From positions 1-37,952 of the IMG/VR virus record IMGVR_UViG_3300021225_000115: a DNA stretch of 37,952 nucleotides, one strand, 5' to 3'. Position 1 is the first letter of the stretch. Each line of letters opens with the position of its first letter. The DNA is from a virus. Both the position numbers and the translations under genes were made by a program. Shown in pieces: positions 1 through 37,952 of this stretch. The notes under the pieces are model-generated. The model made no database searches. It saw only the letters and a list, made by a program, of their open reading frames with translations, and was not told the DNA's origin.

Positions 1-89
1 AGCGCCTCAATGCGGTCAGCGGCAACGCCAGACATCCACGACAGCGGGGTATCACGCCGCAACCATGCAATCAGTTCTTCGTCGGTCAT
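1..89 (-). CDS. Partial small early protein, MTDEELIA-family paralogue (C-terminus cut by contig end)
   Basis: Reverse translation from the ATG at 89-87 gives about 29 residues beginning MTDEELIAWLRR and ending in VAADRIEA before the window edge. This matches the N-termini of the products at 757-1071 and 1064-1369, so it is a third member of that tandem family. Its ATG overlaps the TGA of the upstream gene (86-448) as ATGA, implying translational coupling. By analogy with its paralogues the missing part should be about 70 residues, largely helical. Function is unknown; such proteins are common in phages of alphaproteobacteria, and small early host-interaction roles are only a guess. Confidence 0.75.
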   Translation of the reverse strand, partial: MTDEELIAWLRRDTPLSWMSGVAADRIEA

Positions 90-448
90 CCCTTCACCTT
101 CATGACAAGCACCACGATCTCCATTGGTGCGGATTTCATCTTGCGACCGATCCACTTGCGGTTGGTCCCCAGATCGGCGGCCATCGCGGTGATGCTGGGC
201 CACGAGTGCGGCCCGACGGTCATCGGCTTGCGGTAGTTGGCGACACGCTCCCCCGCCTTCCCGCCCCGTGGAATGCCGCAGTGTTCGGCATCACCGTGCC
301 GCTTGAGCGACATGTAGACGGCATGGCGTGACAGCCCCAGTGCCTCTGCCAGCGCGGAGGCACAGCGGTACGTCACCCCGGCCCTGACCACACGCTTGCA
401 GTACCCCTTGCCCTTGCACTGGCGCGTGCAGGCGACCTCATCCGTCAT
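86..448 (-). CDS. Small protein with two HTH-like segments, putative DNA-binding
   Basis: 120 aa. Two segments resemble helix-turn-helix units: SALAEALGLSRHAVYMSLKR near residues 30-50 and ITAMAADLGTNRKWIGRKM near 85-105. The pattern (A.. LG.....V...l.r) resembles the NUMOD-type helical DNA-binding modules of phage homing and regulatory proteins, but no nuclease domain is present. The N-terminus has closely spaced cysteines (CTRQCKGKGYC), which might bind a metal. GGAGG lies about nine bases before the ATG, and the gene overlaps the 3' end of the preceding gene by 11 bases. DNA binding is inferred from pattern only; target and role are unknown. Confidence 0.6.
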   Translation of the reverse strand: MTDEVACTRQCKGKGYCKRVVRAGVTYRCASALAEALGLSRHAVYMSLKRHGDAEHCGIPRGGKAGERVANYRKPMTVGPHSWPSITAMAADLGTNRKWIGRKMKSAPMEIVVLVMKVKG

Positions 449-764
449 TCTTGGCCACCTCCGGGTGCGGGGTGCCGATCAGGCGCAGGACTGGCACTGC
501 GACAGACTGGAGGCGTGCCTGCTGCATCAGCGCGTTGGCGTCAGGGCGGTGGCGCAGCAGAACCTCCACGGCAGCATCCCCGGCGGCCTTCGCTGCCTCG
601 CGGAACGCCTGATCGCGCGCCTCCTGCACCATCTTCGCCACACGGGCGGCGTTGATGTATTCTTCCCGCTCTGGGTTGGTGATCATTTCCCCCAGTGTTT
701 TGATTGATGGGTGCAGCAGATACATCCGGTCTGGCCATTCAAGCTCTGGCATTTCTTCACTCAT
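438..764 (-). CDS. Hypothetical small early protein
   Basis: 108 aa if it starts at MSEEMPELEW. An ATG two codons upstream (770) overlaps the Shine-Dalgarno sequence itself, so the second ATG, six bases after AAAGGAG, is the better start. The middle is a charged, alanine-rich helix (about residues 35-75, with EARDQAFREAAKAAGDAAVE) suggesting a coiled coil or helical bundle. The ribosome binding site lies inside the last codons of the upstream gene. No family recognised. Position in a run of tiny coupled genes behind the primase-helicase suggests an early accessory role. Confidence 0.6.
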   Translation of the reverse strand: MSEEMPELEWPDRMYLLHPSIKTLGEMITNPEREEYINAARVAKMVQEARDQAFREAAKAAGDAAVEVLLRHRPDANALMQQARLQSVAVPVLRLIGTPHPEVAKNDG

Positions 765-1071
765 GGTCATCTCCTTTCAGGGCGGTGCTGGCGATGCCTT
801 GTGGCTTCTTTAAGGCTAGGATTTCAGTCTCCAGTATGCCCGTGTTCAAAGACACAAGGGTAAGCGGCACCGTCCGCTTGCGCGGCGGTCCTTCCGGCAG
901 GGTGGCAATGATTTCATCAACACGCTTGACCTCGGTTACAATCACCGCAGCAGCAGCGTCCAGCGCAGCGTTCCATGCGGTATCCCGCTCCTTCACCAGC
1001 GCCTCAATGCGGTCGGCGGCGACATTGCCGAAGCCGTTCCGCACCCACGCAATCAGCTCTTCATCAGTCAT
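757..1071 (-). CDS. MTDEELIA-family small early protein, copy 2
   Basis: 104 aa, beginning MTDEELIAWVRNGFGNVAAD and continuing RIEALVKERDTAWNAAL. The N-terminal third is shared with the partial gene at 1-89 and with 1064-1369; the middle (IIATLPEGPPRKRTVPLTLV) is unique. It ends ALKGDDHE, almost the same as the ALKGDDHD ending of its neighbour. Those last codons spell AAAGGAG plus the ATG of the next gene, so the shared C-terminus is partly imposed by the downstream translation signal. The ATG overlaps the end of the upstream gene by 8 bases. Helical, charged, no catalytic motif seen; function unknown. Confidence 0.7.
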   Translation of the reverse strand: MTDEELIAWVRNGFGNVAADRIEALVKERDTAWNAALDAAAAVIVTEVKRVDEIIATLPEGPPRKRTVPLTLVSLNTGILETEILALKKPQGIASTALKGDDHE

Positions 1072-1369
1072 GGTCGTCTCCTTTCAGGGCGGCGCGGGCA
1101 GCTTTCACTTGCTGTTGACACCATTGCTGCATGGATGATCCGGGGTAGTCGTCACCAGCTTCCTGCAATGCGTCTTCAAGGATGGCGACAGCCGCCTCCA
1201 GCCGCTCGGCGCGGTTCTCGGCCAGTGTTTGCTGATGAATGCGGTTGACGTTCTCGTCGTATTGGCGGTCCCGCTCCTTCACCAGCGCCTCAATCTGGTC
1301 GGCGGCTTCCAACACTGTTCCAACGTGACCGTAGTTCCGCAGCCGTGCGATCAGTTCTTCGTCGGTCAT
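1064..1369 (-). CDS. MTDEELIA-family small early protein, copy 3
   Basis: 101 aa starting MTDEELIARLRNYGHVGTVL. The N-terminal signature is followed by AADQIEALVKERDRQYDENV and a long heptad-like helix (AENRAERLEAAVAILEDALQ), so a coiled coil is likely. The C-terminus ALKGDDHD carries the Shine-Dalgarno of the next paralogue in its codons. The gene is coupled to the upstream hydrophobic mini-protein by an ATGA overlap. This family (AADRIE.L..ER followed by variable coiled coils) is frequent in alphaproteobacterial phages; its biochemical role is unknown to me. Confidence 0.7.
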   Translation of the reverse strand: MTDEELIARLRNYGHVGTVLEAADQIEALVKERDRQYDENVNRIHQQTLAENRAERLEAAVAILEDALQEAGDDYPGSSMQQWCQQQVKAARAALKGDDHD

Positions 1370-1542
1370 TGGCCCAACTCCTTCGGTACGCAGATCGTTG
1401 CAACGGCCAAGAGATGGTCGTCAAACTTGGCCTCAACCACAGACATGGCGTTGCGGCATGCCTCCAGAGAAGAGAACTCTGCCGTCGCAGGCCCTACTCC
1501 GTGGCCGAAGGAGACAAGCATGATCAGGATGTAGGTGGTCAT
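1366..1542 (-). CDS. Tiny hydrophobic/exported-type protein A
   Basis: 58 aa from the ATG at 1542, which overlaps the TGA of the upstream gene as ATGA. A short hydrophobic start (MTTYILIMLVSFGHG) could be a signal or membrane segment, followed by a conserved-looking FSSLEACRNA and a second cysteine in ATICVPKELGQ. It has the same plan as the gene directly upstream: hydrophobic N-terminus, a LE.C..A helix, later Cys, Gly-Leu-Gly-Gln type end. The two look like diverged paralogues. A periplasmic, disulfide-containing fold would suit the two cysteines, but this is inference. Longer in-frame starts exist but lack a ribosome binding site. Confidence 0.6.
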   Translation of the reverse strand: MTTYILIMLVSFGHGVGPATAEFSSLEACRNAMSVVEAKFDDHLLAVATICVPKELGQ

Positions 1543-1754
1543 TGCCCCAACCCCTCCGGGCGGCGTTTCGGGCGGATCGACGCCGACGGCGTAGGCGTTT
1601 CCTCGCAGAGCATGTTGTGGTCGTAGGGCAGCGTGTTGCTGATGGGCTGCAGCGCGGCCTCGCACTGCTCCAGTGTTTCGTACGGAACAGCCAAGACGGT
1701 GCCGTCGAGGTAGCCGCCAAGCACCGTAATCCACATGATGGTCCAGTAGGTCAT
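1539..1754 (-). CDS. Tiny hydrophobic/exported-type protein B
   Basis: 71 aa from the ATG at 1754, chosen because GGAGAC lies about seven bases upstream; a TTG 60 bases further upstream has no such signal and lies in the -35 element of a candidate promoter. The N-terminus MTYWTIMWITVLGGYLDG is hydrophobic, followed by YETLEQCEAALQ and a second Cys in HNMLCEE, then a Pro/Arg-rich tail ending EGLGQ. It is paralogous in layout to the neighbouring 58-aa gene. First gene after the candidate promoter and inverted repeat at 1781-1814. Role unknown; an envelope-directed early product is possible. Confidence 0.6.
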   Translation of the reverse strand: MTYWTIMWITVLGGYLDGTVLAVPYETLEQCEAALQPISNTLPYDHNMLCEETPTPSASIRPKRRPEGLGQ

Positions 1755-1780
1755 TTCTTTGTCTCCGTGGTTGGTTGTGG

Positions 1781-1814
1781 GATAACCCATAAAAGGGTTA
1801 TCGCCTTGCGTCAA
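1781..1814 (-). promoter_or_regulatory. Candidate leftward promoter with overlapping inverted-repeat operator
   Basis: On the minus strand TTGACG (1814-1809) and TATGGG (1791-1786) are 17 bases apart, a plausible sigma70-type pair. A perfect inverted repeat, GATAACCC then six bases then GGGTTATC (1781-1802), covers the -10 element. No T-run follows, so an operator or 5' hairpin is more likely than a terminator. It lies at the very 3' end of the primase-helicase gene and upstream of the mini-protein cluster, which could thus be controlled separately. The promoter call is pattern-based. Confidence 0.4.
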
Positions 1815-4114
1815 GCAGAATGAACGAGTTTATAGCGTACGGTCTTCTGTTTGTTGTACTTGTGGATGGAGGTCTCGGACGTGACCTTCTTGCCTGCGAC
1901 CAGCCTGTCCAGCGCGGTCTGGATGTCCTCGCGCTTGTACTTGCGCTCCAGCCGCCGCATGATCACGCCCGCTGTCTCGCCATCCGGCCCGTCGACCATC
2001 TGCAGCAGCGTCATCAGCAGCGCCCGCGCAGGGTCGGACTTGTCGTTGTCGTTGGCCAGCACCAGCCGCATCTTGCTTTCGATGTCGCGCTTGATCAGGG
2101 CGTATGCCCAGCGCACATGCTCCACCGTGCGGACGCCCTCTGGCACCGCCAAGATCAGGCTGACCTTGCTGACCTGTTCGTAGCCGCGCAGCGGTAGCGC
2201 CTCCAGCCCAGTGCTTTCCTTGTGCTCGTATGCCATGCGGTCGAACAGGTCGACGATGTTGTCCAGCATCGCCGCAGCCTCTGCGGTGGTGGGGATTTCA
2301 ATGCGCTCCCCATAGTTCTCAACGCGGCGGTCCTTTCTGGCCATCATGTCGTACGACCCGCCTGACGCCAGTTGCTGCAAGGTCATCTTCAGCCCGTCTG
2401 GGATCGGCGACTTCTTCCAGTTCTTCTTGGTGGCTGGGGTGGTGTCCTGCTCAATGCACAGGATGGCCCGACCGATGAACCCAGTCGTCGCGCTCTCAAA
2501 GGTCACGAGATCGTTGAAGTTCTTTTCGGTCGTGTACCCCGTCATGGCGAGGAACGGGCGGTCGATACCAGCGTCCAGCGTATCCAACTGGTAGATGATG
2601 GCCTTCTGCCGCTCCAAGAGGTTCGGCTTTTCGCCGTGTTCGTCCATCGCCTTTTCGACCTGCGTCAACTCCTTGCGGAGGTGGCCCCGGATGTCTTCCT
2701 TGAGGTCACCAGACACCATCAGGCGACCGTCAGCCTTGGAATAGGCCGACATCAGCAGGCCCACGACGCCCTCCAGATACGACGCGCCAGACTTCTTGGC
2801 ACCGCTGATCTTCTGGAACAGGAACCCGACCTCGTCCATCATGTACGCCGCCATCTGGTGCCGCGTCAGGTTCCGCGCGATCTCCTGCTCGGACTTGATG
2901 GTGCCGTGGACAGCAGCGGACAGGCCGCACGCCTCCAGCAACTCGGCGGTAGCACCGAGGATGCCGTCCTTGCCGCTGCCCGATCCTGCCACGTTGAACA
3001 CGAAGAGGTTGGTGGTGGCGCGGTCCCGGTCATCCCGGTAGTGCAGGCCGAACGCCACGCCCATCGCCCAGATCGCGGACATGGACGCCAGTGCCTCGCG
3101 CTTCCGGCGGGTGCGGCTCTCAATCCAAGTGGCAAGCTGCCCGGCCAGCCCCGGCGGGCGCAGCGGGTCGAACGATGACGTGTCGATGGCCATCGGGCCG
3201 GAGTACTCTTCCGGCGTCTCGAACTGGAACTCTTTGTCCGGCGTGAACGTCACAGGCTGGATGTACCCGCCGCGCTCCGCATAGTGAACCAGCGTCCCCA
3301 GCGTGACTGGGTTGGCCGACCGACCGAACGAGTGCCACTTGTATGACATCCCGGCTTCGTTGTACTTGGACGACTGCTGGCTCCAGCGGTCCCACAGGTC
3401 GAACGCGGAGCCGCCAGTGGCGTGGTGCAGGGCCATGCCGATCTTGATCCACTCCTCGTAGTCCAGATCGTTGTTCGGGACGTGGGACAGCATCTCGGCC
3501 AGTTCCAGATCGTTCACGTCGACCAGCTTGCCACCCAGATCGGCGCGGTGGCGCTCTGGCACCCGCAGCATCTCCAGCAATTTCTCCGGCACCATGTCGA
3601 TGTCATCCGGGGAACCGATGGCGACTTCGTACGCCCTGCCACTGGAATGCAAAGACCCCGGCCCGACCACAAAGGCAGCGCCGCTCTTGAAGTCCAGACC
3701 GGGGTATTCGTTCAGCTTCACCACCAGAGAGACATCCTCCGGCACCTTGAAGTAATAGTGCTTGGAGCCGCCGCCCGAACCTGTGTTGACCACCAGTCCG
3801 GCCCCGGCAAGCTCCGGCACCACCTCCAGCAGCTTCATGAAGCTGGCCACGCCGCCGTTGCGGGCATCCACGTCAACGACAAGGAAACCGCGCAGCAGGA
3901 CGCCGAAGCCAGTCTTGAACTGCTTCATCAGTTCCATCGTCTCAAACTGCTCTTCGCTCCAGTGGGGCGTGTGCTGCCAGTTCGAGACACGCGGGTGCTT
4001 GAACAGCGACTTCTCAGGGCAGTTGGGGTTTCCGCATTCGCATTTCCCGTCCTTGTCGCGGCCATACAGCCCAAAGACGCGAAATCCAGCCTCCCAAAAA
4101 ATGCGGTAATCCAT
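1811..4114 (-). CDS. Bifunctional primase-helicase (AEP prim-pol plus superfamily 3-like ATPase)
   Basis: 767 aa. Residues about 1-185 form an archaeo-eukaryotic primase (prim-pol) domain. There is a Cys cluster CECGNPNC followed by FKHPRVSNWQ, the catalytic pair in FLVVDVDARNGG (D81, D83), the His motif GSGGGSKHYYF (H119) and AAFVVGPGSLH. Residues about 205-285 match a PriCT-like linker (LDYEEWIKIGMALHHATGGS, then W..WS...KY). The C-terminal half is a P-loop ATPase of the DUF3987/phage helicase type: Walker A AGSGSGKDG near 376-384 and Walker B AAYMMDE near 422-428. Such fusions synthesise primers and unwind the fork in phages and plasmids. The ATG follows AAGG and lies two bases beyond the stop of the HTH gene, so the two are co-transcribed. 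No DNA polymerase gene accompanies it in this window. Confidence 0.88.
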   Translation of the reverse strand: MDYRIFWEAGFRVFGLYGRDKDGKCECGNPNCPEKSLFKHPRVSNWQHTPHWSEEQFETMELMKQFKTGFGVLLRGFLVVDVDARNGGVASFMKLLEVVPELAGAGLVVNTGSGGGSKHYYFKVPEDVSLVVKLNEYPGLDFKSGAAFVVGPGSLHSSGRAYEVAIGSPDDIDMVPEKLLEMLRVPERHRADLGGKLVDVNDLELAEMLSHVPNNDLDYEEWIKIGMALHHATGGSAFDLWDRWSQQSSKYNEAGMSYKWHSFGRSANPVTLGTLVHYAERGGYIQPVTFTPDKEFQFETPEEYSGPMAIDTSSFDPLRPPGLAGQLATWIESRTRRKREALASMSAIWAMGVAFGLHYRDDRDRATTNLFVFNVAGSGSGKDGILGATAELLEACGLSAAVHGTIKSEQEIARNLTRHQMAAYMMDEVGFLFQKISGAKKSGASYLEGVVGLLMSAYSKADGRLMVSGDLKEDIRGHLRKELTQVEKAMDEHGEKPNLLERQKAIIYQLDTLDAGIDRPFLAMTGYTTEKNFNDLVTFESATTGFIGRAILCIEQDTTPATKKNWKKSPIPDGLKMTLQQLASGGSYDMMARKDRRVENYGERIEIPTTAEAAAMLDNIVDLFDRMAYEHKESTGLEALPLRGYEQVSKVSLILAVPEGVRTVEHVRWAYALIKRDIESKMRLVLANDNDKSDPARALLMTLLQMVDGPDGETAGVIMRRLERKYKREDIQTALDRLVAGKKVTSETSIHKYNKQKTVRYKLVHSA

Positions 4115-4116
4115 GC

Positions 4117-4326
4117 TCAGACCTTCTCGCCGAAGAGGTACTTTTCGAGCTTTTCGATGGTCGAGAGCGAGAACCTCTGGCCGCTGTTCTTGGCGATGTT
4201 GCGAACGGTGTTGACGTGCAATCCGGTCGCCTCCGCCACCTTAGAATGGACGCGGTCCTTCAGTGCATCGCTCACGCGGGCGATCTGTTCTGTGATGGCA
4301 TCGCGGATGCTTGTGACTTTTGACAT
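4117..4326 (-). CDS. Small HTH regulator, Cro/repressor-like
   Basis: 69 aa from the ATG at 4326 (AGGAAC upstream); a longer alternative start has no signal. The segment VHSKVAEATGLHVNTVRNIA is a standard helix-turn-helix (helix 2 ..VAEATG, turn, recognition helix VNTVRNIAKN), followed by FSLSTIEKLEKYLFG, typical of XRE/Cro-like folds. It is the first gene of the leftward operon and faces the rightward replication operon across a 90-base divergent region. Autorepression and control of the divergent promoters would be the usual role. The inverted repeat at 4336-4350 overlaps its own leader and is a natural operator candidate. Confidence 0.7.
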   Translation of the reverse strand: MSKVTSIRDAITEQIARVSDALKDRVHSKVAEATGLHVNTVRNIAKNSGQRFSLSTIEKLEKYLFGEKV

Positions 4327-4335
4327 GTTGAGGTT

Positions 4336-4350
4336 GTTCCTTTTGTGAAC
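4336..4350. promoter_or_regulatory. Inverted repeat, candidate operator
   Basis: GTTC and GAAC arms flank a 7-base centre within 4336-4350. The repeat sits between the HTH gene start and the divergent promoters and includes the AGGAAC used as its ribosome binding site. An HTH dimer bound here could block transcription or translation of its own gene. Arms are only four bases, so chance occurrence is possible. Confidence 0.3.
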
Positions 4351-4358
4351 GTAGCCTG

Positions 4359-4390
4359 TTGACAATCGCACAAGTGGCATCTAGGGTCAA
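4359..4390. promoter_or_regulatory. Overlapping divergent promoters of the two early operons
   Basis: Rightward: TTGACA (4359-4364), 17-base spacer, TAGGGT (4382-4387), leading to the ATPase gene at 4416. Leftward: TTGACC (4390-4385), 17-base spacer, GATTGT (4367-4362), leading to the HTH gene. The -35 of each overlaps the -10 region of the other, so polymerase can occupy only one at a time. The rightward -35 is a perfect consensus match; the -10 elements are weak, suggesting activation or a host sigma factor with a different preference. Confidence 0.45.
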
Positions 4391-4415
4391 TGGCGTTGGA
4401 GAAGAAGGAGACAAC

Positions 4416-5177
4416 ATGTCGTCTGTACTTGACAGGGTTCAAAAGCCCAAACCGCGACCACTGGTCGCCACTATCATCGGGGAGGCGGGCCTTGGGAAAA
4501 CATCCCTTGCAGCAACCTTCCCGAAGCCGATCTTCATCCGTTCCGAAGATGGCCTCAAGTCAATCACCCACAGCGAGATGCCGGATGCCTTTCCGGTTCT
4601 GTCATCGGTCGAAGACCTGTGGCCGCAGTTGTGGGCGTTGGCAAAGGAAGACCACACCTATGAGACGCTGGTGGTTGACACCGTCTCGACGCTGGACACG
4701 ATGTTCACCGACTGGGTGGTTGAGACTGACCCGAACAAGCCGCGCAGCATCAACCAAGCCTTGGGTGGCTATGGTGCTGGCCGCAGCATGGTGGCATCAC
4801 AGCACCGCCGCCTGCGTAAGGGCTGCGAGTACCTTATGGACCGTGGCATGAACATCGTGTTCCTGTCCCACGCGGACACCGCCACCGTCAGCCCGCCGGA
4901 TGGCAGCCAGTACACGAAGTACACGATGCGGATGCACGAGAACTCCATGCAGCCCTACGTTGACAACGTCGATCTGGTGGGCTTCCTGCGCCTTGAGGTT
5001 TTCACCAAGGGCGACGGCGACGTGAAGCGGGCGATCTCGACTGGTGATCGCCAGTTGGTTTGTCATGCTATGGCAGCAAACGTGTCGAAGAACCGCTTCG
5101 GCATTCAGGAACCACTTGAGGTCAAGCACGGCGAGAACCCGCTGGCTGCCTACATCATCAAAGGAACGAAAGCATGA
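4416..5177 (+). CDS. RecA-like P-loop ATPase, Sak4/AAA_24-type phage recombination protein
   Basis: 253 aa from the ATG at 4416, six bases after AAGGAG. Walker A GEAGLGKTS (residues 22-30) follows a short lead; Walker B is YETLVVDTVSTLD (82-94). The region SQHRRLRKGCEYLMDRGMNI followed by VFLSHAD is the beta strand carrying the sensor-like His/Asp. This layout is that of the RecA/RAD51-related phage ATPases (Sak4, AAA_24) that act with an SSB and an exonuclease. Its partners lie next door: an SSB-like gene overlapping by ATGA and a YqaJ exonuclease. It would therefore be the annealing/strand-exchange motor of a three-part recombination system. Confidence 0.8.
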   Translation: MSSVLDRVQKPKPRPLVATIIGEAGLGKTSLAATFPKPIFIRSEDGLKSITHSEMPDAFPVLSSVEDLWPQLWALAKEDHTYETLVVDTVSTLDTMFTDWVVETDPNKPRSINQALGGYGAGRSMVASQHRRLRKGCEYLMDRGMNIVFLSHADTATVSPPDGSQYTKYTMRMHENSMQPYVDNVDLVGFLRLEVFTKGDGDVKRAISTGDRQLVCHAMAANVSKNRFGIQEPLEVKHGENPLAAYIIKGTKA

Positions 5178-5788
5178 GCGAAGATTTCTGGGGCCTGTCC
5201 ACGGGCGAAGACACCTCCACCAAGACCGACGGCTCGTTTGACGCTGGCGGCGGTAACCTGCAGCCGATCCCGAACGAAACCTCCGTGCTGGGGGCCATCG
5301 ACGAGGCCAAGTGGGACAAGGACACCAACGGCAACCGCTTCATCTCCCTGCGCTGGTCGGTCCTGCAGCCCGAAGAGTACGACAACCGCAAGGTGTTCCA
5401 GAAGCTCTGGGTTCTGGATGCCGATCCAAAGGCCAAAGACCCCGCCAAGAAGCGCGACAAGGCCAAGCTGATGCTCGGTGCCATCGACATGAACGCTGGC
5501 GGCAAGCTCTTGGCCAAGCCCGTCATGCCGACCGACGAAGCCATGACGCTGCACCTGACCAACAAGCCGATGATCATCAAGGTCATGGTCTGGTCGATGA
5601 AGGACAGCATGACTGGCGAGATCGCCCGTGGCAACTGGATCGGCGCTGTGTCGTCCCGCCAAACGGGCAAGTTGTCGACGCCGGAAGAGATCGAACGCGG
5701 CAAGGCCGAGATGGACCACGCGCAGCGCAATTCCGCATCGGGCGCGGCGAAGGCGAACCGCACCATCGACGATGAAATTCCCTTTTAA
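5174..5788 (+). CDS. Single-stranded DNA-binding protein (DUF669-like)
   Basis: 204 aa. The body (QPIPNETSVLGAIDEAKWDK, then RFISLRWSVLQPEEYDNRKV) has the mixed-strand layout of phage DUF669/OB-fold SSB proteins. The C-terminus is the diagnostic part: TIDDEIPF, the acidic tip ending in Phe that bacterial and phage SSBs use to recruit partner enzymes. It overlaps the upstream ATPase gene by ATGA and is followed by a strong UUCG-loop hairpin, then the exonuclease gene. The role would be coating ssDNA in replication and feeding the ATPase and nuclease. Family assignment rests on the tip, the operon position and general resemblance. Confidence 0.78.
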   Translation: MSEDFWGLSTGEDTSTKTDGSFDAGGGNLQPIPNETSVLGAIDEAKWDKDTNGNRFISLRWSVLQPEEYDNRKVFQKLWVLDADPKAKDPAKKRDKAKLMLGAIDMNAGGKLLAKPVMPTDEAMTLHLTNKPMIIKVMVWSMKDSMTGEIARGNWIGAVSSRQTGKLSTPEEIERGKAEMDHAQRNSASGAAKANRTIDDEIPF

Positions 5789-5796
5789 TAATCGGT

Positions 5797-5814
5797 AGGG
5801 GGCTTCGGCCCCCT
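5797..5814 (+). terminator. UUCG-tetraloop hairpin after SSB gene
   Basis: AGGGGGC, loop TTCG, GCCCCCT: a perfect 7-bp GC-rich stem with the most stable tetraloop class, eight bases after the SSB stop codon. No T-run follows (CCACAC), so partial attenuation or mRNA 3'-end protection is more likely than full termination, since the operon continues. The same stem and loop recur after the capsid gene on the other strand (29570-29587). Confidence 0.6.
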
Positions 5815-5838
5815 CCACACCCAACCAGAGAGAGACAC

Positions 5839-6705
5839 ATGGAACAGAGATCACCAGAGTGGTTTGCCGCTCGTAAAAGCCGCATCACCGGATCAATGGT
5901 CGGAGCCGCGCTTGGCCTTGACCCCAACTGCACCCGCGACGAAGCGATGCGCCGCATGGTGCGTGCCCATCAGGGCCTGCCCAGCGAGTTCGTGGGCAAC
6001 ATCGCCACCCAGTGGGGCCAGAGCCACGAGCAGGAGGCGCGTGAAGACTTTGAGCGGGCGACTGGGAAAGATGTGCAGTTCGCCAGCTTTGTGGTCGATC
6101 CTGCCCGCCCGTGGCTGGGTGCCAGCCCCGATGGCTTCGTGGATGAAGACGGTACGGTAGAAATCAAGTGCCCCTTCGGGCTGCGCGACCACGCCCCGCC
6201 CGTGACGTTCAAGACCATCCAAGAGCAGCCCCATTACCACGCGCAGATGCAAATCCAGATGCTGGTGACCGGACGGAAGCACTGCTTCTTCTGGCAGTGG
6301 ACGCCATACGACAATGATCTGACTATTGTGGACTTCGACCATTCGTGGATCAACGCCAACTTGCCCAAGCTGGAGGCGTTCTATCAGGAATTTTTGGACA
6401 TCTGCGATGACGCGGTGGACGAGCGCACACGCACTGACTTTGACACCCCGGCGTTGCGCCAGAAGCTGGCAGAGTACGATGACCTCGCCAAGGAAATCGA
6501 AGCCGCAGAAGCCCGCCGCAAGGCGATCTTGGCCGAACTGGTGACGGCAGCCGGAGGCAAGGACGCCACCATCTGCGGGCGCAAACTGACCAAGGTCGAA
6601 AAGGCAGGCAGTGTTTCGTACGCTGCAGCGATCAAGGTTCTGGCCCCGAACGCCGATCTCGAAAAGTGGCGCGGCAAGCCCTCCAGCTATTGGTTGTTCA
6701 AATGA
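5839..6705 (+). CDS. YqaJ/lambda-exonuclease-family recombinase nuclease
   Basis: 288 aa. The start follows AGAGAGAG. Family signatures are in order: RSPEWFAARKSRITGS (residues 4-19), E-rich GQSHEQEARE near 60-69, WLGASPDGFVDEDGTVEIK (92-110) with the catalytic Asp98 and Glu-x-Lys (108-110), and HYHAQMQIQM near 133-142. These define the PD-(D/E)XK YqaJ viral recombinase family, which digests one strand of dsDNA ends 5' to 3' to leave ssDNA for annealing. The C-terminus holds a coiled segment (YDDLAKEIEAAEARRKAILA) typical of these proteins. Operon mates are the Sak4-like ATPase and SSB. Confidence 0.88.
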   Translation: MEQRSPEWFAARKSRITGSMVGAALGLDPNCTRDEAMRRMVRAHQGLPSEFVGNIATQWGQSHEQEAREDFERATGKDVQFASFVVDPARPWLGASPDGFVDEDGTVEIKCPFGLRDHAPPVTFKTIQEQPHYHAQMQIQMLVTGRKHCFFWQWTPYDNDLTIVDFDHSWINANLPKLEAFYQEFLDICDDAVDERTRTDFDTPALRQKLAEYDDLAKEIEAAEARRKAILAELVTAAGGKDATICGRKLTKVEKAGSVSYAAAIKVLAPNADLEKWRGKPSSYWLFK

Positions 6706-6920
6706 GCGAGGAACTCCAGCGCCAAATCAACATCAACCTCCAACTGCGCCGCCAACTGGAACGCGCACGCCGGGAAGTCCTGCTGTACGCCGCGCAGTTT
6801 TGCGAGGATCACCACATGGTGTGGACTGAGGGTGAGGGGTGGGGTCTCGTCCAGTCCGCAGAACGGAACCACGGTGGTCGCGCATACGCCACCAAGCTGC
6901 GGGAGATCGCGGGAGAATGA
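6702..6920 (+). CDS. Small coiled-coil protein, unknown
   Basis: 72 aa. The ATG at 6702 overlaps the exonuclease TGA (ATGA) and has no Shine-Dalgarno, so it depends on coupling. The first half is a helix (EELQRQININLQLRRQLERA) likely to form a coiled coil; the second half (HHMVWTEGEGWGLVQSAERN) may be a small beta unit. No family recognised. The tight coupling suggests a partner of the nuclease or of the zinc-finger protein that follows with another ATGA overlap. Confidence 0.55.
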   Translation: MSEELQRQININLQLRRQLERARREVLLYAAQFCEDHHMVWTEGEGWGLVQSAERNHGGRAYATKLREIAGE

Positions 6921-7570
6921 CCCAGTTTGTCGCGGACAGAGATGATCGCGGCAACGCGACCGCCCGATGCACTTGCGACGAATGCTCCGAACAGATCGTC
7001 GTCAAGAGCAACTACACCACTCGTGTTGGCGACCGGAGGCCAATCGAAGTCAACCGGACCAAGGCCCTCGTTAGGCTGCAAGACGCTGGCTGGACGTACG
7101 TCAAGAACGTCCTCCGCTGCCCCAAATGTGAAGCCGCCAGAAAGGAAAAGACCATGTCCAAGGAACCCGTCGTCGTGAACATCGCCCCGCCGCCCGTCCA
7201 GCCTATCCGCCAGCCCACGCGCGAACAAAAGCGCCTGATCGTGGCGGCACTGGATGACGCCTATGACATGACCCACCAGCGGTACAAGGGCACCGAGACC
7301 GACAAGGGCATCGCCGAGATGCTGGGAGACGGCACCATGCCGGGGTGGGTTGCTGCGGTGCGCGAAGACATGTTCGGGCCGGACGGCAACGAGGAAATGA
7401 CTGATCTGGCCGACGAGATCAAAGACTGGATGAACAAGGTTGACATGGAGCTTGCAGCCATCAAGACGGCCATGACCGCCATCGAACAGTCGCGGGGCGA
7501 GGTCAAAAAGTATCAGGACCGCCTGTTCAAGATCGCCACTGCCATCGGCCCCAAGGCAGAGCGCGTCTGA
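6917..7570 (+). CDS. Zinc-ribbon protein with helical C-terminal domain (possible two-in-one gene)
   Basis: 217 aa from the ATG at 6917, overlapping the previous stop. Residues about 1-75 form a zinc ribbon: CTCDECSEQ and LRCPKCEAA about 55 residues later. From residue 80 a second domain begins at an in-frame ATG (7154) with AAAGGA seven bases upstream; it reads MSKEPVVVNIAPPPVQPIRQ and continues helical to the stop (about 138 aa, heptad-like near the end). This gene may thus express both a full-length protein and the C-terminal domain alone, or be a fusion of two genes. Function unknown; DNA binding by the ribbon is plausible within a replication operon. Confidence 0.65.
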   Translation: MTQFVADRDDRGNATARCTCDECSEQIVVKSNYTTRVGDRRPIEVNRTKALVRLQDAGWTYVKNVLRCPKCEAARKEKTMSKEPVVVNIAPPPVQPIRQPTREQKRLIVAALDDAYDMTHQRYKGTETDKGIAEMLGDGTMPGWVAAVREDMFGPDGNEEMTDLADEIKDWMNKVDMELAAIKTAMTAIEQSRGEVKKYQDRLFKIATAIGPKAERV

Positions 7571-8049
7571 TGGCCCGCCCGATCTATGAAACCGAAACCA
7601 ACCGACAGCACCAGTTGTCGGTTGGGGACATCATGGCCCCGATCCTCCGCAGCAGGTTGGTCAGGACGCGCTACCTGTCGTCGGTCGACTACATCGTGGA
7701 GAGCATCGACGGCGTCCTGACGGGGCTGATGGAGGTTAAGGTCAGAAACTACACACCAGAGCGTATGGATGAAATGGGTGGCTTCTTCCTGAGCGAACGG
7801 AAACTCCTGCTGATCCACCAAGCTGCAAAGAGCCTCAAAGCAGACTTTCATTTGGTTGTTAAAACGCCAAATTGCTTGTTGCATTTGTGCTTTGAAGATG
7901 GCATAGCTTGGCCCAGACTTGAGCGCACATTCGGCGGTCGCTTTGACAGGAACGACAGCAAAGACGCCGAAACCTTGTGCCTCTTCCCAACCACGATGTT
8001 CACGAGGATCGAAAATGACCCTGCGCCCGTACCAGCAAGAAGCGCATGA
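7570..8049 (+). CDS. Putative PD-(D/E)XK-type nuclease
   Basis: 159 aa. The start ATG overlaps the previous TGA by one base. The core pattern VDYIVESIDGVLTGLMEVKV contains an Asp and a downstream Glu-x-Lys in consecutive strands, as in the nuclease fold. It is followed by helix ERMDEMGGFFLSERKLL and a strand DFHLVVKT. Proteins like this next to phage helicases are often called endonucleases or resolvases; I see the motif but not enough to fix the subfamily. The last 35 bases overlap the helicase gene, whose GAGG signal lies inside this one. It could nick or resolve DNA handed over by that helicase. Confidence 0.55.
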   Translation: MARPIYETETNRQHQLSVGDIMAPILRSRLVRTRYLSSVDYIVESIDGVLTGLMEVKVRNYTPERMDEMGGFFLSERKLLLIHQAAKSLKADFHLVVKTPNCLLHLCFEDGIAWPRLERTFGGRFDRNDSKDAETLCLFPTTMFTRIENDPAPVPARSA

Positions 8050-9799
8050 CGCCATCATCGGATGGATCAAGAGAAACACTAAGCCGTGCTGCATTGAAGC
8101 CGCCACTGGCGCGGGTAAATCGCACATCATCGCGGCGGTAGCCGACACCATCCACGCCATGTCGAAGGGCAAGCACGTACTGTGCCTCGCCCCAAGCGCG
8201 GAACTGGTCCGGCAGAACGCGGAGAAATTCAAGGCTGCCGGAGCCAAGTGTTCGATCTTCTCTGCCAGCGCCGGGGAAAAGAGCCTGCGCCACCCCGTGG
8301 TGTTCGGGACGCCGGGGACCGTGATCAACTCCATCCGTCGGTTCGGCAGCGAGTTCGCTGCGGTGGTGATCGACGAGTGCCACGGCATCACGCCCACGGT
8401 CAAAAGCATCATCGAAGAGATGAAGAAGGTCAGTCCGAACCTGCGGGTGATCGGCCTGTCCGCAACCCCGTACCGCATGGGGACAGGGTACATCTTCGGC
8501 TTCTGGCCGGACGGCAAGCCCGTGAAGGAGACCCAGACAAAGGAGCCGTACTTTGAGGCCTGCGTCTACCGCATCCAAGCGTATGCGCTGATCGAACAGG
8601 GCTACCTGACGCGCCCCACCATCGGCAAGACCGCCGCCGACGGGTACAAGACGCTGGACATGCAGTTGAACTCCCGTGGGCAGTTTGACAGCGTTGCCAT
8701 CGACCGTGCCTACCACGGGCAGGGCCGCAAGACTGCCGCCATCATCGCTGACATCATCCTGCAGGCCGCGTTCCTGCGTGGCGTGATGATCTTCGCTGCC
8801 ACGGTCAAGCATGCCAAAGAGTGCATGGAGAGCCTGCCGCCGGACCTGTCTGCCATCGTCACTGGTGAGACAGACAAGCGGACGCGCGACAAAGTCATCG
8901 CCGACTTCAAGGCGGGCCGGATCAAGTATCTGGTGAACGTGTCGGTGCTGACCACTGGGTTCGATGCGGCGCACGTCGAACTGATCGCCATCCTGCGTGC
9001 CACCGAAAGCGTCGGCCTGCTCCAGCAGATCATCGGTCGCGGCCTGCGGATCGAAGAGTTCAAGGACACCTGCCTGATCCTTGACTATGCCGAGAACTTG
9101 CCACGACACTGCCCTGATGGCGACGTGTTCAATCCCAAGGTGGAGGTCACCAAGGGCGATCAAGAAGAAGGCTCTGTCAACTGCCTCTGCCCACTGTGCG
9201 GCGTGGAGAACGAGTTCTCGCCCCGCCCGAACAAGGAAGGGTACTACATCGACGAGAACGGGTACTTCCTCGACCTCGACGGCATTCGGATCAGTTCAGA
9301 CTGGGGCCACATCCCTGCCCACTACGGTCGCCGCTGCGGGGCCAAGGTCACCATTGCGGGTGAGCGCATCCAATGCACCTACCGCTGGACCTTCAAACCC
9401 TGCCCTCACTGCAATGCCGAGAACGACATCGCGGCGCGGTACTGCACCACCTGCAAGGGCGAGATCGTCGACCCGAACGACAAGCTGAAACTTGAGTTCA
9501 AGGCCATGAAGCGAGACCCCACGCGCAAGCAGACAGACAAGGTTCTGACATGGACCAAGCGGCCCCACGTTGCCCGCAGCGGCAAGGAGACGTGGAAGAT
9601 TGACGTGGTGACCGATTACAGGTCATTCTCCTACTGGGTCATGAAGCACCCGACCCACACCCAAGGCATCAAGGACTTGGAAGCAATGCAGGCGTTGGGC
9701 GACGAAAAGCCTGACACTATTACCTATCAACTCGACCCGATCTCGACGTTCTTTCGGGTCTTCGCATATAACAGGCCAGCAGATGTACCTCCCGAATGA
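8015..9799 (+). CDS. Superfamily 2 DNA helicase with C-terminal zinc fingers
   Basis: 594 aa from the ATG at 8015 (GAGG eight bases upstream). Motifs in order: LRPYQQEA (Q-like), Walker A EAATGAGKS (28-36), motif Ia LCLAPSAELV, DECH box VVIDECHG (117-124), SAT in IGLSATPYR (146-154), motif V region SVLTTGFDA, and motif VI QIIGRGLR (338-345). This is the RAD25/UvsW-like SF2 group used by phages for fork regression and branch migration. After residue 385 there are several Cys pairs (CPLC, CPHC, CTTC plus C441 and C454), i.e. one or two zinc-binding modules, an extension beyond the usual length. It is flanked on both sides by overlapping nuclease genes. Confidence 0.87.
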   Translation: MTLRPYQQEAHDAIIGWIKRNTKPCCIEAATGAGKSHIIAAVADTIHAMSKGKHVLCLAPSAELVRQNAEKFKAAGAKCSIFSASAGEKSLRHPVVFGTPGTVINSIRRFGSEFAAVVIDECHGITPTVKSIIEEMKKVSPNLRVIGLSATPYRMGTGYIFGFWPDGKPVKETQTKEPYFEACVYRIQAYALIEQGYLTRPTIGKTAADGYKTLDMQLNSRGQFDSVAIDRAYHGQGRKTAAIIADIILQAAFLRGVMIFAATVKHAKECMESLPPDLSAIVTGETDKRTRDKVIADFKAGRIKYLVNVSVLTTGFDAAHVELIAILRATESVGLLQQIIGRGLRIEEFKDTCLILDYAENLPRHCPDGDVFNPKVEVTKGDQEEGSVNCLCPLCGVENEFSPRPNKEGYYIDENGYFLDLDGIRISSDWGHIPAHYGRRCGAKVTIAGERIQCTYRWTFKPCPHCNAENDIAARYCTTCKGEIVDPNDKLKLEFKAMKRDPTRKQTDKVLTWTKRPHVARSGKETWKIDVVTDYRSFSYWVMKHPTHTQGIKDLEAMQALGDEKPDTITYQLDPISTFFRVFAYNRPADVPPE

Positions 9800-10184
9800 C
9801 ATAAGGCTCTATGGAGACCTGAACTACCGTGGCACCTGCCCAAAGGAAACTTTGGAGCAGGTGACTTTCTTTGCGCGTCTGCGCCGTCAGTATCCAGACA
9901 CGCTGGGCCTGATCGCGTTCCACGTCCGCAACGAGGGCAAGCGCAACCATCTGGAGGCCGCCGCGCACAAGGCCGAGGGCATGACCACTGGGGCACCGGA
10001 CATCATCATCCCCGGCGCTCCCACGTTCGTCTGTGAGCTAAAGCGCCGCGACCACACCCAGTCTGAGGTCAGCATGTCCCAGATGGCCTATCTCCGCGCC
10101 GCACAGGCCGCTGGGTGCTTCGTCTGCATCGCTCTAGGCGTTGATGCCGCATGGGAGGCGCTGCATGAGTATATGGAACGGTAA
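9783..10184 (+). CDS. VRR-NUC-domain nuclease
   Basis: 133 aa, overlapping the helicase 3' end by 17 bases. The VRR-NUC signatures are clear: E-containing helix PKETLEQVTFFARLRRQY, HVRNEGKRN, GAPDIIIPG and FVCELKRRD, with Asp and Glu-x-Lys of the PD-(D/E)XK active site, then QMAYLRAAQAAGCFVCIALG. Stand-alone phage VRR-NUC proteins of this size act as structure-specific endonucleases, often proposed as Holliday-junction resolvases. Paired with a UvsW-like helicase it would process branched replication or recombination intermediates before packaging. Confidence 0.85.
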   Translation: MYLPNDIRLYGDLNYRGTCPKETLEQVTFFARLRRQYPDTLGLIAFHVRNEGKRNHLEAAAHKAEGMTTGAPDIIIPGAPTFVCELKRRDHTQSEVSMSQMAYLRAAQAAGCFVCIALGVDAAWEALHEYMER

Positions 10185-10410
10185 GCGCCCCACAGACCGC
10201 ATCAGGGCCGTCCTGCAGGGCAAGGTGGCGCTTGAGAGCGAAGACCAAGGCATCCAGTCGGTGTGCAGCAAGCACATTTACGATGGCGCGAGATCGGTTC
10301 TCAAGCTATCCACGAAGGAGGCGCGGCGGGCGGCGCTGGATCGTGTCCCAGATTTGATCCGGCCACACCTTGAGCGCGAGATATTAAGATTACACAAGGC
10401 GCGGAAATGA
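10165..10410 (+). CDS. Small hypothetical protein of the replication operon
   Basis: 81 aa from the ATG at 10165, eight bases after GGAGG; it overlaps the nuclease gene by 20 bases. The sequence (MSIWNGKRPTDRIRAVLQGK, later SVLKLSTKEARRAALDRVP) is basic and mostly helical, ending RLHKARK. Basic charge would suit nucleic-acid binding but no motif is diagnostic. Coupled to the next gene by an ATGA overlap. Confidence 0.6.
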   Translation: MSIWNGKRPTDRIRAVLQGKVALESEDQGIQSVCSKHIYDGARSVLKLSTKEARRAALDRVPDLIRPHLEREILRLHKARK

Positions 10411-10646
10411 GATTTTTGGTCACGCTGAACATGCCATCGCGCAAGGGCGAACTGGTCCACCAGATCGTCTGCCGCTATCCGGTTGACAGCATCGAAGGCT
10501 TCCTTGAGGTCATCAACGAAAGCGACTTCATCTTGGTCGAAGAGTTTTACAGGAAGCCCGACAATGCGGGCTTCTTTCCAGTCGGCATGATCATCATCAA
10601 CACCATGCACATCGGCAAGGTGAAGGTGGAGATGAGTTCAAACTAG
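10407..10646 (+). CDS. Small hypothetical protein, last gene of the rightward operon
   Basis: 79 aa. The ATG overlaps the previous TGA. It looks like a compact alpha/beta protein (RFLVTLNMPSRKGELVHQIV, then SIEGFLEVINESDFILVEEF, then GMIIINTMHIGKVKV). The coding sequence contains a terminator-like hairpin (10553-10577). Its TAG shares the CTAG tetranucleotide with the stop codon of the converging late operon. No function recognised. Confidence 0.6.
   Translation: MRFLVTLNMPSRKGELVHQIVCRYPVDSIEGFLEVINESDFILVEEFYRKPDNAGFFPVGMIIINTMHIGKVKVEMSSN
10553..10577 (+). terminator. Intragenic terminator-like hairpin near the end of the rightward operon
   Basis: GAAGCCCG, 6-base loop, CGGGCTTC followed by TTT: a perfect 8-bp stem read on the plus strand. 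It lies inside the coding sequence of the last rightward gene, about 70 bases before its stop, and there is no intergenic space beyond. On the minus strand no T-run follows, so it would favour stopping rightward transcripts. The T-run is short, so efficiency is uncertain. Confidence 0.45.
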
Positions 10647-10969
10647 ATTGCGCCGTACGTCGTAAAGAAGGCGTCGATCTCCGCTTCGGTCTTGCCGGAA
10701 GCTGTCCCCATGCCGATCACCAGAGGGTCCATGCGCACCACCTCAGAGGGGCGCAGGGCACGTGCCTTGGCCGGAAAGCGCTGATCCTCTGGCAAATTGT
10801 CGATCACGGTCAGGACAGTGCCGGGCAGTGTCCCAGCCAGCCACGCCTCGCCTTCCGCCTCGGTGATCCACGCCTCTGTCACCAGCCCGATCAAGAGTTG
10901 GGAGAAGGACAGGCGCATGCTTGGGCGCTTTGCTGCTGCAGCGCGTTCAGGGTCAACCTTGATGATCAC
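10643..10969 (-). CDS. Small tail-end protein, unknown (GTG start)
   Basis: 108 aa. The start is GTG at 10969, seven bases after GGAGG, overlapping the TGA of the upstream gene. The sequence begins MIIKVDPERAAAAKRPSMRL, then has LSFSQLLIGLVTEAWITEAE and GEAWLAG. Similar short helical proteins often follow tail-fibre genes in alphaproteobacterial phages, where they could be fibre-assembly or accessory factors. That is inference from position. Last gene of the leftward late operon, with its TAG inside a shared CTAG. Confidence 0.6.
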   Translation of the reverse strand: MIIKVDPERAAAAKRPSMRLSFSQLLIGLVTEAWITEAEGEAWLAGTLPGTVLTVIDNLPEDQRFPAKARALRPSEVVRMDPLVIGMGTASGKTEAEIDAFFTTYGAI

Positions 10970-11235
10970 AGCAGCACCTCCGGCATGATGAACGGGTTAT
11001 CAGAGCCGACGCCATAGTCAGCGCCAACGCCATCGGTCAGGTATGCCTCATCAATGGTCCAGCCGTCCCTCTGCGAGTTGTCGGCTGGCAATTCTGTCAC
11101 GTCGATGATCTTGAACGGCTTGCCAGCCGGGACATCCTTCAGGGCGATCTGTTCGACCGTCAGGCCGCAGTTTGGGGCCGGAACGATCACCGCAACCCCG
11201 CCGTTTTCAGTTTGGTATATGATGCACTTTGTCAT
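10966..11235 (-). CDS. Small tail-region protein, unknown
   Basis: 89 aa with a good AAGGAG signal placed directly after the stop of the fibre gene. Sequence MTKCIIYQTENGGVAVIVPA, then LKDVPAGKPFKIIDVTELPA, suggests a small beta domain with a loop of acidic residues. I recognise the pattern from genes behind phage tail fibres but know no function. Coupled to the next gene through a GTGA overlap. A chaperone or fibre-tip accessory role is possible. Confidence 0.6.
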   Translation of the reverse strand: MTKCIIYQTENGGVAVIVPAPNCGLTVEQIALKDVPAGKPFKIIDVTELPADNSQRDGWTIDEAYLTDGVGADYGVGSDNPFIMPEVLL

Positions 11236-11244
11236 GGTAACTCC

Positions 11245-11931
11245 TTAGCGGTAGAACGAGCAGTAGACATAGTTCGGGTTATAATTACTAACAGTCAAAG
11301 CAAGGGTCTGAAATGAAAAATTGTTTGTATTAACAAAGTTAAAATATGGCATGTAAGGAAAAGTTGCTCCAGATTGACCAGAATATGTAATATTAGCCAT
11401 ATAACTGGTGTCAGCAAAAGCAGTTGTGAAATTTATCGTAAAGTTACCAACGCCTACATAAGTAACGGAAGACACGTTGTATGATGTGCGGATCACGATT
11501 GCGCCGCTAGATGCGTCGAAGTTTACCCAAGCGCGGGGCGCTAAAACTGGGTCAACCGAATAGATGTTGGTGCCATCAGAGTAGACCAAAACCTTTCCGC
11601 CGTTTGGAACTGAGACGGAAGTGCCTCCCGCTACGTTCCCGATGGTGAGCGTAAAGGCACCGCTGGTGTTGTTCTGAACGATCCAATCACCGCCGACCCC
11701 AGACGGGATTTGGTAGGTCACGTTCGCGGTCAGCGTGCCCGTGAAGTTTAGGATCAGGCTGCGATATTCGGCAGCCGTCAGGACAACCGGAGTGGCAGTG
11801 ACGCCTGTCACGCTCTTGGACGTGGTCGCGCCAAGTGCGCTGTCGATATATCCGAAGTTTGCGTTCAGCGGCACATCCCAACTGGTGGAATTGACAGCGG
11901 GTTGCTCAAGGCCCTTGTTCGTCGTTGCCAT
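11245..11931 (-). CDS. Tail fibre / receptor-binding-like protein
   Basis: 228 aa from the ATG at 11931 (GGAG six bases before). The N-terminus (ATTNKGLEQPAVNSTSWDVP, then LNANFGYIDSALG) is an attachment module seen on many phage fibres. Residues 55-130 form a beta-rich shaft module (GDWIVQNNTSGAFTLTIGN, then VPNGGKVLVYSDGTNIYSVD). From about residue 150 the sequence changes to an aromatic, Asn-rich tip (SYMANITYSGQSGATFPYMP, FNFVNTNNFSFQTLAL). That tip is encoded by markedly AT-rich DNA (about 32% GC at 11281-11460, counted by hand, versus about 57% in the shaft). This suggests a swapped receptor-binding tip. It may clip onto the tail as a minor spike. Confidence 0.72.
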   Translation of the reverse strand: MATTNKGLEQPAVNSTSWDVPLNANFGYIDSALGATTSKSVTGVTATPVVLTAAEYRSLILNFTGTLTANVTYQIPSGVGGDWIVQNNTSGAFTLTIGNVAGGTSVSVPNGGKVLVYSDGTNIYSVDPVLAPRAWVNFDASSGAIVIRTSYNVSSVTYVGVGNFTINFTTAFADTSYMANITYSGQSGATFPYMPYFNFVNTNNFSFQTLALTVSNYNPNYVYCSFYR

Positions 11932-13766
11932 CAAATGCTCCTGTTCGCTACTGCCAAGGCCTTGACCACTGTTTCGTCGCTTTGGTTCAGCAGCGGTTCG
12001 GTCTTGGCGCTCCACCCCTTCTTAGCACGTTCTGCAGCGCGTACCAACTGGTCCGCATCGGCCTCGTGCGAGGAAACGCGACCGCCTGACCTGCGGCCCT
12101 CGCGGTCTGCAGCACCAACCGCCACAGGAGCGGCCATCATAGGAGCCATAGGCTTTCCGTACAAAGCCTTCGACTTGGCGACATTCTGGGCGTACCGAGA
12201 GCCTTTTGCCAACCGCAGCCCCTTCTGGAGAAGGTGCGCCCCGGCAGTACCCGCCGCCCCATAAACTGCTGGCATCACGAAACTGGCCAAGTTTGACGGA
12301 GACACTCCATACATGAGAGCCGACAGGCCAGCAGACCCGATCCCGCCTGCAGCGTCGATAATGTACTTCATGACGCTTCTTTTGGCAGCCTCAGTAATTG
12401 GAACCCCCATCTTGAGAAGATAGTTGTCGGCAATCTTTGCGATCTCCGTCAAGTCCTGCGTGTGCCGAGTGCCACTGACCGCAAGGATGTCTTGCGCGGT
12501 AATCTGGCCAGCCCTTCCATTTGACGCTGCGCGATCAAGGGCATCCCTTGTAGTCAAAAGCCTTGAGTACTGAGAGTTGGCCGATTGCAAATCGGCAAAC
12601 GCAGCAGGCCCAAGAGATTGCTGCACCGCGCCGTCAATTTTCTCAATGAGCTTTTCGGCAATAGGCTTGAAGGATGGGCCGTGAGAAGCCCCCTGAGCCT
12701 CAGAAACAATCTTGTTTGCTTCCTGCCTGACTGCGTGCATCCAATCGCCAGACTTCATGACAGATGGATCGTACTTTGAAAGTTTTGGCATCTGACCGAC
12801 CAGATACTCAATCTCGCTCCAGTCAGATGGAGAGAAGTTTCTCCTGCGTACGTTGCTGTACACGCTGCCAATCTGAGGGCCAAGCTGCTTAATGGCATGC
12901 TCAGTAACCCTCTGAGCATTCGCCGGGGACAGGCCGCCTGCAAAGCCAGCCGACCGCGCAAGATCGTCGGTGATGCCGACATCGCGCAGGACACCTTTGC
13001 TGAATTGATCGGCCTGACCAGCAATGGTCTTCGACGGGCCTGAGAGGCCTGCCTCCTTGCCAATGGCGTCTCTCGCCGCTTTTTGCGACGTACGATACGA
13101 CCCCGGCGTGACATTAACGCCGAACTGCTCAAGTTTGGCCAGATCGTCTACGGTCGTCTGGAGAGCCGGATTGGCCAATTTTTTGCCCAGAGACGGTAGC
13201 GCCTTTGAAGCTCCCATAGGGGACAGAATTTCAGCACCAAGTTTGGCGTATTGCCCAACCTGTTCAGGGTTGTCCATCTTGAGGGCCGTGGCAATGCCTT
13301 CCCCGCCTTCACGCGCAACCTCTCCCGCAACGCCGGGAACCAAAGCGCCGCCGACCAGCGTGGGGACAAGTGACGTCCCTCCAGTGAGTGCAGCGGTGGC
13401 GGCGGTGGGCGCGAATGACAGCACGTTCTTCGTGGCGCGGCCAGCGAAGGTTTCGGGAGTGTAGTCAGTATAGCCGCCAGTCAGTTCAGACGCTTTGTTC
13501 TTGACCGCGCCATAGACGTCGGGCGCAAGCATGGGCTTGCCGCCAAGCAGCTTCGTCATGCCGATCTGGGAGGCATTGAACAGGGTAGTCGGCAAGCCGA
13601 CCAGTGCTGCAGCGCCCTCCGTCAGGCCGGATGCCGCAGTCCTTGCGCCACCGCTGATCCAGCCTTCGGGTTCGGGGTTCTTGAAGTACTTCCCGCTCGG
13701 GACGATTTCTTCCTGCATGGGGCCTTGCCGGAAGTACTTCCCGCTCGGGACGATCTCTTCTTCCAT
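11931..13766 (-). CDS. Internal virion / DNA-ejection-type protein
   Basis: 611 aa. The N-terminus carries the same decapeptide twice, EEIVPSGKYF at about residues 3-12 and 19-28, encoded by a 48-base direct repeat. The body is Ala/Gly-rich with amphipathic and weakly hydrophobic helices (TAATAALTGGTSLVPTLVGG, GSAGLSALMYGVSP), as in podovirus internal core proteins that cross the envelope during ejection. Near the C-terminus is RRSGGRVSSHEADADQLVRA, one of the Gly-Gly motifs shared among the virion proteins here. Position directly behind the 1481-aa transglycosylase-like protein fits an internal-core pair. No enzyme motif seen. Confidence 0.6.
   Translation of the reverse strand: MEEEIVPSGKYFRQGPMQEEIVPSGKYFKNPEPEGWISGGARTAASGLTEGAAALVGLPTTLFNASQIGMTKLLGGKPMLAPDVYGAVKNKASELTGGYTDYTPETFAGRATKNVLSFAPTAATAALTGGTSLVPTLVGGALVPGVAGEVAREGGEGIATALKMDNPEQVGQYAKLGAEILSPMGASKALPSLGKKLANPALQTTVDDLAKLEQFGVNVTPGSYRTSQKAARDAIGKEAGLSGPSKTIAGQADQFSKGVLRDVGITDDLARSAGFAGGLSPANAQRVTEHAIKQLGPQIGSVYSNVRRRNFSPSDWSEIEYLVGQMPKLSKYDPSVMKSGDWMHAVRQEANKIVSEAQGASHGPSFKPIAEKLIEKIDGAVQQSLGPAAFADLQSANSQYSRLLTTRDALDRAASNGRAGQITAQDILAVSGTRHTQDLTEIAKIADNYLLKMGVPITEAAKRSVMKYIIDAAGGIGSAGLSALMYGVSPSNLASFVMPAVYGAAGTAGAHLLQKGLRLAKGSRYAQNVAKSKALYGKPMAPMMAAPVAVGAADREGRRSGGRVSSHEADADQLVRAAERAKKGWSAKTEPLLNQSDETVVKALAVANRSI
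13683..13759 (-). repeat. 48-base-spaced direct repeat encoding EEIVPSGKYF twice
   Basis: Two near-identical stretches of about 28 bases, starting at 13683 and 13731 on the plus strand, encode the duplicated N-terminal decapeptide of the 611-aa protein. They differ by one base over the first 25. The low divergence suggests a recent duplication or selection to keep the peptide. Confidence 0.8.
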
Positions 13767-13784
13767 CTGCCTTATCCCCTCTTG

Positions 13785-16700
13785 TCACATTGCCGATCCG
13801 GCAGACCAGCCGGGTTCTTGCGTTGGCGTCACCACGGGTGCGGGGGTGGCCGAGCCGCCGACAAGCACCCACTTTCCGTTTTTGTAGACAATGTCTCGGC
13901 CATACTGGTCCTTGTCAGTAGAGCCTTCCCGAATTTCTTTGGGTACAGTCGTATCCGTTTCACGCTCCCCTGCAAACGGCGGCATCTTGGCATTTGCTTC
14001 CTTGATGTACTTGTCGAGCGGGTGGTTTTCAGCAAACCACTTCTGGTACTCGACCAGATCGTTCGGGTTCTTGGCTTCAGTGCGCTGCCACAAGGCGTGC
14101 ATGTCTGCCTTTTCGTATTCGCGTTTGAGGACGGCCTGCTGCATCGCAAGAACAAACTTGACGGCCTCCGGCTGCATGTTTGGATCGGTCATGTACTTGC
14201 CGACCAGTTCCATCTCTGGGCTGGTGGCGTTTGCGCCAATGACCTCAACAATGCCTTGCGCCCTGAGCTTGATGGCCTCTTGGGCCAATGCAGCAATCTC
14301 GCCCTCTCCGAGGCCAGCGACGTTGACCCCCAGTGCGCGGAGCAGAGCGTCAGCCTGTGCCACCTGCGAGGTGAACGACCCTGCGGGCAAGGATTGATAG
14401 ACCTCAATCTGCTTCTGGACGTTCTGAAGCTGACCGGGGACAGTCTCCATGATCCCTGCTGCCTTGTTTCGGAAGTCCTGCGTCATGATGTTGTTGGCCT
14501 CGTCGGCTGCAACCATTCCGCGCTTGGACAAGACGGCATCTACCGGGATTGTGATGGCCGTACCATCTGCCGCAATACCAGTGGTATAACCGTTTTGCTC
14601 GATTTCAGCGAGTTTCAGCCTTGCTTGCTCTGCGGCAGTTCTTTGGGGAGTTCCCTCTTTCGCCGCTCCCCATTGCGCTACCAGTTGGTTCAGGGATGCG
14701 TAATCATTCATGAACGGAATGCTCACCCCCTTCGGCCCCGCAACATTGCCACGAACATCTGCAAGGGACAGGGTTGGCAAAGCGCCGTTTTTGCCAGTCT
14801 GGTCAGGCCCGCCTGCGGTTTGGAAGTTCAAGCCGCCCTGCGGGAGAAGGTATTCCAGCCCCTGCGCTTTTGCAAAGTCATCGATCTTCATCCCAGAATA
14901 TTGAGGGTTGGTGAACATGAAGTTGTTGTACAGGTCGTTCAACTCGCTCATGTTTGCAATGTTACGCTGAGCAACCTCTCCGCGCTGTTTCTCAAGCCCA
15001 GCGTAGGTGTTGGCTGCGCCGCCGATGCCCTGCAGGATTGCAGACCCAAGGTAGCGGGAAGGAGAGGAAGCCATCGTGCCGATGCCGCCAAGGATAGACA
15101 GCAGAGCGTCCTTGTTCACGCGACCATCGGGATTATAGAACATCTTTCCGAGCGTGGTGCGATCTTCATAAGCCTTGTCGCCACCCATAGGCTCGCGGGC
15201 AGGACCAGCAAGGCCACCAGAAACGTTAAGAGCGCCGGGAGCGGCATTTGCGTTGACTGGCGCAAGGCCGCCGCTAACAGCACCAGCGCCTTCAGACGCG
15301 GCCCACGGCGTTGCGCCGCCACGGTTTTGGTACAGCCACTTGGCCATAGCCTCTTGGAGATCGGGCGTCATTTTCTCGTCGCCGGAAAGGCCCATATTTT
15401 CCTTGATGTCGCGCAGCGTGCTGCCGACGATCTGGTAGGCACCCATCGGGGTTGCTACATAACCGAGGTTCTGTTTGGACCACTGGCCGTACGGGCCGTT
15501 CGGATCAGAGAATTGGATAGCCTGATCCACGGTCATGTCAGTGACCTTGGTGCCAGCGAATGGTCCGTCTTCACGGTTGCTGAAACCATACAGAGCATCG
15601 TAGTCGCCGCCGCTTTCGCGTGCCTTGATCTTCGGGGCAAGTTCGGTCCAACCCATCGGCTCTGCGGTCTGGTTAGGTTTCAAGCCACCAATAGTCGTGT
15701 CGCTGACAGGGACTACCTTCAAGCCATCTGCGGTGAATTTAGGGGTAGTTGTTGCAGCCGATAGCGGAGCCACACCGCCAGTGATGCCAGCAGCAGTCAG
15801 GTCTTCCATAGGTACGGCTTCCGGCACAAGACCCGTGGGGCGAGGCTGCGGGCGCAGGGAGGTCTCGGGGGCGTAGGATGGCACAGGTGCAGCAGCGTCA
15901 CCACCGAGGTACGCCACAGGGTTCAGACCAGAAGCAGATGCCGAACGAGCAATGCCGGGATCGCGTGCTGCAAAGCCGCGCAGATCGGCGGTGAGCGTGC
16001 TGCGATCTTCGGGGTTCATTTGGTCAACGGCACCAAACGGAGAGCGCGGCAATGGGCGGCGCGAGGTCATCGGCGCAAGCGGCGACACTAGCCCTTCAGG
16101 GCGGGCCTGCGGACGCAGGGAGGCTGATGGTGCATATTGGGACTGCGGGGGCGCACCAGCCTCTCCACCGAGGAACGCGACGGGGTTCACGCGCTCCGAA
16201 GACGCATCCCTTGCAACTCCGGGGTTGCGGACAGCAAAGGCACGAAGGTCAGCAATATACTGCCGCCGCTCTTCTGGTGTCATGTCTTCGACGGCACCGT
16301 TCGTGGCATAGCCAGCGCGGCCACCACGGTTCATGCCGAAGAGTTTCATGGCGATCTTGGCGATGTCTACGACGTCTTCCCCGGTGGAGCGTGCCTGCGG
16401 GGCCTGTGTTGGAGGGGCAAGGCCATTGCTCTTCTTGTCTTGATCGGACTGGGCATCCAGAGCGTCGGACAGATAGCTGCGTGTCCCCATCTGCGGATCA
16501 TCGTGCCGCATGTATGCAGGGCCGCCGCTGGCATAGTTGCCGACGACGCCACCGTGTGCAGTTCTCTGATTGGCCGCTTTAAGTGCGCGGCGCTGTTCGT
16601 TCGACATCCAGAAGTCGCCGTCCTTGCCGAATTTCTCTTTCAGATTGGCCAGATTGGTGCCGAAGTCAGATGCCGCGCCCAACTGTTCGGCCAAGCTGGC

Positions 16701-18230
16701 CTGTGCATTTTGCAAGAACGCAGGATCAGCCACCATCAATTCACGGACGTTCAGGTTGGCTTGAGGCACGTAGCCCTGAGAGCCGTAGGGGCCAGCCACG
16801 CCGCCGCCCTCTGCTTTGGTGGCGCGGTCGTAATCAACGGTCTTGTATCCAGTCGGGTGCAGGCCAACGGCATCAGGGCGCACCTTCTCGACCTCATCAG
16901 CCATAAAGCCGATGTGGGTCTCCGGTTCGCCCTTGTAGCGGTACTTGTAGATCGGCAGGCCGTTGTCGCCTTCGCCGATGCGCTGAACATCTTCTTTGAG
17001 GCGGCGATCCGAGAAGAAGGAACTAGGCTGCGTGGTTGTAGTGGTCGACCCTGATGCGGCACCAGTACCCGTCATAATGCCTGCAAGCCACGTTGCAACT
17101 TCAAACGGGTAGCCGTTTTCCTTCATGAACTGGTCGCGCAGTGCGTCCTTGCCAGCCTGTTCGGTCTTTCGCTCCAGAGAGCCAGCCGCGACTTTTGCAT
17201 TGGCCCCAGCCAAGCCAAGCTCTTGTTCCTTTGCGCCAAGCCCTGCGGTCTTTTCAGCCGAACCAGACCCAATCTCGTACCCTTGTTTTGCAAACTCCCC
17301 TTGCTTTGAGGCGTTTGTCAGGCCGAGGTTTGCACCGGAAAGGCCCAGAGCAGCCAATTCTTTGGCCGATCCGGAGCCAATATCGTAACCCTGCTGTGCA
17401 AGTTTTGCTTTTTGGGCAGCGCTGAGCAGGCCGAGGTTTGCGCCAGAGAGGCCAAGGTCGGACAGTTGTTTACCGCCTTCTGTAAGCCTTGCAAGATCAC
17501 GCTCACTGGCCCCCAGAGCCTGCGTATACCCTTGGTTATAGATGTCGGCCATCGTCTTGCCGTAAGCCATCCCTTGCTGGTTTGACAGGTTAGCAGCGGC
17601 AACGCCCGCGCGGTCCCCGCCAAAAGCTCCGGAAGACGCAGCCCTGCCGAGAGCACCAGATTGCGCCTGCTCATTTGCTTGACGCAGCATGGCCCCAGTC
17701 GTGTCGGCCACGTTTTGGATGTATGGCGACATGTATTTGTCAATACCAGCGTAGGCAGGCCCCATGCCTGCCGTTGTGGCGCTAGTGGCTGCAGAGAGGT
17801 ATGGATCATACGAAGAAGCAGCCTCGCCAGTTTCGTTATATGCCTCTTCAGTTCCATAGAGACCGCCAGCAGTAGCGTCGTCAAGACGGCTGGTCGCTTT
17901 AGACAGATACGGATCGTAAGACGCCGTTGCGGCATTTGCCAAGTCCGAGGCGGTTTTTGTGCCAGATAGCCCGCTGGTGGTTGCATCGCTCAGAAGGGTT
18001 GAAGCCTTGTCAAAGTAAGGCTTATACGCTCCGGCTGCCGCGTTGATGTCGGCGATACCGCTTTTCTCTTGTTCATTTAGCTGCGCCACAAAGTCGGACG
18101 CGGTAGTCCCGAATTTCTTGAATGGCGTTGCGGCGACGTTTTCCGCTCTTGCGTTGACCGCGTTGTAACGGGCAAGAACCTCCGGCGGAATGGTGACTTG
18201 AGACGTGGTTGTGGAGTTCTTCTTGCCCAT
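13785..18230 (-). CDS. Giant multidomain virion protein: S74-like chaperone segment plus lysozyme/transglycosylase domain
   Basis: 1481 aa. Residues 1-400 are Ala/Gly-rich with two different 36-residue repeats: YDPYL..AT at 69, 105 and 141, and LGLSGANLGL at about 259-330. Residues about 405-475 match the Peptidase S74 intramolecular-chaperone signature (FSDRRLKEDVQRIG, PIYKYRYKG, HIGFMADEVEKVRPDAV), normally at the C-terminus of fibres. Residues 645-808 hold two 76-77-residue repeats ending in SLRP..RP motifs. Residues about 860-980 form a lysozyme-like fold with the catalytic-type Glu in KARESGGDYDALYGF, then PMGAYQIVGSTL and W.YQNRGG. This would locally open peptidoglycan during DNA ejection. 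The last 400 residues are helical without clear motif. Upstream of the 611-aa internal protein; likely an internal-core or ejection protein. Confidence 0.75.
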   Translation of the reverse strand: MGKKNSTTTSQVTIPPEVLARYNAVNARAENVAATPFKKFGTTASDFVAQLNEQEKSGIADINAAAGAYKPYFDKASTLLSDATTSGLSGTKTASDLANAATASYDPYLSKATSRLDDATAGGLYGTEEAYNETGEAASSYDPYLSAATSATTAGMGPAYAGIDKYMSPYIQNVADTTGAMLRQANEQAQSGALGRAASSGAFGGDRAGVAAANLSNQQGMAYGKTMADIYNQGYTQALGASERDLARLTEGGKQLSDLGLSGANLGLLSAAQKAKLAQQGYDIGSGSAKELAALGLSGANLGLTNASKQGEFAKQGYEIGSGSAEKTAGLGAKEQELGLAGANAKVAAGSLERKTEQAGKDALRDQFMKENGYPFEVATWLAGIMTGTGAASGSTTTTTQPSSFFSDRRLKEDVQRIGEGDNGLPIYKYRYKGEPETHIGFMADEVEKVRPDAVGLHPTGYKTVDYDRATKAEGGGVAGPYGSQGYVPQANLNVRELMVADPAFLQNAQASLAEQLGAASDFGTNLANLKEKFGKDGDFWMSNEQRRALKAANQRTAHGGVVGNYASGGPAYMRHDDPQMGTRSYLSDALDAQSDQDKKSNGLAPPTQAPQARSTGEDVVDIAKIAMKLFGMNRGGRAGYATNGAVEDMTPEERRQYIADLRAFAVRNPGVARDASSERVNPVAFLGGEAGAPPQSQYAPSASLRPQARPEGLVSPLAPMTSRRPLPRSPFGAVDQMNPEDRSTLTADLRGFAARDPGIARSASASGLNPVAYLGGDAAAPVPSYAPETSLRPQPRPTGLVPEAVPMEDLTAAGITGGVAPLSAATTTPKFTADGLKVVPVSDTTIGGLKPNQTAEPMGWTELAPKIKARESGGDYDALYGFSNREDGPFAGTKVTDMTVDQAIQFSDPNGPYGQWSKQNLGYVATPMGAYQIVGSTLRDIKENMGLSGDEKMTPDLQEAMAKWLYQNRGGATPWAASEGAGAVSGGLAPVNANAAPGALNVSGGLAGPAREPMGGDKAYEDRTTLGKMFYNPDGRVNKDALLSILGGIGTMASSPSRYLGSAILQGIGGAANTYAGLEKQRGEVAQRNIANMSELNDLYNNFMFTNPQYSGMKIDDFAKAQGLEYLLPQGGLNFQTAGGPDQTGKNGALPTLSLADVRGNVAGPKGVSIPFMNDYASLNQLVAQWGAAKEGTPQRTAAEQARLKLAEIEQNGYTTGIAADGTAITIPVDAVLSKRGMVAADEANNIMTQDFRNKAAGIMETVPGQLQNVQKQIEVYQSLPAGSFTSQVAQADALLRALGVNVAGLGEGEIAALAQEAIKLRAQGIVEVIGANATSPEMELVGKYMTDPNMQPEAVKFVLAMQQAVLKREYEKADMHALWQRTEAKNPNDLVEYQKWFAENHPLDKYIKEANAKMPPFAGERETDTTVPKEIREGSTDKDQYGRDIVYKNGKWVLVGGSATPAPVVTPTQEPGWSAGSAM
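15807..16298 (-). repeat. Two tandem 76-77-codon repeats with SLRP motifs
   Basis: Copy A is 16068-16298 and copy B 15807-16034, separated by 33 bases (period 264). Each encodes GAV..M.PE, then a helix ADLR.FA.R.PG.AR, NPVA.LGG, and YAP..SLRPQ.RP.GLV. The copies differ by many substitutions, so the duplication is old and the pattern is kept at protein level. Confidence 0.9.
17241..17456 (-). repeat. Two 36-codon repeats (LGLSGANLGL units)
   Basis: Copies at 17349-17456 and 17241-17348, each 108 bases, encode LGLSGANLGL then a variable helix, then QGY(D/E)IGSGSA. A third, degraded unit (LGLAGANAKV) follows. Likely an extended helical or glycine-zipper-like array within the N-terminal region of the 1481-aa protein. 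Confidence 0.88.
17780..18026 (-). repeat. Three 36-residue-spaced Y(D/K)PY(L/F) repeats
   Basis: YKPYFDKAST, YDPYLSKATS and YDPYLSAATS start at residues 69, 105 and 141 of the 1481-aa protein, an exact 36-residue period, with ATTSGLSGT / ATAGGLYGT linkers. The same period as the LGLSGAN array suggests one underlying structural register. Confidence 0.85.
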
Positions 18231-18234
18231 TGCC

Positions 18235-18723
18235 TTACCCTTCAGTCAGTCCTGTTTTGGCGTTATACAGGAAGTAGACGCCAGCGGGAGCGCCGAACAC
18301 ACGTTCGTAGAGGCGAATTTTTGCCTCAGTCCTTGTGTTGGACAATACCCCAATCGACAGCGGAATACCAAGATTTTCTGAGATGCTCTTTGCCCACTCC
18401 GCCAGCTTGCGTGCGCGGCCCCCTTTTGCCGACCGAAACTCAGGCGCGACGTAGATCGCCTTCTCTTCCAAGATCGGTTCCTTGCTGTACCAGACGGGTC
18501 CGATGCGAAGTACGATGGCAGCCTCAAGAGGCTCTCCGGGGCCGCCGCCGATCACTCCAGCCACGCCCATGTTGTTGATCAATGCTGCATACATATGTTC
18601 CGCCAGCATCATCTCGTCAGGTTGGACAAATGCGTTTTCCCGCGTGGCGTCCATCGTCAGGCGCATCAGTTCGTTGAAGTCTTCTACAACACCGCGTCGT
18701 ACGAAGATTTCGCTCATGTTCAT
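18235..18723 (-). CDS. GNAT-family acetyltransferase
   Basis: 162 aa; AAGGA six bases before the ATG. The GNAT fold is seen as VRRGVVEDFNELMRLTMDAT (motif C/D start), a central strand ending in EKAIYVAPEFRSAKG, the acetyl-CoA pyrophosphate loop RSAKGGRARKLAEWA (motif A, R/Q-x-x-G-x-G/A type, residues about 96-110), and motif B near IGVLSNTRTEAKIRLYERVF. Small GNAT proteins occur within the structural operons of several podoviruses, where they could modify a virion protein or a host target; the substrate is unknown. It sits four bases upstream of the 1481-aa gene and is co-transcribed with the internal virion proteins. Confidence 0.8.
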   Translation of the reverse strand: MNMSEIFVRRGVVEDFNELMRLTMDATRENAFVQPDEMMLAEHMYAALINNMGVAGVIGGGPGEPLEAAIVLRIGPVWYSKEPILEEKAIYVAPEFRSAKGGRARKLAEWAKSISENLGIPLSIGVLSNTRTEAKIRLYERVFGAPAGVYFLYNAKTGLTEG

Positions 18724-18724
18724 C

Positions 18725-19714
18725 TTAATCCTTTTTTGGCCCCGGCAGGTTTTGCAGGGTCTTGATGGTTTTCTGGCGCATCTTCTTCACGAAGGCATCC
18801 AAGACCTTGTGACCGTGATCAAGATCGCCACCACCAATATGTACCACATCCTCCGGTGGGATAACATACTCACCACCTGCGGCCACGATTGGAACGCCGT
18901 TAGTGGAGCCTCCGCCAGCTTTTCCGCTGGAGTACGGGATGATGCCAGCCGTGTTCAAGGCACCCGATAGAGGGCCGCCCTCAAAATCGTCACCGGATGC
19001 GCCAAGACCGCCGCCATTGATGAAGTCGGACGGCCCCTTCGCCTTGCCGCCGATCAAGGAGCCTGCCAGATAGCCAATAGGACCGCCGACCAGACCTCCG
19101 ATCACGCCACCGTAGTTCGGCTTATTTGGGAATGGGTTGGGCAAGCCCATGCTGCCAGTACCTCCAGAGCCGCCACTAGAGCCGCTGCCAGACCCTACGG
19201 GGCGGATGCCGATGGCATTTGACACGCTGGCAAGCGGGCCGCCGGAGAATGTTTTGCCGGAAGTCCCCGGCCCGCCGCCGTTAACCATGTCGCGCAGGCC
19301 AGTGTACTGGGATGCTGCCTTGCCGCTGTCCGCTCCGCCGCCGCCTGCCTTGCGCGGTGTATCCGTGTCATAGGGCATATCGGTTGCGCCGTAGGGAGCC
19401 TTCTTGGTAATCTCGTCGTTGTTGCTGCCGAAGATAGACTGGGCGACCTTGAAGCCCGCCATGCTGTTGCCTTCGCCCATCGCCGAGATGATGTCGGCGG
19501 GGATGACGTACGAGCCAGAGGCGACGTGCATCGGCAGGTGGTCCGTGCGGCCCGCCACCGCGCTGTGGATTGCACCCTTGTGGACCTTACCACCCGTGGC
19601 GCGGGCGGTACGCAGCGCAGCAGCCACGGCCTGTTTCTGGGGGTGTCCAGCCGCAACCATCTCGGAGATGTTGCTGGAGATAGTTTTCTGGGACGAACCC
19701 TTTTTCAGCGGCAT
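18725..19714 (-). CDS. Gly-rich virion-operon protein with DUF6496-like N-terminus and duplicated YVIP motifs
   Basis: 329 aa from the ATG at 19714 (GAGG upstream). The N-terminus PLKKGSSQKTISSNISEMV continues AAGHPQKQAVAAAL, a pattern I recognise from phage proteins (DUF6496-like). The rest is low-complexity Gly/Ser with two internal duplications. The first is NGGG.G.SG..F.GGPL....N..GI.P, twice. The second is VASGSYVIPADIISAMGEGN versus VAAGGEYVIPPEDVVHIGGG, the xGE-[YF]-V-[IV]-P element common in phage tape-measure-like and hypothetical proteins. It also has RATGGKVHKGA and other Gly-Gly motifs shared with neighbours. Function unknown; a structural or ejection component is likely. Confidence 0.65.
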   Translation of the reverse strand: MPLKKGSSQKTISSNISEMVAAGHPQKQAVAAALRTARATGGKVHKGAIHSAVAGRTDHLPMHVASGSYVIPADIISAMGEGNSMAGFKVAQSIFGSNNDEITKKAPYGATDMPYDTDTPRKAGGGGADSGKAASQYTGLRDMVNGGGPGTSGKTFSGGPLASVSNAIGIRPVGSGSGSSGGSGGTGSMGLPNPFPNKPNYGGVIGGLVGGPIGYLAGSLIGGKAKGPSDFINGGGLGASGDDFEGGPLSGALNTAGIIPYSSGKAGGGSTNGVPIVAAGGEYVIPPEDVVHIGGGDLDHGHKVLDAFVKKMRQKTIKTLQNLPGPKKD

Positions 19715-19721
19715 GGCGACC

Positions 19722-20063
19722 TCAAGAGAAGCTGACGGTGACAACCTGCCCAGTGCCGGGCGCGATCACGATACCATTGTCCACGGGCAAATTCACGTCG
19801 ATAATCCCAACCGTGTTTGGGATGGCGGCAAGTGGGCTTGTTGTAACGCCAGTGGCTATTGCGTCGTACGCAACACCTGAAGTGCTTCCTGCTGTTACTA
19901 CAGAAATGCGGGCCAATCGTCCCTGTCTCTTTGACACAACCGTCGCGGCGGAAATTCCTGTTTCTACTTGATAACCCTGTACCCGCAGGAACGTAGTTCC
20001 GAGGTTGCTCAGAGCCTTGACGATGTTCTGAGACGACGAAAGGATGTCTGTAATAGATGCCAT
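19722..20063 (-). CDS. Small virion-operon protein, unknown
   Basis: 113 aa; its ATG overlaps the stop of the tail-hub gene (TGATG). Helical start (SITDILSSSQNIVKALSNLG) followed by a beta-rich body (ISVVTAGSTSGVAYDAIATG, then PNTVGIIDVNLPVDNGIVIA). This resembles small beta-sandwich decoration or tail-completion proteins, although no specific family is recognised. Located between the tail hub and the Gly-rich protein. Confidence 0.6.
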   Translation of the reverse strand: MASITDILSSSQNIVKALSNLGTTFLRVQGYQVETGISAATVVSKRQGRLARISVVTAGSTSGVAYDAIATGVTTSPLAAIPNTVGIIDVNLPVDNGIVIAPGTGQVVTVSFS

Positions 20064-22423
20064 CAGAATTTTCCATCTTGTTGAAAGCGGTATCGAATGC
20101 TGCCGAGCCGCCAGAAGATGTTGGCGTTTCCAGAGTTTGTGCTGCTCTCAACTTTAATTGAAACCAGTCTGGCACGGAAACGCGGCGTCAAGAACTTGGT
20201 TGCCTTGACGATGTTGTCAAAGACATAGGCTGTTGGGGTCTCACCGGGATAGTCTGCTGTGTAGAAAGTGATCTTGATTACGGCATCCTCTGAGGTTCCA
20301 GAACCCCACTTCATGTCCGGCCACATCTGATCAATAAAAGTTTTTAGGTCACCTTCCTGAATGGAGAAGTAACCAGTCTGAAAGTAAGCGTCGATAACGT
20401 CACCATTGGCGGTGTTGCCGACCTCATGCTGGTACACCTTGTAGGTTGTTACTCCCGTTCCAGAGTTGTACTCGGAGGATGCGGCAATGGGCGGCCCGAA
20501 GATGTTTTGGTCCGTCCACGCGGTACGGGGCATAACGCCAAAGTCCCATTGCTGTATCAATGTGTTATACTTGACGTAGTTGGTCGGAACGCCTTCCAGA
20601 GCGGTTCCTTTATTTGATGCCAGTGGATAAAACCATGCGATTTCGCCAAAACGAGAGTTGGGAGCGCAGCGGACATTTTCCCAATAGTCAGTGTCAATGT
20701 TCTGGAAAACCACATCCCAGATTGGACATGTGATGGGCTGAACGCCGTTTCCAGATAGGGAGAAGAACTGGCTTTGCGACATCCAGTAAGCAGTTCCTCC
20801 GAGCGTCCCCATAGCCTTGCGACCGACTAGGCCGCAACCGTTGCCGATCTCGTTGAAGGACCAAACCAGAGGTTGGTTGACGTACTGCATGGCCCAGACA
20901 CTGATGTCGGTCCACAGCAGAGCCTGTTGAGGCCCCTGCATGCCGCCTACGATCCTTGATCCCGTCGGGATGCGGAAAGAGCCAGCTTGGTTGACGACGG
21001 TGGCGTACCAGTCCGTGAAGTTCGCAATGTCGCACCAGCGGACAAGCATCGGGTCTTTGATGGTGCTAAAACTGGAGCCGTACGCAATAACCTGCCTCTC
21101 CGGCATGGCGACAAAGCAACCCTCGTTGACCTGCGGGGCGTTTGGCATGACCAAAAGTTTGCCAGTCGTATCTTCTGGGTTCCAAAAGAAAATGCCACCA
21201 TTGTGTGGGCTGGCAACCAAGTATGAACCCCAGTTGTCCAAAGACCAGTCGGTGTCTACCAGCCCGTCCGGCATGACGAAGCCCCAGTTGCTGATCGTTA
21301 CGCTGTACGAGGGGCCTCCTGTTGGCGCAGAGGCAGCATCAAACGTAAAGTTGCTAATAGCAGAACCATAGGTACTGCTGGTCACGGTGTAGTTTACCTT
21401 GCTACCCACTGCACCAATAACGGCTGTGGAGCCTACAGGAATTGTCACTGCAGCGTTCAGCGAGGCTGTATATGTGGTGCCAACGGGACCAGTGATTGTG
21501 ACGCCAGTATAGGTTCGGCCCACAGCGGTGGCCGTGCTGGCTCCGTATCCTCCAGAGCCATACCCCCCAGTACCATATCCAGTGGGCGGGATGACGTTCT
21601 GCCCCAAGAAATATGTAATCCTTGCCTTTCCGCCGTTCATAGAAACGGTAGTGGAGATGCCGGGATCGACAGGCGCAGTGATTGTGAAAGTGTTGGTCGG
21701 ATCGGCCACAGGCAGACTGGTTACAATATAGTTTCCGTATAGGGTGGCGCTACCCAATGTTGTTGGGACCAGAACCGAAAAGGTGGAAACACCTGCAGTG
21801 TATCCATGATTGTTTAGGGTGACAGTGATGGTAAGGCTGCCGGTAGAGGAAGAAAACGACGGAACCGCGCCGCCGCCCACAACGCTTGACGTTGCCTCTT
21901 GCAGGATGCCAATGACACTTTCTGCCGTGATGTTGTAGGTGTTGGCAACAAGAGATGGGTTGCTGATTGGGTAAAAACCTGACAGCACAAGACCGCCAAC
22001 GCTAACTGGAGTTTGCAGGTAGATTGAGTCGTACGATGTTGTGTTTGATCCCGTGTCAGAAACGGTAACGTCGGATAAACCGCTGGATGTCGTGAAACTT
22101 ACAGCGATGTCGGTTGTGTAGTATTCGGGAGACCTACTAATAAAGTTGGCCTTTTCAGTGCTTGTGTATGCTTGGGTCTCAGTGCCGATGGCAAGATATT
22201 TTGTGCTGTTGTTGTCAGCCCACACTTGCAATGCTCGGATGGGGTCCGACGCGCTAGCCGTAGAAAAAAATGCTTCCCAACCCCCAATTTTCTGAGGAAG
22301 GCCTAATCCTTGCCGATCAGGCAGGAAACGAATGAGGTTGCAATCCCAGATCGCAGCCTCGTTTAGCGCCTCAGTTCGGGTCTGGTCAGCGCCGGGGATA
22401 AGTTTTAGGCTTGCGTGCGGCAT
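20063..22423 (-). CDS. Tail hub/nozzle-type DNA stabilisation protein
   Basis: 786 aa. The start MPHASLKLIPGADQTRTEAL, then ALNEAAIWDCNLIRFLPDRQ and GLPQKIGGW, is a signature I associate with podovirus tail proteins annotated as packaged-DNA stabilisation or tail tubular/nozzle proteins. A long beta-rich insert (about 100-380, Thr/Ser/Gly-rich with GYGTGGYGSGGYGAST) precedes a propeller-like part with DNWGSYLVASPHNGGIFFWN, VWAMQYVNQPLVWSFNEIGN, GCGLVGRKAMGTLGGTAYWM and SQFFSLSGNG. It probably forms the distal hub closing the short tail. It follows the second adaptor by three bases, a typical adaptor-nozzle order. Confidence 0.75.
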   Translation of the reverse strand: MPHASLKLIPGADQTRTEALNEAAIWDCNLIRFLPDRQGLGLPQKIGGWEAFFSTASASDPIRALQVWADNNSTKYLAIGTETQAYTSTEKANFISRSPEYYTTDIAVSFTTSSGLSDVTVSDTGSNTTSYDSIYLQTPVSVGGLVLSGFYPISNPSLVANTYNITAESVIGILQEATSSVVGGGAVPSFSSSTGSLTITVTLNNHGYTAGVSTFSVLVPTTLGSATLYGNYIVTSLPVADPTNTFTITAPVDPGISTTVSMNGGKARITYFLGQNVIPPTGYGTGGYGSGGYGASTATAVGRTYTGVTITGPVGTTYTASLNAAVTIPVGSTAVIGAVGSKVNYTVTSSTYGSAISNFTFDAASAPTGGPSYSVTISNWGFVMPDGLVDTDWSLDNWGSYLVASPHNGGIFFWNPEDTTGKLLVMPNAPQVNEGCFVAMPERQVIAYGSSFSTIKDPMLVRWCDIANFTDWYATVVNQAGSFRIPTGSRIVGGMQGPQQALLWTDISVWAMQYVNQPLVWSFNEIGNGCGLVGRKAMGTLGGTAYWMSQSQFFSLSGNGVQPITCPIWDVVFQNIDTDYWENVRCAPNSRFGEIAWFYPLASNKGTALEGVPTNYVKYNTLIQQWDFGVMPRTAWTDQNIFGPPIAASSEYNSGTGVTTYKVYQHEVGNTANGDVIDAYFQTGYFSIQEGDLKTFIDQMWPDMKWGSGTSEDAVIKITFYTADYPGETPTAYVFDNIVKATKFLTPRFRARLVSIKVESSTNSGNANIFWRLGSIRYRFQQDGKF

Positions 22424-22426
22424 GAA

Positions 22427-23170
22427 TTAGCCTCGCGTCGGGCTGGCGACGGTTGCCGGAGATTGGGATGACCAGCCTGCAGCGTCAAATTTCTTGCGGG
22501 CTTCTTCAACGACAGCAGACTTGAGCAGGAACTGGTACTGGGTTTCGTAGCTCATGGCCATTTGCGGATCGTCGCTCTCCTTGCCGAAGTTCCGCTGGTA
22601 AGCCGAGATGTAGATCATCGACGCCATCACCAAGAGGTCCGGAAGGTACTCGCTGATAAATGTCGTTGTGACCGTGGCAGACAGCGGTGCAGGGCGTATC
22701 GTTCCCACTACCTCAACGGAGTAGTTGGTATCTGGGGTCGGTCCGACAAAGAACAGAGTTTCATTGAACGGAACAAAATACTTGGGCTGTCCACGGTTGG
22801 CGGTCAGGGCAGAGCCGTAAACTGCATCCAAAAACTCTTTGGTGGTCGGCAGGAGCGGAACGCGGGTTCCCGTGTCTGGATCGTACGGTGTAGTTGCGTT
22901 CAAAATCAAATTGATCTGCTCGCTGACCACAAACGAAGTTCCATCCGGAAGGTCTTGTGAAAAGCTCAGGTTCCGGTTTCCAGCGGTAAGCTGATAGCTA
23001 GCGCCGTGCAATGACACTGAGGTGAACATCAAGTCCAAGTCGCGGCAGATGCGAAGGCTGGCGTAATCGATCATCATGGGCAAGATGGCCAAGAAATTGG
23101 CGTCAGTTTCTGCCACGACCGCCATCTGAGCAATCTGGGTCTTGTAGGTGCTGTAGGTCAGTCCCGGCAT
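22427..23170 (-). CDS. Head-tail adaptor-like protein (SU10-adaptor type), copy 2
   Basis: 247 aa. The N-terminal pattern LTYSTYKTQIAQMAVV, then NFLAILPMMIDYASLRICRD and LDLMFT, is that of phage adaptor proteins that dock under the portal. The central part is a beta insertion (LPDGTSFVVSEQINLILNAT, LPTTKEFLDAVYG) and the C-terminus a helical hairpin (LPDLLVMASMIYISAYQRNF, then MAMSYETQYQFLLKSAVVEE). A second adaptor-like gene lies at 26816-27496, and the tail hub follows directly. Two stacked adaptor rings, or one adaptor and one tail-tube ring, are both possible. Confidence 0.72.
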   Translation of the reverse strand: MPGLTYSTYKTQIAQMAVVAETDANFLAILPMMIDYASLRICRDLDLMFTSVSLHGASYQLTAGNRNLSFSQDLPDGTSFVVSEQINLILNATTPYDPDTGTRVPLLPTTKEFLDAVYGSALTANRGQPKYFVPFNETLFFVGPTPDTNYSVEVVGTIRPAPLSATVTTTFISEYLPDLLVMASMIYISAYQRNFGKESDDPQMAMSYETQYQFLLKSAVVEEARKKFDAAGWSSQSPATVASPTRG

Positions 23171-23197
23171 CGCATCACCCCTTTAGGCAGGCGTAGG

Positions 23198-23422
23198 TTA
23201 CACCATACCGCATGCGGCGTCGATTTGCGAGATCAGGTTTGCCCCAGTCAAAACCGACAAGTCTCCACCATCTTTGGCCAGCGCGGCAGCATGGTCCCGG
23301 CGCGACGACGCGGTTCCGTCGCAGATCGCCCTATCGCTTGCTGCGTTCAGACAGCCACTGACGGGCAGCGTCAGCATCAGACATGCGACCAGCCTCGTCC
23401 ATTTTCTTCCTTGTGTCGACAT
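23198..23422 (-). CDS. Outer-membrane spanin lipoprotein (Rz1-like)
   Basis: 74 aa from the ATG at 23422. Basic start then a hydrophobic stretch and lipobox (LVACLMLTLPVSGC, Cys24), giving a lipid-anchored mature peptide of about 51 residues with two further cysteines. The gene begins inside the Rz-like gene in another frame, the classical overlapping spanin layout, with GAGGAG about ten bases before the ATG. It would bridge to the inner-membrane partner and fuse the membranes in the last step of lysis. The Pro-rich tract of lambda Rz1 is missing, so partner pairing rests on context. Confidence 0.75.
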   Translation of the reverse strand: MSTQGRKWTRLVACLMLTLPVSGCLNAASDRAICDGTASSRRDHAAALAKDGGDLSVLTGANLISQIDAACGMV

Positions 23423-23573
23423 AGTTGTCCATCTCCTCAATCTTGGCGGCAGCTTTTCCCGATTTCCTGCCACCAAACCAGATTGACGTCAGCGCTGCGA
23501 TGCCTACGGCGATGGCGGCAAGCCAGTCCAGCGGGATGAAGCTCTGGATCAGGGCGATCACTTCTTGCCCCAC
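23331..23573 (-). CDS. Inner-membrane spanin (Rz-like)
   Basis: 80 aa. One N-terminal membrane span (about residues 13-33, PLDWLAAIAVGIAALTSIWF) is followed by GGRKSGKAAAKIEEMDNYVD, a charged helix to the end typical of a periplasmic coiled coil. It overlaps the holin gene by 16 bases upstream and contains the start of the lipoprotein gene. Short for an Rz (lambda 153 aa) but the topology and embedded Rz1-type gene support the call. Confidence 0.72.
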   Translation of the reverse strand: MGQEVIALIQSFIPLDWLAAIAVGIAALTSIWFGGRKSGKAAAKIEEMDNYVDTRKKMDEAGRMSDADAARQWLSERSKR

Positions 23574-23740
23574 TTGGCGAGGATGGCAGCGTTCACAGCG
23601 CCGCCTGCGGCCACCGCCAGTGCGATCTGGTTCAGGTCCAGTGTCAGGGTGCCAGCGGAGGCATCGAAGCGCCCAAAGCCTGCTGCCGCAGCCAGAGCGG
23701 CGACGGTGTAGATGGCAACGCGCACATAGGTCGGGTTCAT
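23558..23740 (-). CDS. Small holin-like membrane protein
   Basis: 60 aa with two hydrophobic segments, about residues 6-22 (VAIYTVAALAAAAGFG) and 38-55 (QIALAVAAGGAVNAAILA), a turn region with FDASAGTLTLD, and a basic C-terminus AKWGKK. This is the layout of small class II-type holins. It sits between the endolysin (ATGA overlap) and the spanins. It would permeabilise the inner membrane to release the endolysin; the nearby XhlA-like protein may assist. Confidence 0.75.
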   Translation of the reverse strand: MNPTYVRVAIYTVAALAAAAGFGRFDASAGTLTLDLNQIALAVAAGGAVNAAILAKWGKK

Positions 23741-24255
23741 TTGTTCCTCCAGATTGCGTTGATCAGTTCAAGCAGCCAGTTGGTCTTGGTTTCCTTGGTG
23801 ACGGCGGCAGGTGCGGTCGCTACCGCTGGCTCAAAGCCGCGACGGATGCCCAGAAGCTGACCTCCATCCACGCGATAGGCACGGCGGTTCACTGCGTCCT
23901 GCTGGTTCCCACCAAGGATGGTGATCGTGGAGCCGTTGTCGCGTACGAAGAAACCAACGTGCCCCTGCCATGCTGATTTTCCACGCGACAGGATTACGAT
24001 GTCCCCCGGCTGCGCGTCCTTGCGTTCGACCGCCGTGCCCCAGTTCAGGTACGACCGAGCATTCAGCATGCCAGTGCCGTGCCTGCCAGACCGCGCCAGC
24101 ATGGCCCCGACAAATGCGGCGCACCATGCGGTGGCGTCATCGGTTACCTCTGGGTGGCCAGCGTCCTTGAAGTACGCCACCACCTTCGGATTGCTTCCGT
24201 CTTTCCATTCGACCGTGCCGATCTCGGTCTCTGCCAGCGTGTAGACTTTGTTCAT
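23737..24255 (-). CDS. Endolysin, TIGR02594-type NlpC/P60 peptidase
   Basis: 172 aa. The catalytic region reads ATAWCAAFVGAMLARSG (Cys45), then PGDIVILSRG and GHVGFFV (His99), with an Asn/Gly strand TITILGGNQQDAVN. These are the marks of the TIGR02594/CHAP-like NlpC/P60 endopeptidases used as phage endolysins against stem peptides. There is no signal peptide and no separate cell-wall-binding domain, consistent with a Gram-negative host and holin-dependent release. The C-terminal 35 residues (VTKETKTNWLLELINAIWRN) form a hydrophobic amphipathic helix that may help membrane contact. Confidence 0.85.
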   Translation of the reverse strand: MNKVYTLAETEIGTVEWKDGSNPKVVAYFKDAGHPEVTDDATAWCAAFVGAMLARSGRHGTGMLNARSYLNWGTAVERKDAQPGDIVILSRGKSAWQGHVGFFVRDNGSTITILGGNQQDAVNRRAYRVDGGQLLGIRRGFEPAVATAPAAVTKETKTNWLLELINAIWRNK

Positions 24256-24256
24256 T

Positions 24257-24526
24257 TCATTGTCCTAAGTACTTAATAATAAATGCGGCCGAAGCCCCAA
24301 GGATGATCCAGATCGCCTTGTCCACGAGGTAGCCGAACGTGTTTGTCTGGATGTTGTTCTTTTCGACGGCATGCAGTCTGTTGTCGATCTTGCTGTGGAC
24401 TTCGTCGTATTTGTCCATCCGCTTGAACAGCGTAATCATCTTCTCTTCCATTCTGGCCATAGCGATCATGGCTTCGGCCAACTGATCCAGTTTGGTCTCA
24501 ATGCGGGTCAGTCTGTCGTCGCTCAT
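24257..24526 (-). CDS. XhlA-like coiled-coil/TM lysis accessory protein
   Basis: 89 aa from the ATG at 24526, six bases after GGAA. A coiled coil (DRLTRIETKLDQLAEAMIAM, then EEKMITLFKRMDKYDEVHSK) is followed by a single C-terminal membrane span (VDKAIWIILGASAAFIIKYL). This is the topology of the haemolysin XhlA family, which works with holins in phage lysis cassettes. First gene of the lysis block, one base before the endolysin start. It could be a second holin, an antiholin or a scaffold for pore formation. Confidence 0.65.
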   Translation of the reverse strand: MSDDRLTRIETKLDQLAEAMIAMARMEEKMITLFKRMDKYDEVHSKIDNRLHAVEKNNIQTNTFGYLVDKAIWIILGASAAFIIKYLGQ

Positions 24527-24575
24527 GGCAGTTTCCTGTGGCTGCGAGTTTTCAGAAGGATACATTGACATGTCG

Positions 24576-24665
24576 TCAAACCCAACCCGTTGTGGCCCAG
24601 CGCCCCACTGGTTTCATAAATTTTGCAGGCTTGAGATTGCCCAGACAAGAACCGATCACAACCAT
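24576..24665 (-). CDS. Possible 27-29-residue micro-protein
   Basis: A strong AGGAGG lies directly after the fibre stop codon. It is 2 bases from an ATG (24665) and 8 bases from an in-frame GTG (24659), which is the better spaced start. The reading frame gives a short peptide containing GNLKPAKFMKPVGRWATTGW, ending at a TGA at 24578-24576. Without this gene the strong ribosome binding site has no partner. The peptide is basic with aromatic residues; no function known. Length alone makes this uncertain. Confidence 0.35.
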   Translation of the reverse strand: MVVIGSCLGNLKPAKFMKPVGRWATTGWV

Positions 24666-24672
24666 TCCCTCC

Positions 24673-26322
24673 TTATGCCGAGACGCCGCGAATGATGGTG
24701 AAGTTGACGATTGGAGTGTCTGAGGCCGTACCAACAACCGACGCCATTGTGACTTGGAACGATGTTGCGGCAGTGATGGCGGTGACAAATGCGACATAGG
24801 TGTTTGTCGCGCCGCGCACCGACAGCACCACGGTGTCTGTGACAGCGATGGCGGTGTTCGGAACGGTGAAGGAGAAGTACGTCCCTACAACAGCGGTCGT
24901 CGTGAAAAGGGTAACCGCGCCAGAGGTTTTGTTACCAGTGGTTGGGGCGGGTGTCGTACGGCTGGTCAACTGGGTCACGGCCACGCCAGCGCCAGTTGAG
25001 TACCCAACGCCACCTGCGCCAGAGGAAAGCACGCTCGTCGTGGCAGTGACGGTGGTGAATGCCCCAGTGCTTGCAGCAGTGGAGCCAATTGCTGGCGGCG
25101 ATGCCAGATAAGTTGAGAAACCCGTGCCAGATACGGTGCTGGACGCAGACAGCGTAGTGAATGCCCCAGTTGACGGTGTCGTTGCCCCCACGGTGCCGTT
25201 CAGCGCCGCTCCAGTGATCGTTGGCCCCGTTCCCAAGACGGCAGAGCCTGTCCCCGTGATGGTACTGAAGTCGGTGAAGCCAAGCTCCCAGTCTGCAGCG
25301 GTTGTCAGCGTGGTCCCGATACAAGTGACCATTGCAGTCACGCCGGAAATGACCGTTGCAACAAGGTTGCCGCCGGATGAGTTGACCGTCAGGTTGCCCG
25401 TAGAGTTGTTGACGATATGGAAAGACCACCCAGTTGCCAATGTAGATGTGACTGGCAACGTAATCGTTTGCGTGGTCGACCCAGTAAACAGTTGGTACTG
25501 CGTGCTGGTATTGGTAAGAACGGTCACGCCAGCCGCTGTAGCCGTTGCCGTATACCCTAAGATGCGGGCCGCCTCTGCCGGGGCTGTGGTGACGCCAGTG
25601 CCACCGTTGGCAACCGGGAGGGTGCCAGAGACATGGGTGGTCAGGCCGATCTTGCCATATGCCGGGGCCGCACCCACACCACCAGAGATTAGGGCGTTGC
25701 CAGTGGCGACATCGGCCAGTCTGGACAGGACGCCAGACGTTGATGCGTAGATAATGTCCCCTGCGGTATATGACGTGATGTTAGTGCCGCCGTTGGCCAC
25801 AGGCAGGGTGCCAGAGATGTGCGTCGTGAGGCCGATCTTGCCGTAAGATGGAGCCGTGCTAACGCCACCAGAGATTAGGGCGTTGCCAGTTGCGACATCA
25901 AGCAACTGTGAAATAACACCGGAAGCTGAAGCATATAGTATCGCGCCGGTCGTATAAGATGCGTTTCCAGTACCGCCGTTGGCAACTTGGAGGGTTCCGG
26001 AGACGTTGCTGATCAGGTTAACCTTACCCCACGAAGGTGCCGTTCCTGCCAGCAGGACGGTGCCAGTAACACCGGCAGGAAGTTTTGCCAGCGTAGTTGT
26101 GCCGGAAGCATAAATCATGTCTCCAACAGCGTACGATGTAATTCCGGTTCCACCAACCCCCGGCTGGAGTGGGAATGTGATCATTCCGTTGCTGAGTTGG
26201 AGCCAAGCTGTAACTTGAGCGAGGCTGATCTTTACCGAAGACCCTGCCTGAACTGCTTCAAAAAGTTCCGAACCGCTCAATCCAACAACAGCAGGTAGGT
26301 TTGGGATTTGAATGATTGCCAT
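24673..26322 (-). CDS. Repetitive tail fibre protein
   Basis: 549 aa. After a short N-terminal part (MAIIQIPNLPAVVGLSGSEL) come 62-residue repeats of the VANGGTG..SY..GDI.YAS type with ATGNALISGG and IGLTTH.SGTLP (two full copies at about 113-236, one degraded copy before). A globular part follows (TSTQYQLFTGSTTQTITLPV, STLATGWSFHIVNNSTGNLT), then a second Ala/Thr/Gly-rich repetitive shaft (GTVGATTPSTGAFTTLSAS, AIGSTAASTGAFTTVTA) and a C-terminal beta domain (FSFTVPNTAIAVTDTVVLSV). Such LPVANGGTG fibres are trimeric adsorption fibres. It lies between the head-tail adaptor cluster and the lysis genes. It probably binds the host surface. Confidence 0.75.
   Translation of the reverse strand: MAIIQIPNLPAVVGLSGSELFEAVQAGSSVKISLAQVTAWLQLSNGMITFPLQPGVGGTGITSYAVGDMIYASGTTTLAKLPAGVTGTVLLAGTAPSWGKVNLISNVSGTLQVANGGTGNASYTTGAILYASASGVISQLLDVATGNALISGGVSTAPSYGKIGLTTHISGTLPVANGGTNITSYTAGDIIYASTSGVLSRLADVATGNALISGGVGAAPAYGKIGLTTHVSGTLPVANGGTGVTTAPAEAARILGYTATATAAGVTVLTNTSTQYQLFTGSTTQTITLPVTSTLATGWSFHIVNNSTGNLTVNSSGGNLVATVISGVTAMVTCIGTTLTTAADWELGFTDFSTITGTGSAVLGTGPTITGAALNGTVGATTPSTGAFTTLSASSTVSGTGFSTYLASPPAIGSTAASTGAFTTVTATTSVLSSGAGGVGYSTGAGVAVTQLTSRTTPAPTTGNKTSGAVTLFTTTAVVGTYFSFTVPNTAIAVTDTVVLSVRGATNTYVAFVTAITAATSFQVTMASVVGTASDTPIVNFTIIRGVSA
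25615..25986 (-). repeat. Two tandem 186-base fibre repeats
   Basis: Copies at 25801-25986 and 25615-25800 encode the same 62-residue fibre unit (VANGGT ... SGTLP) and remain similar at DNA level. A third, diverged copy lies just upstream (to about 26163). Repeats of this type vary in number between related phages and are prone to recombination or assembly collapse. Confidence 0.88.
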
Positions 26323-26819
26323 CAGATCGGTCCTGTCTTTGGAACTGTCGTGTTGTCATACGGCAAGCCGGGGTCATTGTCACCCGGAGCATTCGGATCG
26401 GTTCCGGGTTGTTCGTTCAGGCTGCCGTTGGCAAAGCCAGTTTGCTGAGTGACACGCGGCTGGTCCGCTTGGGTCACGCGCGTATCGCCGCCGGGGACAG
26501 GGATGCCAGTCTTGGCATTAACCGTGTTTCCTTGCGTCGTACGATAATCTGTAGACGCTTGGATGAAGTATTCAGGCCGCGCGTTCATGATCACCGGGGG
26601 ATCGGCGGGCAGCGCAATAGAGCGCAGTTGCTGCTGCGGGGTGTCGGTGCATTCGCCGCACACCAGCAGGCGTTTGTTGATCAGGCCAGCGCCAGCCCAG
26701 TCAAACTGCCAAGACAAGTCAACATGGTTCAGGCGTCCACCGCAACGGTCACAGATGGCATGCGCCTGCGGGTTCTTTGCGGATGTCCGCGCCCGACCAG
26801 CACGCGAGGCGTAGCTCAT
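26322..26819 (-). CDS. Zinc-finger virion-operon protein
   Basis: 165 aa. Two Cys pairs, CDRCGG (residues 23-28) and CGEC (about 54-57), about 30 residues apart with LNHVDLSWQFDWAGAGLINK between, form a zinc ribbon. The C-terminal half is disordered and Pro/Gly/Asp-rich (GIPVPGGDTRVTQADQ, NAPGDNDPGLPYDN). Coupled to the upstream adaptor gene by ATGA, and its stop abuts the fibre start. Similar CxxC proteins sit beside adaptor genes in related phages. It may stabilise a head-tail or fibre-attachment ring; this is positional inference. Confidence 0.6.
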   Translation of the reverse strand: MSYASRAGRARTSAKNPQAHAICDRCGGRLNHVDLSWQFDWAGAGLINKRLLVCGECTDTPQQQLRSIALPADPPVIMNARPEYFIQASTDYRTTQGNTVNAKTGIPVPGGDTRVTQADQPRVTQQTGFANGSLNEQPGTDPNAPGDNDPGLPYDNTTVPKTGPI

Positions 26820-27496
26820 CTGAAGTACCCCCCAATCATCGGGCTGATGTAGGTCGGCACCGCTTCCACGTCCTGCTCTGAGGCAATGCTGTAGCTCTCG
26901 TCGGCTTGAGCCTTGAGGGCCACAGCCATCTGCGGCTGCCAGATGCGGGCCAGACGATAAGTCAGGCCATCAGCGAACGCTTCCAGCCAGCGGTACGGGA
27001 TTTCCACGTTCTCGCCGTTCTGAAGGTTGGCATCCTGAACCTGCCGGACGCGGTAATACTTCAGGATCGTGGCGGAGGAGCCGTCAGGAACGGGCCACAG
27101 GGTCAGGGTTGGCGATACCAGCCTGTCGAACCAGTACGACGTCGGAAAGCCCTGCTGCGCCTTGTTTGGATAGGATGCGTACTCGGTGCGCGAGATAGGC
27201 ATGATGACGCGGTCAATTCCGCTGGAGGTAGTGGTGTAGGCGTCCAGAACCATGACGGTGTTGCCATCCACGGCATAGGTTGCCTGACCTTGCACCAGCG
27301 GTACGGTGACCAGATCGACGGCCCAGAGGTTCACACCTTGGTTCGACCACCGCGACAGCATCATGTTCGTCGCCATGCGGGCGCTTTCCATATGCTCTTG
27401 CAGCACCGAGGTCGGACGGACCCCGATGTTCTGGTAGGCATACAGGACGATCTCGCCAAGCGCCGGATTGAAAGCATATGTGCCGCTGGTGGTCAT
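26816..27496 (-). CDS. Head-tail adaptor / tail-tubular-A-like protein, copy 1
   Basis: 226 aa. The N-terminus reads ALGEIVLYAYQNIGVRPTS, then LQEHMESARMATNMMLSRWS and NQGVNLWAVDLVTVPLVQGQ, a typical phage adaptor/gatekeeper fold (helical bundle with beta insertion). Then come RTEYASYPNKAQQGFPTSYW, LTLWPVPDGSS and the helical end IPYRWLEAFADGLTYRLARI. The pattern is common to podovirus head-completion and tail-tubular-A-type proteins. Located just after the small head proteins, as expected for the protein that seals the portal. Confidence 0.75.
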   Translation of the reverse strand: MTTSGTYAFNPALGEIVLYAYQNIGVRPTSVLQEHMESARMATNMMLSRWSNQGVNLWAVDLVTVPLVQGQATYAVDGNTVMVLDAYTTTSSGIDRVIMPISRTEYASYPNKAQQGFPTSYWFDRLVSPTLTLWPVPDGSSATILKYYRVRQVQDANLQNGENVEIPYRWLEAFADGLTYRLARIWQPQMAVALKAQADESYSIASEQDVEAVPTYISPMIGGYFR

Positions 27497-28245
27497 CAGA
27501 GTGTTCCATCATTCTTAATCAGGATGCCCTCAAGCTGGATGGAGCCGGGGGCAGCAGCCGATTGCATAAGTTGCCATTGCACGTCTGTCTTCTCGACGTA
27601 GGGGCGCGGGACCACGCGAACGGAAGTGTACGACTGCGTGAAGGGTGCATTAAGAACTACGTTGACCGTTGAGACGCCAGCGGTGAAGACGCGGGACCAA
27701 ACGCGATAGGTGCAGTACTGGTTTCCGTTGTTCGTAGTGAAAGCCTGAGACCGCTCCAAATAAAAAGTGTATCCGGCTGGCACGGTGTAAATGCTGGCCT
27801 GTGACCGACCAGTGCCAGCATTGATTTGGGCATAGGTGACGCCGCCATTCGTCGCAGTGATGTTGCCGACCGATGTCCCCTTCGTAATTTGCATAGCGTT
27901 GATGCGGAAGAAATCAGCCGTGCCGGACGTCACTACTCCCGTCGTTCCCGCAGTGAACGTCACAGTGGCTGACTTCATGTTGTAATTTGCGTCAAGGCCG
28001 CTGATTTGCAGGGTAACGGTCTCTGCCAGAGTACTGGTAAAGTCCATCGTGACCGAGGTCGCGGGATAGGCGAAATCCGTTGTGTTGGAGAGTTCCCAAG
28101 GGGCACGAAAGGTAGTGCCATGCTGAGCGTTGTAACCTTGCACGTTTATTGAGGTATGGCCATAGATTTGCGTCCGACCGACCTGAAGATCGAATGGCTC
28201 AATCCGACCGTTCTGTGAGATCGACGGGGCAATAGGGTTGACCAT
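27496..28245 (-). CDS. Virion structural protein, unknown
   Basis: 249 aa, beta-rich throughout (TSVTMDFTSTLAETVTLQIS, ATVTFTAGTTGVVTSGTADF, ASIYTVPAGYTFYLERSQAF), with N-terminus MVNPIAPSISQNGRIEPFDL. The middle resembles the beta-sandwich proteins that act as head fibres, decoration or neck proteins. Its stop overlaps the adaptor start. No enzyme motif. A head or neck location is inferred from neighbours. Confidence 0.6.
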   Translation of the reverse strand: MVNPIAPSISQNGRIEPFDLQVGRTQIYGHTSINVQGYNAQHGTTFRAPWELSNTTDFAYPATSVTMDFTSTLAETVTLQISGLDANYNMKSATVTFTAGTTGVVTSGTADFFRINAMQITKGTSVGNITATNGGVTYAQINAGTGRSQASIYTVPAGYTFYLERSQAFTTNNGNQYCTYRVWSRVFTAGVSTVNVVLNAPFTQSYTSVRVVPRPYVEKTDVQWQLMQSAAAPGSIQLEGILIKNDGTL

Positions 28246-28248
28246 TTC

Positions 28249-28500
28249 TCAACACTTCCATGCTTTCAAGGACAGCGCCTTGCGGGTTGGCTTGCCGCTT
28301 TCGTCCTTCATCGGACCCGGCATTCCAGACATTCTAGCACAGAACGATTTCTTGCGGGCAGCGTCTTTTTCGGTTTTGGGCGACGGGGCCGGAGGTTTTA
28401 GGTTCATACCTTCCGCCTTTGCCGACGCCCGTCCCTTTGCGTTAAGGCCACCCTTTGGGTCTTGGCCCTCCTTGCGGGTCCAAGCAGGTGACTTTGCCAT
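28249..28500 (-). CDS. Basic small protein, DUF6321-like
   Basis: 83 aa. The pattern SPAWTRKEGQDPKGGLNAKG, later KSFCARMSGMPGPMKDESGK and a C-terminal LSLKAWKC, matches a family I recognise in many marine and freshwater phages (DUF6321-like: PAWQRKEG..PKGGLN.KGR ... SFCARM.GM). It is highly basic and probably nucleic-acid or virion associated; its function is not established. The ATG overlaps the TAA of the upstream gene. Confidence 0.7.
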   Translation of the reverse strand: MAKSPAWTRKEGQDPKGGLNAKGRASAKAEGMNLKPPAPSPKTEKDAARKKSFCARMSGMPGPMKDESGKPTRKALSLKAWKC

Positions 28501-28808
28501 TACCGCACCCCAGCTTGAACAACGTACGCCGTAACTGTGCCAGTGCCGCCCGTGACGTTGATTGACAGGGCGTGATGCGGAACAGTGATGGAGCCATTCG
28601 CTGCTGCCGTAAGGCCAGAAAAACCAGATGGGGCGGCCCAGACAGACGGTGTTCCAGTGGAGGGATCGTCCATCGAAATCTCAATGTTGTAGGTTGGGCT
28701 GCCCGAAACGGTGACGACCAACCCAACATTGAAGGGATTTTGGAAGCTGTCCGATGCAATGATCGTGCTGCGGCCAGTGTTCGTTCTTGAAATTGTGACC
28801 GGGGTCAT
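28500..28808 (-). CDS. Small beta-rich head protein, unknown
   Basis: 102 aa, all-beta looking (VTISRTNTGRSTIIASDSFQ, VGLVVTVSGSPTYNIEISMD, GSITVPHHALSINVTGGTGT, VTAYVVQAGVR). The size and strand pattern suit a decoration or head-completion protein. GGAG lies near the ATG in TAGGAGACGACC. It begins just downstream of the GNRA-loop hairpin following the 58-aa gene. Confidence 0.6.
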   Translation of the reverse strand: MTPVTISRTNTGRSTIIASDSFQNPFNVGLVVTVSGSPTYNIEISMDDPSTGTPSVWAAPSGFSGLTAAANGSITVPHHALSINVTGGTGTVTAYVVQAGVR

Positions 28809-28827
28809 GGTCGTCTCCTATGAGGCG

Positions 28828-28846
28828 AAAGGGGCCTTTCGGCCCC
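28828..28846 (-). terminator. GNRA-loop terminator hairpin in the head-gene block
   Basis: On the minus strand GGGGCC, loop GAAA, GGCCCC, then TTT. A 6-bp GC stem with a stable tetraloop and short T-run, five bases after the stop of the 58-aa gene. Probably a partial terminator that reduces transcription into the downstream adaptor and tail genes relative to the capsid genes. Confidence 0.55.
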
Positions 28847-28851
28847 CTCTG

Positions 28852-29028
28852 TTACTTCACTTTGGCAGCGGCTGCTGACATCAAAGGCATACCATGAACG
28901 CTCTGCCCACCAGAAACGGTTTTGTTGCCGCTGGTGGTGTGAGGCTTGGCATCTTCCGTCTTGGACGGTTTGCCGACCGAGACCGTAGTCTTGATCGACA
29001 TGTTGGGTTTTTTGTTGCCAACGCGCAT
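28852..29028 (-). CDS. Small basic protein of the capsid block
   Basis: 58 aa from the ATG at 29028, overlapping the upstream TGA (TGATG). Sequence MRVGNKKPNMSIKTTVSVGK, then TEDAKPHTTSGNKTVSGG, ends MPLMSAAAAKVK. Basic, Ser/Thr/Gly-rich and likely disordered. No family known. Its position between the decoration-like gene and the terminator suggests a minor head component. Confidence 0.55.
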   Translation of the reverse strand: MRVGNKKPNMSIKTTVSVGKPSKTEDAKPHTTSGNKTVSGGQSVHGMPLMSAAAAKVK

Positions 29029-29480
29029 CAGACGGTATCCTGCGCTTGGATGTAGCGGACGGTCAACGTGCCAACGCCAGCGCCAGTGTTGGCCGACTTG
29101 ATCCAGATACGCTTGTCGGTCGTGCCGATGTCGTCCCACGCTGCGGTGCGGGTGGCATCGGTGCCGGGGTTCAAAGCGACAACGCCGACAGGCATTGCGG
29201 TCAAGGCGACCAGTTCGGTTGCAGTGGCCGTGGTGCCGACGCTCAAGGTGTTGGTCGCATCCCAACCCACAGTGTTCACCATCTGGATGTTCATGATGTG
29301 GCTGTTGGCAGGCAGAACGACGGTAGTGCCGAGAGCGGTGGCGGTGCCAGCTTGCGTGATCGGAACGGTCTGCACCATGACCACAGAACCGACGTTCTTG
29401 ACGTCTTGGCCGAGGGTAGTGCCAGAGGTGTTGAGGATGTTGCCCGCGCGGATGGGGCCTGTGAACGTAGTCTTACCCAT
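29028..29480 (-). CDS. Head decoration-like protein
   Basis: 150 aa from the ATG at 29480 (AAAAGGAACC upstream). The N-terminus GKTTFTGPIRAGNILNTSGT is shared with many small phage structural proteins. The body is beta-rich (VGSVVMVQTVPITQAGTATA, TVVLPANSHIMNIQMVNTVG) with a C-terminal strand GTLTVRYIQAQDT. It follows the major capsid gene after a strong hairpin. A capsid-surface decoration or head-fibre base is the likely role; no catalytic motif. Confidence 0.62.
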   Translation of the reverse strand: MGKTTFTGPIRAGNILNTSGTTLGQDVKNVGSVVMVQTVPITQAGTATALGTTVVLPANSHIMNIQMVNTVGWDATNTLSVGTTATATELVALTAMPVGVVALNPGTDATRTAAWDDIGTTDKRIWIKSANTGAGVGTLTVRYIQAQDTV

Positions 29481-29491
29481 GTTGGGTTCCT

Positions 29492-29522
29492 TTTGCACAA
29501 GTGGCCGCGCTGTCTGTGCAAA
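29492..29522. promoter_or_regulatory. 8-bp inverted repeat in the leader of the decoration-like gene
   Basis: TTTGCACA (29492-29499) and TGTGCAAA (29515-29522), 15 bases apart. On the minus-strand mRNA this would form a hairpin ending at the AAAAGG ribosome binding site of the 150-aa gene, so it could tune translation. Part of it (GCACAAGTGGC, 29495-29505) recurs exactly in the early divergent promoter at 4368-4378. Confidence 0.4.
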
Positions 29523-29569
29523 GTCCGCTGGGCGCGGTCAGGGCGGCAATTATACCCAGAAGGGAAAGA

Positions 29570-29587
29570 AGGGGGCCGAAGCCCCCT
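29570..29587 (-). terminator. UUCG-tetraloop hairpin after the major capsid gene
   Basis: Minus-strand AGGGGGC, TTCG, GCCCCCT, then TCTTTCCC, twelve bases after the capsid stop codon. The sequence of stem and loop is identical to the hairpin after the SSB gene at 5797-5814. Likely a partial terminator or a 3'-end stabiliser raising capsid mRNA relative to downstream genes. Confidence 0.65.
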
Positions 29588-29599
29588 CCAAACAGTCGC

Positions 29600-30511
29600 T
29601 TAGGACGGGGTCGAACCCCACACAGAACGCCAGTTGTAGTACGAGAAGGAGTACCGCTCGTAGCCTTTAACCAACAAGTTATCTGTGACGAAATCAACCT
29701 GCATGTCGGTTTCGAACTTCACACGCTCCATATACGACAGGCCGTCGATATTGGTCAGCAGGAACCAAGCCGAGGCCGACGTGAAGAAGTCGTTGACCAT
29801 GTAGCCTTCCGGCAAGCCGCCAGCGGTCGACATGATCGCGTTGACGTCGTTGTCGGCGGTGCCGGGGCGCAGTTCCGTCTTCGTCAGGCGGATGGCCACG
29901 GGTTCCAGTTGGGCCGGAACCACCAGCTTCCGCGCACGGGCGAAGACCTTCAGGCCAGCCTGATCGCGGAACTGGGTACGAATGCCGATCATGCCATTCA
30001 GCAGGGTCGCTTCGTTCAGTTCCACTTGGGTGGTCGGGGTGTTGGCCACCACGCCGCCGTCGATGGGGTGGTTCAGCGACAACAGAGCCACGCCGTCACC
30101 GCCAACCGAGGCGTTGTAGGTCGTTGCAGTGTTGAAGATGTTCGCGGCGTAGATTTCCTTGGTCTGCTGGAAGCTCTCAATCAGACCGAGGTTCGACGGC
30201 TGGAACTGGGTTTTGTACAGGTTGTCGTCGATGGCCTTGCGGGTGATCGCGTAGCCCAGACCGATTTCAACGTGTTCTTGGTTGTAGATGTAGCGTTCGC
30301 CAGCGCCGTTGTCGAAGGAGGTCTGGCCGCCTTCGGTCTTCAGTTGTGCGAAGCCCAAGAAGCGCATCTCAGCGGTGCGTTCCAGCGCCATCTTCGAATT
30401 GTGCTTCGTGAACAGCTTGTCGTACTGAGATGGGATCATCTCGTACTTGCCTTCGATCCCACGGAGGCCGGGGAGCAGAAGGTCTTTGATGGCAGAAAGA
30501 TTAACAGCCAT
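29600..30511 (-). CDS. Major capsid protein (Mu gpT / HK97-fold type)
   Basis: 303 aa. The start MAVNLSAIKDLLLPGLRGIE, then YDKLFTKHNSKMALERTAEM, HVEIGLGYAITRKAIDDNLY (a long spine-like helix region), and LLSLNHPIDGGVVANTPTTQ followed by VELNEATLLNGMIGIRTQFR are typical of gpT-like major head proteins. The C-terminal part (FFTSASAWFLLTNIDGLSYM, VKGYERYSFSYYNWRSVWGS) contains the conserved Y-S-F..W-R end. Position after the scaffold-like and GroES-like genes and before decoration genes, with its own hairpin terminator, agrees. No protease gene or delta-domain is obvious. Confidence 0.85.
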   Translation of the reverse strand: MAVNLSAIKDLLLPGLRGIEGKYEMIPSQYDKLFTKHNSKMALERTAEMRFLGFAQLKTEGGQTSFDNGAGERYIYNQEHVEIGLGYAITRKAIDDNLYKTQFQPSNLGLIESFQQTKEIYAANIFNTATTYNASVGGDGVALLSLNHPIDGGVVANTPTTQVELNEATLLNGMIGIRTQFRDQAGLKVFARARKLVVPAQLEPVAIRLTKTELRPGTADNDVNAIMSTAGGLPEGYMVNDFFTSASAWFLLTNIDGLSYMERVKFETDMQVDFVTDNLLVKGYERYSFSYYNWRSVWGSTPS

Positions 30512-30524
30512 TTCTCAATGCTCC

Positions 30525-31478
30525 TTACATGCCAGCGAAGTTGCGGGGCATAGCGTTGTTGAACGCGACCACGATGCGGTTGTAGCCGGACGTTGCGTCG
30601 TTGCCGTTGATGCCCGAAATCGGGGAGAACTGACCGGGAAGGTAGTTCTGGATGGCAACGATGCGGAACGGCAGGGCAGCGTTCGCGCCAGTGACACCAG
30701 CCGAGGACAGCGTGAACTGGTCAGCGAAGTAGTCGGAAAGACCGTTGTAGGTATTGCCGTTGGTTTCGCCAGTGGTGGTGCTGTCGTTCCAAGCGAAGCC
30801 GATGTTCTCGCCGACTTGAGCTTGACCCACAGCCGTGGCGGTGGTGTTCGAGTTGCCAGTCTGGACCGAGAAGCGGGCGTTCGGGTCGGTGATGACGTAG
30901 GCTTCCACGTCATTGGTGGTGTCCGAACCCGGCCAGTAGTTCGACCAGACGGTGCGCTTCTGCGACGTGGACAGGTACTTGCAGCCTGCAAACACGCCAG
31001 AAACGGGCACATAGACAGTGACCACGGGAGTGGAGACCGACGACGTGGCAACGGTGGCGGCAGTGCTTTGAACCACAGCGGTCGTAGACGTTGCCGAGAT
31101 AACCGTGAAGGCACCGTTCGGAACGCCAGTCGCGTTGGTCACGACGATGGTCGATCCGACGGGCGGTGCCCAGTTGGTCGACGCGAAAGTCGGGATGTTG
31201 TTGGTGGAGCTTGAGTAGCCAGTGAACGTGATCGTCATGGCACCAGTCGCCACGGTGGCGATGCCAGTGGCGGAGACGGTCAGGGTCACGGGGCTGACAG
31301 CCTGTGCGATGTAGCCAGTGCCCACGCCAGTGGCGTTCGAGGCTTGCATGACCGGATCGTTCAGGAAGATCGGGGTAGTGTTGCCGGAAGCAATCGCGGC
31401 CATCGTCTGCTCGTAGGTCGGAGCAGAACCAGCGCCTCGGTACTGGGCAAAGCCGTTTGGCGCAAAAGTGTTCGCCAT
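30525..31478 (-). CDS. Capsid-associated structural protein
   Basis: 317 aa from the ATG at 31478 (GGAGACC upstream). N-terminus ANTFAPNGFAQYRGAGSAPT, then YEQTMAAIASGNTTPIFLND. A Thr/Val-rich immunoglobulin-like insert (about 60-165) separates it from the C-terminal part (GCKYLSTSQKRTVWSNYWPG, DVEAYVITDPNARFSVQT, IVAIQNYLPGQFSPISGING). Proteins with this plan sit next to gpT-like capsid genes and are probably abundant head proteins. The insert may be a surface-exposed carbohydrate-binding Ig-like domain. First gene after the candidate late promoter at 31579-31606. Confidence 0.68.
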   Translation of the reverse strand: MANTFAPNGFAQYRGAGSAPTYEQTMAAIASGNTTPIFLNDPVMQASNATGVGTGYIAQAVSPVTLTVSATGIATVATGAMTITFTGYSSSTNNIPTFASTNWAPPVGSTIVVTNATGVPNGAFTVISATSTTAVVQSTAATVATSSVSTPVVTVYVPVSGVFAGCKYLSTSQKRTVWSNYWPGSDTTNDVEAYVITDPNARFSVQTGNSNTTATAVGQAQVGENIGFAWNDSTTTGETNGNTYNGLSDYFADQFTLSSAGVTGANAALPFRIVAIQNYLPGQFSPISGINGNDATSGYNRIVVAFNNAMPRNFAGM

Positions 31479-31733
31479 GTCGGAGGTCTCCTTTTCAGGA
31501 GGTCCATCATCGCGCACCGGGGCGATTGTAGAACCGGGGAATTGTTCAGTCTCCCACGCCGGGGGGAGAATGACTGACAGAATACAGGAATTTGTTGGTT
31601 TGTCCAGCGGGCCTCTTCTCGGCCTTTATTATGGTTCCTGTGCGGTCCATGTTTGCTGAGAAGAGGTGGTGTCGGTCTTTCCCGACTGTCACCCCGAAGG
31701 GAAGTCCCAACCACGAGACTGGTTGCAGTGGTA
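31479..31733. other. 255-base intergenic leader upstream of the capsid block
   Basis: The longest gene-free stretch of the late operon. On the minus strand it holds a promoter-like pair (31579-31606), a 9-bp inverted repeat CCTCTTCTC/GAGAAGAGG (31612-31620 and 31658-31666), and a small stem GTCGG/CCGAC near 31674-31690. A 34-codon minus-strand reading frame begins at 31650 but has no ribosome binding site. Confidence 0.6.
31579..31606 (-). promoter_or_regulatory. Candidate late promoter for capsid genes
   Basis: Minus-strand TGGACA (31606-31601), 16-base spacer, TATTCT (31584-31579), about 95 bases before the ATG of the 317-aa head protein. The -35 matches five of six and the -10 four of six consensus bases. 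It is in the longest intergenic gap, just after a strong inverted repeat, so an independent transcript for the two capsid proteins is plausible. Confidence 0.4.
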
Positions 31734-31976
31734 CTATTGGCTTGTGGAAGTGTCAACCGCTGCGAACTTTGAACACGCAATGGCCCGCACTGCATCGTAC
31801 GGAATACCCTTCTTGCCAGATACCACGCGCACTAAGGCGCAGATGTGCATCGGTTTGCCTTTCGTCTGCGGTGCCGGGGTGAGGTGGGCGCAATCAAGGC
31901 ACTTCTTGCCCAGATCGGGATTGGCCCATGTCACCTGACCGGGAACAGTCTTCTGCATCCTCTCAGTCAGTTCCAT
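31734..31976 (-). CDS. Small cysteine-rich protein, possible metal-binding
   Basis: 80 aa; GGAGG precedes the ATG at 31976. Cysteines appear as KKCLDCAHLTP, then HICALVR and a last Cys in RAIACSKFA, so a C-x2-C plus two more could bind zinc. No DNA-binding motif otherwise. It lies between two control regions (hairpin at 31998-32019 and the capsid promoter), so it may be transcribed separately from its neighbours. Function unknown. Confidence 0.55.
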   Translation of the reverse strand: MELTERMQKTVPGQVTWANPDLGKKCLDCAHLTPAPQTKGKPMHICALVRVVSGKKGIPYDAVRAIACSKFAAVDTSTSQ

Positions 31977-31997
31977 TACATTCCTCCAGATGTGACA

Positions 31998-32019
31998 ATG
32001 GGGGACCGAAGCCCCCCAT
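31998..32019 (-). terminator. 9-bp stem UUCG hairpin before the cysteine-rich gene
   Basis: Minus strand ATGGGGGGC, TTCG, GTCCCCCAT: nine pairs including one G-U. A T-run (CTTTTT) follows only on the plus side, so on the minus strand it is more likely an attenuator or RNA-processing hairpin. It stands about 70 bases after the stop of the 51-aa gene. It is the third UUCG-loop hairpin of the window. Confidence 0.5.
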
Positions 32020-32090
32020 CATCTTTTTAACCCCACCCAAACATCGGGCAACTCTCAGCAGGCTCGTTGTGGTGAAATTGAACCATACAT

Positions 32091-32246
32091 TCACTTTGTG
32101 GGTTTGTCAACACCCTCGGAGTTGATGAACGCGGAAACGTGCGGCTCAATGTCGTCCCACGCCGCCTGCACTCTTGGGCTTCCTTCCTCTCGGATAACGC
32201 GGCGCAGGCGGTTGATTTTGTTGTAGATGGTGACCGCCTTGATCAT
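32091..32246 (-). CDS. 51-residue small late protein
   Basis: Translation of the minus strand from the ATG at 32246 gives MIKAVTIYNKINRLRRVIRE, then EGSPRVQAAWDDIEPHVSAF, ending SEGVDKPTK and a TGA at 32093-32091. The ATG overlaps the upstream TGA (ATGA), and the codons are GC-rich like neighbouring genes. It is mostly helical and charged. Function unknown; short enough to be missed by length-filtered gene calling. Confidence 0.62.
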   Translation of the reverse strand: MIKAVTIYNKINRLRRVIREEGSPRVQAAWDDIEPHVSAFINSEGVDKPTK

Positions 32247-32752
32247 TCGGGGATCGGGATTGCCTCGTACTTCTTGTTGATCTTGACCAGCGGGTCGCCC
32301 TTGTTGGTGCGGTCGAACTCGCCACCCTTAGCCTGCGTCAACTGTGCTTCCTTGTCGCGCATCTGCATGCGGGCCTTGCGGAGCGCAGCATTCTGGGCCT
32401 CCTGCGTGATCTCCATCGGGCGTTCCATCAGAACCATGCCCTTGCGGGTAATCTCGACGCCCTTGTAGCCCATCGGCATCAGTTCCGGGTGGCGGCTGGC
32501 GGGCACGACCTCCCAGCCCTTGCGGGCCAGAGCGACTTGGTGAGCGGGGTCTTCAGCGCCGAGGATGGTGCGGACTTTCCACTCGTAGGACCAGCCGTCT
32601 GGGATGATGCCGAGTTCGATGTAGTACTCATCGTGTCCGTCATCACCCAAATCGGAGGCATGGCCACGCAATTCAGATGCACGGCGGGCGGCGCGTTCAC
32701 GCGGCGTCTCGCTGGAGGTGGCGTCGGGGCGCATTGTGGGGCGAACGGTCAT
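32243..32752 (-). CDS. Late-operon protein of unknown function
   Basis: 169 aa. A basic helical N-terminus (SSETPRERAARRASELRGHA) is followed by EYYIELGIIPDGWSYEWKVR, TILGAEDPAHQVALARKGWE, VVPASRHPELMPMGYKGVEI and RKGMVLMERPMEITQEAQNA. The I.PDGWSYEWK ... ARKGWE.VPASRHP pattern is one I associate with a conserved phage head-gene neighbourhood, usually next to the scaffold. A capsid-assembly accessory role is an inference. Coupled by overlaps on both sides. Confidence 0.6.
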   Translation of the reverse strand: MTVRPTMRPDATSSETPRERAARRASELRGHASDLGDDGHDEYYIELGIIPDGWSYEWKVRTILGAEDPAHQVALARKGWEVVPASRHPELMPMGYKGVEITRKGMVLMERPMEITQEAQNAALRKARMQMRDKEAQLTQAKGGEFDRTNKGDPLVKINKKYEAIPIPE

Positions 32753-33585
32753 TGGATTTTCCCTTCCTTCTTGAGGGCGACCAAGTTTTTGGCGTAGTCC
32801 TCCGGTTTCATTCCCATCATCTCCGCCATCTCGCGCTGTGCGGCTGACAGGCGGATCACGTTGGAGCTTGGCGACTGGTTTCCACGGTTTGACGGAGCCG
32901 CAGCGGGGGCCGCGTCACGGCGGCGCACCACTTTTGCAGCGTACTGGTCATCGGTTTCAGTTTTGGCTGCCTTGCGGGTCACCTTCAGCGTCTCTTCGAT
33001 GGCATCAAAGTACTCGTCGGTGTCGGTCGGGATGCCTTCGGCGACGGCGAGGTTGTGGGCCGCGATCATCTTGGCGTTCAGGCGCTGATCGGTCACAAAC
33101 TCAGGGTGCTGACGGACCCAGTCGGCGCTGCGGCGCGAAAGTTGCGAGGCAAAAGCCTCCACAGGGTCAGCCGGGGGCATCTGAGGCTCTGGCTGGCGCG
33201 GCGCTTCCTCCATTGCCCTGCGCCCATTCTCCAACTGGAGCAGTTTAGCCTCGTTTGCCGACATTTCCCGCTGGATTTGTGTCGCGCGGCTGAAGTCGCC
33301 GCTCTGCATGGCAAAGGTGTGGGCTTGGCTCAAGAGTTCGATGTCACGGCTGACCGTGTCGATGGCGTTGACCACCAGTTGGAGGTTGGTTTCGTCCACC
33401 TCGCTCCGCGCATGGTGAACCTCGCGGGCAGCATAATGCAGCTTTTGCTCTGCGGCGATCCGTGCAGACTTTTCAGCCTCAAGCTGGCGCTTCAGGTCGG
33501 TGATGTATTCCGGTTCTGCTTCCTCCGGGGCGTCATTTTCCGGCGGAAGCTCCAGTTCCAGTTCTTCTTCGGTGTCATCAGACAT
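32749..33585 (-). CDS. Scaffold-like coiled-coil capsid assembly protein
   Basis: 278 aa. Acidic N-terminus (DDTEEELELELPPENDAPEE), a long coiled coil at about 30-130 (LKRQLEAEKSARIAAEQKLH, QIQREMSANEAKLLQLENGR), a middle region with FASQLSRRSADWVRQHPEFV, and a basic C-terminal helix pair (VIRLSAAQREMAEMMGMKPE, then YAKNLVALKKEG). Acidic-helical-basic layout with a small C-terminal capsid-binding HTH-like hairpin is the hallmark of podovirus scaffolding proteins. It is upstream of the capsid gene, as expected. Confidence 0.7.
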   Translation of the reverse strand: MSDDTEEELELELPPENDAPEEAEPEYITDLKRQLEAEKSARIAAEQKLHYAAREVHHARSEVDETNLQLVVNAIDTVSRDIELLSQAHTFAMQSGDFSRATQIQREMSANEAKLLQLENGRRAMEEAPRQPEPQMPPADPVEAFASQLSRRSADWVRQHPEFVTDQRLNAKMIAAHNLAVAEGIPTDTDEYFDAIEETLKVTRKAAKTETDDQYAAKVVRRRDAAPAAAPSNRGNQSPSSNVIRLSAAQREMAEMMGMKPEDYAKNLVALKKEGKIQ

Positions 33586-33596
33586 GGTTTTGCTCC

Positions 33597-33986
33597 TCAG
33601 TACACGGCATCTGGGTTGTCAACCCTGCCCTTGATGTTGACGTCATCGAAGATGCGGCAGAGGACGTTGTTCACGGTGATCGACCAACCGTCAGACGGGC
33701 GGAAGATCAGCCAGTCGTGATCGTTAAACTCCATGCCGGAGAACCAGTTGCCGTCCTGTTCGAACGCCAGAGGTCCGCGCTTGACCAAAAGACCGACTTT
33801 GGACTGGTAGCGGTCCTCATCGACGTGGCTGTCGGTCAGGATCAGGCCCGATTTTGTCTTCGTGGGGCGCAAATACGTCGCCAAAAGGACTTGATTGTGG
33901 AATAATTCCACATTAGAAATGTCACCAAGTTCCTCAAGGAGAGAAAGTTTTGGGTCAGTTTCGTGCAACATCGGCATATGGGGCAT
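33597..33986 (-). CDS. GroES-like co-chaperonin-type protein
   Basis: 129 aa from the ATG at 33986 (AAGGA seven bases before). The segment RPTKTKSGLILTDSHVDEDR is the mobile-loop-like part, followed by YQSKVGLLVKRGPLAF, DWLIFRPSDGWSITVNNVLC and RIFDDVNIKGRV. This pattern of short strands (KVG.VVK.G ... G/HDWV....SDG ... CR...d.dI.G.V) is the Cpn10 barrel. Phage-encoded Cpn10 homologues (T4 gp31 as the known example) fold the major capsid protein with host GroEL. Proximity to the scaffold and capsid genes fits. The GroEL-binding loop (IVL tripeptide) is here GLIL, so function is plausible but unproven. Confidence 0.6.
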   Translation of the reverse strand: MPHMPMLHETDPKLSLLEELGDISNVELFHNQVLLATYLRPTKTKSGLILTDSHVDEDRYQSKVGLLVKRGPLAFEQDGNWFSGMEFNDHDWLIFRPSDGWSITVNNVLCRIFDDVNIKGRVDNPDAVY

Positions 33987-33996
33987 GTTTAATCCT

Positions 33997-34212
33997 TCAG
34001 AGGGTTTTGTTGACGATTGTCTGCGCTTCGTCGCAGAGGTCGATGACCATATCCAACGCGGCAACCTTCCCGACTGCCTCGCGGTATGCCTCCATCGACG
34101 TGATGGAGTGTCCCCCAACGATGTTGGTGGCAATGTGATGACGTTCTTCGCTTATCAGCCTCCGAAGCTCGCGTTCGAAAACGCTGCTTGTCGTCTGGAT
34201 CATCTTAATCAC
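33997..34212 (-). CDS. Small helical protein, unknown (GTG or ATG start)
   Basis: 71 aa from GTG at 34212, or 68 aa from ATG at 34203; neither has a strong ribosome binding site. Sequence is helical: VFERELRRLISEERHHIATN, then SITSMEAYREAVGKVAALDM and VIDLCDEAQTIVNKTL. Short proteins of this kind often precede the Cpn10-like gene. Placed just after a GC-rich hairpin (34225-34260). Function unknown. Confidence 0.55.
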   Translation of the reverse strand: MIKMIQTTSSVFERELRRLISEERHHIATNIVGGHSITSMEAYREAVGKVAALDMVIDLCDEAQTIVNKTL

Positions 34213-34224
34213 TCATCTTTGGTT

Positions 34225-34260
34225 GCGGCCCCCGACAACATGGGGGATGCCGGAGGCCGC
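34225..34260 (-). terminator. Nested GC hairpin between late genes
   Basis: The minus strand can form GCGGCC/GGCCGC (outer arms at 34255-34260 and 34225-34230) or an alternative inner stem CCCCC/GGGGG (34229-34233 and 34242-34246). The two pairings share bases and are mutually exclusive. No T-run follows. Located about 25 bases after the stop of the 495-aa gene; attenuation or processing is possible. Confidence 0.4.
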
Positions 34261-34284
34261 GAGTAGGCACAGGGAGGGCGTGCC

Positions 34285-35772
34285 TTATGCGTTCTTACCA
34301 TACTCTTTGATTTTTTCAAGGCGGCCCTCGCCGGAGCCAGCCCCGTACTTCATCTTAGGGTACACCTTGCCGCCAGACTTCCGCGCCATCATCGGAGGCA
34401 CCGGAGGCATCGGGCCGGGACCGCTCTGCGGGGGCATTGGACCAGCGCCAGCGGCACCAGCCATAGCCGCGCCGAGACCCGGAGGCAGGCGCATCGGCGG
34501 TGCCGGAGGCGCAGCCATCGGGGGCGGGCCGCCGACCGGAGGCATAGGCATGGGCGGCATGATGCCAGTGGTAGGCTTGTTGGCGGTGTGGGGCATGACA
34601 TTGATCATGATGTTGGTCTTGCCCTTGCCAGCGCGGCCACCAGTGGCGCGTGCCATACGGTCGTCGTCCTTCTTGGCCGTTTTGGCGGCGTCTTTGAAGT
34701 CTTGAGCCGACGGCGCACCCTTGTCTCCGGGTTTCCGCATTTTCTCGCCGCGTTCGCGCTTGGCGTTGATGTTGGCATAGAGACCACCACCATCCTTCTT
34801 GCCCATCATAGCGCCACCGCAAGCCTTGCAGGTGCAGCCCTTGTCGTGGGCAGCGCCGCCGCGCTTGTAATCATCATCCCCGCCACGCGGATCGTCTTCT
34901 GCGCGCGACCAGCGTGGCTTCGATGGATATTGCGGAATGTCTTTGCGGCCAGTTCCAGCGGGTGCTACTTTTTTCTTGACCCACTTTTCTTTGCCCTCGT
35001 CCCATTCTTTGCCACGGGTGTCGCCATAGAAGGGATGCTTGTCGTCGGCGTCAGCCTTGCCGCCGCCCATTTTGGCAGTGCGTTTTGGCGCGTCGTGCTT
35101 CTTGTCCTCCGTGGACTTCTCCCAATCCTTCATGGACATGCCATGCTTCTTGGCCAGCTTCTTGTCTTCGGCCTTGTCCTTGGCGGAGCCTTCGACCATG
35201 CCACCCTTCTTATAGTAGTCTGGCAGCGTCTCGGTGCCCTTCCTGATGCTTTCCTTTTCCCCTTCGGTCAGCCCCATGTCGACTGGCCGCTTCATCGGGC
35301 GCAGGGACTTCTTTGGGGCCAAGACGGACGAGAAATTGCCATCGTCTTCCGGCATGCCGTCCTGCTCAGAGGAACCGATGTCACTGGGGGTCGGGCGCGG
35401 ACGGGGGCGCAGGGACGTGGTTGGCGCAAAGTAGCCGCCATTGTTCTTAGCAACGCGACCGCCTTTTTTCATGCCGCCGACGTGCTTCTTGCCTTCTCGC
35501 TCTTCGTTGGCGTCCTTCTGGTTGGTGTTGGCCAGACCGACTGTTTCCTTGAAGCCACGCGGTGCGCGGGACAGGTTGGTCTTGGCTTCATCGCCATCAA
35601 CCTTGCCACCAGCCTTGAACGCACGGCGCGAGATCGGGCGCATGCCAGTCTTGGCTTCGGTGTTCAAGGGTTCATCGGGGGTCCAAGTGGAGGCATCAAC
35701 CTTGCCACCGGAGCTTTCGATAAGGCTGCGGGCCTTATCATTCCGCTTTGCACGAAGTGCTTTGAAATCCAT
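34285..35772 (-). CDS. Repeat protein of [K/R]xGG[K/R]V and SLRP motifs, unknown function
   Basis: 495 aa, GAGG eight bases before the ATG. Almost entirely low-complexity, Lys/Gly/Asp-rich and probably disordered. About eight Gly-Gly motifs punctuate it (SSGGKVDAS, KAGGKVDGD, KKGGRVAKN, KKGGMVEGS, GGGKADADD, KRGGAAHDK, ATGGRAGKG, KSGGKVYPK). Two copies of an AP..SLRP..RP motif lie near 35281-35435. A CTCKACGG pair near the middle might bind zinc, and a Pro/Gly/Met-rich stretch (PPMPMPPVGGPPPMAAPPAP) precedes the end. The same motifs occur in the internal-virion proteins at 11931-19714. It lies between the gp88-like and head genes. A virion-internal, DNA- or protein-binding linker is a guess. 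Confidence 0.6.
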   Translation of the reverse strand: MDFKALRAKRNDKARSLIESSGGKVDASTWTPDEPLNTEAKTGMRPISRRAFKAGGKVDGDEAKTNLSRAPRGFKETVGLANTNQKDANEEREGKKHVGGMKKGGRVAKNNGGYFAPTTSLRPRPRPTPSDIGSSEQDGMPEDDGNFSSVLAPKKSLRPMKRPVDMGLTEGEKESIRKGTETLPDYYKKGGMVEGSAKDKAEDKKLAKKHGMSMKDWEKSTEDKKHDAPKRTAKMGGGKADADDKHPFYGDTRGKEWDEGKEKWVKKKVAPAGTGRKDIPQYPSKPRWSRAEDDPRGGDDDYKRGGAAHDKGCTCKACGGAMMGKKDGGGLYANINAKRERGEKMRKPGDKGAPSAQDFKDAAKTAKKDDDRMARATGGRAGKGKTNIMINVMPHTANKPTTGIMPPMPMPPVGGPPPMAAPPAPPMRLPPGLGAAMAGAAGAGPMPPQSGPGPMPPVPPMMARKSGGKVYPKMKYGAGSGEGRLEKIKEYGKNA

Positions 35773-35855
35773 GTCACGATCCTCTGAGGTTATCCGGCGT
35801 CCCGGTCGTGGCCGAGAGAATACAACGAAGTGAGGTTCATTGCACGTTCGATGTT

Positions 35856-36068
35856 TTACATGCCAGCCGTGATGGTCATGGCTTTGTGAACCGCAGCATG
35901 GTGCTTGTGTTTTTTCTTGCGGCTGTAATCTGGGTTCGGGTGCCGTGGCGCAGTTTTATTCGGGTGCGCCAAGTCTGCAGGAACATAATCATGCTCCTGA
36001 TCGGTCAGGTACTGCTCGTGATTATGGAACTGTGCGTGGAACGCTTCGGCGGGTAACTTTCTGATCAT
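35856..36068 (-). CDS. Small His/Lys-rich protein
   Basis: 70 aa. Its ATG overlaps the upstream TGA (ATGA) with AAGGA nine bases before. It is rich in His (HAQFHNHEQYLTDQEHDYVP, then RKKKHKHHAAVHKA), so metal or nucleic-acid binding is possible. No known family. Located between the gp88-like gene and the Gly-Gly repeat protein. Confidence 0.55.
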   Translation of the reverse strand: MIRKLPAEAFHAQFHNHEQYLTDQEHDYVPADLAHPNKTAPRHPNPDYSRKKKHKHHAAVHKAMTITAGM

Positions 36069-37360
36069 TGTGATTTTCCTTCATTGTCTTTCAGGTTCAG
36101 TTGACGGCCCTGCGGTGCGATATGCACCTCAAAGTTTGTCGGAAGCGTCGGACCCAGCAGCGGCTTTCCGCTCGGACCCATGCCCTGACTTTGTCCGCGC
36201 TCATAGGTGCCTTTCTCTGTGCGCTTTGCTTTCGGATCGTAGCGCACAAAGAAGCCCTTGCTCTCCTGCGTGGCCCTGTCAACGGTTCCGATTGCCTTCT
36301 TATTCTTCAGGCCTACGATGACGCCATCGGTGCCATCTGGCTGAATGTCCAGCGGGCGGAAGTCGTGCTTATCGCCGTTGACCACCTTGTACCGCTTGCC
36401 AGTTTCGTCATCCACCACGACTTCCGGCAGATGCTCTTTGTGAGAAAACGCCATTGCGACGTTGTCACCTTGGTCGAGCCTGCGGCGCATCTGCTTCCAA
36501 TTCGTGTGTTTATTCACGACGCCGACGGTGGGATCGGACACACCAGTGGAGGAATAGGTGTAATGGTGGTTTGGGGCCACTGGGTTTGAGTTATTCTTAG
36601 TGTAGTCATAAAACGACACGTCTGGGTGCGCCTCAATCAGGGACTTGTGAACCAGCGGGTTGATGTCGGACAGCGTATTCAGACGTACGCCAAGGTGGTT
36701 TCCGTTCCGTGCGGCTTCTTCTTTTGCGCGGTCAATTTCATCATACAGGCGTACAGCAAAGGCTTCCGGCTCCCGCATCATGGCAAGGGTTTTCTTCAGG
36801 CTGTTCAGGCGTGGCCCCTTGAATGCGCTCAAGTCTTGGCCGCCGCCAACCTTGAAGTAATTGCCCGATGTCTTTCCAAGGCATTCGTCCTTGCACGACG
36901 CAGAGTTCGGGCACGTCGAGAATTTGCCCTCTTGATATGCAGGTGCCAGCGCCAGCCCAGTAGTCTCCACGCCGCGCCCATCGTCCAGCTTGACGGGTTC
37001 CTCGTCGCCATATCCCGTCTCCGACTTCAGGAGCTTGGCGTTCTTGGTCAGCAGGGGGGCGGCACCCTTGCCGCTGCTACTTGGGAGGTGCTGTGCAATC
37101 CTGCGATCTGCCGCCATAGCGTTCTGAATGCGCTCGTCGCGCGACAAGGAGAGGTGGTTGGCGATGGCAGTATCAAAAGCAGCCTTTAGGCTCTTCATGG
37201 TCGGGGCTTCATCCGAAGACTGAAACACCCCAACTTTGCCACCTGTCGGCTCCTGATACCCTTGCGGCCTGATTGCAAACCGTGGGGTCGCACGGGGCGC
37301 AGTAATGGGCGCAGATGCGCCGCTCGTCATGGCCAACGCCTTGCTTACGATGTCGACCAT
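36065..37360 (-). CDS. gp88-like protein with extra N- and C-terminal regions
   Basis: 431 aa. The core (about 140-290) reads EGKFSTCPNSASCKDECLGK, GPRLNSLKKTLAMMREPEAF, RLYDEIDRAKEEAARNGNHL, GVRLNTLSDINPLVHKSLIE and FYDYTKNNSN. Cys triad, RLN..SDI and FYDYTK are the marks of the phage gp88-like family, whose activity is not known to me. The order of strands with terminal short motifs is compatible with a TIM-barrel-type enzyme. The N-terminal 130 residues (with PTGGKVGVFQ, another Gly-Gly motif) and the C-terminal 80 are extensions. One base separates it from the upstream gene's stop. Confidence 0.65.
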   Translation of the reverse strand: MVDIVSKALAMTSGASAPITAPRATPRFAIRPQGYQEPTGGKVGVFQSSDEAPTMKSLKAAFDTAIANHLSLSRDERIQNAMAADRRIAQHLPSSSGKGAAPLLTKNAKLLKSETGYGDEEPVKLDDGRGVETTGLALAPAYQEGKFSTCPNSASCKDECLGKTSGNYFKVGGGQDLSAFKGPRLNSLKKTLAMMREPEAFAVRLYDEIDRAKEEAARNGNHLGVRLNTLSDINPLVHKSLIEAHPDVSFYDYTKNNSNPVAPNHHYTYSSTGVSDPTVGVVNKHTNWKQMRRRLDQGDNVAMAFSHKEHLPEVVVDDETGKRYKVVNGDKHDFRPLDIQPDGTDGVIVGLKNKKAIGTVDRATQESKGFFVRYDPKAKRTEKGTYERGQSQGMGPSGKPLLGPTLPTNFEVHIAPQGRQLNLKDNEGKSQ

Positions 37361-37361
37361 G

Positions 37362-37764
37362 TCATTTCCCCTTTGGCTTCAGCGCCAATGTAGCAGCCTT
37401 GCCGTCTTTCGTGAAGCGGCGTGTTGCAGACAGCGCGGCATCGACAGCGCCGCCGTCGGACTTGACGATGACGTGGTGGTAAACGGGATGCACCTTGCCC
37501 CTGACGCTGATAGAGCCAGCTTGCGGCCCCAGAGTGACGTTGCCCTTGGTCGTGGGGCGCAGACGCGGCTCACTGGGGGCGTCTTCGTACCGCGCCAGAT
37601 CGACGCCACGGGGGAAATGGCTGTTCAGGGCGTAGATATGCTTGCCGCGATGCTCCACCGAGACGATTGTGTCGGTGTTTTCGTGCCCCTCTGGCGCATC
37701 CTGCCACTTCCAGCCTGCTTTTTGCTTGAACAGGTTGGTCTTGACCGTCGCCGATCCGCGCCCC
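37362..37764 (-). CDS. Partial late-operon protein, 5' end lost at the contig/adapter junction
   Basis: About 133 codons remain, ending ALKPKGK. Beta-rich sequence with TDTIVSVEHRGKHIYALNSH, RGVDLARYEDAPSEPRLRPT and SISVRGKVHPVYHHVIVKSD. No family recognised. The true start lies in missing sequence: reading upstream enters adapter-derived DNA at 37765, which encodes the artefactual SSRRRHTR peptide. Anything beyond 37764 must not be included in this protein. Its neighbours suggest a late gene. Confidence 0.65.
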
Positions 37765-37835
37765 GAAGAGCACACGTCTGAACTCCAGTCACCGATGTAT
37801 CTCGTATGCCGTCTTCTGCTTGAAAAAAAAAAAAA
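37765..37835. other. Illumina adapter with index and poly-A (artefact)
   Basis: From GAAGAGC at 37765 the plus strand follows the TruSeq read-1 adapter, with CGATGT (37793-37798) in the index position, the flow-cell primer part (37799-37822) and 13 A residues (37823-37835). The first six bases of the full adapter are missing, so the contig joined it through a short overlap at GAAGAGC. Not phage DNA. Confidence 0.97.
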
Positions 37836-37952
37836 CAAAATAGAGAGTATACAGAACGACACACATAGTAGGGATACCAGTACGATGGTGACACAGGGAG
37901 TATGTGGGCGTATAGCGTCACTACAGTGAATGTAAGGATCCATAACAAGGAG
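37836..37952. other. Read-through noise beyond the adapter (artefact)
   Basis: Base calls after the end of a sequenced fragment. The composition and lack of coding structure contrast with the phage, and the stretch lies behind the poly-A run. No biological feature should be read from it. Confidence 0.85.

Follow-up and report, generated by a model that had tools for sequence, protein, structure and literature searches.

A Pro/Arg motif shared by Rhodobacterales cell-wall enzymes and phage proteins, a candidate periplasmic docking signal

The 37,952-nucleotide stretch of viral DNA analysed here (IMG/VR record IMGVR_UViG_3300021225_000115, hereafter the window) raises the question why a short motif, AP..SLRP..RP, recurs in proteins that otherwise have little in common. 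A sequence-only reading had reported four copies in two proteins, and exactly four were found, in frame on the minus strand and where it had placed them (Table 1). When 17 proteins of the window were shuffled 20,000 times, the strict pattern occurred with a mean of 0.0000 (4 observed) and the looser form [ST][LIPVM]RP..RP with a mean of 0.00215 (6 observed). The looser form adds two copies absent from the earlier reading, at the C-terminus of P0017 and at the N-terminus of P0018; the latter copy is degenerate and may be a separate signature. A weaker copy suggested at the right end, SEPRLRPTTKG, was rejected, as it has no second RP and belongs to an adapter chimera: the open reading frame P0004 continues into an Illumina index adapter of the P7 type (37765-37822), so that the last ~190 bases of the window are not phage DNA. 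The repeat unit of 76-77 residues proposed for P0001 holds only if it is extended upstream; the true period is 87-88 residues, with a similar part of about 66-67 residues reaching from MTPEER/MNPEDR to GLV.

Table 1. Coordinates of the motif copies and of the proteins and domains that carry or adjoin them in the window.
Feature	Position	Strand	Location or basis
Motif copy 1, APSASLRPQARP	16098..16133	-	residues 700-711 of P0001 (1481 aa)
Motif copy 2, APETSLRPQPRP	15837..15872	-	residues 787-798 of P0001
Motif copy 3, APTTSLRPRPRP	35392..35427	-	residues 116-127 of P0002 (495 aa)
Motif copy 4, APKKSLRPMKRP	35284..35319	-	residues 152-163 of P0002
Motif copy 5, SIRPKRRP	1557..1580	-	near P0017 C-terminus (..PSASIRPKRRPEGLGQ*)
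Degenerate copy 6, VRPTMRP	32726..32746	-	P0018 N-terminus (MTVRPTMRPD)
P0001, predicted 1481-aa ejection-type internal virion protein	13785..18230	-	Pfam, PHROG, homolog annotation
Lysozyme-like domain, P0001 residues 857-984	15279..15662	-	phrog_14527 (no function given), tblastn
P0002, 495-aa basic protein, head gene cluster	34285..35772	-	phrog_16028, phrog_22379, phrog_11180 (all of unknown function)
P0017 family, small two-cysteine protein	1539..1754	-	71 aa counted from the Met common to relatives
P0018, 169-aa protein	32243..32752	-	between P0011 (278 aa) and major capsid protein region

The largest carrier, P0001, combines an N-terminal part of the DNA-ejection/virion-structural type with a Peptidase_S74 domain (PF13884, residues 407-455), two motif copies and a lysozyme-like domain. 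It matches phrog_6121 (1.1e-26), the DNA ejection protein family phrog_4287 (2.3e-7) and phrog_14527, and a homolog in MW202675 is annotated as internal virion protein D. This homology to ejection and virion structural families is that of a podophage DNA-ejection protein, and we infer from it that P0001 is an internal virion protein that is ejected. Motif copy 2 lies 59 residues ahead of the lysozyme-like match and adjoins a predicted peptidoglycan-active domain. By tblastn, this domain resembles roseophage proteins, among them one of Lentibacter phage ICBM1 annotated 'endolysin, lysozyme-like domain'; the region has neither a Pfam match nor a PDB sequence match.

Three of the four motif carriers are encoded in the structural half of the window, and P0017 lies outside the structural cluster, adjoining the primase. 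The motif had been described as linking two virion proteins; of these, P0001 alone matches virion-protein families, and P0002, at most a putative virion protein, has no match in Pfam. For P0017 and P0018, no family was found in Pfam or PHROG, and no obvious signal peptide was seen in P0017 by eye. Four of the six members of the P0017 family end in the motif, and of the 75 non-redundant proteins in the P0018 family, 44 have the RP..RP core.

Conservation beyond this genome, which the sequence-only reading had named as a test, depends on how the motif is defined. Across 132 loci, comprising the window's own locus and 131 relatives, the strict form occurred twice, both times in the former, and in none of the relatives. 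SLRP..RP was found three times in forward and three times in reversed proteins and hence not above control, whereas the looser form [ST][LIVM][RK]P..[RK]P was in excess (35 vs 5 reversed). Most homologs of P0001 and P0002 are without the motif. It is retained in 6 of 18 relatives of P0001 and lost in the rest, amid linkers that are Pro/Ala-rich (composition judged by eye) and otherwise unalike, which bears out the earlier impression that the motif is kept while its surroundings drift. One related-loci search with P0001 as query confirmed no relative. In all seven motif-bearing large proteins, that of the window included, the motif precedes a hydrolase-type match by about 25-105 residues. These matches fall into four PHROG classes; the motif stays while the class of hydrolase changes.

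The motif also recurs in unrelated phages. IMG/VR was scanned with the back-translated motif and with a reversed-peptide control, for which proportions rather than totals are comparable: among the matches listed, the motif lay in the longest frame in 31 of 81 cases and the control in 3 of 80 (Fisher p 2e-8), and for distinct contexts the values were 22/66 and 3/69 (Fisher p 1e-5). The control seldom yielded credible genes. Among the carriers of the motif are lysozymes and an amidase of phages as well as small proteins of the head module. We selected loci for full inspection (35 of 80) and ran ten of these against Pfam, of which four gave matches: Phage_lysozyme (L183, L161), Amidase_2 (L137) and Phage_lysozyme2 (L188). 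The peptidoglycan hydrolases L161 and L137 have an apparent signal sequence or membrane anchor, judged by eye as for the other phage and host carriers, and are apparently exported endolysins. Two unrelated phage contigs encode small motif proteins (L145, L158) whose genes stand between that of the portal or head-tail adaptor and that of the major head protein. Searches of the phage collection with L204 and L145 gave no match, and the neighbour proteins of L141, L204 and L144 gave no match in PHROG.

Bacterial genomes contain the motif as well, predominantly on apparently exported proteins of Rhodobacterales. Among the loci listed for AP.TSLRP..RP, our tally of record titles gave Rhodobacterales for 39 of 80 overall and for 26 of the 29 with the motif in the longest frame. 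The family of a Roseovarius genome (198 genomes) yielded 48 matches as against 4 for the backward-read control; 17 of 30 loci fetched from this family had the motif in the longest frame, and 27 appeared by eye to be real exported proteins. Sphingomonadaceae gave 7 matches (control 1) and Streptomycetaceae 12 (control 6), and none of ten matches fetched from these two families looked like a gene. The host carriers comprise an MltB_2 transglycosylase, PBP4/S13, Extensin-like_C, SLT-type transglycosylase and TonB_C proteins, furthermore TolA/TonB linkers and a protein encoded between tolR and tolB. In the 30 top-scoring loci of each host family, with MltB frames set by matching the reported frame length, the motif was present in the N-terminal region of 12/30 PBP4 and 11/30 MltB_2 proteins, as against 0/29 Sphingomonadaceae MltB_2 proteins and 0 for the reversed motif (p 2e-4). 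It often stands directly behind the signal peptide (by eye), and hosts and phages have the spacing S/T-[LIP]-RP-xx-RP in common. The major capsid protein of the window phage gave a single weak match among 295 genomes of Rhodobacteraceae and did not identify the host; under the explanation proposed below, the phage would infect a member of the Rhodobacterales.

The reversed-peptide, backward-pattern and shuffle controls all indicate that the motif occurs in unrelated proteins beyond what composition yields, and from its distribution it would seem to be an "address label" of the host, directing enzymes to the cell wall, which phages imitate. We propose, with a probability of roughly one half, that AP.[TKRS]S[LIP]RP..RP serves the cell-wall enzymes of Rhodobacterales as a short linear docking motif in the periplasm, and that phage proteins acting in the envelope have copied it. 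In Rhodobacterales it would mark exported peptidoglycan enzymes and TolA/TonB linkers, and would most likely bind one shared partner in the envelope, which assembles cell-wall enzymes where the cell grows or divides; our guess at this partner is the septal lipoprotein DalA of Rhodobacterales or a component of Tol-Pal. Phage proteins with the motif that are expected to reach the envelope, namely the ejected P0001, the exported endolysins and probably other ejected proteins, would be recruited to the cell-wall machinery of the host at entry or lysis. More tentatively, S[LIP]RPxxRP might be an order-specific periplasmic code by which Rhodobacterales tether TolA as well as cell-wall enzymes to a single hub. 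Several unrelated phage lineages would have copied it onto lysozymes that are ejected, onto endolysins and onto small proteins bound for the envelope, which would thereby be recruited to the cell-wall machinery of the host or jam it. Several observations count against docking. Among them are the single weak capsid match, the absence of the strict form from the relatives, in which SLRP..RP equals its reversed control, and the matches in Sphingomonadaceae and Streptomycetaceae, although none of those inspected looked like a gene. P0002, P0017, P0018 and the small basic phage proteins have no hydrolase match. A hydrolase-type match is also present in seven of nine tested motif-negative homologs of P0001, and the motif is therefore not needed for that domain. 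Among nine isolate phages scanned, three of them in part, one, Roseobacter phage CRP-901, has an SPRP..RP ending an annotated gene, gp71, and the motif is absent in SIO1, DSS3phi2 (scanned in part), CRP-4, ICBM1 and pCB2047-A, all of which infect Rhodobacterales.

The free loss of the motif among relatives, the Pro/Ala-rich but otherwise unalike linkers around it and the many partial host copies (SLRPxxR without the last P) would also fit a sequence with no specific partner: a favoured basic, proline-rich and protease-resistant linker that spaces domains or adheres to anionic polymers of the envelope, and whose recurrence reflects how frequent such linkers are in these proteins. The order of residues makes this rather unlikely, since reversal lowers the share in the dominant frame from 31/81 to 3/80 among the IMG/VR matches listed, the backward-read control gives 4 instead of 48 matches, and reversed N-termini give 0 instead of 11-12; moreover, the S/T-[LIP]-RP-xx-RP spacing is retained in hosts and phages. 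The position of the motif ahead of the catalytic domain in hosts and phages alike could reflect shared descent only, the phages having captured hydrolases from Rhodobacterales with the N-terminal motif as a functionless relic. We consider this quite improbable, because the class of hydrolase changes while the motif stays, and because the motif also begins or ends the proteins P0017, P0018, L145 and L158, none of which has a hydrolase match.

The sequence-only reading had taken the motif for a short linear docking or processing signal used inside the particle, for instance to load proteins into the head or to bind a partner that they share, such as capsid, portal or scaffold. The docking type of the motif, kept amid drift, is supported; its use within the particle is improbable. 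P0001 is of the ejection type, P0002 and P0018 belong to the head cluster, and the position of the L145 and L158 genes leaves room for a particle role of these two proteins. Against this, the motif occurs on host cell-wall enzymes and TolA/TonB, which are never inside phage heads, on the exported-looking endolysins L137 and L161 and on the primase-adjoining P0017, and it is missing from most homologs of P0001 and P0002. A short motif repeated between domains might likewise be a site of proteolytic maturation of the virion, but no hint of cleavage was noticed, none of the host carriers is a prohead protein, and this explanation appears very improbable to us.

Phage mimicry of motifs is known in principle. 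In agreement with the sequence-only reading, no description of this motif was found in the open-access PMC literature, and as far as these searches show, neither the motif and its carriers nor its use on hydrolases of tailed phages has been described. If the docking explanation is correct, the cell-wall enzymes of Rhodobacterales have a targeting signal that had gone unrecognised, and the motif could serve as bait for the hub that coordinates them. Lysozymes of tailed phages might then reach their site by targeting instead of by free diffusion, and the motif could provide a sequence clue to the hosts of uncultivated phages.

Among known systems, P0001 most resembles ejected internal virion proteins of the T7 gp16 type, large proteins with a transglycosylase domain whose hydrolase domains are swapped mosaically among relatives; the available part of that account mentions no docking motif, whereas in P0001 the motif precedes the hydrolase domain (PMC8954989). 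A single periplasmic hub for several unrelated enzymes (lytic transglycosylases, an amidase and a carboxypeptidase) is exemplified by DipM of Caulobacter, which docks autolysins through its LytM groove; the portion of this work available to us describes the groove, not a Pro/Arg motif on its targets, and concerns Caulobacter rather than Rhodobacterales (PMC10336132). DalA, a divisome-associated outer-membrane lipoprotein of Rhodobacterales, acts as a septal scaffold that co-precipitates peptidoglycan enzymes, Pal and FtsZ, and its homologs, reported in 93% of Rhodobacterales genomes, match the range of the motif; motif-dependent binding does not appear in the accessible part of that study, and the tie between DalA and the motif is our hypothesis (PMC10470522). 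Finally, filamentous phages and colicins hijack Tol-Pal by binding host envelope hubs via disordered epitopes, so that there, too, foreign proteins target such hubs; these are other epitopes, whereas here tailed-phage proteins and host TolA share one motif, a putative mimic of the partner side (PMC7391070).

The window comprises one complete virus record of IMG/VR, 37,952 bases long. The sequence-only reading had claimed that the motif AP..SLRP..RP occurs four times in two proteins of the window, P0001 (1481 aa, ejection-type) and P0002 (495 aa, basic). All four copies were found in frame, against a mean of 0.0000 in shuffled versions of 17 window proteins. Two looser copies had been overlooked, one at the C-terminus of P0017, the small protein beside the primase gene (..PSASIRPKRRPEGLGQ*), and one at the N-terminus of the head-cluster protein P0018 (MTVRPTMRPD). 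A fifth, weak copy proposed at the right end had to be dropped, as it lacks the second RP and lies in an ORF joined to an Illumina adapter. Several of this phage's proteins also have GG[KRV][VA] patches in common, recognised by eye (e.g. GGRAGYATNG, KKGGRVAKNNGG, RSGGRVSS, ATGGKVHKG), which are possibly a second shared signal.

Coordinates of motif carriers and neighbouring features
Feature	Positions	Strand	Remark
P0001	13785-18230	-	motif copies 1-2; GG[KRV][VA] patch
P0002	34285-35772	-	motif copies 3-4; GG[KRV][VA] patch
P0017	1539-1754	-	looser copy
P0018	32243-32752	-	169 aa; looser copy; family N-terminus RPxMRP, then PRERAARR-like stretch
Patch protein	11931-13766	-	GG[KRV][VA] patch
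Patch protein	18725-19744	-	GG[KRV][VA] patch
GroES-like co-chaperonin	33597-34133	-	phage-encoded, in head gene cluster; phrog_3188
Right-end ORF	37362-37952		chimeric
Contig end	37765-37952		adapter, then junk
P7-type Illumina index adapter	37765-37822		
Record behind relative L035	7032-8267	-	P0001 match
Record behind relative L035	82316-83551	+	P0001 match, mirrored
Rhodobacteraceae locus L294	5600-7999		Ser/Thr-kinase-like protein

In a set of 132 loci, made up of 131 relatives and the locus of the window itself, only the latter had the strict form, and SLRP..RP was as frequent in forward as in reversed proteins (3 vs 3). The looser [ST][LIVM][RK]P..[RK]P occurred 35 times vs 5 in reversed proteins. 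Counted per family over non-redundant members including the window, with some P0001 and P0002 homologs being fragments, the RP..RP core was present in 7/19 P0001 homologs and, N-terminally, in 44/75 P0018 homologs; [STAEM][LIVMP]RP..RP was found in 15/74 P0002 homologs and the C-terminal motif in 4 of the 6 P0017 family members. The N-terminus of the P0018 family, retained in many of its 75 relatives, may be a separate signature. The record behind the IMG/VR relative L035 (90582 bases; loci L552-L556) looks palindromic owing to its mirrored P0001 matches, probably an assembly artefact.

P0001 matched ejection and virion-structural families and contains a Peptidase_S74 domain. Its region 857-984 matched phrog_14527, which has no assigned function, and roseophage proteins, one of them annotated as lysozyme-like endolysin; Pfam and PDB sequence searches of this region returned nothing. 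Motif-bearing P0001 homologs carry a hydrolase-type match some 25-105 residues downstream of the motif, namely phrog_1044 in four relatives (one also with Pfam SLT), phrog_873 in one, phrog_24249 in one (named tail protein and also matched by the Phage_lysozyme2 protein L188) and phrog_14527 in the window, while the linkers around the motif are otherwise dissimilar. Such a match was also present in 7 of the 9 motif-negative homologs tested, which counts against a strict link between motif and hydrolase. For P0002, P0017 and P0018, Pfam and PHROG searches yielded no function.

Scanning IMG/VR with the back-translated motif gave 81 matches in the 80 loci listed, from at least 118 matching stretches. 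Among these matches, the motif frame was the longest at the matched place in 31/81 (22/66 distinct contexts), compared with 3/80 (3/69) for the reversed-peptide control (80 loci, 82 stretches in all); the Fisher p values of 2e-8 and 1e-5, respectively, are too small because the contigs are related. Pfam identified peptidoglycan-hydrolase domains in four of ten carriers tested: Phage_lysozyme in L183 and L161, Phage_lysozyme2 in L188 and Amidase_2 in L137, which has three SLRP..RP copies and, by eye, a hydrophobic N-terminus. In the carrier L156 the motif is C-terminal, and this protein weakly resembles P0001 in the latter's N-terminal part (E 4e-6, single comparison). In L145 and L158, small basic carriers lie between the gene for the major head protein and that for the portal or head-tail adaptor; in L163, one shares a contig with a terminase gene. 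A scan of nine isolate phages, covering three of them in part, found an annotated gene ending in S-P-RP-xx-RP solely in CRP-901 (gp71); SIO1, DSS3phi2 (part), CRP-4, ICBM1, pCB2047-A, QDWS535, RW (part) and HTVC023P showed the motif in no gene judged real. Variants of the form S[QP]RPKxKP occur in KZY1, a phage known from metagenomic data.

In GTDB genomes, AP.TSLRP..RP gave 82 matches in the 80 loci listed, 39 of which bear Rhodobacterales titles; by title, Rhodobacterales account for 26 of the 29 longest-frame matches listed. AP..SLRP..RP occurred 48 times vs 4 for the backward-read control in the family of a Roseovarius genome (198 genomes), 12 vs 6 in that of Streptomyces (101) and 7 vs 1 in that of Sphingomonas (99), each centre genome having been picked for its own match and family names being inferred from record titles. 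Judged by eye, 27 of 30 loci fetched from the Roseovarius-genome family resemble genuine exported proteins (17 in the longest frame), but none of ten from the other two. The window's major capsid protein is ~92% identical to that of the related circular genome MW202675 (61 kb) and gave a single weak match in 295 Rhodobacteraceae genomes.

Host carriers comprise MltB_2 lytic transglycosylases with PG_binding_1, PBP4/S13 carboxypeptidases, Extensin-like_C proteins, one SLT-type transglycosylase and TonB_C proteins, with signal peptides called by eye. A motif protein without family match lies between tolR and tolB (L303) and is thus TolA by position. The sole kinase-like host carrier has AP.TSLRP..RP C-terminal to its kinase part. 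In the Roseovarius-genome family, [ST][LIPVM]RP..RP occupies N-terminal regions of PBP4 in 12/30 loci and of MltB_2 in 11/30, vs 0/29 for Sphingomonadaceae MltB_2 (p 2e-4) and 0 in reversed sequences; many further PBP4 N-termini carry an incomplete form, SLRPxxR, in this position.

The host carriers have a common theme, the remodelling of peptidoglycan together with the Tol/Ton machinery, and apparently a common compartment, the periplasm. Where a domain could be recognised in phage carriers, they fall under this theme too, as putatively ejected or exported hydrolases. The simplest reading of these sequences is a putative periplasmic docking motif, through which host cell-wall enzymes and Tol/Ton proteins would dock and which phage proteins would copy. 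For P0002, P0017, P0018 and the small basic proteins, this reading would hold only on condition that they, likewise, end up in the envelope. We found no description of the motif in the open-access PMC literature. From phylogenetic range and theme, our guess at the docking partner is DalA or a Tol-Pal component. DalA is described as a Rhodobacterales septal lipoprotein that co-precipitates peptidoglycan enzymes, Pal and FtsZ and, according to its authors, occurs in 93% of Rhodobacterales genomes (PMC10470522); DipM is reported as a hub docking several cell-wall enzymes (PMC10336132). The textbook example of an internal protein that is ejected, T7 gp16, is described as reaching the periplasm and cutting peptidoglycan there, and ejection proteins as swapping hydrolase domains among themselves (PMC8954989), while filamentous phages and colicins are reported to hijack Tol proteins via epitopes (PMC7391070).

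Follow-up and report, generated by a model that had tools for sequence, protein, structure and literature searches.

Peptidase S74 domains are known as chaperones that are removed from trimeric fibres; MYRF has one in mid-protein, which cuts itself and so splits the protein carrying it (PMC3742443). A Ser and a Lys of the domain are essential for cleavage in both MYRF and endosialidase (PMC8326128, PMC3742443), and T5 pb1 and Bdellovibrio Bd3182 remain uncut when the S74 Ser is mutated to Ala (PMC4690869, PMC10769870). The cutting hole of MYRF is lined by the pair Y615/Y617, and its cleavage needs trimerization, for which the coiled coil is chiefly responsible (PMC8326128). As regards ejection proteins, Hardies et al. 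(PMC10386132) describe, for the related Sulfitobacter phage phiGT1, an IVPB and an IVPA that is homologous to P22 gene 14 and T7 IVPA. In the openly readable literature that we searched, we found no paper linking S74 to ejection proteins and no description of the gene fusion, the coil-less form, the variation in copy number or the intact-or-absent pattern reported below.

We analysed a stretch of viral DNA of 37,952 nucleotides (IMG/VR record IMGVR_UViG_3300021225_000115, the whole of which is called the window here), in which an S74 signature lies in the middle of a long open reading frame.

The 1481-residue protein and its neighbourhood

The gene is a single open frame on the minus strand, running from an ATG at 18230 to 13785 and encoding 1481 residues; all of its features, and its two neighbours, are on this strand. 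The frame is real and complete, and its start is backed by an N-terminus that is kept in relatives (MGGK.STTTQ..IPPEVLARYNAVN). Most of the protein is homologous to the 'internal virion protein D' of MW202675.1. Since this entry and more than 100 metagenomic relatives share the same layout, both chance and assembly error can be ruled out as its source. A first scan of viral contigs with the single sequence as query gave no matches, and a genome scan for the host returned only metagenome-assembled genomes from mixed phyla. We are highly confident that the gene encodes two ejection proteins fused into one, with a coil-less S74 module between them, and the evidence supports this well.

Residues 1–390 (17061..18230) form the ejection-protein part, predicted to be α-helical, in the position of P22 gp7 and T7 gp14. 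Residues 50–469 match the PHROG profile phrog_4287, 'DNA ejection protein', with an E value of 2e-7; all 35 fused relatives examined match this profile, and 34 of them match phrog_6121, 'virion structural protein'. An AlphaFold (AF2) model of residues 1–560, with an alignment of 39 relatives as input, is helical to residue 390, with a long helix (324–390) preceding a Thr-rich linker; in this model neither a trimeric β-helix nor any other β-structured stalk stands before the S74 module. Foldseek gave no significant match in the PDB for the 560-residue model. The initial annotation took the first part to be fibre-like, that is, a tail fibre trimmed by its S74 domain, and the S74 motif alone does match fibre PHROGs too; however, the helical prediction, the ejection-protein families and the gene order are all contrary, and we have discarded the fibre identity as very improbable. 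A hydrophobic helix before the S74 module was considered as a membrane segment and rejected: its hydrophobicity is moderate and falls under the transmembrane level in nearly all copies. The N-terminal part in the window also has extra helical repeats (17195–18050; approximately residues 60–140 and 255–345) that are missing from relatives and leave long gaps in the alignment.

Proteins in which the S74 module is the C-terminus occur among ejection proteins elsewhere. In Pseudomonas phage PAE2 (PAE2_13), phrog_598, 'DNA ejection', covers residues 3–228 and S74 is appended at the end; Pseudoalteromonas H6/1 gp17 (pfam13884), annotated as a putative ejection protein, has two further ejection proteins after it; and the S74-ending protein of Vibrio phage 199E37-1 carries a DNA transfer protein annotation. 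A profile comparison of fused with split N-terminal parts aligned the S74 module only, so the PHROG profiles are the basis for taking these N-terminal parts as homologous.

In Sulfitobacter phage NYA-2014a, Rhizobium phage RHph_I3_18 and EBPR podovirus 2 the genes are split, and their order is a neck gene, an acetyltransferase-like or equivalent gene, a 326-residue S74-ending protein, a hydrolase of about 650 residues and a last protein. The window keeps this podovirus gene order, except that a single frame encodes both the S74 protein and the hydrolase. Directly upstream, in the IVPA position, is a GNAT acetyltransferase-like gene (18235..18723; weak Pfam and PHROG matches), which has the same place in the relatives L002, L006 and L008. 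Directly downstream is a 611-residue protein (11931..13766) with no family match in Pfam or PHROG; by its position, which is syntenic with L002, L006, L007 and L008, it is probably the last ejection protein. When viral contigs were scanned with the split form, 80 were returned; in these the S74 module is terminal, the protein stopping 63–88 residues after the Ser, and the next open reading frame usually overlaps or abuts the stop of the S74 protein. Synteny and Rosetta-stone evidence show that in the window gene two adjacent podovirus ejection-protein genes have become fused. The initial annotation did not remark on this fusion, nor on the loss of S74 without splitting in close relatives.

Residues 857–984 (15279..15662; RESGGDYDALYGFSN ... 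PMGAYQI) match phrog_14527 with an E value of 5.5e-16 and are a predicted lysozyme-type peptidoglycan hydrolase domain, an identity taken from homologues that carry lysozyme or endolysin annotations, in roseophages among others. This segment gave no Pfam match and no match in a sequence search of solved structures in the PDB. The separate hydrolase beside the split S74 protein in L125 shares 40% identity with it over 99 residues (E value of 4e-18), and 39 of 121 fused C-terminal parts, that of the window included, match separate hydrolases by BLASTP. Between the S74 module and the hydrolase lies the SLRP repeat (15822..16189; unit of about 262 nt), a genuine duplication in two copies at 15822–15925 and 16083–16189; both the hydrolase and these repeats had been noted in the initial annotation as following S74, and both hold. 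Beyond the hydrolase is a conserved Gly-rich hydrophobic segment (residues 1018–1090; 14961..15179) in which G1068 is invariant; no homology of this segment to the separate hydrolases of L006, L007 and L008 was detected. The hydrolase slot is filled in fused relatives by SLT, Phage_lysozyme, Hydrolase_2, GH108, Phage_lysozyme2 or VanY domains, and the hydrolases of split relatives include SLT, Phage_lysozyme2 and Hydrolase_2 domains. The position (15279–15662 and its equivalents) is thus a swap site for at least six peptidoglycan-hydrolase families in relatives. Elsewhere in the window, a separate small protein (23737–24255) matches T4 gp5-type tail lysozyme and endolysin PHROGs, and 36065–37360 encodes a Gp88-family protein (Pfam PF17338, E value of 1.3e-19).

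The embedded S74 module and its cutting motif

The helical part is joined to the S74 module by a conserved Thr-rich linker (residues 391–406; 17013..17060; SGSTTTTTQPSSFF) that ends in F406 as P1 and has low pLDDT at 391–393 and 400–404. The module itself comprises residues 407–471 (16818..17012). Pfam PF13884 (Peptidase_S74) matches residues 407–455 with an E value of 1.5e-10 and 41.6 bits, against a curated cut-off of 22. In the AF2 model of residues 1–560, a compact α/β module with pLDDT >90 is found at 405–471, followed by a disordered Gly-rich stretch. At the sequence level, a profile of the module detects S74 domains of known structure (PDB entry 6f45 with an E value of 7e-5 and the MYRF entry 7dc3 with 6e-4). 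For a model of the isolated module, the top VIA match was the MYRF ICA domain (7dc3), with a Z score of 3.8 over 60 residues where unrelated rows reached 2.8; Foldseek gave no significant match for this model. The S74 signature proposed in mid-protein is confirmed by the PF13884 match and the intact dyad, with the module ending near residue 471 and not at 475.

The module is far from the C-terminus, with 1010 residues following it. It is of the ejection type, whose modules end some 65–75 residues after the Ser (about 65 in the window form); in four fibre controls the distance from the Ser to the end of the protein is 89–100 residues and a coiled coil is present. Where fibre S74 domains have this coiled coil, the window protein has a Gly-rich disordered linker (residues 472–502; 16725..16817; pLDDT <50 at 475–502). 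In none of 160 embedded copies is the module followed by a run of 28 residues free of Gly and Pro, and the 50 residues after the module contain a median of ten glycines. The canonical picture of a removable C-terminal fibre chaperone, from which the initial annotation had started, does not apply to a module with neither an upstream β-helix nor a C-terminal coiled coil. As MYRF cleavage needs trimerization, which the coiled coil mainly drives, and the coil is missing here, the usual trigger for cleavage is absent. Its place might be taken by an oligomer that the ejection protein would itself form. The same absence of the known trimer-dependent trigger speaks for a second explanation, in which S74 is a folding or assembly module (a cap, an oligomer seed or a docking piece) that never cuts, and the fused protein works as one chain; we give this explanation rather less than even chances. 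Also on its side is a phage tail-fibre chain in the PDB (8jov), whose sequence record still lists the S74 stretch.

The FF/SD junction is F406/S407 (17013/17012), and the Ser-Asp at the cut site and the Lys at +5 are present in the window as S407, D408 and K412. S407 (17010..17012) is the predicted nucleophile, equivalent to S911 of endoNF and S587 of MYRF (PMC8326128, PMC3742443), and K412 (16995..16997) is the predicted general base, equivalent to endoNF K916 and MYRF K592. S74 copies were found with a profile built solely from the columns after the motif, and the motif residues were read afterwards; the scan patterns that had yielded the contigs with embedded copies also lacked the motif. 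Ser, Asp and Lys are each present in 140 of 140 distinct embedded copies. R410 (17001..17003), at the position of MYRF R590, is Arg in 138 of them and Lys in the other two. The 81 distinct C-terminal copies, the counts for which are somewhat biased because the scan supplying them included the motif, have Ser in 77, Cys in three and a register slip in one (which is also the odd one out at the Lys, kept in 80 of 81), with Arg in 72. At P1, Phe is found in 94 of the 119 distinct embedded copies read there. By profile alignment, Y430 and Y432 (16935..16943) correspond to Y615 and Y617 of the cutting hole of MYRF; position 430 is Tyr or Phe in 70 of 70 copies and position 432 in 60 of 70.

Every third-position choice occurs at the Ser, Asp and Lys codons, so that synonymous codons are fully varied and the conservation of these residues acts at the protein level. 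In principle this conservation could be structural. Against a module that never cuts, however, the invariant polar residues of the module are concentrated in the SD.R.K cutting motif, and among the copies examined (140 embedded and 81 terminal) the Ser is exchanged for Cys alone and no catalytically dead copy was seen. The three C-terminal copies in which Cys replaces the nucleophile Ser (CDPRMK; L147, L156 and L158) would have a Cys-Lys dyad.

Loss and multiplication of S74, and the proposed fate of the chain

An S74-blind scan with residues 1–400 alone returned 80 loci. Most of these carry S74 with the motif intact, and 11 lack it and are still one open reading frame as far as the contig reaches; in the latter the Thr-rich linker is joined straight to the Gly-rich segment. 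Fused but S74-less single frames are seen in L180, L181, L187–L189, L206, L216, L230 and L231. L180 and L181 have the hydrolase family of the window (36% identity over residues 858–1436) and N-terminal parts with 46% identity, with identities to the two halves of the window protein in the range 36–47%, and no S74. In a tree of N-terminal parts, S74-less sequences are among the nearest rows to the window, and at least two to three changes are needed to account for them. That S74-less relatives remain single open reading frames favours the module that never cuts; as L180 and L181 stay in one frame without S74, splitting is not essential in that lineage. The state of S74 is nevertheless either intact or absent and never decayed, which argues that its role depends on the motif.

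A second S74 copy is present in 33 of 90 distinct fused open reading frames of more than 900 residues; the window has one. In 17 distinct two-copy cases read in detail the copies are 214–458 residues apart and SD...K is present in both (two-copy loci include L012, L017, L024, L041, L046, L047, L049, L057, L210 and L233). With about a third of the fused relatives carrying a second copy, some may be self-cutting polyproteins. A general scheme, in which one or two (possibly three) embedded coil-less S74 modules would cut an ejection polyprotein and free ejection proteins and a swappable hydrolase without the known trimer scaffold, is offered tentatively, and we think it somewhat less probable than its opposite.

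Two products might also arise by another route, through an internal start after S74 or through a separate protease of the phage or host. The one candidate start is a GTG at codon 478 (16799), just past S74 and with a weak GAGG upstream; it is not conserved in relatives and was rejected. Starts with strong upstream Shine–Dalgarno-like sites within 60 codons after S74 are present in only 3.6% of embedded copies, against a background of 0.7%, and are thus no conserved device. The other route also leaves the conserved dyad unexplained, and we consider it improbable.

Self-cleavage at F406/S407 is plausible from the motif and its conservation, with a likelihood that we place at about even or somewhat above. 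In the explanation that we favour, a helical protein like P22 gp7 and T7 gp14 (internal virion protein B), which elsewhere ends in S74, has been fused to the peptidoglycan-hydrolase ejection protein that follows it, with the coil-less module of about 65 residues at the old gene junction and its Ser407–Lys412 dyad intact. After synthesis or during assembly, the module would then most likely cut the chain between F406 and S407. The products would be a 406-residue ejection protein and a 1075-residue hydrolase beginning with the S74 module, nearly the same pair as the split genes yield, and both parts would presumably enter the virion and be ejected. Taken as a whole, this explanation is held in even balance, because the coiled coil is missing and S74-less relatives are viable.

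Comparison with known systems

That the coil-less S74 of ejection proteins is catalytically intact in every copy or else missing altogether suggests self-cutting in a protein that does not have the usual trimer scaffold. If the cutting is true, it would show how fused ejection genes can still yield separate proteins, and the window protein would be among the few self-processing phage polyproteins. The split form is present in cultured relatives, which makes the question testable at once.

The family is not an unknown one, as large proteins of this kind from uncultured phages have already been deposited: A0A6J5N916 and A0A6J5LD05 ('Intramolecular chaperone auto-processing domain containing protein') are the same large proteins, and so is the 'internal virion protein D' of MW202675.1, which has a transglycosylase-like segment where the window has the lysozyme. 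None of these three entries describes a function or processing. The S74-tailed gp7-like proteins (H6/1 gp17, PAE2_13 and the Sulfitobacter phage proteins; phrog_6121 and phrog_4287) have the same coil-less module, helical protein and neighbourhood, but they end with the module, and the hydrolase has a gene of its own. T7 gp16 and the P22 ejection proteins likewise place a hydrolase on an ejected virion protein, although the gp14-like and hydrolase proteins are encoded by separate genes. The fibre S74/ICA domains (endosialidase K1F, T5 pb1 and phi29 gp12) share the SD.R.K motif with its Ser-Lys dyad, the core sequence and PF13884 with the window module, which differs in lying in mid-chain, after a helix and a Thr-rich linker rather than a trimeric β-structure, and in having no C-terminal coiled coil. 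The human MYRF ICA domain is similar in its place within a larger protein, its dyad (S587/K592) and its aromatic pair (Y615/Y617); MYRF splits into two functional parts, but it keeps the coiled coil and a β-helical stalk, and its partner domains are unrelated to those of the window protein.
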